A DNA stretch of 38,295 bases from a virus: positions 1-38,295 of IMG/VR virus record IMGVR_UViG_3300023174_009222, one strand, 5' to 3'. Under the pieces are notes generated by a model that saw only the letters and a program-made list of their open reading frames with translations, made no database searches and had not been told where the DNA came from. The position numbers and the translations under genes were made by a program. This document shows, one piece after another, positions 1 to 38,295 of this stretch. The number at the start of each line of letters is the position of its first letter. The first letter of the stretch is position 1.

Positions 1-630
1 GTTATCTCTTTTGTAGCTATCAGTGATATGTACATAACCAACTGCTTTGTTAGCTGCGTCAAGAGCAATAAATTTTACTGTACCTTGAATAGCTGGTCCA
101 AATTTAACAACTGCTGTTAGTTTTTCTCCAGATGCTAAAGTACCTGTTAGTGGTACATATCTCATCATAGAAGATGAATAATAAGGATCCATTGGAGTAA
201 CCACTCCGTTAGCTCCACTGATGATACCAGCGTCGTCTATTGTTGAAGGATATCCAAATAATTCGTCTCCTCTATTTGAGAGACCTTTAGAATGACTTTT
301 TTTGTATGCCATGTAAAAGATTGGAGACTGTGGAGTTGGCATAGCTTGTACTCCCACTAGTTCTGCTCCTACCAAAGTAGGAATTGCTCTACGAATAAGA
401 CCTAAAAGAGCTAAGTTAACCCCTTTAAAGTTGTTAGTAGAGATTCTTTCTTCTGCGATAAGAGAAGGATTTGATTGAAGGTGTTGCATATAGTTTTCAA
501 GTAAGATAGCTGTAGTTTTAGCCATGTGCTCATCTGCAATTCCGCCGTCAGCACTAAGTGCTTTGTCCCATTTTTGTAAAAGACCTTCTTCGTATTGTTG
601 TCTTTGTTCGAGTGCTTCGTTAAATATCAT
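1..630 (-). CDS. Major capsid protein, T4 gp23-like (3' end outside window)
   Basis: N-terminal 210 residues of a gene that runs out of the window at position 1. Start ATG at 630-628 is preceded by AGGAGT. The translated stretch LIRRAIPTLVGAELVGVQ (about residues 88-105) followed by AMPTPQSPIFYMAYK closely resembles the conserved T4 gp23 segment around VRRAIPNLIAFDICGVQPM, which lies shortly after the maturation cleavage site. Residues 57-61 (L-I-A-E-E) fit the T4 protease consensus [L/I]-x-E and sit at nearly the same distance from the N-terminus as the gp23 cut after residue 65, so residues 1-60 are probably a propeptide. The gene follows scaffold and protease genes in the same order as T4 21-22-23. 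The identification is firm; the C-terminal two thirds cannot be seen. Confidence 0.9.
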   Translation of the reverse strand, partial: MIFNEALEQRQQYEEGLLQKWDKALSADGGIADEHMAKTTAILLENYMQHLQSNPSLIAEERISTNNFKGVNLALLGLIRRAIPTLVGAELVGVQAMPTPQSPIFYMAYKKSHSKGLSNRGDELFGYPSTIDDAGIISGANGVVTPMDPYYSSSMMRYVPLTGTLASGEKLTAVVKFGPAIQGTVKFIALDAANKAVGYVHITDSYKRDN

Positions 631-642
631 TTTTGATAACTC

Positions 643-1797
643 CTATTTTTTTCCAAACACAGATTCGATAATTGCATCTTCTACTGTGTTAAATTTTTTA
701 TTTTCTTTTTTACTTTCAATTGTATTACTTTCAAATATTACATTTTGTCTATCTTCTGATTCTTCTTGATAAACATCTTGTTCCATATCTTCGAAATCGT
801 CATCTTCGTCTTCATCTAGTCTGTCTAAATAATCTTCGTCATCCATAAAAGAATTGATTTCTTCATTGTCGCTGAAATCATCATCGAAACCGTCGAAATC
901 TTCATCGTTTTCTTCACTTTCGTTATATTCATCCATATCTTCGCTATCTTCTTTATCTTCATCTAGATTCTGTAAAGAACCTTTGATATTAAATAATTCC
1001 ATAGCTAGATTATATCTTTCAAAAATTTCATCGATATTTTTAGCTTTCTCAATGTAATTTTTAACTATTTTCATTTCTTTAGCAGGCAAATCGCTTACTA
1101 AGTCTTCAATAGTTTGGTCTCTTTCAGAGACTTCTTTTTCTTCGTTTAATGATTCCAATTCTGCTTTTAAGAAATCAACTTGTTTTCTTAAAGAATGTTC
1201 TGTTTCGCTTTCGTTAATCAAATAAGGCTTAATTTGATGTTTAAAACTTTCATAAATTTTAAACTCATCAGAAGCTAATAAATCTTGTCTAACTTTTTCT
1301 TCTAATGTTGGGTATAAGTCCTCTATAATTTGTGCCATTTTTTCTGAATGTTCAGTTATTACATCTTGGTTGAACATGTCAAATGCTTTAGAACTATCTT
1401 CCACAAAAAGTCCAAACGCCTGTTTTGAATCTTCTTCAAACAACTCAAAAGCCTTCTGACTATCACCTTCAAAAGCTTCAAAAGCTAATTCAGCATCTTT
1501 TTCAAATGCTTCAAAAGCTAATTCAGCATCTTTTTCGAAAAGTGCAAATGCTTTTTCTGTGTCTGATTTATAAGCTTCAAATGCCATTTCACTTTCTTTC
1601 TTAAAAAGTTCAAAAGCTTTTTCTGCCTCAGATGCCTTTATATATCCATTTTTTTCTGGACTAAAAGCTGATTCATATTTAATTTTAATTTTTTTCTCGA
1701 TTGATCGAGAATATTCCTCAAAAAAATTGTTTAGGGCTTGGGCCTGATCTTCGTTAATTTCAATATTTGAAAATACTTCTTTAAATTTTTCAAGCAT
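643..1797 (-). CDS. Prohead core scaffolding protein (gp22 position)
   Basis: 384 residues, strongly acidic and mostly helical in composition. It lies between the protease and the capsid gene, exactly where T4 has gene 22, and is longer than T4 gp22 (269 aa). Residues 57-144 are eight tandem 11-residue repeats with AF at fixed positions (for example KDAELAFEAFE twice in a row), which should form an amphipathic helix or coiled coil. Residues about 270-350 are an Asp/Glu-rich tail. A possible protease site, E-I-N-E followed by D, lies at residues 13-17; T4 gp22 is degraded by gp21 during maturation. SD GGAGGG stands 9 bases before ATG. Function is inferred from position, acidity and helical repeats rather than from clear sequence similarity. 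Confidence 0.75.
   Translation of the reverse strand: MLEKFKEVFSNIEINEDQAQALNNFFEEYSRSIEKKIKIKYESAFSPEKNGYIKASEAEKAFELFKKESEMAFEAYKSDTEKAFALFEKDAELAFEAFEKDAELAFEAFEGDSQKAFELFEEDSKQAFGLFVEDSSKAFDMFNQDVITEHSEKMAQIIEDLYPTLEEKVRQDLLASDEFKIYESFKHQIKPYLINESETEHSLRKQVDFLKAELESLNEEKEVSERDQTIEDLVSDLPAKEMKIVKNYIEKAKNIDEIFERYNLAMELFNIKGSLQNLDEDKEDSEDMDEYNESEENDEDFDGFDDDFSDNEEINSFMDDEDYLDRLDEDEDDDFEDMEQDVYQEESEDRQNVIFESNTIESKKENKKFNTVEDAIIESVFGKK
1366..1629 (-). repeat. Eight 11-residue (33-bp) coding repeats in the scaffold
   Basis: Codes for residues 57-144 of the scaffold. The units share the pattern x-[D/E]-[A/S/T]-[E/S]-x-AF-x-[L/A/M]-[F/Y]-x. Two central units are identical in protein (KDAELAFEAFE), the others diverged, so expansion is partly recent. 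An 11-residue period is that of a right-handed coiled coil or of amphipathic helices. Confidence 0.9.
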
Positions 1798-1859
1798 TTA
1801 ATATTGCCCTCCTTTTTTATATTTTAACCATTTTATTTTTTTTATATTTTTTTTTTAAA

Positions 1860-2507
1860 TTATACAAATTTTTCTATTACATTCCAAAGATTTTTTTTGT
1901 AACCTTTCGCACTATGCTTGTAATACTCAACTTCTTCATTAATAGCCGCTGATAATCTAGCGTTATAAGTGGAAGGATCACTCACAATGTCATATGTTAC
2001 AATTTTAATATCATCAGGCACAATCAACATACCATTAGTACCAGCAGTAGGTTTACTACCAAGAGCACGACTTGAAATACCAGGACAAATACCTGATTCA
2101 ACTAAGCTTTTTAAAGTTGCTCCCAATGGATTACCTTCCAATATCTCTGCTCTACCAACCACTTGATTGCCAGCCATTTTTACTTCTTTAATTACTATGC
2201 AAGATCTCTCATACATAACTTTACTAGCTCTCTGTGCCGCACCAGCAGGATCTTTCGCATCCACAGTTGGATGTTCCATTTCACCGATAATACCACCCTC
2301 ATTTTTAATTCTACCAACCATTGCCATGGTTTCTCTTTCAAGAATTGGACGAGGATAACATCTATGATTTCTGTTTTCTTTCTCAGCTTCTTGAAAAAGA
2401 CCTTCAAGAAGTGTTACACGTTTCTGTATGCCATTTACTTCATAAATGGCTTGTTTTACATCCAGATCTTTGAAAACTACTGCTTCACTTAAATATACTT
2501 GATTCAT
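1860..2507 (-). CDS. Prohead maturation protease, T4 gp21-like (peptidase S77 type)
   Basis: 215 residues, almost the length of T4 gp21 (212). The protease cuts scaffold, capsid and internal proteins in the prohead before DNA packaging. Recognisable elements are NRNHRCYPRPIL (residues 46-56), GEMEHP (75-80, with the likely catalytic His79), AQRASKVMYE (91-100) and GISSRALG (143-150, with the likely catalytic Ser145 or Ser146). This His/Ser order is that of the herpesvirus-assemblin-like fold shared by gp21. The N-terminus MNQVYLSE then A contains an L-S-E site suited to self-cleavage. ATG at 2507 follows AAGGT. The neighbours (420-aa gene upstream, scaffold and capsid downstream) agree with the role. 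Confidence 0.9.
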   Translation of the reverse strand: MNQVYLSEAVVFKDLDVKQAIYEVNGIQKRVTLLEGLFQEAEKENRNHRCYPRPILERETMAMVGRIKNEGGIIGEMEHPTVDAKDPAGAAQRASKVMYERSCIVIKEVKMAGNQVVGRAEILEGNPLGATLKSLVESGICPGISSRALGSKPTAGTNGMLIVPDDIKIVTYDIVSDPSTYNARLSAAINEEVEYYKHSAKGYKKNLWNVIEKFV

Positions 2508-2519
2508 GTTATTTTACCT

Positions 2520-3782
2520 TTATAGTGCTAAACTTGAAAAAACATCGTTTCTGCCGTATGCCGAAGGAGAAAATGCCATTCCTTTCTCTGCATCATTAAA
2601 AGATGCACTATTGTCTTTACCATATCTATCATTAAATGTTTTAATAATATTAACTATAACTGAATCATCAATCATGTCTTTTCTTTGCATATAGTCAAGA
2701 GCATTACGCATTACAAATAACATTCTGTAATTCTCAGGATCATCTCCAGCAGAAGATAATTTACTAATAGCATAATTAAGCTCTTCCATTAATTTAATTA
2801 TATCTTCTTTGTTGAAAGAATTAAAATTAACTTTCAAAAACTTAAGATTTCTATCTGGAAATCTTGGATCTTCGCTTGCTAACTGTGAAAAACCTGCTGA
2901 TCCCATAGAAAATTTACCTTCGGTGTTGGTATCAAAAGCTTCCAACATTGGATATAGTTCTTCAAGTAAACCATCAACTTTTTTATTCATTTCATTAATT
3001 GAAAAATCAAGATTATGTTTTTTCTTAATTACCAATAAATTTTTCAAGATTTTTGTTTTAATATTATTTTTATTTGCAAAGTCAATACCCTCAAATAATT
3101 CATTAGCAGGTATTTCTGTATTTTCAAAAGCTTCATTTACTTTACCAACTATTTCCATAGCTTTTGAATATTCATTTTCTATAAATGAGAAAAACTTTTT
3201 AGAGTTATTAATTTTATCTTCATAAAGAGTAGTCAAATAAACTGGATCAATCATGAATTCTTTTTTGATTTCATCATTTTCATTAAACATATAGCCATTA
3301 GCCATAAATGCTTCTTTTTCTTTTTCATATTTGCTTAATGATTCAGAAAACAAAGATAAAATTTTTGATTCTTTTTGTGTTGATTTCTCAGAAGATTCTT
3401 CAAAACGATAATTGGAACTTTTTTCTTTAGCTTTAAAACTATAAGAAAGAATTTTATTTCTTAACATTTCCATATCAATTTCTTCTGTCAAAATTTCTTT
3501 TGCGATGTCAGTTAGTTTTCCATTTTCTCCGTAAAAAGCATCAGTACTTTCTTCAATTAGTTCTTCATCAGATTCGTCATCAATAGATTCTTCACCAACT
3601 ATTTTTGCTTTTTTACCATCAAAGACAGTTACACCTTCCATAACTGTAAATGGAACTTCCCACAAAACTTCATTTTCAATATTTTTTACAATAACTGCAT
3701 CTTTAGCCGCCATTGAATAAAACTCAGCGTCTTCAAAAAATTCAATAGAATTCTTAATTGCTTCAATTTTTTTAAAATCCAT
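2520..3782 (-). CDS. Head-region protein of unknown function, 420 aa
   Basis: First gene of the local head operon, 12 bases upstream of the protease. Residues about 60-80 are an acidic stretch (DDESDEELIEES), then mostly Lys/Glu/Ser-rich helical sequence, and a C-terminal part from about 290 with SMGSAGFSQLASEDPRFPDR and a more ordered composition. No signal peptide or membrane segment. It stands where T4 has the small prohead core genes 67 and 68 but is far larger, and I see no convincing similarity to them. A prohead core, vertex or internal protein is inferred from position only. ATG at 3782 follows AAAGGTAAGAAT. Confidence 0.6.
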   Translation of the reverse strand: MDFKKIEAIKNSIEFFEDAEFYSMAAKDAVIVKNIENEVLWEVPFTVMEGVTVFDGKKAKIVGEESIDDESDEELIEESTDAFYGENGKLTDIAKEILTEEIDMEMLRNKILSYSFKAKEKSSNYRFEESSEKSTQKESKILSLFSESLSKYEKEKEAFMANGYMFNENDEIKKEFMIDPVYLTTLYEDKINNSKKFFSFIENEYSKAMEIVGKVNEAFENTEIPANELFEGIDFANKNNIKTKILKNLLVIKKKHNLDFSINEMNKKVDGLLEELYPMLEAFDTNTEGKFSMGSAGFSQLASEDPRFPDRNLKFLKVNFNSFNKEDIIKLMEELNYAISKLSSAGDDPENYRMLFVMRNALDYMQRKDMIDDSVIVNIIKTFNDRYGKDNSASFNDAEKGMAFSPSAYGRNDVFSSLAL

Positions 3783-3806
3783 ATTCTTACCTTTAATAAT
3801 TTTTTA

Positions 3807-3821
3807 ATTTTTTATAAAAAC
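3807..3821 (-). promoter_or_regulatory. TATAAAAA box, possible late promoter
   Basis: On the minus strand this reads GTTTTTATAAAAAAT, about 25 bases before the start of the 420-aa head gene. The same 15-mer occurs upstream of the 232-aa gene (22130-22144). The core TATAAAAA differs by one base from the T4 late promoter TATAAATA. In DNA this rich in A and T, chance matches are easy, so support is modest. The 140-base divergent gap 3783-3922 also holds an imperfect inverted repeat (AATATATTTT / AAAATATATT) near 3831-3856. Confidence 0.35.
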
Positions 3822-3922
3822 ATTTCCAATAATATATTTTCAAAAAAAAATATATTCACAATCTTTTTTTTAAAAAAATAAAAATTAAATCTAAACAAAA
3901 TTATTTTTTAAAAAATAAATCA

Positions 3923-4348
3923 ATGACACTCTTACAATTATATTTAGAAAAAACACAATATTCTCCTAAAAAATATTATGCTGGTCTCTCTCCAAAAGAT
4001 AAGAAAAAAAGACTAGCATGGTTCAAAAAGAAAAGAAAGAAATTTGAAAAAAATGATTACAGTGTCTATCGTGAAAAAGGTCCAGGACAAAATAAAAAAA
4101 CAAAACTTTCAAACTATACAAAATGGTCACATGAGAAATATGGCAAATGTTCTCTTAAAGAGTTGGCAGATAAGAGTGGTTTTAGTTATCAAAAATTAAA
4201 AGAGGTTTACAAAAGAGGAGTTGGAGCTTGGACGAGTGGCCATAGACCTGGTGCCAATCCGCAACAATGGGGTATGGCTCGCGTTCATGCTTTCCTTTAC
4301 AAAATTAAAAACAATAAAAAATTAAATCATGACACAGATTTAACTTAA
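3923..4348 (+). CDS. DUF5824-like small basic protein
   Basis: 141 residues, very Lys-rich, plus strand. The C-terminal half contains AWTSGHRPGA followed by WGMARVHAFLYK (about residues 102-125), a signature I associate with the DUF5824 family seen in phages and large DNA viruses; its function is not known. The middle, CSLKELADKSGFSYQKLKEVYKRG, could be a small helix-turn-helix-like unit. The N-terminus (MTLLQLYLE, then K) resembles the capsid-targeting pattern described in the findings. There is no clear Shine-Dalgarno before ATG 3923. It is divergent from the head operon and convergent with the next minus-strand gene, which ends 3 bases beyond it. Confidence 0.6.
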   Translation: MTLLQLYLEKTQYSPKKYYAGLSPKDKKKRLAWFKKKRKKFEKNDYSVYREKGPGQNKKTKLSNYTKWSHEKYGKCSLKELADKSGFSYQKLKEVYKRGVGAWTSGHRPGANPQQWGMARVHAFLYKIKNNKKLNHDTDLT

Positions 4349-4350
4349 AA

Positions 4351-4707
4351 TTATTTTGGTAAAAAAAGCACGTTAGTATTGTTACTTTTTTTAATTAAAT
4401 TTTTAATTTTTTCTTTTGTTTTTTTAGCTTTTTGTTCTGTGCCATAATAAATTGTATTTGCTTTATTAATTATTTCTATAACTTGTTCTTCAATATCTTC
4501 TTTAGTTAATTCTTTTTTATTGTGTTTATTTAAATTAACTTTTGTGTTTAATAAATCATGTAACGATTTTTTATCAATCCATATAAAACTATATTCAGAA
4601 AGTAAATCTTTATATTCAAGAGCCTTTTTATTTTTTTCTGATATTTTTTCTTTTTTGCCTTCATTAAGGATTTGAATCTTGTTTAAATAATCTTTGAATT
4701 TATTCAT
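4351..4707 (-). CDS. Unknown small protein, 118 aa, possible capsid cargo
   Basis: Lys/Asn/Glu-rich and helical, without membrane segments or recognised motifs. The N-terminus MNKFKDYLNKIQILNE, then G, resembles the T4 internal-protein targeting peptide (M-x2-aromatic-x2-aromatic, then a site ending in E). Its start overlaps the stop of the preceding 93-aa gene (ATGA-type, 4704-4707), so the two are translationally coupled. The function is unknown. Confidence 0.55.
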   Translation of the reverse strand: MNKFKDYLNKIQILNEGKKEKISEKNKKALEYKDLLSEYSFIWIDKKSLHDLLNTKVNLNKHNKKELTKEDIEEQVIEIINKANTIYYGTEQKAKKTKEKIKNLIKKSNNTNVLFLPK

Positions 4708-4985
4708 TTTTTCTTTTTCTTGCCTTTTTTCTTGGCTTCAGCTTGTTTTTTAAAAAAAAGTTTTTTTGATACATTATATGCAATAGCTATAGCTCTGCCC
4801 ATTGGCCATTCTGGATTTTTTTTCATTAAACTTTCTTTAACTGCAATAAATTTGTCTCTAAAATTTTTAGGGTTAAAATTGTATTTTTTTGCAAAATTAG
4901 TGGCACCTTTCCACAATTTACTGCCTTCTTCAAATTCATTGTAGATTTTTAATTCTTCCATATAGTATTCAAATTTATTTTTCAT
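4704..4985 (-). CDS. Unknown small basic protein, 93 aa, possible capsid cargo
   Basis: The N-terminus MKNKFEYYMEELKIYNE, then F, has the aromatic-rich pattern and a Y-N-E site. The centre, LKKNPEWPMGRAIAIAYNV-like (residues about 54-72), is compact and conserved-looking, and the tail ends in a run of lysines (KKKGKKKKK), suggesting DNA binding. The ATG at 4985 follows an AAAGAG sequence. It lies 1 base after the HAD gene and overlaps the 118-aa gene, forming a three-gene unit. The function is not recognised. Confidence 0.6.
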   Translation of the reverse strand: MKNKFEYYMEELKIYNEFEEGSKLWKGATNFAKKYNFNPKNFRDKFIAVKESLMKKNPEWPMGRAIAIAYNVSKKLFFKKQAEAKKKGKKKKK

Positions 4986-4986
4986 A

Positions 4987-5655
4987 TTATTTTCTCTTTA
5001 TTTTTTTAATATACAATTCTAATTTTTTAGACAGATTTAACATATTATCTTTTACCAAGTATGACATACCGCCTGCTTGTTTAAACTCATCACAGTTTGA
5101 TTTGGTATCATCTATCAGAATCGTATTTTTCATTGCATAATTCTTTTTTAATGTTCTGCCTGCAACAAAGTTATAGCGATCAAAATGGATATCGATTTCG
5201 TTTTTATATTTACTCAACCAATTTATTTTTTGTTGTTCTACTTTATGGTGATTTAATGGATTACCTGTGGAACCTAAAATCTCTATTCTCACCTCTGGAT
5301 ATTTTTGTTTTATTTCTTTTAGCGATTTACTTAATATGGCAACTTGTGACATCACTTCAAGTTTTTCAAAATATTTATGTTCAATAAATATTTCCCAATA
5401 ACTGTTTTTTATTTCTTGTCTTTGTTGAGGTGAAACCAAGGTTTCATTTTTATGAAAAATATTTTCTAATATTTGTATTTTTTCTTTTTTAGATAATGTA
5501 CTTAAACTGTTTTTACCAGAAAAAATTTTATCAAGATTTTTATTAATAAAATCTTTTTGTCCCATTTTTAGATCTGCTAAAACTCCATCCATATCTATAT
5601 AAATAACTATTGGAGAAGTCACTGACTCCATGTAATGTTTATAAAAATAACTCAT
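4987..5655 (-). CDS. HAD-family phosphatase, 5'(3')-deoxyribonucleotidase-like
   Basis: 222 residues. HAD motif I is DMDGVLAD at residues 21-28, with Asp21 the expected nucleophile and Asp23 the acid/base. A motif II-like Ser/Thr lies in ILGSTGNP, Lys residues follow for motif III, and LIDDTKSNCDEF carries the motif IV Asp pair. The DMDGVLAD signature and about 200-aa length fit the NT5C-type deoxyribonucleotidases, which dephosphorylate nucleoside monophosphates; a polynucleotide phosphatase role is possible. The first ten residues (MSYFYKHYME) precede the usual start of the fold and resemble the N-terminus of the neighbouring 93-aa protein. No clear Shine-Dalgarno is seen, and the second Met (residue 9) is an alternative start. 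It is divergent from the 1155-aa gene across a 51-base AT-rich gap. Confidence 0.75.
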   Translation of the reverse strand: MSYFYKHYMESVTSPIVIYIDMDGVLADLKMGQKDFINKNLDKIFSGKNSLSTLSKKEKIQILENIFHKNETLVSPQQRQEIKNSYWEIFIEHKYFEKLEVMSQVAILSKSLKEIKQKYPEVRIEILGSTGNPLNHHKVEQQKINWLSKYKNEIDIHFDRYNFVAGRTLKKNYAMKNTILIDDTKSNCDEFKQAGGMSYLVKDNMLNLSKKLELYIKKIKRK

Positions 5656-5706
5656 AAAAATATATTTTTGTTAATTCTTATTTTCATTCATAATAAAAAA
5701 TAAAAT

Positions 5707-8700
5707 ATGGCATTTATAAAAAAAATTAAAGAATTATCATTTATTAATGAAATAACCTCTAAACAAGAAATTGGAGATATTTCTCCGATTATAAATAATT
5801 TAGCAGAAATAAAAAAACTTCTTGACACTGAAAAAAGAAAATTTATTTTTAATAGTAAAGAAATAGATTTGGATAAAATATCTGAAGGTGATTTTACTAA
5901 TTTACTTAAAAATATTGAATTTAAAAAAGCTCTTAGAAGTCATTTTAAAAAGAATTCTTATTTTAGAAATATTATTTTAGGCTCTCAAAACGATGAACAT
6001 GGTAAAAGATTATTTTTAAAAGAATTCTTAAAAGAGAAAAGTTTAATAACTAGACTGTTTAAAAAATTGAATAATGGAGTTTTTAAAAGAACAATAATTT
6101 ATGATATAAGTGGACGTATAAATAAAAATATCATGAATTTAACTAAAGATAATGAAAAAGTAAAAAAAATCACAAAAATATTGATTGAAAATGGATATAA
6201 AGATGTTATTTTTGAAATAGGCAGTTGTTATGAAGGAAAAACTCTTACTTCAATAAATGATGCATTTGAAAAAATAATATCTTCAAAAGATAGTGAAAAA
6301 GATAAAGATTTAATAAAAGAAATAAAAGATTTTATTGGTGAACTTGATACTGTTTATGATGATAACTATAAAATAATTTTTACATTAGAAACACGAAAAG
6401 TTGCTTCTCAAAGTACTCGCGTTAATTGGCGTTCATGTATGAATCTGGAGAACGGTGTCAGAAGAGAAATGGTAGGCTCAAGTATTTCATCTGGTTTGGC
6501 TGCTGTTTATATAACTAAGGTTGGCGATGAACTTAAAATTGATTATCCATTAGCAAGAATTTTAATTAAGCCTATGATTTATGAAGCAAAAACAGGTTCT
6601 AATTTTAATATGAAAAATATAACAGATGAAGATATTTATTATTATTTAGATAAAACATATACATCAACAAATTCAATTCGCACAAATATAAACGTGAGTA
6701 TTTTAGATAAATTTGAGAAAAAAGTAAATGAAATAATAGAAAATGTAAATAAACAAAAAGTAGAAAAATTAGCAGAAAGAGAAAATAAAACAAAACTCAT
6801 ATATAACTTACAAAGAAAAGGCGAAGACAGAAAACAAGAAAGATATTATGCTGATACCGTTAGTAAAGTTGAAAAAGATTTAACTGCTCAAATTTTATTA
6901 GAAAAATTAAAAAACAAAAAAGACGTTAACAGAGAAGAAGTTTTTGAATATTTTAAAAAAAATCATAATGATGAAATTATTAAATTATTGATGATTAATA
7001 ACAAAGATGATATTGTAAAAGAACTGTTGGATAAAAAATATATATTACCACCAGAAGTTGATGTTTATGAATTAGGCAGAATTCCAGATATAGACATTAA
7101 TAAACTTACTCTTAATGCTAGAGATAATAAGATAAAGGCAACAAATAAAAGTAAACAATTAAATGTTAATGAGTTAATATATAAACCCGTGGAAGGCGGT
7201 AAGAATAACTTAGAAGAAATCGACAAAGACACCACAGTTAGTGTTGATAACTTTACTTATTTGTTTAACAAAAAAGAAGGTGGTAAATTTAAAATAACTA
7301 ATAATTTAAAATATAAAGGTGAAGAAATAAAACAAACATTAGAAATAGGCAATAAAAAAATTGATATCAATAAATATGAACAAAGGGGAGAAGTAAAAAT
7401 ACATTCAATAGAAAGTCAAGCTTCAGATGAAAAACTTAAAAGAATAAAAGTAACTTTTTCTGATTTTGATAAAAATTTTAAATATACATTAACAGACGCA
7501 GATATTTCTTTTACTAGAAAAACGAACGACGAAAATAAAAGTTTTTTTTTAGTTATGAATAAAAATTCAATCATCAACAGTTTTCCTGAAAATTATTATT
7601 TAACTTTAAATTTTTATCACTTTGAACAAATTAAATATTTTTATAAAAATATTTTTAATATTTTAATAAAAGCTCAGAATGAGTATATAGACAATATATA
7701 TAAAAAAACAAATAAAAGTACTGAAATGTCAAAAACAATTATGGCACTTGACACTTTACTTTTAGTGGAAAATGAAAATAGAGATTTTGTTAAAGAAACA
7801 TTAGGCATAAATATATTTGATAAACAAATAATGGCTACTCTTTTGAAAAAAACAAAAGATATTTTACCTTTAAATCTTTTTATAATAGCTGGAGAAAGTT
7901 TCTTAAAAAATTCAAGTATGGGTTCTGAAAATTATATTGAACAATTTGAAAAAATAGAGGATATTTGTAAAGCTTATAAAATTAATATTAATTATGTCAA
8001 CGACATAAATGAAAAACCATCACATTGTCAAAATATAAATGAGTTTATTAGTGATACTTTTTTTAATCATAATATAAAAAAAGATAATTTTGATTTAAAA
8101 AAAATGAGTTATATTGTTTTAAATGACACTGGTTACATTAGTACAGCATATATATTAAATCAAACATTTTTTAAACTAGATAATATAAATAATGTTTCTA
8201 AAATTAAAATAATAAAATTAGATAAAATTATGTTTTTAGAAACAAATGTAAATGAGTTAATTATAGATAAAAAAACAATCATTAAAAATGATAATGTGTT
8301 AATTAAAGGAAATGGAAGTATTAAAAATTTAATTATTACAGATAAAAAAATTAATAAATACGAAATATTAACACCAATAATGGAAATAAAAGTAAATAAT
8401 TGTGAAGGTGATACTTTAGATTTTTCGCCTTCAAAGGTTGAAAATATTAGCTTTAAAAATGTTAAGATTAATAATCTCTTAGTCGATAAAAAAGATTATA
8501 ATTTATATATTGATAATTGTAATCAATTGCCTGAAAAAATAGAATGCAAAAGATTAGAAATAGAAAATTCAAATATAAAACTTCCAGAAAAAATGATAAT
8601 AGAAAATTTATATGTTAAAAATAGTGATGTCACAAATTATTCTAATATAGATGTTAAAGCTTGTTTTTCTAGATTTAAAAAAGGATTAACTATTTCTAAC

Positions 8701-9174
8701 GAAAAAATAGATGATAATTTAAATGATATTCCTATAATTTTAAAAACTTCAGACTATGACAAAAAAATTAAAAGTTTATTTAAAGAAACAGATAATTTAT
8801 TTTTTTTAGACAAAGGCGTGACAGATTCATACTCAGTTCATGGAAACTTAAGAGATAAGATTTTAAATATAATTATTTCTCGTTTAAATCTTACAGATTT
8901 TAGTAGAGAAAATAAAGAGTTAATTTTAAAAACAGTCGAAAGTTTACCTGAACACATGATTAGTTATCTAACTAACGATAAAAGAATTGAAAAATTCAAA
9001 GACTTGTTTTATAATTTAAGAACAAATGCTAGACAGAAGATGAATCAAAAAGTAGAAAAAATTAAAAAAGAAAAACCTATTGGTAATTTTATAAAGAAAA
9101 TAAAAGAAAAAATAATTGGTGACAGTTTCGTCTCATCGATAAATAATTTGGAATCAAAAAATTATTTTGATTAA
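5707..9174 (+). CDS. Large unknown protein, 1155 aa, with a W-x-SCMNL motif and LRR-like tail
   Basis: I do not recognise a function. Residues about 225-290 form the best-conserved-looking part: NWRSCMNLENG (from 240), then SSGLAAVYIT and YPLARILIKPM. I associate this W-x-SCMNL ... R-x-LIKP pattern with uncharacterised proteins of large phages. Residues about 295-500 are charged and helical. Residues about 860-990 hold short strand-rich units such as QLPEKIECKRLEI and IKLPEKMIIENLYV, resembling leucine-rich or beta-solenoid repeats. The N-terminus MAFIKKIKELSFINE, then I, has a candidate protease site. It is the longest plus-strand gene, follows a short AT-rich divergent gap and lacks a clear Shine-Dalgarno. 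The ferritin-like gene follows by 15 bases. No membrane segment is evident. Confidence 0.8.
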   Translation: MAFIKKIKELSFINEITSKQEIGDISPIINNLAEIKKLLDTEKRKFIFNSKEIDLDKISEGDFTNLLKNIEFKKALRSHFKKNSYFRNIILGSQNDEHGKRLFLKEFLKEKSLITRLFKKLNNGVFKRTIIYDISGRINKNIMNLTKDNEKVKKITKILIENGYKDVIFEIGSCYEGKTLTSINDAFEKIISSKDSEKDKDLIKEIKDFIGELDTVYDDNYKIIFTLETRKVASQSTRVNWRSCMNLENGVRREMVGSSISSGLAAVYITKVGDELKIDYPLARILIKPMIYEAKTGSNFNMKNITDEDIYYYLDKTYTSTNSIRTNINVSILDKFEKKVNEIIENVNKQKVEKLAERENKTKLIYNLQRKGEDRKQERYYADTVSKVEKDLTAQILLEKLKNKKDVNREEVFEYFKKNHNDEIIKLLMINNKDDIVKELLDKKYILPPEVDVYELGRIPDIDINKLTLNARDNKIKATNKSKQLNVNELIYKPVEGGKNNLEEIDKDTTVSVDNFTYLFNKKEGGKFKITNNLKYKGEEIKQTLEIGNKKIDINKYEQRGEVKIHSIESQASDEKLKRIKVTFSDFDKNFKYTLTDADISFTRKTNDENKSFFLVMNKNSIINSFPENYYLTLNFYHFEQIKYFYKNIFNILIKAQNEYIDNIYKKTNKSTEMSKTIMALDTLLLVENENRDFVKETLGINIFDKQIMATLLKKTKDILPLNLFIIAGESFLKNSSMGSENYIEQFEKIEDICKAYKININYVNDINEKPSHCQNINEFISDTFFNHNIKKDNFDLKKMSYIVLNDTGYISTAYILNQTFFKLDNINNVSKIKIIKLDKIMFLETNVNELIIDKKTIIKNDNVLIKGNGSIKNLIITDKKINKYEILTPIMEIKVNNCEGDTLDFSPSKVENISFKNVKINNLLVDKKDYNLYIDNCNQLPEKIECKRLEIENSNIKLPEKMIIENLYVKNSDVTNYSNIDVKACFSRFKKGLTISNEKIDDNLNDIPIILKTSDYDKKIKSLFKETDNLFFLDKGVTDSYSVHGNLRDKILNIIISRLNLTDFSRENKELILKTVESLPEHMISYLTNDKRIEKFKDLFYNLRTNARQKMNQKVEKIKKEKPIGNFIKKIKEKIIGDSFVSSINNLESKNYFD

Positions 9175-9189
9175 AAAAGGAGAATTATC

Positions 9190-10305
9190 ATGTTGGAAAA
9201 TAGCACCATCGATATGATCACCGGAATGGCTGGCAGAAATGTAAAAGTCGCCATTGATTTACTTCCTTCTGCAATTTCAGGCTTTATGTTACAAGAAGGA
9301 AAGAGAAAAGATATTGGCATGAAATCAGGTCATGAAATTCATTACGATTGGTCGTATTCTAATTTTGGCAATCCTGAATTTATGAACCTCTATAAGAAAG
9401 CAAAAAAAGGACAATGGGATTCAGACGATCTCAGTTGGCATACAGACGTTGATCCCACAAATTTAGAGATTCAAATTTTTCCAGAAAAACTTCAACCGAT
9501 GTATAATCATCCATCATACGCTAAATTATCAAGACAAGAAAAAGGACGAATGCTTCATTCCACAGTTTCTTGGTTATTGTCAAATTTTCTTCACGGTGAA
9601 CAAGGCGCACTATATGCTGCATCAATGACAGTGGAAGCCACTCCTTGGATGGGTGCTAAGTATTATGGATCCACGCAAGTTATGGATGAAGCACGTCATG
9701 TGGAAGTGTTTCAAAAATATCTCGATACAAAATTAAATAAACTCTACCAGATCAATGATAATCTTTTTGTAATCATTCATGCCTTAACCACTTCTTCTGA
9801 TTGGGATATTAAGTTTTTAGGAATGCAGATCATGATCGAAGGATTAGCTTTAGGCGCTTTTGGAATGTTATACAAATTTTCTAAAGAACCATTATTAAGA
9901 GAACTTTTAAAAAATGTCATTTCTGATGAAGCAAGACATGTGCATTATGGAGTGGAAGCTTTACGAGATTATTATACCAAAGAGATATCTGATCATAAGC
10001 GAAGAGAGCGAGAAGATTGGGCTTTTGAAGTCAGTAAACTTTTAAGAGATAGATTTCTTTTTCTTGAGTTCTATGAAGAAAATTTTGGTCACGCAATGAG
10101 TCGTAAAGCTTGGATCGATGTGGTGGTAAATTCAGAAATTATGAGTGAATTTAGACGAATGTTGTTTTCCAGATTGATTCCTAATTTAAAAGCCATTGGA
10201 CTCCTAACTGATCGTATTAAGCCAAGATATGAAGAGTTAGGACTTTTAAAATTTGAAGATGGAAAAGCTGCAGATAAAATTACTTTACACGATTTACTAT
10301 CTTAG
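9190..10305 (+). CDS. Ferritin-like diiron enzyme with two DEARH motifs
   Basis: 371 residues. Two half-sites are plain: E137 with D166-EARH-170, and E217 with D246-EARH-250, each pair 30 residues apart. This gives the six expected iron ligands E137, E167, H170, E217, E247 and H250 of the ferritin/RNR-R2/diiron-oxygenase fold. The length and the ISDEARHVHYGVEAL segment resemble the bacterial ferritin-like family of putative oxygenases rather than storage ferritins (about 170 aa) or a canonical NrdB, since no radical Tyr context or R1-binding tail is obvious. SD AAAGGAG (9176-9182) precedes ATG by 7 bases. By eye the gene is less AT-rich than its neighbours, suggesting acquisition from a bacterium. 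The substrate is unknown. Confidence 0.85.
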   Translation: MLENSTIDMITGMAGRNVKVAIDLLPSAISGFMLQEGKRKDIGMKSGHEIHYDWSYSNFGNPEFMNLYKKAKKGQWDSDDLSWHTDVDPTNLEIQIFPEKLQPMYNHPSYAKLSRQEKGRMLHSTVSWLLSNFLHGEQGALYAASMTVEATPWMGAKYYGSTQVMDEARHVEVFQKYLDTKLNKLYQINDNLFVIIHALTTSSDWDIKFLGMQIMIEGLALGAFGMLYKFSKEPLLRELLKNVISDEARHVHYGVEALRDYYTKEISDHKRREREDWAFEVSKLLRDRFLFLEFYEENFGHAMSRKAWIDVVVNSEIMSEFRRMLFSRLIPNLKAIGLLTDRIKPRYEELGLLKFEDGKAADKITLHDLLS

Positions 10306-10307
10306 AT

Positions 10308-10871
10308 TCATTCGAAAAATAAATCTGGATTCATATATACATTTTGATAACTTGCTTCTAAATGTAGATGTGGTCCAGTACTTCTTCCACTAATGCCAAC
10401 TCTACCAATCAATTGTCCTATTTCTACAAAATCTCCATATCGAACATAAACTTCAGAGAGATGAGCATATGTAAATCTAACATATATTGAATATTCAATA
10501 ATGATATATTTACCAATATTATCTTTATACCCTATTTCTATTACTTCTCCGCTTTTACTTGCTAATATCATATCACCTATTTTGGCTTCATAGTCTGTGC
10601 CCAAATGATATCTGCTAGGTGAAATGCCAAATTTTGAATTTATTTTTTTATTCTCTAATGGAAAGAGAAAATCATTTTCATTAAATACTATTTTTTTGAT
10701 ATCTTCTTTTTTGATATCTTGATCTCTAATGAATTCTTTATTTATCCATAAGCCTCTTTGTTCGTTATATCTTTGTGATCGTTCCGTGTCTATCTCTATT
10801 GTTTTTGGTATTTCTATTGGTTTTGCAGAAACAAATAGAAATAGCACAAGCACAATTATTATTTTGTTCAT
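10308..10871 (-). CDS. M23 (LytM-type) peptidase with signal peptide
   Basis: 187 residues. Residues 1-16 (MNKIIIVLVLFLFVSA) are a typical signal peptide. The M23 zinc site is complete: H89 and D93 in HLGTD, H137 in YAHLS, and H168/H170 in GPHLHLE. Such enzymes cut peptide cross-links in bacterial cell wall. A secreted form could act as an endolysin exported through the host Sec system, or be trimmed and carried by the particle. It ends 2 bases from the convergent ferritin-like gene and lies 21 bases downstream of the Pro-rich 256-aa gene; two membrane-protein genes (possible lysis partners) lie near by on the other strand. An AAGGAAAAAA sequence precedes the ATG. Confidence 0.85.
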   Translation of the reverse strand: MNKIIIVLVLFLFVSAKPIEIPKTIEIDTERSQRYNEQRGLWINKEFIRDQDIKKEDIKKIVFNENDFLFPLENKKINSKFGISPSRYHLGTDYEAKIGDMILASKSGEVIEIGYKDNIGKYIIIEYSIYVRFTYAHLSEVYVRYGDFVEIGQLIGRVGISGRSTGPHLHLEASYQNVYMNPDLFFE

Positions 10872-10892
10872 TTTTTTTCCTTTATTGTTTTG

Positions 10893-11663
10893 TTAAGAAA
10901 GTTTTTTAATTAACTCTGAAGAATTTTTTTGTGCCAATTTTATTTCTTTTTGAGTGGTTATTGGCATTTTTGGAAAATCTTTGAGATTAAAAATTTGATT
11001 TACGTTTGCCAAATTACTTTTAATCTGTTCTATTTTTTGATTTAAAGAATTTATGTTTTTAGAAAATCTAGCTCTCTTTGCTTTCATAGCAGTCTTTTTT
11101 AAATCTTTCATTCCTTTGGAATCTTTTTTGTTTTTTAAATCTTTTTGCACAATTTTAAAATTTTCTTTTAAACTGTTATGCATTGAAAAAAGATTTGATG
11201 GGCTTAAATTATCATATTCTTTTGAAGTTAAAAAACCATTTAATTTTTTATATTTTTCTTCTTTAGAATATTTACTTGGTTTAGTGTCATCTATTTTATT
11301 TAAAAACGAAATTGCACTAAGCATAGTTGATATTTTTTCTTTTTTTTCTATTATCTTAATAGACAAATTATCTATTTGTTCCGTTAATTTCACCAAAGAA
11401 GTTTCATCTGGCTTTTTAATTATTTGCTTTTCATCAACTTTGTCTTTGTTATCTTTTAATATTTTTTTTTCTCCATCTTCAGAAGGAGCAGAAGCACCTT
11501 CTTCTGGTGGTGGCGCATCAGTTGATGCATCACCTGGAGGTGGATCTTCTGATGGCGGTTCTTCTGGTGGAGTTTCAGTTGGTGAAGATGCTTCTGGCGC
11601 CGCTTCATTAGCTTCATAAATTATTTTTTCAGCAACTTCGTAATAAAAACGAAATCTATTCAT
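10893..11663 (-). CDS. Unknown protein, 256 aa, Pro/Glu-rich N-terminal half
   Basis: Residues about 18-66 are low-complexity Pro/Glu/Ala/Ser sequence (PPEEPPSEDPPPGDAS), followed by a Lys-rich helical region likely to form coiled coils (about 90-256). The first residues, MNRFRFYYEVAEKIIYE, then A, are aromatic-rich and end in a candidate protease site. There is no membrane segment and no recognised domain. A TATAAATA box lies 19 bases upstream. It is followed by the M23 peptidase and preceded by a 95-aa gene. An internal capsid protein is possible but inferred. Confidence 0.6.
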   Translation of the reverse strand: MNRFRFYYEVAEKIIYEANEAAPEASSPTETPPEEPPSEDPPPGDASTDAPPPEEGASAPSEDGEKKILKDNKDKVDEKQIIKKPDETSLVKLTEQIDNLSIKIIEKKEKISTMLSAISFLNKIDDTKPSKYSKEEKYKKLNGFLTSKEYDNLSPSNLFSMHNSLKENFKIVQKDLKNKKDSKGMKDLKKTAMKAKRARFSKNINSLNQKIEQIKSNLANVNQIFNLKDFPKMPITTQKEIKLAQKNSSELIKKLS

Positions 11664-11673
11664 AGTGTATAAA

Positions 11674-11961
11674 TTACTCTTTATTTATATTATTACTTAA
11701 TTCACTAATAATTTTTTCTGCTTTTTTTATTTCATCTTCAATCCATGGTTCAATTTCGCAACCCTGTGATTCAAACAATGTAAGTAAATTTTTTGTACTT
11801 TTAGAAATATTACGTAATTTATTTTTTACGTTTTCATCGATTTGAATTTCTTTTTCGCTTCTCTCATACAAAGGATTTCCAGTTATTGCATGCATTGATG
11901 GATTAGATAATTCCATAATTACTTTTTCATTAAAAATATCGTTTATCCATTTATCTTTCAT
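11674..11961 (-). CDS. Unknown small protein, 95 aa
   Basis: Short acidic helical protein with no recognised domain. The N-terminus MKDKWINDIFNE, then K, has the [I/L]-x-N-E site seen in several neighbours. SD AGAGG (11976-11972) stands 10 bases before ATG 11961, and a TATAAATA box directly precedes it. It lies 10 bases before the 256-aa gene, probably in the same transcript. Confidence 0.6.
   Translation of the reverse strand: MKDKWINDIFNEKVIMELSNPSMHAITGNPLYERSEKEIQIDENVKNKLRNISKSTKNLLTLFESQGCEIEPWIEDEIKKAEKIISELSNNINKE
11682..11689 (-). promoter_or_regulatory. TATAAATA, T4-type late promoter box
   Basis: Exact match to the T4 late promoter octamer on the minus strand, 18 bases upstream of the 256-aa gene start. 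It overlaps the last codons of the 95-aa gene, so part of the match may be coincidental coding sequence. It is followed by AAGAG, as in the second copy at 11978-11985. Confidence 0.4.
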
Positions 11962-11977
11962 AATTATAAAGCCTCTT

Positions 11978-11985
11978 TATTTATA
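11978..11985 (-). promoter_or_regulatory. TATAAATA, T4-type late promoter box
   Basis: Exact T4 late octamer on the minus strand, in the 128-base divergent gap 11962-12089 and 16 bases before the 95-aa gene start. The 13-mer TATAAATAAAGAG is identical to that at 11689-11677. A gp55-like sigma factor is encoded at 27260-27928, which would be the protein to read such a box. The remainder of the gap is AT-rich and holds only the plus-strand SD at about 12076. Confidence 0.45.
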
Positions 11986-12089
11986 AAAATTTAAAATATA
12001 TTTTCTTTAAATATTAAAAAAGTTTAAAAAAAATAAAAAAGATAAACAAATATTTACTTGTTTAAGAAAAAATATGAAAGGAGAAAAAA

Positions 12090-12842
12090 ATGTTTTTGGC
12101 TATTTCATTTATAAGTTCAGATTTCGTTGAAAAAATAATAGAAAAATATACTATAGAATTAATTTTAACTTTGTTTATAGCTAGAGGATTAGCTATCATT
12201 ATTAATTCTAAACTTTATCTTTTTATATTATATATTTCAAAAATGTTTTCTTCATCTTTATTTATATATTTATACTCTAAAGTTCTTAATCATAAAATTT
12301 TCAATTCTATTTATGAATTAAAAACAAAAAAATTTTTAAGATATGTAAAAAATGACACCAATAGAAAACAATTAGAGTTGGCAATTGACGCCACATTAAT
12401 AAATTTTTTAACTAAAGAAACTTTTTTAACAGCTGTCAATATAAATACACTTTTCTTTTCAACTAAAAATGAATTTATAACACTCTTAAGAATGGAAATT
12501 GAAACAGCTAGAAATGATCAAACTGCTGCTATTAGACAATTAGTAAATGAAAAAAAAGTGCACTCTTTATTTGCTAATAGATATTTGGCATGGACTGATA
12601 TGATTTATCAATGTTCTATAGATAGAGTTAAAGATTTACAAACATCTGATTTTAATAACTATAAAATATTTATTCAATTTTTATATATAGTTAGTGACAT
12701 GATAGTTATCTATATGGATCACGTAGCTTTAAACGTTAATGTATTCAAAATTCCAGAAACCAAACAAAAAAAAGGAGAAGATACCGATGGAAAACTCGAA
12801 CCAAAAAGAAGAAATAGTAAAAATTCAAAAAAAACTACTTGA
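12090..12842 (+). CDS. Membrane protein of unknown function, 250 aa
   Basis: The N-terminal 75 residues hold two hydrophobic segments (about 18-38 and 42-65), followed by a soluble helical domain, with a basic C-terminal tail (KRRNSKNSKKTT). SD GAAAGGAG (12075-12082) is strong. The last 56 bases overlap the start of the next plus-strand gene in another frame. No family was recognised. A lysis-related or virion/host membrane role is possible given the M23 peptidase near by, but there is no direct evidence. Confidence 0.65.
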   Translation: MFLAISFISSDFVEKIIEKYTIELILTLFIARGLAIIINSKLYLFILYISKMFSSSLFIYLYSKVLNHKIFNSIYELKTKKFLRYVKNDTNRKQLELAIDATLINFLTKETFLTAVNINTLFFSTKNEFITLLRMEIETARNDQTAAIRQLVNEKKVHSLFANRYLAWTDMIYQCSIDRVKDLQTSDFNNYKIFIQFLYIVSDMIVIYMDHVALNVNVFKIPETKQKKGEDTDGKLEPKRRNSKNSKKTT

Positions 12843-13332
12843 GTTAGATACAAAAATAAATAAAATAAACTCTGCTATAGATAAAGATAAAACTAAAAGC
12901 AAAAAACATAATTCAGAAGAATTTGACCTAAACAGAGTTTCAGAAAAAGCTTATAAAAGAACTTTTTGGTTAATGGTCTTCATAGTCTTAGGTGCTACCA
13001 TTGGAAACTCATTAGCCAGATGGCTACTAGATAGACCAGATCTTGAACTTATTCCAAGTAATGTTTTCGGATTTATTAAAGATGTGGCCTATATCTTTGT
13101 CATTCCAGTTTCCATTAAAATAGTTGGAGATAAATTACCTTTAATGATCGAAGCTTTTAAATTAGCAAGAGAAATGAGAAAAGATATAAAAAATGATCTT
13201 CAAGATGATGATGATGGATATAATAATAATCAATATGAAGATTATAATTATAGACAAAGTGATAATTCAAATAACAGTGATATGAATAATAACTCCAATA
13301 ATAATTCTAATGGACCTAGTGGTAATTTTTAA
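12787..13332 (+). CDS. Membrane protein with Asn-rich tail, 181 aa
   Basis: Start chosen at ATG 12787 because AAAGGAG lies 10 bases before it (12771-12777); a Met 16 codons upstream has no such site. Residues 1-45 are a charged helix, possibly a coiled coil. Hydrophobic segments follow at about 57-77 (FWLMVFIVLGATIGNSLA) and 95-112 (FIKDVAYIFVIPVSI). The tail (from about 140) is Asp/Asn/Tyr-rich low complexity. It overlaps the end of the 250-aa membrane gene, so the two proteins are probably made together. The topology would suit a holin-like or membrane-anchoring partner, but this is inference. The stop codon lies inside a perfect palindrome. Confidence 0.7.
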   Translation: MENSNQKEEIVKIQKKLLELDTKINKINSAIDKDKTKSKKHNSEEFDLNRVSEKAYKRTFWLMVFIVLGATIGNSLARWLLDRPDLELIPSNVFGFIKDVAYIFVIPVSIKIVGDKLPLMIEAFKLAREMRKDIKNDLQDDDDGYNNNQYEDYNYRQSDNSNNSDMNNNSNNNSNGPSGNF

Positions 13333-13345
13333 AAATTACCACTAG
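13316..13345. terminator. 30-bp perfect palindrome, likely bidirectional terminator
   Basis: Both arms read CTAGTGGTAATTTTT, giving a 30-bp perfect dyad with an AT-only centre. It contains the stop codon of the 181-aa gene (13330-13332) and lies between convergent genes (next minus-strand gene ends at 13402). The T-run in each arm would serve as the U-tract for a shorter CTAGTGGTAA hairpin on either strand. Confidence 0.55.
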
Positions 13346-13401
13346 ACAGTTTTATCCCAAGCCACAAAATAAAAAAAAACATAATAATTATTAAATATAT
13401 G

Positions 13402-14349
13402 TTAATCATTTGTTTTCTTTAAAGAAAATTCTTGTGGAAAAATCCATTCGTAAGGAATTCTCTTGGTTGGCTTTTTTACACCATGATTGATAGCGATATG
13501 TTTGTAAAAAAAACATAACTTATCTTCAAGATTCAAATATTTTTGTGCATACATTGGATTATCAGGATGTGCTGCCAACATATCAAGTAAATTAATCATC
13601 TCTTGACTGCCTTTACTAGTTGGAACATATTCACCATTAGGACCAATATCATAACTGGCTTTTCCCATATAATTTGGACAATCAAAAACCTGTTGCATGC
13701 CATCAAAAAAACCTGTACCACCGTGTAACACACTTTCAGGATCCACAAGATGTGGATGACTCATTGCCATATATCTTGCAGCATTCTTACAAGGATACAT
13801 AGGATTTCTAAAACCTTGTTCTGTCGCAAAATGTTCTGCCAATATCTTCGCAAATTCCATCATGGTATATGGTCTATCTCGCTTTTCAAGAATATGATGT
13901 AGTGCATCAGCTGCTTTCTTTGGACCAGTCAATAACCATTCTTTCACATTAGTATTCTTTGGATAATATATCTGGAAGAGATCAGAACGTGCATGGCGCT
14001 CATCTTTAAATCTAGCCTTTAACCCATCAATCCCTTTCTCATGAAGCGTCATCAGGGTCAACCAGTGCTCATTTGAGAAACTGTACAGAATGGTATACCA
14101 CAATTTATCTCTGTTATTTTTTATGGTTGGTAAAAAATCACAGTATGGATGTTCATGCCAATGAAGTCTATGAGAAAATATTTGATAGTCTTCTTTAAGA
14201 AGAGAGTCTTCACGTTTATCAAAAACTTTGCAGAACTCAAAAAATTTAGCAGTTCGTTCCTCTTGCGTCCAATTAGTCATCCAACTTTTTGTTGGTTTAC
14301 CTTTTTTATCAAGAGGTACTTCTATGGTATTATGATATTCAATGTTCAT
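13402..14349 (-). CDS. Unknown enzyme-like protein, 315 aa; weak likeness to phage thymine-hypermodification helical-domain proteins
   Basis: Soluble protein rich in Trp, His and Tyr, without repeats. The N-terminal third has RLHWHEHPYCDFLP (62-75); residues about 81-95 (DKLWYTILYSFSNEHW) and the part AARYMAMSHPHLVDPES with HGGTGFFDGMQQVF (about 193-224) recall the pattern of the helical domain found in 5-hmdU DNA kinases and related pyrophosphorylase-type proteins of hypermodifying phages. The match is by eye and weak; key motifs such as RFxNVYRE are not present. By eye it is less AT-rich than its neighbours, like the ferritin-like gene. No Shine-Dalgarno is visible, and the start codon is inside a hairpin arm. 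It stands alone between the palindrome and the 1409-aa gene. Confidence 0.7.
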   Translation of the reverse strand: MNIEYHNTIEVPLDKKGKPTKSWMTNWTQEERTAKFFEFCKVFDKREDSLLKEDYQIFSHRLHWHEHPYCDFLPTIKNNRDKLWYTILYSFSNEHWLTLMTLHEKGIDGLKARFKDERHARSDLFQIYYPKNTNVKEWLLTGPKKAADALHHILEKRDRPYTMMEFAKILAEHFATEQGFRNPMYPCKNAARYMAMSHPHLVDPESVLHGGTGFFDGMQQVFDCPNYMGKASYDIGPNGEYVPTSKGSQEMINLLDMLAAHPDNPMYAQKYLNLEDKLCFFYKHIAINHGVKKPTKRIPYEWIFPQEFSLKKTND

Positions 14350-14377
14350 TTATTATTTTATGAAAATGAACATTGAA
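14338..14377 (-). promoter_or_regulatory. Hairpin covering the start codon of the 315-aa gene
   Basis: A perfect 14-bp inverted repeat (TTCAATGTTCATTT at 14338-14351 and its complement at 14364-14377) with a 12-base loop. On the minus-strand RNA the 3' arm contains ATGAACATTGAA, that is the start codon and codons 2-4. No Shine-Dalgarno is visible upstream. Folding would block initiation on a transcript coming from the upstream 1409-aa gene, whereas an RNA starting inside the loop would be free. Confidence 0.6.
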
Positions 14378-14394
14378 ATGATCAAAAAACTTTT

Positions 14395-17300
14395 TTACTT
14401 TTTAAATTTGTTTAATTTATTTTCAAATTTAAAATACTCATTAAACAAAAATTCTTCATCTTTGCTAGTGTATTGATAAGAAGAAAGTGTAGATGTAGGG
14501 GGTGTTTTAACGATAATAGCATCTTTGAATCCATTTGATTTTGCTTCTTCTAAAAGTTTAATAATAATGCTGTGATCAGATTTATTATTAAAATCCATTT
14601 TCAAAATGTTCATAGCTTTTTTCATATCACTGTCAAAAATGATTCTGTTTGGGTTTGTGGAATTATTAAAAACACTATCATATACATCTTTTAACTGATT
14701 TTTTTGTTCATCTGTTAATGTTTTTATTTTTTCTAAAGTTTCATTAACATCATTTGGATGAAAAGTATTTTCAACTGATGGCTCATTATTGACTGGCGGC
14801 TTTACAGGTTGATCTGGAGCTGGCGTTGGCGCTGGTTGATCTGGAACTGGTGTTGGCGCTGGTGCTGGTTGATCTGGAGCAACAGGCTTTGGAATAGGTG
14901 TATCTGTTACATCGCTAGGAATCGGAGCTGGTGGTTTAATAGGAGCATTAGGATCAATTTCACTGCCATCTTTTAATGATTGTAACATTTTGCCAGTCCA
15001 TGTATTATCTGGTACAGTTCCTGCTTTTGTTGCTATGAAATCATATCTTTCTTCAAATAATTTTGCAATATCTTTTGCTTTATCTGGATTAGGAATATAA
15101 GCACCATCAGGATTAATTTTATAAGTAGCTTTTATTATTTGTTTTTGAAACTCATCTCCGGCAGATTTAAAGAAAGGATCATTAGGATTTTTAATACTTT
15201 CCATAACTTTTCCAATAAAAACATCATATTTATCTTTAGCTATTCCCATACTTTCAGCTTTTGCTATTAAAGCTTTTTGTATATATGACGTATCAAAATC
15301 TTTAAGTGCTTCGGTTATTTGTTCTCCAGCAAATTTATTTAACATTGTTGGATTTTCTGTTATGGTATCCATAAACATTTTTTTAAGTTCTGGATACTGA
15401 TCTAGTTTTTCTGCGTTATCAATATATGTATTTATAAAATCTTCATCATTGGCTTGTCTTATGGATTTTAATATAGCCATATATTGTTGTTTAGGCGTTA
15501 ATCCTTCAAGATTTAATTGATCATATTTATCTTTTAAAATTGATTTTAAAATTTTAGTGCCTTCTGTGTCAGCATCAGTCATACCAATTTTATCTTTAAA
15601 CCAAGAAATGACTCCTTTCTCTTGTGCTTTCTCTCCAAAAAGTTTTGCAAATTTATCATAGTATTCATTTTCGGCTAATTTATTTTTTAATGTTTCAGCA
15701 TAAATATCCTTCATGCTGCTTTCTTCCATAACACTGCCAAATTTTTCATTAAAAAGATTAATATCATTTGGATCAGAATCTTTAAGATGATCAATGATAC
15801 CTTTTTGCATTTGACTTCCAAAAGGAGAATTTAATAGATCTTTTAATTCACTAGAGGATAAATTTTTAGTCATCTCTGCAAATTCTTGCGTGCTTAGATT
15901 ATTAACATAATTTCCTAAATCAAAATCAGGGTTTTGATCAAGTACTTCACTGAATGATTTTACTCCTAGTTTTTGTAAGACTAATTTATTCATTAGATCT
16001 TCATTATCTGTAACAAAATCCATTTTTTTCAGAATAACACTATTTAGACTTGGATCCATTTCATCTAACATACCACTATCAACATCAGCTGTATCACTTA
16101 AGCCTATTTTTGACAATAACTTATCAAAAGTTCCGCCTAAAGAACTATTAATAGTTGCACCAGAATTACTAAATAAACTATTAAAAAATTGTGTTGTTTG
16201 TGCATAAGCTTGACCATTTGCTAATTGATCTATCACTGTTTCCACTTTTCCAATAATAGCAGTTGGATCTAATGGAATATTTGATAATCCACCTGTAAAA
16301 AAATGATAAGAAAAAGCTATTGCTGAAATCACAGCAAACAGTATACTGCCTAAAACTGTTTCATCTTGTAAAAATGGAATATTAGCTTTAATGGCGTCTT
16401 CTGCAGTTTTTGTTTTTTCATCTTTTTCTTCTTGTGTTTCTTCTGCTTTTGGTTTTTCTTCTGCCATTTCTGCAGAATCAGTTTTTTTTATTATTTCATC
16501 AATTTCAGTGTCATTTAAAGGTTCTAAATTAAATCTTGTTAATAAAACATCATCTATAGCAGCGTCTATAGCTGATTGTTTTTTTGAACTTTTATAATTT
16601 TCTTTTTTGCTTGTTGCTGTTTTAACATCAGCAATAGTTTTAGTTAAATAATTTTTTAAATCGTCTGATATTTTACCTTTTTTAGTGGAATTTGATTCTC
16701 TACTAAAAAAATTACCAACTGAACCTTTCATGCTTAATTTAAAATTATCACCTTCTTGATTAACAATGACAGTTGCTGGATCTGAATTTATTTGTGCAAA
16801 ACCATCATCAACTGCTAAAGCTTCAAAAAAAGTACTTACAGCACCATTACTTTTAACATCAAATAATTTTTTTACATATACATTTGCAGTGTATTGTTTT
16901 GAATTTGGATTAGATTCATTGTTTGCTTTTTTTAATTCTATATATCCTAAAATATCACCTTTTGGTTTTTCTTTTTGAATTTTTAAATTATCAATGGTTG
17001 ATTTATCATCTATAATTGCATATAATTGATCAACATTTTTTGTTTTATCTTCTGGTTTAGTTTCTTCTTTCGTATCTTTGTTTTCAGTTTTTTCTTTAGT
17101 ATCTTCTTTAGTATCTTCTGTTTTTTCAGTATCTTTTTCTTTATCTTCTGTTTTATTTTCACCTGTTTTTTCATCTTTTGTGTCTTTGTTTTCAGGCTCT
17201 GCATTTTGTACATTTAATTTTGTAGTTGTTAGTTTATCAATTAACTGCGTTAATTGTTCATTTTTTAAATTAAGAAAATTTCCATTTGAGTCTGCATTAA

Positions 17301-18624
17301 ATTCTAAACCTAGTTTCTCTAATTCTTGTTTTTTTACTTTTTTATTATTATTTTTTATGGAAATTATATTATTAGCTAAATTTATGTTTAGTTTAATTTT
17401 ATCATCTATTTTATAAGTAACACTTACTGCTTGCATTTTAACTTTTTGAGTTGAAATAAGTTTTTTATTAATATTTTTTATTAAACCAGAACTTGAACCC
17501 TCAAAGTATAAATTATTTTCTTCTAAAAAAACTGATTTCTTAAAGGTGGTATTATGCAAATTTTCAGCAAAAACATATTTTAAATTTTCAGTAGCATTAA
17601 GAAAAGAATCAGCTATTTCTGGAGTTATTTTTTCTCCAAAATAAACAGACTCACTGACTTGCGCACTTGTGCCTGCACTAGCAACTTGTGTATTTTTTTC
17701 TTTTACACTTTTTATAAAAGTGATAGTTGCTTTTACAGTATCTATGCATGATTTTAATAATAGACCACTAAAAAATTGTACTATAAAAGCTATTGGATTG
17801 ACAGCTATACTGAGAACCACTTTTGCGCCAAGTAATAATAATTTTAAAACTAAATTAACACCTGGTTGCTTGAAGAAATTACCAGTTTTTTCAAATGCGC
17901 TTTTTACTCCACCAGTTATTTTGTCCTTGATTGGATCAGCAATCACAGTTCTAAAATATTTAAATGCATTTACTGGATCTTTTTCCCCACCTTTTTTATA
18001 AGAATAATAAATTAAAAGTATTAATACTCCAATAGCCCAAAACATTGGATTAGTGGCAGCAATAGTTACTCCTGCTGTGGCTGCTATAATACCGATGACT
18101 TTCATAACTCTTTTATTGAAAATCATTTTCATAATTTTGCCAGGAAGTTTTGACCAACCTTCTGCAAAATTTTTGGTTTTTTCTTTTACAGTATTCCAAA
18201 AACCTTCGTCATATATAATTTTTTCTTGTCTTTTTTCTAGTCTTCTTTCTTTTCTTTTTATCTGCTCAAGTTCTTCTAAGAGAAGATTTTTTTTGCCAAA
18301 ATTTTTTGTTGTTTTTATTTTTTCTTGAATTTTAATTTTAGAGTATTTTATTTTACCTTTTTTAACTTTATAAGAAGATGTAAAATCTTCGGCAGTGATT
18401 ATTTTATTTTTTTTAAAATAAGCGTCAAGTTGTTTTTTTGTTTTTTTTCCATAAATTTGAGAAAAAAATGTTTTATCCATTTCATACAATTCAACTTCAT
18501 CTTTTTTTAAAAGTGAAATATTATTTTCTTTAATAAAATTATTTGTTTGTATGTAATCAAGATCAACACTGTTTGTTGAATAATAACCTTCTCTTTGGTT
18601 TAGGTATTTATATAAATTACTCAT
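14395..18624 (-). CDS. Giant multi-membrane-segment protein, 1409 aa, function unknown
   Basis: Hydrophobic segments at about 174-208 (one or two helices), 255-292 and 757-780 (VLGSILFAVISAIAFSYHFF). A Lys/Glu/Thr-rich low-complexity linker covers about 470-530 (repeats of KEDTKEKTE type), and a Pro/Ala linker about 1225-1285 (PAPTPVPDQPAP). Between them, residues 830-1200 are a long helical domain; a region near 325-460 resembles the domain shared with the next genes upstream. The start codon overlaps the previous gene's stop (18621-18624), and AAGGA precedes it. Length and segments could suit an injected internal protein or a tape-measure-like protein, but it lies among head genes and neither is shown. 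No catalytic motif was recognised. Confidence 0.75.
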   Translation of the reverse strand: MSNLYKYLNQREGYYSTNSVDLDYIQTNNFIKENNISLLKKDEVELYEMDKTFFSQIYGKKTKKQLDAYFKKNKIITAEDFTSSYKVKKGKIKYSKIKIQEKIKTTKNFGKKNLLLEELEQIKRKERRLEKRQEKIIYDEGFWNTVKEKTKNFAEGWSKLPGKIMKMIFNKRVMKVIGIIAATAGVTIAATNPMFWAIGVLILLIYYSYKKGGEKDPVNAFKYFRTVIADPIKDKITGGVKSAFEKTGNFFKQPGVNLVLKLLLLGAKVVLSIAVNPIAFIVQFFSGLLLKSCIDTVKATITFIKSVKEKNTQVASAGTSAQVSESVYFGEKITPEIADSFLNATENLKYVFAENLHNTTFKKSVFLEENNLYFEGSSSGLIKNINKKLISTQKVKMQAVSVTYKIDDKIKLNINLANNIISIKNNNKKVKKQELEKLGLEFNADSNGNFLNLKNEQLTQLIDKLTTTKLNVQNAEPENKDTKDEKTGENKTEDKEKDTEKTEDTKEDTKEKTENKDTKEETKPEDKTKNVDQLYAIIDDKSTIDNLKIQKEKPKGDILGYIELKKANNESNPNSKQYTANVYVKKLFDVKSNGAVSTFFEALAVDDGFAQINSDPATVIVNQEGDNFKLSMKGSVGNFFSRESNSTKKGKISDDLKNYLTKTIADVKTATSKKENYKSSKKQSAIDAAIDDVLLTRFNLEPLNDTEIDEIIKKTDSAEMAEEKPKAEETQEEKDEKTKTAEDAIKANIPFLQDETVLGSILFAVISAIAFSYHFFTGGLSNIPLDPTAIIGKVETVIDQLANGQAYAQTTQFFNSLFSNSGATINSSLGGTFDKLLSKIGLSDTADVDSGMLDEMDPSLNSVILKKMDFVTDNEDLMNKLVLQKLGVKSFSEVLDQNPDFDLGNYVNNLSTQEFAEMTKNLSSSELKDLLNSPFGSQMQKGIIDHLKDSDPNDINLFNEKFGSVMEESSMKDIYAETLKNKLAENEYYDKFAKLFGEKAQEKGVISWFKDKIGMTDADTEGTKILKSILKDKYDQLNLEGLTPKQQYMAILKSIRQANDEDFINTYIDNAEKLDQYPELKKMFMDTITENPTMLNKFAGEQITEALKDFDTSYIQKALIAKAESMGIAKDKYDVFIGKVMESIKNPNDPFFKSAGDEFQKQIIKATYKINPDGAYIPNPDKAKDIAKLFEERYDFIATKAGTVPDNTWTGKMLQSLKDGSEIDPNAPIKPPAPIPSDVTDTPIPKPVAPDQPAPAPTPVPDQPAPTPAPDQPVKPPVNNEPSVENTFHPNDVNETLEKIKTLTDEQKNQLKDVYDSVFNNSTNPNRIIFDSDMKKAMNILKMDFNNKSDHSIIIKLLEEAKSNGFKDAIIVKTPPTSTLSSYQYTSKDEEFLFNEYFKFENKLNKFKK

Positions 18625-19568
18625 CGGTAATTCCTTAGGTATTTTTCTAAAAATAAATCTACGTTTTTTATTTCTTTATAAAATTCTTTGTCGTTTGTTG
18701 ACTCATAAAAATATTTTAAATCTGCTATTTCATCTTTTATTACTTTCCAGACTGAAAGCTTATTAGCAACTGATATATTTATCTCCAAAATTAAATCAAA
18801 AATAGCGTCAATTATTTCAAATTGTTTTTCTTCTTCTGGTGTTTTATCTTTTTTCTTTTTTAATTCTGTTTGAATCATACTTAAAGTTTTATTTTTAGAT
18901 ATTTTCAATTTCATAAATAATAAGTTTCTAACATCATCATTTAATAAATAATTAATTAAAATTTTTAAATTTTCTTTTTGAGAATCTTCCAAATCGATTT
19001 TAGATTTATTTGTTTCTAATGTACTAATTATTTTTTTAAACGATTCATCTTCTTTAATGTTAAATTTTTGTTTTATTTCATCTAATTTTGTAGGTACATT
19101 TTGTATACTGTTATCAGGAGTGTTATTAGTATTTGTATTTTTTGCGTCTGTTTGCGTTGTGTCTTGTGCAGGTTGAGTAGCTGTTTGTGTATTTATTGTT
19201 TTAAAATATTCTGATAACTTTTTTTGTAAATCTTTGTATTTACCGCTTGGCCATTTTTTAGCAACTATTTTAGAATTTCCTTTTGGATGATTTACAGTTT
19301 TGTCTGTAAATTTAATATCTTCTCCAAAAATTTTTTTTATTTTCTCATTATAATCATCAATTAATTTATTAGATTTATTTAAAAGATAAATAACTCCTTG
19401 ATTAATGTCTAAATATAAATAAAAAAAACTATTATTTTCTTCAAATATTTGATATCTGAGTACAGAAACTAAAAAATTTTTTTTTCCTAATAATTCTATG
19501 TTCTGTGAAACAGATATACCAGTTGCATTAGGAAATTTAACTTCTTCGTTTAAAACATGTAAATCCAT
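18621..19568 (-). CDS. Unknown protein, 315 aa
   Basis: Two parts joined by a Gln/Thr/Asn-rich linker (about 133-158). The N-terminal part (1-130), with FFYLYLDINQGVIYLLNKS and KKWPSGKYKDLQKKL, looks related to domains in the 586-aa and 101-aa neighbours. The C-terminal part is helical and Lys/Glu/Asp-rich. It begins MDLHVLNE, then E, a candidate cleavage site. SD GAGG lies 6 bases before ATG and follows an 11-bp hairpin. Its stop overlaps the start of the 1409-aa gene, so the two are coupled. Confidence 0.65.
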   Translation of the reverse strand: MDLHVLNEEVKFPNATGISVSQNIELLGKKNFLVSVLRYQIFEENNSFFYLYLDINQGVIYLLNKSNKLIDDYNEKIKKIFGEDIKFTDKTVNHPKGNSKIVAKKWPSGKYKDLQKKLSEYFKTINTQTATQPAQDTTQTDAKNTNTNNTPDNSIQNVPTKLDEIKQKFNIKEDESFKKIISTLETNKSKIDLEDSQKENLKILINYLLNDDVRNLLFMKLKISKNKTLSMIQTELKKKKDKTPEEEKQFEIIDAIFDLILEINISVANKLSVWKVIKDEIADLKYFYESTNDKEFYKEIKNVDLFLEKYLRNYR

Positions 19569-19579
19569 TTTACCTCAAT

Positions 19580-19606
19580 TTACTGCTAACATAAAGTTAG
19601 CAGTAA
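19580..19606 (-). promoter_or_regulatory. 11-bp stem hairpin upstream of the 315-aa gene
   Basis: TTACTGCTAAC and its complement separated by 5 bases, in the 48-base gap between the 586-aa and 315-aa genes. On the minus-strand RNA it ends a few bases before the GAGG Shine-Dalgarno site and has no U-tract behind it, so it looks like a processing or stability element rather than a terminator of these genes. The T-run is on the plus-strand side, where no gene needs it. Confidence 0.5.
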
Positions 19607-19616
19607 TTTTTTAATC

Positions 19617-21377
19617 TTACATATGTGGTGCTACTTTAGCTAATGCTGCAGCGCCATTATATATAGTTTGCGTTGCGTTACCACTAAAAGCTATTGCACC
19701 ACTATTATTCATTATATTATAAACAGCTTTTGGCCCTGGTTTAATATTTTGTATAGCGGTAAGAATAGTAGCTTGACCTTTTTCTAATGCCGCTAATTGT
19801 GCCCCTTGAGCCGCTAATTGAGAAGACATACTCATCCAAAATGTCCAAACGTGAAAAGCTATAAATCCTAACGCAAGTCCAATTAAAACTCCAGATATTA
19901 TTGCTGCACCATTACGAGACATCCAGTTCCAAAATCCCATATTTGGTTCATTAACTTTTTTTGGATTATAATCTTCATCATCATTTATATAAATATTGTT
20001 TTTATTTCCTGAAACATGTAGTTTGTTTTTACCAACACGATAACCATCACCATCTCCACCGTCTCCGCCTCGACCATTACCACCACCATCATCATATCCG
20101 ATTTCTTCATCATCTTCCGTGTCTCTTTCGATTCGACCACGTCTACCACTGTAACTTCCGCTACCGCCGTCTCCTCCACCACCTTTACGACTATCGCTAT
20201 CTTTGCTACTGCTATCGCCACTTTTACTACTATCACTACCAACTTTTCCTGTTTCAATTGCGGCAAATATTTTTTTCCATTCGCCTTTTTTCCATTTATA
20301 ATGATTGGAAGATATGGTCTTTCCTTTACCAAAAACAATATCTAGAAATTCTTGTAGTTCATCATCATCGAAATCGCCAGATTTATCAAAACCATAAATA
20401 GAATTATCAACTATGTCAACACCTATGTTAAGTTTTTCGCCATTTAATTTAAATCCGTATCCAACTCTTGTTTGTCCAGCTGGTAATGATATAGATGAAG
20501 CATGAGGTATTTGTGATGCTGTTAATTCATTGTAGAAATAAACATCTTCATTATAAACTTCAAAATCATTATTTATAAAATCTCTAAATTCAAAGAAAAG
20601 ACCACCATAATTAATATTTCCATCAAATGAATTATTAAATAATTGTTTTCTTTCTTCCTTGTTTTTTATTTTATCTTCTTCATTTTTTTTTATGCTATTG
20701 TCTATTTTATTTAATTTTTCTTCTGAATCTTTAACTCCATTTCTTATAGTCTTTAAAATAGCTAAAGTTGTTTTGCCTTTAGGTAAAAATTCTCCAGTTA
20801 TAAGAGCTTTAATTAAAGAAAAAACCGTTAAAAATTTAAAAATAACATTAACAACAATTGCTATTAACATTCTAAACCATTTCTTTTTCATCATATCGTG
20901 ATATAATTTTATTACTGGTTGTGCCATTTTTAAAATAAAAGATTTTAATTTAAGCATCATTCCTTTAGAAATATTTTTAACAACTGCCAAAGCTTTTTTA
21001 GCACCAGAACTAATAGACTTTGGAATATTTTTTATGCCTTGCCATGCTTTACTAGCTGAATCTTTTGTGCCTTGCCATGCTTTACTAGCTGAATCTTTTG
21101 TGCTTTGCCATGCTTTACCAACTGAATCTTTTATTTTATCAAGACCCCATAACTCTAAAAATATTTCTGGATTTTTAGCTAAAAGTACTTGTTCTTCCAA
21201 CGTTAAACTATTTACATCTATGTTTTTACTTTCTATTAAATAATTTACATATTCAGCGTATTCGTCTCTTGACTCAAGGATAAGAGTTCCTTTTCCTTCA
21301 GAAGCCATTTGCATGTGATGTTTTTTTATCTTGGTGTCTTTAATTCTGCCTAGATATGATTCAAATGTATAATTCAT
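19617..21377 (-). CDS. Membrane protein with 11-residue repeats and Gly-rich linker, 586 aa
   Basis: Order of parts: a polar N-terminus; three 11-residue repeats of the type DSASKAWQGTK (84-116); an amphipathic Lys-rich stretch; one or two hydrophobic segments (about 167-193); a soluble domain (about 255-375) with LNIGVDIVDNSIYGFDKS and YKWKKGEWKKIF; a Gly/Asp/Arg-rich linker (about 385-450); a C-terminal membrane segment (about 490-517); then an Ala/Gln-rich coil. The repeat plus basic-helix plus membrane layout parallels the N-terminus of the 1409-aa protein. The function is unknown; a membrane-inserting virion protein is a reasonable guess. It lies in the block after the portal. Confidence 0.7.
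   Translation of the reverse strand: MNYTFESYLGRIKDTKIKKHHMQMASEGKGTLILESRDEYAEYVNYLIESKNIDVNSLTLEEQVLLAKNPEIFLELWGLDKIKDSVGKAWQSTKDSASKAWQGTKDSASKAWQGIKNIPKSISSGAKKALAVVKNISKGMMLKLKSFILKMAQPVIKLYHDMMKKKWFRMLIAIVVNVIFKFLTVFSLIKALITGEFLPKGKTTLAILKTIRNGVKDSEEKLNKIDNSIKKNEEDKIKNKEERKQLFNNSFDGNINYGGLFFEFRDFINNDFEVYNEDVYFYNELTASQIPHASSISLPAGQTRVGYGFKLNGEKLNIGVDIVDNSIYGFDKSGDFDDDELQEFLDIVFGKGKTISSNHYKWKKGEWKKIFAAIETGKVGSDSSKSGDSSSKDSDSRKGGGGDGGSGSYSGRRGRIERDTEDDEEIGYDDGGGNGRGGDGGDGDGYRVGKNKLHVSGNKNNIYINDDEDYNPKKVNEPNMGFWNWMSRNGAAIISGVLIGLALGFIAFHVWTFWMSMSSQLAAQGAQLAALEKGQATILTAIQNIKPGPKAVYNIMNNSGAIAFSGNATQTIYNGAAALAKVAPHM
21030..21128 (-). repeat. Three tandem 33-bp coding repeats
   Basis: Encodes DSVGKAWQSTK, DSASKAWQGTK and DSASKAWQGIK. 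The DNA of adjacent units is nearly identical, so the repeat arose by recent tandem duplication. Confidence 0.95.
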
Positions 21378-21391
21378 TTTTTTCCTCTTTT

Positions 21392-22090
21392 TTAAATCTT
21401 GTATGTTTTTTCAATTTCTGTTTTTAGTGATGTTTTAAATTTATCAATATCATTTACAGTAATCGAATTATGTGGTGCGTTTATGTAAAAATGCTTTAAA
21501 TCAAAAATTTCCGATGTTGTTAAAGTTAGTGTATAATATGATCCAATCATATTTTGTTCTTCTTTATTATGAAAAGTGTTAATTATATCCCCAATATGTT
21601 TCTTATCGTCTGGTGTTATAATCGGATTATCCTTGTATGATTTTAAATTATACAGCCAATTAAGACCTATAATAATATGTAAACTACTAATTGCTGTTTT
21701 AGCTTCAGATTTTTTTCCTGTAGGCGTAGTAAATTTAGCCACTTCATCAGATAAAACGTTATAATCTGTATAATTTTTTTTATTGTATGTAATATTAACG
21801 CCACTATACCCAATACTTTTAGATTCTTTTATAACTGATTTTATTAATACTTCAATATCAGCATTATTTAGTGACTTAATGTCTTTAAGTGCAGGAGGTG
21901 GTGTACCTGTCGCTTTGCCTTTATGAGCAACTCCATCTAAATAAATTTTTATTCCATTTTTGGTCGTAACTGTTGGAGCAATTTTTGCTTCCATGAAAAT
22001 TTCTTCATTTAAAGAATCGCCGAGTTTAAGTTCTTTTAATATATTAATATCATATATTGACTCGTTTAAAAAATTTCTATAATTATTCAT
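21392..22090 (-). CDS. Unknown protein, 232 aa, possible capsid cargo
   Basis: The N-terminus MNNYRNFLNE, then S, is the closest match in the window to the T4 internal-protein targeting peptide (MKTYQEFIAE, then A). A second site of the same kind, SLNE, lies at residues about 26-29. The rest is a soluble alpha/beta composition (GIKIYLDGVAHKGKATG; ISSLHIIIGLNWLYNL) with no recognised family. AGGAAAAAGAA precedes the ATG. It is followed by the 586-aa gene after 14 bases. Confidence 0.65.
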   Translation of the reverse strand: MNNYRNFLNESIYDINILKELKLGDSLNEEIFMEAKIAPTVTTKNGIKIYLDGVAHKGKATGTPPPALKDIKSLNNADIEVLIKSVIKESKSIGYSGVNITYNKKNYTDYNVLSDEVAKFTTPTGKKSEAKTAISSLHIIIGLNWLYNLKSYKDNPIITPDDKKHIGDIINTFHNKEEQNMIGSYYTLTLTTSEIFDLKHFYINAPHNSITVNDIDKFKTSLKTEIEKTYKI

Positions 22091-22129
22091 TTCTTTTTCC
22101 TATAAAAAGTATTCAAATTTAATTATTAT

Positions 22130-22144
22130 ATTTTTTATAAAAAC
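22130..22144 (-). promoter_or_regulatory. TATAAAAA box, possible late promoter
   Basis: The minus strand reads GTTTTTATAAAAAAT, identical to 3821-3807, and lies 40 bases before the 232-aa gene. It would give that gene and the genes downstream their own late transcript after the portal unit. Support is limited by the AT-rich background. Confidence 0.35.
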
Positions 22145-22173
22145 AAATAATAATTGAATTATTTTTTATTTTT

Positions 22174-22479
22174 TTAAGAAAAAATGTTATAGAATTTGAT
22201 GAATTTTTTAATCATATCCCATTCACCTTCTTTCCAATAGTACTCGCCCTTTTCATTAAGAACGATTTCTTTGTTTGGCATGAAAACGTCAATCACTTTT
22301 GTGTTCTTTAAGCGATTGTCATTTTTATAACCATTTTTACCAAAGAAGAAAGTGATTTTATTTTTTTCAGAGTCAACTAACAATTCACTTATTTTTTCAC
22401 CATCCGAGATACGGTAAAGAATAATAGTTTTTACACATGGACCACAAAGTTCACCATCAAATCTTTCATTTAAAATCAT
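22174..22479 (-). CDS. Unknown small protein, 101 aa
   Basis: Start set at ATG 22479, with GGAT about 8 bases upstream and 4 bases after the portal stop; a TTG at 22491 in the same frame would add four residues. The protein begins MILNE, then R. Residues about 36-50 and YYWKEGEWDMIKKFI near the end resemble the domain seen in the 586-aa and 315-aa neighbours, with W-x2-G-E-W shared with the former. No catalytic motif is recognised. It is probably co-translated with the portal. Confidence 0.6.
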   Translation of the reverse strand: MILNERFDGELCGPCVKTIILYRISDGEKISELLVDSEKNKITFFFGKNGYKNDNRLKNTKVIDVFMPNKEIVLNEKGEYYWKEGEWDMIKKFIKFYNIFS

Positions 22480-22483
22480 AATA

Positions 22484-24568
22484 TCATCCAAAAAAAGTAT
22501 TATCTTTATTCATTATTTTATTTAAACCTTGAAATTCATTGTTATTTTCAATATAGTTAATGGATAAATTTTTTCTAATTTTATTTTTTTCTTTTTTTAT
22601 TTTGTTTAAGATAACAGATATTTGTTTAGTTTTTTCATCTTGTTTATTTTTTTCATCTAATATTTGTTTTTCTTTTTCTTTCTCTTCAGTGAGAATTTTA
22701 TTCATTACTTTACTTTTAAGTTTTAAAGCTTTTTGTTTTTCTAAGTATATATTTTTTCTTTTTTCTCTAAAAGCATAACTTGCTAATTCTGGAGTTGGAG
22801 CTTCTTCTTCATCCTCGTCTTCTTCAATTTCTGGTTCTTCTCCTAAATCTTCTTCTGATTCAGCACCTTGTTCTGCGTTTTCCATGTCTGGAGGTTCGCC
22901 TAATTCTTCTTCAGATGGTGGAGGACCAAATTGATCTTCCACTTCTGGAGGTATTTCTTCTTCACCAGGCGGAGTTTCTTCACCAGTTTCAGTTCCTTCC
23001 CCATTTTCTTCTGCTTGCGGAGGATTTTTGAGTTGATCAAGAATTTGATATCCTTCAGGACGTTTATCTTCTGGCATAAAAGCGAATGGATTTGCATCAT
23101 TGGCTTGTATAATATTATGTTTTAATAAATCAAGTATTTCATTATCACTTAATTTCAATATTTCTTTATAAATATAGAAATCATTGTAAAACACTTTATC
23201 TGCGTTTAATGATTTCATGGAACTAATCAATCCCCATCTAGCATTTTCAGTTTCTATTTTTTCTCTTTCATCAATATTTGATGGATTATTCATAGTGATG
23301 GTGAGATCTTTATAGAACTTAGGGTTTATATTTAAAAGTCTAAGTTGAATAATAGCTATTTTATAGAGATTATAAATAAAAAATTTTTGTATTCTGCGAG
23401 CTCTTTTTGCAAATTGAACGTTTTTGTTTGAAAGATTGGTATTTGCATTTGCAAATGTATCATCAAAAAGATATTGTCTTGGAATGCCTAAACCAGAAAA
23501 CAATCTGTCTCTGATAAATTCAATATCTGCTAATTGGCCTGGATCATTTAATTGTGGAAGTGTATCAACAGTGGATGGTTCCTCACCTATTCTTTTAGGT
23601 ATAACAATATCTTCTATACTTCCCATAATATCTGTCATTAGTTCAAGATCTTTATTATTGCTGGCGTCAAGTATTCTTTTCTTTTTAAGACGACTAACTA
23701 TTTCTCTAGCATAAGCAATGCCTTTTTCACCTTGTGCTTGACCAACATTGACATTATAGATTCTTCTTTCAGGAGCTCTGGTGATACGAGCAATCAAGAG
23801 ACTTTGTTCCATCATTTTGAGTTCTTCAATAACTGTAAAAACATTTTCAAGAATACTTTTACCATATGGTTCATTTACTGAACTAGGAACTTTCCAGTGC
23901 AAGATACGAAATGGTTCAATCTTTTTTCTGTCTTCTTTTTCTGTTTGCCCATAAGAGAGATTAAAATTATATGAAAAATTATTTGTATTTTTGACTGTAT
24001 TTGTATCTTTAATAAAGAAATACTGTAAGGTTCCATTTCTTTCTGTTCTGCCAACGAATTGTCTTGGAATACGATTAATAGATGTTACTTTTTTTAAGTT
24101 TTTAGAAAATACTATTTCATAAAATTCATCACCATAAGCAATAAAGTTTTTTATAATTTCGAAAGCTTTATCTTCTATGCCAATTCTGTAGAAGAGATCA
24201 TTAACTATATCCATAACTTTTTTATTGGCAGAATAGACGTTAATGGTTTTATCATCTATGCCTGACATGAGAGATTCATTGACATAAATATCTAGAGAGC
24301 CAGATATTTCTGGGAAATTAAGATAGTTATCAACTTTGGCATATTTTTCTTCTCTATCATTTGAAGTTTCAACATTTGAGAGGTAGGTTAATATCTTTTT
24401 GCTGATCTTGTCAGCACCTTCGTCTGAAAAAATAGAGGTTAATGGAAGTAAATCTTTTTTCTTTTTATCAATAACTGGTTCACCGACAATTTCATTATCG
24501 ATTACTTTGTCCGATATTTTTTCTTTTATTTTTTTAAAAGCTAATTTTAATTTATCTTTTTTCATCAT
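22484..24568 (-). CDS. Portal protein, T4 gp20-like
   Basis: 694 residues against 524 in T4. It forms the dodecameric ring at the unique vertex through which DNA is packaged and the tail attaches. Support comes from the segment DIEFIRDRLFSGLGIPRQYL (about 345-365), typical of T4-type portals, the preceding LNDPGQLADIE and the basic FAKRARRIQKFF, and the position directly after the large terminase. The extra length is mostly a Pro/Glu-rich acidic linker (about 519-592) and a Lys/Glu-rich coiled tail (about 600-694), unusual for the family. The start lies in GATGATGAAA and overlaps the terminase stop (24565-24568), giving coupled translation. Confidence 0.9.
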   Translation of the reverse strand: MMKKDKLKLAFKKIKEKISDKVIDNEIVGEPVIDKKKKDLLPLTSIFSDEGADKISKKILTYLSNVETSNDREEKYAKVDNYLNFPEISGSLDIYVNESLMSGIDDKTINVYSANKKVMDIVNDLFYRIGIEDKAFEIIKNFIAYGDEFYEIVFSKNLKKVTSINRIPRQFVGRTERNGTLQYFFIKDTNTVKNTNNFSYNFNLSYGQTEKEDRKKIEPFRILHWKVPSSVNEPYGKSILENVFTVIEELKMMEQSLLIARITRAPERRIYNVNVGQAQGEKGIAYAREIVSRLKKKRILDASNNKDLELMTDIMGSIEDIVIPKRIGEEPSTVDTLPQLNDPGQLADIEFIRDRLFSGLGIPRQYLFDDTFANANTNLSNKNVQFAKRARRIQKFFIYNLYKIAIIQLRLLNINPKFYKDLTITMNNPSNIDEREKIETENARWGLISSMKSLNADKVFYNDFYIYKEILKLSDNEILDLLKHNIIQANDANPFAFMPEDKRPEGYQILDQLKNPPQAEENGEGTETGEETPPGEEEIPPEVEDQFGPPPSEEELGEPPDMENAEQGAESEEDLGEEPEIEEDEDEEEAPTPELASYAFREKRKNIYLEKQKALKLKSKVMNKILTEEKEKEKQILDEKNKQDEKTKQISVILNKIKKEKNKIRKNLSINYIENNNEFQGLNKIMNKDNTFFG

Positions 24569-26373
24569 CCCTCTCGATTAAGAAACTCTAAATATCTTTT
24601 CAATTCTTTTTTATCCACAGAATAACCTTCTATCATGTTTAACATTTCCAAATGTTTATCTTCTCCAATATCAAGGTCTTCGTATATATTTTGAAAATTC
24701 TTTTTCTTTATTATATTTTCTTGTATCTCTACGTTTCTTATAAATTCTTCAGAATAATCTTCATTTTTGTCTGTTGAAAAGAACATATTTTTAAGATAAC
24801 AATATTGTGCACATGCCATTACCAAGTCATCATGTGCTCCATTCATACCTTTTAATTGTCCATTAGGTGTAAAACCAAAATTGCGTAATTCATTTATCAA
24901 TCTTACTGATTTTAATGTCAAACCTTCTTTAATCATCATGGTTTGCATACTGGCTAATATATTACCTCGGTTACCTGCAGAAACAGGCAAACCAGGCAAA
25001 TAGAGATGTTTATTTTTTTTATGTATATAAATATTTTCATATTGTAATGTGTCATAAAAATAAGAACATAATGGAGATCCCATTGAGTTTCTTTCTATAC
25101 ACAGTTTAGCTTGATTATAGTAATTTGTAATACTTTCAATAATAAATTTGAAATCTTCAAGATTGACTTTATTATTTTTATATTCTGCTACTTGTTCATT
25201 TGTTTCCAAATCAAAAACGAGAATAGTTGAATAGTCCCCGCCTGTACCTGTGGCCACGTCCACTGTTACTCCGTAATCGCGATTGGGTATTGGATCATTC
25301 CATATCCAAAGTCCTTTCATATATGAAAAATTTTTATCAAATTCTTCTTTACTTTCATGAAAATTATCCATTTCAATTGGATAACCAAATTCATCCACCA
25401 TATCTTTTCGTAATACATCATATCTGATTGGGTTTATATGTTTTAATTCGGAAAGAAATTCTTCTGGTAGAAATGTATTATCCATAGTGGTATTAAGAAT
25501 ACAAAGAACTTCTGTATTATATCTTTTTTGACCTAGTAGTTCTCTCATTTCATTATGCCATTCCTTATCTTTGTATTGAGGAATGTCATCCGTGTCAATG
25601 TTTATTAGTTTAAATTTTGAATTTTGTGCATCTTCAAGTGAATTATTATAGATACGCATATATTCATTGTCTTCCACTTGTGTTAATGGAAAAGTAGAGA
25701 CAAGAAATAGTTGTGACGGTATGGTTTTATTTGTCCAAGGTGTATTCTTACCAGTACCTAAAGCAGGACCAACAGCTGAGAGAAGCATCCCAAGTTTATC
25801 CACGAATGCTGCCTCATCTATTAAGACAGCTGATGGTGAACTACCTCTCAATACATTCATGGTGTATGGTAGTGATCTGATACGACTACCGTTTTTGAAT
25901 CTCATACTGGTTTTAGCATCTTCTGTTTTTGGTGATTTGAGCCAAACGGGTAAATTCTCATATATTACTTCTGCTCTTTGTAGGGTATCGTTGGCTTCTC
26001 TTTGTCCAAGCGATACGATGGCTATATCTTGATTACTAAAAAAGAGAGCTCTCCAAAGAAAGTATGTCACCGTTAATGTGGTGGCAGATGTCTGTCTTGG
26101 TTTATGAAAGATAAATTGTCTATTTTTGAGAAATTCAACTGCTGCTTCACTTTGCCAACTGTAGATATTGTCTTTTAATGGGACAGTACCAAGAGTGGCA
26201 TGAGGAACTTTAACAAAGGCTAACAGAAACCAAAGGAAGCCATAATTTTTTTCAACATTACAACAATGATAAATAATTTCTTTAACATCTTGCATAGTTG
26301 GATTATGAAAATCGTATTTTGATATTTGTTTAAAAATATCTGGGTATGTTTCGATAATTGTTTGGCTTATCAT
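24565..26373 (-). CDS. Terminase large subunit, T4 gp17-like
   Basis: 602 residues (T4 gp17: 610). It is the ATPase motor and nuclease that packages DNA through the portal. The ATPase part has a deviant Walker A, KPRQTSATT (91-99), Walker B SAVLIDEA (D186, E187) and the coupling motif STFP (226-229). The nuclease part has VDVATGTGGDYST (D372), CIERNS (E427) and HDDLVMA (D515/D516), matching the acidic triad of gp17. The T4 sequence RQLGKTT aligns with RQTSATT here, so the usual P-loop lysine is Ala and Gly is Ser; the Lys at 91 may act in its place, as proposed for deviant Walker A terminases. Its start overlaps the stop of the 119-aa gene. Confidence 0.95.
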   Translation of the reverse strand: MISQTIIETYPDIFKQISKYDFHNPTMQDVKEIIYHCCNVEKNYGFLWFLLAFVKVPHATLGTVPLKDNIYSWQSEAAVEFLKNRQFIFHKPRQTSATTLTVTYFLWRALFFSNQDIAIVSLGQREANDTLQRAEVIYENLPVWLKSPKTEDAKTSMRFKNGSRIRSLPYTMNVLRGSSPSAVLIDEAAFVDKLGMLLSAVGPALGTGKNTPWTNKTIPSQLFLVSTFPLTQVEDNEYMRIYNNSLEDAQNSKFKLINIDTDDIPQYKDKEWHNEMRELLGQKRYNTEVLCILNTTMDNTFLPEEFLSELKHINPIRYDVLRKDMVDEFGYPIEMDNFHESKEEFDKNFSYMKGLWIWNDPIPNRDYGVTVDVATGTGGDYSTILVFDLETNEQVAEYKNNKVNLEDFKFIIESITNYYNQAKLCIERNSMGSPLCSYFYDTLQYENIYIHKKNKHLYLPGLPVSAGNRGNILASMQTMMIKEGLTLKSVRLINELRNFGFTPNGQLKGMNGAHDDLVMACAQYCYLKNMFFSTDKNEDYSEEFIRNVEIQENIIKKKNFQNIYEDLDIGEDKHLEMLNMIEGYSVDKKELKRYLEFLNREG

Positions 26374-26729
26374 TTAAAGCTTTCTATATCTATAGGTCCT
26401 TTTATTTTATCATTCAGTTTTGCGATAGCATCTGATTGAATTCTGGCAATTAAAACTTTGGTAAGTGCTTGAATTGGAGTTTCAAGTACTTTAGCACTTT
26501 CGATAAGAAGCTTTAAAGAATCGTTAACACTTTTTTCTATTATGCCATCTTCACTGACGTTGTCTATTTCATCATGTATTTTTTTCATCATACCATTAAA
26601 ATAATGATGATTTTTATTGGCTGCTGCTCTATTTTCTTCCATGATTGAAATGCTTTTTTCTAAAAGACTAGCTAATTTTTCAAGAACAATGGTTATTTTT
26701 TGATCATTAGCTTTTTCTAGTTCGCCCAT
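26370..26729 (-). CDS. Candidate small terminase subunit, 119 aa
   Basis: All-helical coiled-coil-like sequence (KLASLLEKSISIMEENRAA ...). It lies immediately before the large terminase with overlapping stop and start codons, the usual position of gp16-type small terminases. T4 gp16 (164 aa) is also a coiled-coil ring protein. No sequence motif proves the assignment; it is based on position, size and helical composition. Confidence 0.5.
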   Translation of the reverse strand: MGELEKANDQKITIVLEKLASLLEKSISIMEENRAAANKNHHYFNGMMKKIHDEIDNVSEDGIIEKSVNDSLKLLIESAKVLETPIQALTKVLIARIQSDAIAKLNDKIKGPIDIESFK

Positions 26730-26730
26730 T

Positions 26731-27258
26731 TTAATCTTCTTTTATTTTATTTACTATGTTATAGAGTCTGTATATGAAATAATAAAAAAATCTTTTAAAT
26801 CTTTTAATATTTCTGATTTTATTAAGTTTAAAAATTTTAACTTTTTGTTCTTTTACAGTGATTTCTTTTTCTAAATCTAATGGAATAGTCATTAATCCAA
26901 CTCTGAAATTTACTATTTTGTTTTTTGTTTTGCCATTAATTTTTTTAGAAACTATGGTTATCGAAGAAATAATTGAACCAACTCTGAATTCAATTATCAT
27001 TTCAAAACCTTTTGTTTCGTCTTTATAGAAATCGTTATTTTTAACATAACTTAAGATTTGTTTGTATGCGTCAAAAACGTGTATGTTTGTTGAACCATGG
27101 TTGGCGCTACTGTCGGCGCTACTTAAAGAAATACTAAAATTATCTATTTGATAAATTCTTTTTGATGAATAATCCTTTCTTAATTTTTCAACTAGTTCCT
27201 TATAAGGTAACATTTTATTTTTTTTTAATGTATCTTTGTTTGCTATATAGACTGCCAT
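26731..27258 (-). CDS. Unknown protein, 175 aa
   Basis: Mixed alpha/beta composition in residues 1-125 with many beta-type stretches (GFEMIIEFRVGSIISSITIVSKK; split by charged turns), then a basic aromatic C-terminal tail (IRNIKRFKRFFYYFIYRLYN). It is 1 base before the 119-aa gene and 1 base after the gp55-like gene. No family was recognised. Position among sigma, hub and terminase genes suggests a late or structural role. Confidence 0.55.
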   Translation of the reverse strand: MAVYIANKDTLKKNKMLPYKELVEKLRKDYSSKRIYQIDNFSISLSSADSSANHGSTNIHVFDAYKQILSYVKNNDFYKDETKGFEMIIEFRVGSIISSITIVSKKINGKTKNKIVNFRVGLMTIPLDLEKEITVKEQKVKIFKLNKIRNIKRFKRFFYYFIYRLYNIVNKIKED

Positions 27259-27259
27259 T

Positions 27260-27928
27260 TTAACCTCTCAATAATTCATTTAATGAATTTTTCGCCTTTT
27301 TTATTTTTTTGAGATGGTTAAAAAAATTGTTCACAAAAGATGGTGAAAACATAAAAGTTTTAGCATATTCAATAAATTCTTTTTTAACAAACTTTTTACC
27401 AATATTGATTGAATAATATTCAATCAATATGTCACATAGTTGTAAAAATCTTTCTTTACCTTTAAAAAAATCTTTCATTTCATCAAAGATATAAGTGATT
27501 ACAAAAGCTTGGTTATTGTTTTCATTGACAATCATATTATCATTGTTAACTATGGTTTCTAATTCAATGTCTGAATATTTGGCTAATTTTTTATTTGAGG
27601 CGAGAGTTTCTGAAAGAAGATTTTTATACACTACAGTGGTGAAGAAATTAAAAATATTACCTTTATCTGGTTGCCATTGTTGTTTAATAATTGATTTATA
27701 GATATGCATTCTGGCATATTGAAAAAGATCTTCTGGATTTCCAAAAGAATAAAATTTCCAACGAGGAGAATAAATTACGCCATTGATAATTTTGTCTATA
27801 TAGTTGACGAAAAGTTTATTCATTATCATTTCGCTTTTTCTGGTGCTTTTTTCTCCATATTCTGATTCTTTTAGAAAAAGATTAATAAGTTTAATCATCT
27901 CTTCTTGGTTAATTTTTGATATATACAT
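27260..27928 (-). CDS. Late-transcription sigma factor, T4 gp55-like
   Basis: 222 residues (T4 gp55: 185). Residues about 65-118 (EDLFQYARMHIYKSI, then PDKGNIFNFFTTVVYKNLL and SNKKLAKY) match the layout of sigma region 2 in gp55, where WKQEMIADGIEASI is followed by an aromatic helix and KKERKEVAKKY. Such proteins bind host RNA polymerase core and recognise TATAAATA late promoters. There is no clear region 4. The similarity is in pattern, so a diverged sigma is the best but not the only reading. Start and stop overlap by one base with the 309-aa gene (TAATG). Confidence 0.6.
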   Translation of the reverse strand: MYISKINQEEMIKLINLFLKESEYGEKSTRKSEMIMNKLFVNYIDKIINGVIYSPRWKFYSFGNPEDLFQYARMHIYKSIIKQQWQPDKGNIFNFFTTVVYKNLLSETLASNKKLAKYSDIELETIVNNDNMIVNENNNQAFVITYIFDEMKDFFKGKERFLQLCDILIEYYSINIGKKFVKKEFIEYAKTFMFSPSFVNNFFNHLKKIKKAKNSLNELLRG

Positions 27929-28857
27929 TACATTTCTTCCATTATTTGATCAAAATAACTTGTTGATTTATTTTTTCCATATTTTTGATCGTTTAATTTT
28001 TTAGCTGCTTCTATGATAAGAGTTAACTTTGAATTCGGTATTTCTAATAATTCATTAAAATTAATATACTTTAATGAGTTAATGGTCATTAAAGTTTCAA
28101 CAAAGGTTTTATAATCTTTATTATCAATTTGTAAACCTTTATGAAAAAAAGAAATGTCTATTGGATCAATTATTTTTATTTCATTTTTAAACTGACAGAA
28201 ATCACAAATAGCAAAATAATCACTTTCAAATCCAAAATCTTCTGATCTTATTTCTTTAAAATAATTTAAAAGATTTTTAATACCAATAAAATTTAAAAAA
28301 TCTTTATAGTTTTCTTTGTTTATTTTTTTTTTGTTTTTTAAATCTTCTATATAAAGTATTTGAGGTTTTGTATAATTATAAATGTATTCTATGTTATCTT
28401 TATTGTCATCTAAAGTATAAAAAGAAAAATGTACATTGTCAACCATTTTTCTTCTTCTGTAAACCACATTAAAATCTTTAATTTTTATTTTTTTTTCTAT
28501 TTGTGCATCTTGTAAATAATGTACGTTGATATCTTTTAAGGAAATTTTTATGTTTTTCACTTTTTGACAATTCGAACACATAAAAGATTTTTGAACATGA
28601 TTAATATTAAAACTATGACTACAAAGATAATTCCAAACATAAATAATATCATTGTAATACATATCAGAAACATTTTTTATTTCTTTATGTCTGAAGTGAT
28701 TGTTGAGGATGGCTATTATTCTATTAATTTCAGAGTTGACGTAAAATGAATCATAATGAATAAAAATTGATCCAACAGTTAATTCTCGCAAATAAATTAT
28801 TGGATCATATTCAATTCCGTTCGATGGTAAAACTAAAGGAGAATAATAATTAATCAT
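27928..28857 (-). CDS. Baseplate hub/assembly protein, gp26/gp51-like
   Basis: 309 residues. The N-terminus holds LVLPSNGIEYDPIIYLRELT (9-27), which recalls the opening of T4-type baseplate assembly proteins (LPS-x-G-x-x-Y, then a conserved ReLT motif). Two CxxC pairs, C94/C97 and C218/C221, may form one zinc ribbon, as in the related gene next to it. A role in hub assembly of the contractile tail is inferred from this similarity and from pairing with the 318-aa gene. It lies 3 bases after that gene's stop. Confidence 0.5.
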   Translation of the reverse strand: MINYYSPLVLPSNGIEYDPIIYLRELTVGSIFIHYDSFYVNSEINRIIAILNNHFRHKEIKNVSDMYYNDIIYVWNYLCSHSFNINHVQKSFMCSNCQKVKNIKISLKDINVHYLQDAQIEKKIKIKDFNVVYRRRKMVDNVHFSFYTLDDNKDNIEYIYNYTKPQILYIEDLKNKKKINKENYKDFLNFIGIKNLLNYFKEIRSEDFGFESDYFAICDFCQFKNEIKIIDPIDISFFHKGLQIDNKDYKTFVETLMTINSLKYINFNELLEIPNSKLTLIIEAAKKLNDQKYGKNKSTSYFDQIMEEM

Positions 28858-28860
28858 TAA

Positions 28861-29817
28861 TTATTTAAGCTTTAAAAATAAAGAAGATAAAATGTTTTCA
28901 AAAGTTAGAAATATTTTTTTTCTTTCTTTGTTGTAAATACAATTATCTTTAGAACATGAATATCTGTCTGTTTCCAGATTTATTCCGTATTTTGATATTT
29001 CAGCTATATTTGCTCTTATCTTATTTTTATCTTCAGCATTTAAATATTTAATAACATCGCCTAGATCATTTTTAGTTACTTCTTTACCATTTGCTTTTTT
29101 ACCTTTAAATTCTATAATAATATGTCTTAAAGAATCAATTAAATTCTCGTTATTTTCCATAAAAAACTTTTCATGCTTTAAGGAAGGAAAAACATATTTA
29201 ATGCTGATATCATCTTTTGGATATGAAGTTAATTTCATAGCAAAAGGATATTCTAAGTTATCAGGTAAATATTTATAATCTAGATCTTTTAAAAGATCAA
29301 CAACAACATTAATACTGTCGTCATTTTCACAAACTTCACATTCCATTAATTTTTTAACAGAAACTTGACTTCCATATGTAATAACTAAAATAAAAATAAA
29401 AAGAGGTAACTTATCAACCATTGATAATTCATATAAATCTATATCACTCTTTATACATGATTGAAATATTTCATTGCAAATTTTATTAAATTCCTCAGTT
29501 GATCGTATCTTACTGATCTTTAATTCATCTTCTGTATTCCAAGGTCTAACATAAATTTCACCATTGCGTGTTAAATTATTTTTAATAAAATGATTTCCAG
29601 AAATTAATTTATAAGGTATTGGATCTGGTTCAAAATAACTTTTTTTTGGTTTTAAAACTATTTCTTCATCATTTTTTTCAAAAATTCCTTCTTCCACTTC
29701 TTCTTCTACAAATTCAGATTGTTTTATTAAATTCTGTTCTGGTAAATACTTCGACTCTTTTGGTTTTTCTTTTGATAAAGAATCAAGTTCTTCTGGCGAA
29801 ATGTTTTTTATTGGCAT
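28861..29817 (-). CDS. Baseplate hub subunit, gp26-like
   Basis: 318 residues. An acidic N-terminal 65 residues are followed by IYVRPWNTEDELKISKIRS (88-106) and a helical part with MVDKLPLFIFILVITYGS (133-150) and MECEVCEND (158-166, with C160/C163); another Cys pair is near the C-terminus (SCSKDNC). The order (V-R-P-x-T-x-D-E, then D-x-L-xx-L, SYG-like segment, then CxxC) is the pattern I know from T4 gp26-type proteins. The Shine-Dalgarno AAAGGAG is buried in a strong hairpin (29819-29866). The gene follows the helicase gene by 71 bases. Confidence 0.55.
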   Translation of the reverse strand: MPIKNISPEELDSLSKEKPKESKYLPEQNLIKQSEFVEEEVEEGIFEKNDEEIVLKPKKSYFEPDPIPYKLISGNHFIKNNLTRNGEIYVRPWNTEDELKISKIRSTEEFNKICNEIFQSCIKSDIDLYELSMVDKLPLFIFILVITYGSQVSVKKLMECEVCENDDSINVVVDLLKDLDYKYLPDNLEYPFAMKLTSYPKDDISIKYVFPSLKHEKFFMENNENLIDSLRHIIIEFKGKKANGKEVTKNDLGDVIKYLNAEDKNKIRANIAEISKYGINLETDRYSCSKDNCIYNKERKKIFLTFENILSSLFLKLK

Positions 29818-29818
29818 T

Positions 29819-29866
29819 AAAAATTCTCCTTTTTTTCTATTCTATTAAAAAAAAAGGAGAATTTTT
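29819..29866 (-). promoter_or_regulatory. 18-bp hairpin that sequesters the Shine-Dalgarno of the 318-aa gene
   Basis: A perfect inverted repeat: AAAAATTCTCCTTTTTTT at 29819-29836 and its complement at 29849-29866, with a 12-base loop. On minus-strand RNA the 3' arm contains GGAG and ends one base before AATG, so the ribosome site is paired when the RNA runs through from the helicase gene. The T-rich end of the arm could also act as a terminator. T4 gene e (lysozyme) is regulated by a similar hairpin on early read-through transcripts, while late transcripts starting inside the hairpin are free of it. Confidence 0.75.
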
Positions 29867-29888
29867 CATTTACATGCGAAACATGTGT

Positions 29889-31169
29889 TTAAGTGAATTT
29901 GAAGTTTGAATAGCTAACAGTCTTTGGCAAGATCATATCTTTAATACCATTTCTTGCTTTTAATGTTTTAAAACATGCTTGTCCCATTGCTCTCATAGTA
30001 GCAGTGGCAATAATACCAATAATGTTATCACATGTATTCATTTTCTTTTGACTTTCGGAAATATGACTTTCGTTGACTTCATCTGGTCCAAGTTCAATTG
30101 CTGCTCTACCAAACTGTGTTGCAGTTAGAACTGGCACTTTATATTCATAAGCCAATCCTCTCAATTGTTCGAAGACTTCACCACCATCTTGATATAAATT
30201 GTTTCTTTTTAAAGAGTTTGGAAGTAATAAATCTGCATAGTCAACAATAATAAAATCAGGTTGAAATCCAGTATACATTTCCAATCTACTTATAAAATGA
30301 GATATCTTAATGGTATTCATACTGCTTGCTGGGTATTCTTTGATAATTAATTTCTTATCATCGACGTTTAAACTTTTATAAGCTTCAACCACTTTATCTT
30401 CATTTTTAACCAATTCTTCAATCTTTAAACCAGTAAACTGTGTGTCTATTCTCAGCCCTTTTATTTCTTCACTTAATTCAAGACTGATCAAGACCACATT
30501 CTTTTTTAATTGACTCCAAACATAAAAAGCTGTTTGATCGAGTGCAATACTTTTACCAACTGAAGAAGCTGCTGCAAAGGTTGATAAAGTTTTTGGAAAT
30601 AAACCGCCGCCAATTACTTTATTTAAATCCATCCATGGTAGAGGAATATAATCTTTAAGAAGTTCTTTTTGTTTAGCATATCTTTCATTTACCTTCATGA
30701 TGTCAGTGCCAAAGTTTTCTTCCATTCTCCATAAGACTGCTTTTCTTAGTTTATCATTTATTTCTTCAAAACTTTCAGGATCATCAATTTTATTGATACC
30801 TTCGACCATGACATCGCGATACATTCTGGTTTTGATAAAGATAACTATTTGATCATGAATATAAGCAAGTTCATCTTCTGTGAACTCATATGTTTCATAT
30901 ATCGTTTCAACCATTTGAAAAGTGTTAGTGGTTGGTGGAGTTTTACTGTTTGACATTGTATTAAGTAAACTTAATAAAATATTCTTTTTTGGTGGATTTT
31001 TATATTTAATAAAGTAGGTTTTAATTACTTTAAAAATTATTTTTAAATCGTTTGAGTTGAAATAATCTGGCTTTAGTTCATCAATAAAGGTGGCTATTTT
31101 TTCTCTATTTTGAACTAAAGCTTTGATTATGTCTTCTTCATTTAAATATTTAGCAATATTACTCGTCAT
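29889..31169 (-). CDS. Replicative DNA helicase, DnaB/T4 gp41-like
   Basis: 426 residues (T4 gp41: 475). It unwinds DNA at the replication fork as a hexamer and works with the primase encoded upstream. Walker A is AASSVGKS (200-207), where the usual first Gly is Ala; ISLELSEEIKGLRIDTQF (228-245) and Walker B FIIVDYADLLLP (306-317) follow, as do TATQFGRAA and a C-terminal SQKKMNTCDNIIGI region typical of SF4 helicases. The start context AAGAGGAAACATG is good. It is followed by the hairpin and the gp26-like gene. It also happens to contain Y-L-N-E near its N-terminus. Confidence 0.9.
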   Translation of the reverse strand: MTSNIAKYLNEEDIIKALVQNREKIATFIDELKPDYFNSNDLKIIFKVIKTYFIKYKNPPKKNILLSLLNTMSNSKTPPTTNTFQMVETIYETYEFTEDELAYIHDQIVIFIKTRMYRDVMVEGINKIDDPESFEEINDKLRKAVLWRMEENFGTDIMKVNERYAKQKELLKDYIPLPWMDLNKVIGGGLFPKTLSTFAAASSVGKSIALDQTAFYVWSQLKKNVVLISLELSEEIKGLRIDTQFTGLKIEELVKNEDKVVEAYKSLNVDDKKLIIKEYPASSMNTIKISHFISRLEMYTGFQPDFIIVDYADLLLPNSLKRNNLYQDGGEVFEQLRGLAYEYKVPVLTATQFGRAAIELGPDEVNESHISESQKKMNTCDNIIGIIATATMRAMGQACFKTLKARNGIKDMILPKTVSYSNFKFT

Positions 31170-31196
31170 GTTTCCTCTTCATTTTTTGATATTTTT

Positions 31197-31499
31197 TTAA
31201 TCTTCTAATTTTATTTGATTGGCAACTACTTTTAATCTTTTTCTTTGTTGACCATCTTCCTCCCATCTATCTTGTTTAAGTGAACCAATAACAGTAACTT
31301 GATCTCCTTTTTTGATTGTCTCTTTAACTGTTTGAGCTAATTTACCCCATGCGTCTATTGGAATATAAGATATTTTATTGTTATACTTATTCTTAATAGA
31401 CACAGTGAACTCTGCTACACTGGTTTTGTCATTTATTTGTTTTACTATCGGGTCATGTATCATGCGCCCACAAATATTTACACTGCAATAATCTTTCAT
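31197..31499 (-). CDS. ssb: Single-stranded DNA-binding protein (bacterial SSB type)
   Basis: 100-residue OB-fold protein: NICGRMIHDP at the start, SVAEFTVSIKNKY and SYIPIDAWGKLAQTV in the middle, then KKGDQVTVIGSLKQDRWEEDG and a final strand. This is the bacterial SSB core, unlike T4 gp32. It protects ssDNA at the fork. The protein stops soon after the fold (VVANQIKLED) and lacks the long Gly-rich linker and DDDIPF-type tail of host SSB, so it may not recruit the same partners. It sits between primase and helicase genes. Confidence 0.9.
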   Translation of the reverse strand: MKDYCSVNICGRMIHDPIVKQINDKTSVAEFTVSIKNKYNNKISYIPIDAWGKLAQTVKETIKKGDQVTVIGSLKQDRWEEDGQQRKRLKVVANQIKLED

Positions 31500-31509
31500 C
31501 TTCCGTTTC

Positions 31510-32466
31510 TTATCCTTTTAATGTTTTGTCATTTAATTTTTTTAAAAGCTTGCCTTTTAAATCAAACTTTGTTAAATTCAAAGTAATATTATCCATTTCA
31601 GATAAATCTTTTTTATCAGTTTCATGCCAAAGATTTATCCAAACATTTTTATGATAAGCAGATAATTTTTCTGCTATTTTTTCTTGTCCTTCTCTACCAT
31701 AAGAATCATTGTCTAATATTACTGCTATTTTATGAAATTTTCTATTGATAATTTTTTTTAATTGTCCGTCAGAAAGATTTTTACCAAAAATTGAAACACC
31801 ATTTGGCCACATTCTTACTGCATCAAATATACCTTCAAACAGATAAACAGTTTCACCAACATTTTCTAAATTCCATATGGGATCCACGCCATGTGAGACA
31901 CTGTTTATCCATCGTAAAGGATGATTATCAATAGCTCTTTTTGCATAAAAAACCAATTCACTTTTTTCATAGACTGGAAAAATAACTCTGTTTTCTTTTT
32001 CAGAAAAGAAGATGTTACTTTTTTCAATCATCTCATTTGAAAATTTTCTTTTTATTAAATAATCATAATATGGATTATTATTTAAAATTATTTTTTTATA
32101 CTCTTCAGAGAAAAACAATTTGTTGTTTTCTTTCTCTGGTTTTTCTTGATGTTGTTCTTCTGCTAAAAAAGTATTGGAGAAATTTTTTATTTCTTCTTTT
32201 GTCATGAAGTTTTTAAAAAGAAATATTATTGCTTCTCTGTTTGATTCGAATGACTCAAGTATTTTAACGAAGGTAATAAAATTTCCTTTTGTGCCAGATT
32301 TGAAGCAATTAAAGACAGGAGGGTTTTTTTTCCAATTTATACCACATTTAAATTTCGAGTCACCAGTAAAAGGAGAACAAATATAAAATTCTCCACGTTC
32401 TTCTTTAGTTTTATAATCAATGCCTTTACTTAGAAGATATTTCTCAATAATATCTTTAGTAATCAT
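31510..32466 (-). CDS. DNA primase, DnaG/T4 gp61-like
   Basis: 318 residues (T4 gp61: 342). N-terminal zinc-finger-like part: C30, C41 and C54 (FNCFKSG), then GNFITFVKIL; the fourth ligand expected two residues after C54 is Ser. A TOPRIM fold follows: YLFEGIFDAVRM with E211 and VILDNDSYGREG with D252 and D254. The middle, RKFSNEMIEKSNIFF and VIFPVY, is typical of primase cores. It makes RNA primers on the lagging strand with the gp41-like helicase. AAGGAAGAAAA precedes the ATG, and the gene is 9 bases after the 77-aa gene. Confidence 0.88.
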   Translation of the reverse strand: MITKDIIEKYLLSKGIDYKTKEERGEFYICSPFTGDSKFKCGINWKKNPPVFNCFKSGTKGNFITFVKILESFESNREAIIFLFKNFMTKEEIKNFSNTFLAEEQHQEKPEKENNKLFFSEEYKKIILNNNPYYDYLIKRKFSNEMIEKSNIFFSEKENRVIFPVYEKSELVFYAKRAIDNHPLRWINSVSHGVDPIWNLENVGETVYLFEGIFDAVRMWPNGVSIFGKNLSDGQLKKIINRKFHKIAVILDNDSYGREGQEKIAEKLSAYHKNVWINLWHETDKKDLSEMDNITLNLTKFDLKGKLLKKLNDKTLKG

Positions 32467-32475
32467 TTTTCTTCC

Positions 32476-32709
32476 TTATTTTTTTTCTTTTTTTATTTTT
32501 AATAACTCTTTTTCTTCTATCTCTAAATCCAATATGGTTTCATTTAGCATATTTAAACTTTCAATAATTTGATCTGTTTTTATTTCCAATAAGTTATCTT
32601 TATCGTCATATTCTTGTGAAAGTTCAAATTTAAAAATTAAACCATTTTTTTCTAGTGAAACAGAAGAAGATATTGTTTTCTTTTTTTTCTTTTTAAAGAA
32701 ACTAAACAT
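32476..32709 (-). CDS. Unknown small protein, 77 aa
   Basis: Starts MFSFFKKKKKKTISSS, then an acidic/helical C-terminal half that could form a coiled coil (IIESLNMLNETILDLEIEEKELL split by charges). It overlaps the sigma-factor stop by 8 bases and precedes the primase. No function was recognised. Confidence 0.55.
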   Translation of the reverse strand: MFSFFKKKKKKTISSSVSLEKNGLIFKFELSQEYDDKDNLLEIKTDQIIESLNMLNETILDLEIEEKELLKIKKEKK

Positions 32710-33337
32710 TTTGGTTTATTTCCATTTTTTTCATTTTTGGCATATAAACATTATAGAGATAATGCTTATAGGTATGAATATTATTAAAACCAGCTTGTTT
32801 AAAAATTTCATTACGTTTTTTGCCTTGCTTTTGAAGAACATAAATCATTCGATCTCTATCTGAAAGTTTTAATAGTTTTCTTTCTTCATCAATTTTTTGA
32901 ATAACATCTTCTTGAAAATCTCCATTTTTGTTGTTCCATTCTGTTTCAACATATTCATTTACTTCGTTGTTGCTTGACTCATTCATTTTTCTGTTAAAAT
33001 TTTCTATACTTTGAATAAAACCAACTTTTTTAGAAAGTTTATCATTTTTCATTGATAACTGAAGCATTTCATTATAGAGAACTTTATGAGCAAAAGTTGA
33101 AAATGTTATTCCTCTTGTTGAATCCCATGCGGGCACTGCTTTGTTCCAAAGAGCTATTAATCCAACTTGGATTAAATCTTCCATGAAATCCATATCATTC
33201 ATGGTGCCTCTTTTCATTAAAATTTTATGTGCTATTTTTTGAACATATTTAATATTTTTGTTTGCAAAAAAATTAAATTCTCTTTGATCCGCTTTTAATC
33301 TGTCAATATACTCTGCATTTACTTTTGTTAAATTCAT
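32702..33337 (-). CDS. Sigma-70-family-like transcription factor, 211 aa
   Basis: Region 2: residues about 30-105 with YVQKIAHKIL, MEDLIQVGLIALWNKAVPAW (52-71) and STRGITFSTFAHKVLYNEML (73-92), the classic D-L-I-Q-x-G ... F-x-T-F-A pattern. The C-terminal part (about 160-205, LSDRDRMIYVLQKQGKKRNE, then a helix ending in YMPKMKK) resembles a region-4 helix-turn-helix. A middle acidic linker replaces region 3. It would bind host RNA polymerase core and redirect it to phage promoters. It is better preserved than the gp55-like protein at 27260-27928. SD GAGGAAAAAG precedes ATG 33337; a 22-bp palindrome lies 30 bases upstream of the start. Confidence 0.8.
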   Translation of the reverse strand: MNLTKVNAEYIDRLKADQREFNFFANKNIKYVQKIAHKILMKRGTMNDMDFMEDLIQVGLIALWNKAVPAWDSTRGITFSTFAHKVLYNEMLQLSMKNDKLSKKVGFIQSIENFNRKMNESSNNEVNEYVETEWNNKNGDFQEDVIQKIDEERKLLKLSDRDRMIYVLQKQGKKRNEIFKQAGFNNIHTYKHYLYNVYMPKMKKMEINQNV

Positions 33338-33366
33338 CTTTTTCCTCTTAATTATTATTTTTAAAT

Positions 33367-33388
33367 TGGTTTAATAATTATTAAACCA
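33367..33388. promoter_or_regulatory. 22-bp perfect palindrome before the sigma-like gene
   Basis: TGGTTTAATAA joined to its reverse complement, in the 87-base gap between the 110-aa gene and the sigma-like gene (33338-33424). No clear U-tract follows on the minus strand, so it could be an operator for a dimeric regulator or an RNA hairpin. On the plus strand a T-run begins 13 bases beyond it (ACTGACTTTTTT). Confidence 0.5.
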
Positions 33389-33424
33389 TATTAACTGACT
33401 TTTTTGAACACGTAAAAAAATCTT

Positions 33425-33757
33425 CTAAATTTCTAAAAACCAATTCTCCAAATTGGTGATTCCCTCAGCAGACATTCTAACATTGTCATTTATTAAATCC
33501 TCAATTTTTATTTTAAAAATCTCAATTTCAATTTCATTATCTATGAAATCAATAAATTTTTTCTTATCTTCATCTTTCTCAAAATCTAAATCTTTTTTTA
33601 ATTCATCAACAGTTACCAATTGTTCGTTGATGATGTTGATGTTTTGCTTAAAAAGAAATGAATTTTTAATACTCATTTTTTCGCTAAAAAGTTCATTTAG
33701 ATCATTTCTAGCTAATAGAATTTTTTTCAATGGTACCATTATTTTTGTCTTTTGCAT
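33425..33757 (-). CDS. Unknown small protein, 110 aa
   Basis: Acidic C-terminal two thirds, basic N-terminus (MQKTKIMVPLKKILLAR), all helical in composition. A final segment, MSAEGITNLENWFLEI, has an ordered look. AAGGAAAAAA precedes ATG 33757. It lies between dNMP kinase and the sigma-like gene. No family was recognised. Confidence 0.55.
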   Translation of the reverse strand: MQKTKIMVPLKKILLARNDLNELFSEKMSIKNSFLFKQNINIINEQLVTVDELKKDLDFEKDEDKKKFIDFIDNEIEIEIFKIKIEDLINDNVRMSAEGITNLENWFLEI

Positions 33758-33766
33758 TTTTTTTCC

Positions 33767-34282
33767 TTAATATAAATTAGTAATATCTTCAAGATGTTTT
33801 ATATTTTTATCATATAATTCAACTGCTATTTTTTCAGATTGAGATTCTCTATCTAAATAAAATTTTTCGCTTTCATATCTAGTAAAGTAAACCTTTCCAT
33901 TAAAATATTGAACACATTTAAATTCCATCACAAATCTAACGTCTGACACAACAAATTTTTTATGGCCTCTACTCATTAAAGTATATATTTTTTTATACCA
34001 TCTATTTGTCCAATAATCTTCACCATGTAATTTTTTCATGGCTTCACCATAATTTTTAATTAAATCTCTGCCAGTGAAACTGTCATTTATTTGCATTTTT
34101 TTAAATTTTTCATACTCTTCATGATTAGATGGTTTCCATTTTAAAGAGTCATACAAATCACTCAATAAAGCGTCTGCAAAATTAACTTTTACATATTTTT
34201 CATTTTCTATAAGTTTATTTGCTTCATAATCTTTTCCACTACCTATGGGACCACAATATCCAATTACGTTAAATTTACTCAA
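33767..34282 (-). CDS. Deoxynucleoside monophosphate kinase, T4 gp1-like (TTG start)
   Basis: 171 residues (T4 gp1: 241). The P-loop is GPIGSGKD (11-18), followed by VNFADALLSDLYDSL, then SFTGRDLIKNYGEAMKKL (68-85), the gp1-type signature region, and VVSDVRFVMEF, a Walker B-like strand. It phosphorylates dNMPs to dNDPs for phage DNA synthesis and in T4 also accepts the modified dHMCMP. The start codon is TTG at 34282 with GAGG 8 bases upstream; the frame is open further up but offers no ATG there. It is shorter than T4 gp1, so substrate range may differ. Confidence 0.85.
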   Translation of the reverse strand: MSKFNVIGYCGPIGSGKDYEANKLIENEKYVKVNFADALLSDLYDSLKWKPSNHEEYEKFKKMQINDSFTGRDLIKNYGEAMKKLHGEDYWTNRWYKKIYTLMSRGHKKFVVSDVRFVMEFKCVQYFNGKVYFTRYESEKFYLDRESQSEKIAVELYDKNIKHLEDITNLY

Positions 34283-34312
34283 TTCTCTATCCTCATGATT
34301 TTTCGTTAAAAT

Positions 34313-34345
34313 AAGATCTCAACATATTATATACGATGAGATCTT
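34313..34345 (-). terminator. Inverted repeat after the 252-aa gene, possible terminator
   Basis: AAGATCTCA and TGAGATCTT, 9 bp with a 15-base loop, in the 85-base gap 34283-34367. On the minus strand it is followed by ATTTTAACG, a weak U-tract. It would end the upstream transcript before the dNMP kinase. Confidence 0.35.
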
Positions 34346-34367
34346 TAAATGTTTAATTTGCTTTTAA

Positions 34368-35126
34368 TTATTCTACGGGTGTTTCTTCTGTGGTTTCAGA
34401 AGGTTGTTCTGTTGGTGTTGAAACTGCAATTGCTGTGGTTTGAGAGCCTTTGTCTCTTAAAGGTCCACCTTCTACCCATGAATTACATGTTCTTTTTGCA
34501 TGACATTTAAAATCAAGAAATTCGCAATAGCCTCTATTTTCTTTGTCGGCGTCCCAAATATCATTTTCGTCAATTTTTTTATCTATGCCATTATCAAGAT
34601 TTTTAATCATTTCGCTTTTAATATTGAAAGCTGCACAAATACCACATAAATTTTGTTTTGCTAAATCTGCGGTTTGAACCATAAATTTTGTTTTCTTTTC
34701 TTCCCAAAAATCATCATTAGTTTCATCTATTTTTTCTGGACCATAAGAGAATTCATCAATAGCTTTTTGTCTATTTTCGATATTTACACTTTGATCTTTT
34801 GCGGCTATTGGTCCATTGCCTGTTGCTTCTTCATCTTCTTCATCTTTTTCATAATCAGAATCCTCATTTGAATCAGAGTCATCGTTTTCTTCTGTTTCAG
34901 AGGAAGTATTTTGTGAGTCTGAATCATTGTCTAAATATTCATCTTCTGTTGAAGATGAATCTGTGCTTGTATCAGTTTCTTCTTCATTAATTAACGATTT
35001 GTATTTTTTCATATAACCAGAAAATGAAGATTCATATACTTCACGTTTTATTTTTTCTGTTTTTTTGTTTAACTCTTGTTTTTCTTTATCAAGAGCTTTT
35101 TTTAAATAATCTGAAAAACCACTCAT
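34368..35126 (-). CDS. Acidic protein with Cys-rich (HiPIP-like) C-terminal domain, 252 aa
   Basis: Starts MSGFSDYLKKAL with a second similar unit SSFSGYMKKYKSLINE at 33-48, then a long Ser/Asp/Glu linker (about 50-105). The C-terminal part has C161/C164 in CGICAAF, then GYCEFLDFKCHAKRTCNSW (C201, C208, C214). The C-x2-C ... G-Y-C ... C-x-x-W layout is like the high-potential-iron-sulfur-type domain found at the ends of assorted phage proteins. The iron binding is inferred. The gene follows the 95-aa gene by 3 bases. Its role is unknown. Confidence 0.6.
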   Translation of the reverse strand: MSGFSDYLKKALDKEKQELNKKTEKIKREVYESSFSGYMKKYKSLINEEETDTSTDSSSTEDEYLDNDSDSQNTSSETEENDDSDSNEDSDYEKDEEDEEATGNGPIAAKDQSVNIENRQKAIDEFSYGPEKIDETNDDFWEEKKTKFMVQTADLAKQNLCGICAAFNIKSEMIKNLDNGIDKKIDENDIWDADKENRGYCEFLDFKCHAKRTCNSWVEGGPLRDKGSQTTAIAVSTPTEQPSETTEETPVE

Positions 35127-35129
35127 CTT

Positions 35130-35417
35130 TTACACCTTCTCTATTTTTATGTTAATTTTTTTTAAAATTGATTCAGACATGGTATCCATTAGTTTTTCAT
35201 TTTTCATAAAATGATTTAACATTTTATCAACTACCTTATCAGCAATGATATCAATGCTTTGACTAATTTTATTTTCAATTTCTTTAACAGAAAACATTTC
35301 TTCTATTATTTCTTCTTGCTTAATATTTTCATTTATAATAGTTTCTTTTAATTCTTTATTTAAAACTTCTTTTTCTATTTTTTTTATTTTTAAATTTTCT
35401 TCTGATATTAATTTCAT
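35130..35417 (-). CDS. Unknown small helical protein, 95 aa
   Basis: Begins MKLISEENLKIKKIEKEVLN and is Glu/Lys/Ile-rich throughout, likely a coiled coil, with a C-terminal repeat-like part (MLNHFMKNEKLMDTMSESIL). The start overlaps the exonuclease stop (35414-35417). No family was recognised; a prohead or structural helper is one possibility. Confidence 0.5.
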   Translation of the reverse strand: MKLISEENLKIKKIEKEVLNKELKETIINENIKQEEIIEEMFSVKEIENKISQSIDIIADKVVDKMLNHFMKNEKLMDTMSESILKKINIKIEKV

Positions 35418-37342
35418 TTTTTTACACCTAATTGTTTTAATATTTCAACTATATGTTCTTTATCAACATCCATGTCGAATTTCTTTTTAATTTTATCAGC
35501 TAAATATTTAGCACCTTGTTTCATTTTTTTAGCTTTTAAATATTCTTCTTCTAAAGCAAAACCTTTTGTTTTTAATATATCATATAAATTTTCTATTTTT
35601 GGCAATCCATGACGACTTATATTTTGCAATTCTTTTTCTGAAATATTAACACCTCTATTATTCATTTCTTTTGTTAATTGATTCATTTGACCTTTTTTGT
35701 GTGCACTTACTATGTCATTCATCATTTTAAAATCTTTTTGTATTTGCAAATCAGCAATTAAATCTTTTCCATCTTTACCAGTTTCTGCTTTTGTTACTTT
35801 TATATCATCATTTTCTGGAAAATCTGGATTAAAACGATAAATTTGTTTTGGATTTTCTTTTTGGGTTTTATCTATTTCTGTATTTTTTGCCCAAAATGGG
35901 ACTGTGGTAATTCCAGCAGATTCTATTTTATCTTTTACTTTTTTATAAGCATGATGAAATTTAGTTCTGATAGCGAATTTAATTAAAACAGTCGGTATTT
36001 TGATAGAAGGAAAAGAAATGATAGTTTTATTTTTTTCATAATTTTCACTTATGCTTATTAAAATTGAAATTATCATTGGCATAGTAAAGTACATTTTTGT
36101 CGTATGGACAGTTACAAATACATCATTGACAGCAGTGTGCCAATCTTTATTGATACCTAATGGTGCTACTTGTCCAAGACTAGTAGTTCTAAAATTCGGA
36201 TCTTTTGTTTTTGGAATTTTAGTTAATAATATTAAAAGTTTTGAAACAAAGCCTTTTTCGCCTTTAGGAATATTTCTTTTTTTAGCATATACTTTTAATT
36301 CTTTTACCAACAAATCAATTTTATCTATATATTTTTTTTCGTTAAAAAGAGTTTTAAAGCCATTAAGAGTATCACTACTATTCATGCTATCAAAAAGAGA
36401 ATTAGCTTTGATCAATAAAAGTTGACTTTTAGCTAACATTTCAGGATTTTTATTATCCTTCTGCCAATATTTAACTGCGTCTTCAATAGAACCAATAACT
36501 ATGTCTTTATCAAAACTTAAATTATGAGCAATCATATAAACTTTATCAAATTTACTTTCTTGTCTTTCTATATAATTAAAGAATGCAGTTACCATTGCTA
36601 TTTCACTGTTGTGCATTCTAACTTCATACTCTTTGTTTGTCCAAAAATCAAAAAACTGTTTTTTGTCAGCTTTTGTCATTTCTCTTAAACCTTTTATTTT
36701 TAACATTTTAATAAGATCATAAGCATAAGGCTTATATATATCAGGCACTTCATTTTTAAAGATTTCAACATTAGGATTAAATTTTTCTTTTTCTGCAGCT
36801 TTTGCATACGCCAATTGAAGCTTTTCCATATCTTTATCAAAATCACTTGATTTTATTTTTTCTTTTAGTTTTTGCGTAAGTTTTAAAATAGAATTTGAAG
36901 CATTTAAATTAGCATCATCGACTTTAGAATGAAAAAAATCAACTCTATCGCCATCTTTACTTTCATTCATTGAATAGTCATATGTAATAGCTGCCATTTC
37001 ATAAATTTGATTTCTAATATTTTTTTCACTACTTTTTTTAATCAATCCAGTGGTCTCAGTATCAAAAACAATAATACCTATTTTTTTATCTTCCGCTTTT
37101 AATAAATTATTCAAAGTATTATAATTAATAATTGGTTTTCCAGTTTTAATATAATCAACCACAGAATCAATCGTAATAAACTTTTGCAATTGTCTGCTTA
37201 GTTTCATAAAGCCTTTAGATAAATCATCTCTCTCAATAGCTTTTATTTTATCAACACTCTCAACAATATTAAAGTATATTGTGTTTAGTTTAGAAACTCT
37301 TTTGTTTTGTCTACTATTTGCCATCTTTAGATATTTATTCAT
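35414..37342 (-). CDS. DEDDh (DnaQ-type) 3'-5' exonuclease, enlarged, 642 aa
   Basis: Exonuclease motifs are in order: FDTETTGL with D94/E96 (Exo I), IAHNLSFDKDI with D278 (Exo II), and WHTAVNDVFVT with H402 and D407 (Exo III, the DEDDh type). It would remove 3' nucleotides from DNA or RNA. It is much larger than DnaQ (about 240 aa): about 85 residues precede the fold, the Exo I-Exo II gap is widened by Lys-rich helical inserts, and about 230 residues follow, ending in a Lys-rich helical domain. No polymerase motif is fused. The N-terminus, MNKYLKMANSRQNKR, is basic. GGTGG precedes ATG 37342. Confidence 0.85.
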   Translation of the reverse strand: MNKYLKMANSRQNKRVSKLNTIYFNIVESVDKIKAIERDDLSKGFMKLSRQLQKFITIDSVVDYIKTGKPIINYNTLNNLLKAEDKKIGIIVFDTETTGLIKKSSEKNIRNQIYEMAAITYDYSMNESKDGDRVDFFHSKVDDANLNASNSILKLTQKLKEKIKSSDFDKDMEKLQLAYAKAAEKEKFNPNVEIFKNEVPDIYKPYAYDLIKMLKIKGLREMTKADKKQFFDFWTNKEYEVRMHNSEIAMVTAFFNYIERQESKFDKVYMIAHNLSFDKDIVIGSIEDAVKYWQKDNKNPEMLAKSQLLLIKANSLFDSMNSSDTLNGFKTLFNEKKYIDKIDLLVKELKVYAKKRNIPKGEKGFVSKLLILLTKIPKTKDPNFRTTSLGQVAPLGINKDWHTAVNDVFVTVHTTKMYFTMPMIISILISISENYEKNKTIISFPSIKIPTVLIKFAIRTKFHHAYKKVKDKIESAGITTVPFWAKNTEIDKTQKENPKQIYRFNPDFPENDDIKVTKAETGKDGKDLIADLQIQKDFKMMNDIVSAHKKGQMNQLTKEMNNRGVNISEKELQNISRHGLPKIENLYDILKTKGFALEEEYLKAKKMKQGAKYLADKIKKKFDMDVDKEHIVEILKQLGVKK

Positions 37343-37357
37343 TGATCCACCAAAAAC

Positions 37358-37384
37358 ATATTATTTTTAATATATTTTTGTCAA
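37358..37384 (-). promoter_or_regulatory. Possible sigma-70 promoter upstream of the exonuclease gene
   Basis: On the minus strand TTGACA (37384-37379) is followed by TAATAT (37363-37358) with 15 bases between, close to the consensus spacing of 17. It lies in the 38-base gap and overlaps the ThyX stop codon. With a spacing short by two and an AT-rich background, this is a weak call. It would suit early transcription by the host polymerase. Confidence 0.3.
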
Positions 37385-38295
37385 GTTATATTTTTCTCTA
37401 AAATTTTTCTATATTGAACAATATCTCCGCCAAGATTACCAGAAAATGGAAATAAATACCTTCTTTTCTCTTTCACAGACATTTCATATTGATAACTTTC
37501 TTTTGGCAACTCCAATACCATAATTGAATGAAGTTTATTCAATATTTGTCTCTCATAATGTTTTCTGCTAAAAATAATATGTTCACTTGGCGAAAAATGT
37601 TTTGAACTAATTAATCTATCATAAAGATTGATATCTTCCTCCAATGTGGATTTATTATCTGTCACATTACTGTCATAAGAAGTACGAGCACATCGGGCTA
37701 TACTTACTTTTAATAAATCTTCCATTTTATAATTGACAAAATCAATATCATCAACATATGGAAAGTGAACTTCGCGTCTATCTGGCTGACTCTGTTCTAT
37801 TTTATTTCTGATCACTGTAAACAGATCTCTTATTTCTTCTTGCGCATCCCGATGACATCTTAATAAAAACACATCCTCTATATCATGAAATGAAAAAGTC
37901 ATTAGATCTCTTACATAAGAGAAGGGTTCCAATATTCTGTTAACCTGTTCTTTGGCCAATGTCATTTCAGACCATTTACTAGCACACGAAGAGACATGTT
38001 TTATAAGTTGAAAATAATCATTAAAAATAACTTCTTTATCTTCATTACTTTCAAGATAACTGGAAGGACTCATGCCTTTTTCGTTTTTTCTGAGATTATT
38101 TGGAATAAATGTTACATAATCTTGAATGTATCTTTTTGTCGGAATTGCTCGACTACTGGCTACACTATGAGATATATTTCTGTGTCTCAAAACTTCGCCA
38201 TGAATGATACGTGGATAAAAAGTTTCCACAGTAATGTATCTATCGCCAGCGATCAATGAATCTTTAATTATTTTAACATTTATGCCATTAGTCAT
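37381..38295 (-). CDS. thyX: Flavin-dependent thymidylate synthase ThyX
   Basis: 304 residues to the window edge; the first codon is ATG at 38295, so the true start could be upstream. ThyX makes dTMP from dUMP using FAD, NADPH and methylenetetrahydrofolate. The family signature RHRx7S is present: R37-H38-R39 then S47, inside RHRNISHSVASSRAIP. The segments AKEQVNRILEPFSYV, RCHRDAQEEI and SPSEHIIFSRK are also typical of phage-type ThyX. It is longer than the 220-aa bacterial enzyme, as in other phage versions. It provides thymidine for the phage DNA pool and pairs with the dNMP kinase. Confidence 0.9.
   Translation of the reverse strand: MTNGINVKIIKDSLIAGDRYITVETFYPRIIHGEVLRHRNISHSVASSRAIPTKRYIQDYVTFIPNNLRKNEKGMSPSSYLESNEDKEVIFNDYFQLIKHVSSCASKWSEMTLAKEQVNRILEPFSYVRDLMTFSFHDIEDVFLLRCHRDAQEEIRDLFTVIRNKIEQSQPDRREVHFPYVDDIDFVNYKMEDLLKVSIARCARTSYDSNVTDNKSTLEEDINLYDRLISSKHFSPSEHIIFSRKHYERQILNKLHSIMVLELPKESYQYEMSVKEKRRYLFPFSGNLGGDIVQYRKILEKNIT

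Follow-up and report, generated by a model that had tools for sequence, protein, structure and literature searches.

Probable T4-type capsid targeting and cleavage signals on head-region proteins of a jumbo phage, including a predicted 5'-deoxyribonucleotidase

The internal proteins IPI, IPII and IPIII of phage T4 carry an N-terminal capsid targeting sequence (Mullaney and Black 1996; reviewed in PMC9026906) and begin with MKTFKEF or MKTYQEFIAE; the signal is cut by gp21 after the Glu of (L/I)-x-E. Mutagenesis of IPIII has shown that targeting depends on residues 4 and 7, whereas residues 8 and 10 matter for processing (PMC9026906). The heads of the giant phages phiKZ and SPN3US (PMC5694885) also carry many proteins cut after Glu, with propeptides mostly longer than 100 residues, A-x-E or S-x-E sites and an S80 protease, and in phages of this type identical 15-residue N-termini are present on the diverged paralogues gp53 and gp54 (PMC5694885). 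The N-terminal 30 residues of DarB of phage P1 suffice for the loading of a reporter into the capsid (PMC9024508); this is likewise an N-terminal packaging signal, but the P1 head is of another kind and has no separate scaffold. Virion-packaged NAD/ADP-ribose effectors and polyvalent proteins (PMC9503650) are also enzymes predicted to be head-borne and early-acting; they were recognized by gene neighbourhood or by fusion to head proteins, whereas the proteins described here were predicted from an N-terminal signal.

We have analysed a 38,295-nucleotide stretch of viral DNA (the window; G+C 27%) from a jumbo phage that is distantly related to T4. As in T4, positions 4, 7 and 8 are aromatic or hydrophobic in the N-terminal 10-19 residues of otherwise unrelated proteins, which also contain predicted cleavage sites matching that of gp21. 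In T4 the signal is found on a few internal proteins, of which several are small and basic. The window has about ten candidate genes for it, lying between portal and protease, and several of their products are large or enzymatic.

The head locus and its protease

A T4-type scaffold, portal, gp23 and gp21-family (S77) protease are encoded together in the window (a slash marks the putative cut):

22484..26373, minus strand: genes of the T4-like portal (22484-24568) and the large terminase (24565-26373), which border the head block on one side
2484..2507, minus strand: N-terminus of the gp21-like protease (1860-2507), MNQVYLSE/AVV, aligning to T4 gp21 LLIE-9
1750..1797, minus strand: N-terminus of the scaffold (643-1797), MLEKFKEVFSNIEINE; the gene sits between protease and major capsid protein like gp22
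616..630, minus strand: start of the major capsid protein, MIFNE/A (relative MEIFSE/S), role uncertain
451..462, minus strand: conserved site of the cleavage type within the major capsid protein (1-630, incomplete here), LIAE60/ER, aligning to T4 gp23 FLTE65/AE

The portal matched Pfam Portal_T4 (E 9e-53), and the scaffold was assigned, without a family hit, from its position and its homology to the scaffold of a related phage. This relative (290-kb genome, 416 proteins), which played no part in defining the signal, shares 55% identity with the window in the portal, 56% in the protease and 47% in the large terminase; viral contigs queried with the window protease returned no relatives. The gp21-like protease announced in the preliminary description was confirmed by Pfam Peptidase_S77 (E 1e-19), the catalytic His and Ser of the S77 motifs are conserved, and the relative's enzyme starts with MESIYLSEAVV. 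Propeptides of the phiKZ type, cut by an S80 protease, were rejected, since the S80 match had an E value of 0.007, below the cut-off of that family, and the signals are short (8-17 residues). The gp23 site reads LTE/A in T4, IAE/E in the window, ISE/S in the relative and VSE/A in Flavobacterium phage immuto.

N-terminal signals in the window and in other phages

The N-termini quoted in the preliminary description for unrelated head-region proteins were each located at their genes, and its list has been extended by the 1409-, 586- and 141-aa proteins, the protease and the 252-aa protein, which it had omitted. Signals and signal-like starts were assigned as follows:

22061..22090, minus strand: signal of the 232-aa protein (21392-22090), MNNYRNFLNE (Y4, F7, L8, E10)
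4660..4707, minus strand: signal of the 118-aa protein (4351-4707), MNKFKDYLNKIQILNE (F4, Y7, L8; site LNE16)
4935..4985, minus strand: signal of the 93-aa basic protein (4704-4985), MKNKFEYYMEELKIYNE
5626..5655, minus strand: signal of the HAD/NT5C 5'-deoxyribonucleotidase (4987-5655), MSYFYKHYME/S, ahead of the domain start
5707..5751, plus strand: signal of the 1155-aa protein (5707-9174), MAFIKKIKELSFINE
11613..11663, minus strand: signal of the 256-aa protein (10893-11663), MNRFRFYYEVAEKIIYE/A
11926..11961, minus strand: signal of the 95-aa protein (11674-11961), MKDKWINDIFNE
3923..3949, plus strand: signal-like start of the 141-aa DUF5824 protein (3923-4348), MTLLQLYLE (L4, Y7, L8, E9)
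18595..18624, minus strand: signal-like start of the 1409-aa protein (14395-18624), MSNLYKYLNQ, with the anchor and Q at the cleavage position
21351..21377, minus strand: start of the 586-aa protein (19617-21377), MNYTFESYL, resembling the signal in its anchor only
34983..35126, minus strand: Cys-rich protein of 252 aa (34368-35126), encoded outside the head block, with MSGFSDYLKK at residues 1-10 and FSGYMKKYKSLINE at 35-48

The spacing of MNNYRNFLNE is identical to that of T4 MKTYQEFIAE, all the key positions 4, 7, 8 and 10 being present. Positions 4, 7 and 8 are matched in several other window proteins and in 12 of the relative, where the Glu often stands at 14 and not at 10; the site is likewise often displaced to E14-E17 in the window, as in T4 IPI (ITE19). 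Similar starts recur in the relative: MNKFKDYLNKIQILNE is comparable to MKTFKDYLNKIENFNE, the 1155-aa start is nearly identical to MKFLKKLKDLIYINE of a 189-aa protein, and the 93-aa protein has a weak signal-bearing homologue (MSKFRDYLEKI, 102 aa, phmmer E 0.001). DUF5824 begins at residue 15 of the 141-aa protein, whose homologue in the relative starts with MKPLFEAINNIFVE/D; that of the 252-aa protein starts with MKGKSFQDYLSVIKEE, and the homologous core begins only at residues 79 and 26, respectively. No convincing function was obtained from PHROGs, Pfam or NCBIfam for the 1155-, 1409-, 586-, 256-, 232-, 118-, 95- and 93-aa proteins. Several head-block genes (the 371-, 250- and 197-aa proteins and the protein at 13402-14349) have no signal; the 187-aa protein of this block has a secretion-type start and no targeting signal. 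Beside the 1409-aa protein of the window may be set a 1446-aa protein of the relative, which starts with MNNFTYYIERT.

When [ILFYV][LIFY]NE was counted in residues 2-20, it was found in 8 of the 21 proteins of the head block, the very set from which the motif had been picked, against 0.20 (composition), 0.46 (interior segments) or 0.49 (local shuffle) expected, and none of 3000 shuffles reached this number. The other block does not have the same motif frequency: 1 of its 18 proteins carries it, matching expectation. After removal of the 315-aa, 101-aa, major capsid and scaffold proteins the motif still occurred in 5 of 17 (0.40 expected; 0 of 20,000 as high), and its density was 19.0 per 1000 residues at head-block N-termini versus 1.12 in protein interiors (17-fold). 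The 4/7/8 anchor was present in 4 of the 21 head-block proteins (about 0.1 expected), or in 7-8 including shifted forms (0.5-1.2 expected). A short N-terminal sequence is thus common to otherwise unrelated proteins.

The anchor M-x-x-F-x-x-Y-[LIVM] starts 12 of the relative's 416 proteins against 0.35 expected, 1000 shuffles never giving more than 4. It is mostly followed by [IL]-[ILV]-[QE]-E, and the bodies behind it have no mutual BLAST similarity (examples are MSLFNKYLTIIQEA and MKNFYDYLEIIQEE). The exact N-E motif was discarded as a general marker, being weakly enriched in the relative (9/416 versus 3.6-5.3 expected). The N-E emphasized in the preliminary description is enriched in the head block of the window but not essential to the signal, of which F4/Y7/L8 is the best marker; the signal is enriched in the head block but not confined to it, as the 252-aa protein demonstrates. 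The strict T4 anchor is not a universal marker either: it was not enriched in T4-like terminase loci (3 of 327 proteins, 1.5 expected), so the dialect is lineage-specific. Three proteins of immuto have the start F-[DN]-L-[KR]-x-F-L-x-E-N-K-L-T in common, their bodies being without significant BLASTP similarity, and in the KNTH family MITFKNYLTE/Q, MKSFKQHITE/A and MYNDLLVE/D stand immediately or nearly immediately ahead of the core.

The extension of the nucleotidase

The window nucleotidase matched Pfam NT5C (E 5e-6) from residue 17, has the invariant D-M-D-G (DxDG), K and D-D columns of the HAD fold, and gave Foldseek matches to HAD enzymes including the human mitochondrial 5'(3')-deoxyribonucleotidase. 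The AlphaFold model places residues 1-10 (mean pLDDT 50) outside the confidently predicted HAD fold (83-97 for the rest).

As a control family, 50 unique phage NT5C N-termini were compared (four annotated-phage nucleotidases, which missed the core pattern of the test, are outside these counts). The extension was bimodal: 31 lacked it and 19 had it, and a hydrophobic-x-E site ([ILVFYM]xE) was found in all 19 (7.5 expected from shuffles). Some extensions are near-copies of the T4 signal (MRDYKEFYRE/A), those of the immuto and HTVC008M homologues end with LLLE and LVQE, and in-frame stops mostly leave no other choice of start codon. The difference is not accounted for by neighbourhood, because both forms occupy the same HTVC008M-like gene cluster, where many marine phages have the extension-free form. 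The extensions thus appear to be add-ons, all with a cleavage-type site, which lends indirect support to the idea that such a signal may suffice for loading a fused protein into the head. No report of a head-carried phage deoxyribonucleotidase was found in the literature covered, mostly non-subscription papers.

Proposed function and alternative readings

The N-termini are probably T4-type capsid targeting and cleavage signals of head-carried, injected proteins. A T4-type signal on many proteins including enzymes, as first suggested in the preliminary description, is the reading best supported by positions 4/7/8, the gp21 homologue, the recurrence in the relative and the nucleotidase add-ons. 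Points against it are that the motif was picked on the very proteins showing the enrichment, that motif-agnostic similarity is raised in the other block as well, that N-E is weakly enriched in the relative and the strict anchor not enriched in generic T4-like terminase loci, that several head-block genes lack a signal, and that marine phages have extension-free NT5C in the same neighbourhood. The mechanism itself is known from the T4 capsid targeting sequence; the scale, the lineage and the nucleotidase cargo are new.

The signal has two parts, either contiguous (E10) or, as in T4 IPI, apart (E14-E17). Its short amphipathic stretch, hydrophobic or aromatic near positions 4, 7 and 8 (M-x-x-F-x-x-Y-L), would bind to the scaffold core during prohead formation, whereby the protein fused behind it would be built into the head. 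The gp21-like protease would cut after the Glu of hydrophobic-x-Glu, right after the anchor (E8-E12) or later (E14-E17), and release the cargo from the core; the DNA would be packaged around the cargo, to be ejected together with it at infection. Because the tag is a head-loading one and probably cleavable, the tagged proteins probably travel inside the virion and enter the host together with the DNA. About ten window proteins would be such cargo, including the NT5C-type 5'-deoxyribonucleotidase, the 1155-aa and probably the 1409-aa protein.

More tentatively, with the odds somewhat against it, capsid targeting sequences could serve T4-like phages in general as a readable address tag, modularly gained and lost by enzymes and marking recurrent head-carried 5'-deoxyribonucleotidases delivered at infection, perhaps to act, ahead of any phage gene expression, on nucleotide-based defence signals or on the nucleotide pool of the host. 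Provided that the tag can be read from sequence, genomes alone would allow the injected proteins of uncultured T4-like and jumbo phages to be listed, which would open a direct route to early-acting effectors among otherwise unannotated proteins. The deoxyribonucleotidase would join the candidates for head-delivered enzymes, and natural short loading tags would be at hand for T4-type delivery particles.

It is rather unlikely that the set is mixed or targeted without cleavage, the N-termini docking onto the scaffold or the inner shell and only some being cut. Q stands in place of the Glu in the 1409-aa protein, the 586-aa protein lacks an acidic residue there, and Asp at position 10 of T4 IPIII stops processing but not targeting (PMC9026906), which raises the question whether the 1409-aa protein may be targeted without being cut; most members, however, do contain hydrophobic-x-Glu, and IIQE, IVQE and ILE directly adjoin the anchor in proteins of the relative.

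That the N-termini are parts of folded domains or ordinary structural assembly contacts, and not removable signals, is improbable. This would suit the scaffold, whose VEINEEQ, found also in the relative's scaffold, is conserved homologous sequence, and two doubtful bearers:

19545..19568, minus strand: 315-aa protein (18621-19568), MDLHVLNE, uncertain
22465..22479, minus strand: 101-aa protein (22174-22479), MILNE, or MDDIMILNE from TTG at 22491, uncertain

The first residues of the 315-aa protein give a weak alignment to the internal DFEVYNEDVYF of the 586-aa protein (BLASTP E 0.04-0.07), and the 101-aa protein has a domain in common with residues 312-371 of the latter (phmmer E 1e-5), the NE itself lying outside. 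Domain homology, which had been considered for the N-E of all three proteins, may hold for the 315- and 101-aa cases, while the 586-aa protein is counted as an anchor-only start. Against this explanation, no similarity among the bearers was detectable beyond the signal, and the signal of the nucleotidase precedes the Pfam domain and is absent altogether from some homologues.

A composition artefact, N, E, I, L, F and Y being common at 27% G+C and short hydrophobic-x-Glu strings arising by chance, is very improbable: [ILFYVM]xE alone is not in significant excess over local shuffles (15 versus 12.2), and motif-agnostic pairwise N-terminal similarity is raised in both blocks without separating the head block, and is therefore unusable as support, but composition-preserving shuffles never match the counts of the specific motif or of the relative's anchor, the other block is not enriched, and the site is present in every nucleotidase extension. 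Such a chance match, judging from the alignment, is the helicase YLNE, which the preliminary description had placed at residues 8-11: it was rejected as a signal since it aligns, within a homologous region, to WIIEEE of the relative's helicase.

Head genes and the maturation protease

The window is a viral fragment of 38.3 kb (27% G+C) with a T4-like core:

gp23, first part only (Pfam Gp23, E 1e-8)
scaffold
gp21-type protease (Peptidase_S77, E 1e-19), as claimed in the preliminary description
gp20-type portal (E 9e-53)
large terminase, T4 baseplate protein, DnaB-type helicase and ThyX

The similarity of annotated phages to its terminase is at most about 29%. Whereas only genes 67 and 68 stand between portal and protease in T4, about eighteen genes are located there in the window. 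Directly upstream of the protease a 420-aa protein is encoded (2520-3782, minus strand), for which no family match was found; it occupies the same place in the relative (an independent 290-kb IMG/VR phage record), with the start IE[FV]FEDA[ES]F, and is probably a head core protein.

The window protease has kept the His motif (GEMEHP; T4 GELNHP) and the Ser motif (GISSRALGS; T4 GVSSRGLGS), and its N-terminus YLSEAVV, kept in the relative, aligned with LLIE-9 of T4 gp21, a possible self-cleavage site (PMC9026906). The aligned gp23 maturation site (slash, predicted cut after Glu) reads FLTE/A in T4, LIAE/E in the window, LISE/S in the relative and IVSE/A in Flavobacterium phage immuto. Since these motifs are kept and both sites could be aligned, the predicted hydrophobic-x-Glu specificity of the window protease is well supported. 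According to mutagenesis of the T4 internal protein IPIII, positions 4 and 7 serve targeting, and positions 8 and 10 processing (PMC9026906). In T4 IPI (MKTFKEFTSTTTPVSTITE/A), as in the window start MNKFKDYLNKIQILNE, the anchor (M-x-x-F-x-x-Y-[LIVM], positions 4/7/8) is separated from the cut site.

The N-terminal signal in the window and in a relative

A T4-like capsid-targeting and cleavage signal had been proposed for many head-region proteins, and every N-terminus quoted for it was right when checked in the window. The motif [ILFYV][LIFY]NE (residues 2-20) exceeded chance in the head block, being present in 8/21 proteins against 0.2-0.5 expected under three nulls, and its frequency was not equal elsewhere (only 1 of the 18 remaining proteins). 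Without MCP, scaffold and two doubtful proteins it was found in 5/17 against 0.4 expected, which was not reached in 20,000 shuffles, and its density in head-block N-termini was 17 times that of protein interiors.

The suspected domain homology leaves the 315-aa (18621-19568) and 101-aa (22174-22479) cases uncertain, because the latter has a common domain with the 586-aa protein (E 1e-5) and the start of the former gives a weak alignment with an internal stretch of that protein. The helicase YLNE was rejected as a signal: it aligns within a homologous region to WIIEEE of the relative's helicase. The following members were added:

3923-4348, plus strand: 141-aa DUF5824 protein
34368-35126, minus strand: Cys-rich 252-aa protein, F-x-x-Y-[LM] element at its start
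14395-18624 and 19617-21377: 1409-aa and 586-aa proteins, anchor without Glu
protease, N-terminus YLSEAVV

The 1409- and 586-aa proteins are possibly targeted and uncut. In the 252-aa protein the homologous core runs from residue 79 onwards, in the relative's copy from residue 26, yet both copies have the F-x-x-Y-[LM] start; the window copy contains two signal-like stretches, and the relative's copy directly adjoins the helicase gene. DUF5824 makes up a separate protein in the window; Pelagibacter phage HTVC008M carries this stretch at the C-terminus of a protein annotated as a cytidylyltransferase.

Since the motif had been picked on the same head-block proteins that were counted, independent data were looked for. 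The relative (290,274 nt, 25.6% G+C), found via the window's portal and analysed in 20-kb pieces, is 55% (portal), 56% (protease) and 52% (gp23) identical to the window. Among its 416 genes, obtained with a simple gene caller written for the analysis, 12 start with the anchor against 0.35 expected (shuffles never above 4). Examples are MSIFKKYLDTILES (HAD nucleotidase), MNNFTYYIERT (1446-aa protein), MSLFNKYLTIIQEA, MSQFNKYLNIVQEA, MSLFKKYISIIQEG, MKNFYDYLEIIQEE, MKNFHDYLEIIQEK, MKTFKDYLNKIENFNES and MKDFKHYLSLINES; no mutual BLAST hits were found among the tagged proteins in the regions after residue 18. The tagged genes are dispersed across the genome, thus the signal is not bound to the head region; the plain N-E motif is only weakly enriched (9 against 3.6-5.3) and is therefore a local flavour rather than the signal's core. 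T4-like loci at large show no enrichment of the strict anchor, so the signal seems to have a separate dialect in each lineage, as suggested likewise by immuto, where three proteins without significant similarity have the common start F-[DN]-L-[KR]-x-F-L-x-E-N-K-L-T. In the immuto record (L042, 17295-40469) several proteins encoded close to the terminase and portal genes have a second group of common starts, of MKKSxL type.

A deoxyribonucleotidase with and without the extension

The 222-aa HAD protein (4987-5655) belongs to NT5C, with the Pfam domain from residue 17 and conserved D-M-D-G, K and D-D columns; Foldseek gave HAD matches, among them human mitochondrial 5'(3')-deoxyribonucleotidase, and in the model mean pLDDT is 50 for the first ten residues against 83-97 elsewhere. 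From 80 viral loci 50 unique N-termini before the I-Y-x-D-M-D-G core were obtained, 31 with at most 9 residues and 19 with at least 10. All 19 extensions contain [ILVFYM]xE (shuffles: average 7.5, maximum 14); they include related sequences, about ten groups by eye, so the true significance is below the raw count, still clear. Most start codons are forced by in-frame stops. MRDYKEFYRE/AKGDLPR, MKLYKDYYRE/AKGDLPR and MKSFMHHITE/APKGE nearly copy the T4 signal. Since the N-termini are split and some are T4-like, one enzyme is found both with and without the putative tag, as would be predicted for an address tag. Tagged-looking extensions could also be detected on the homologues of HTVC008M (LVQE/Q) and immuto (LLLE/E). 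In a second family the Glu stands right in front of the core, or nearly so (MITFKNYLTE/QKNTH, MKSFKQHITE/ASTEGKNLH, MYNDLLVE/DKNTH).

Proposed loading route and other genes of the window

The best explanation would be that T4-type targeting brings about ten proteins into the head, that the gp21-type protease then cuts them, and that the loaded proteins are injected. The analysis shows that the signal is enriched, recurs and behaves as an add-on, and that the protease is present; core binding, cutting, packaging and injection would proceed as in T4. It was already proposed that T4-like phages carry varied proteins via capsid targeting sequences (PMC9026906), and the packaging of enzymes in heads was deduced in other ways (PMC9503650). 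What is new is the lineage, how many putative cargo proteins there are and how large they are, the genome-wide confirmation of the signal in the relative and the recurrent tagged deoxyribonucleotidase.

Two further genes were recognized:

13402-14349, minus strand: 315-aa protein
9190-10305, plus strand: AurF/R2-like di-iron oxidase

The 315-aa protein had no match in Pfam, PHROG or NCBIfam, but viral contigs encode at least 216 related proteins, of which the 80 closest are 57-64% identical to it; judged by these, it is a widespread, unnamed phage family. The oxidase looks like a recently acquired host gene, pointing to Leptospiraceae as host: it has 92% protein and 81% DNA identity to a gene of a Leptospiraceae metagenome-assembled genome, where its neighbours are bacterial (TetR-like regulator, SDR-type, sterol-desaturase-like), and its G+C is 35% against 27% for the phage.
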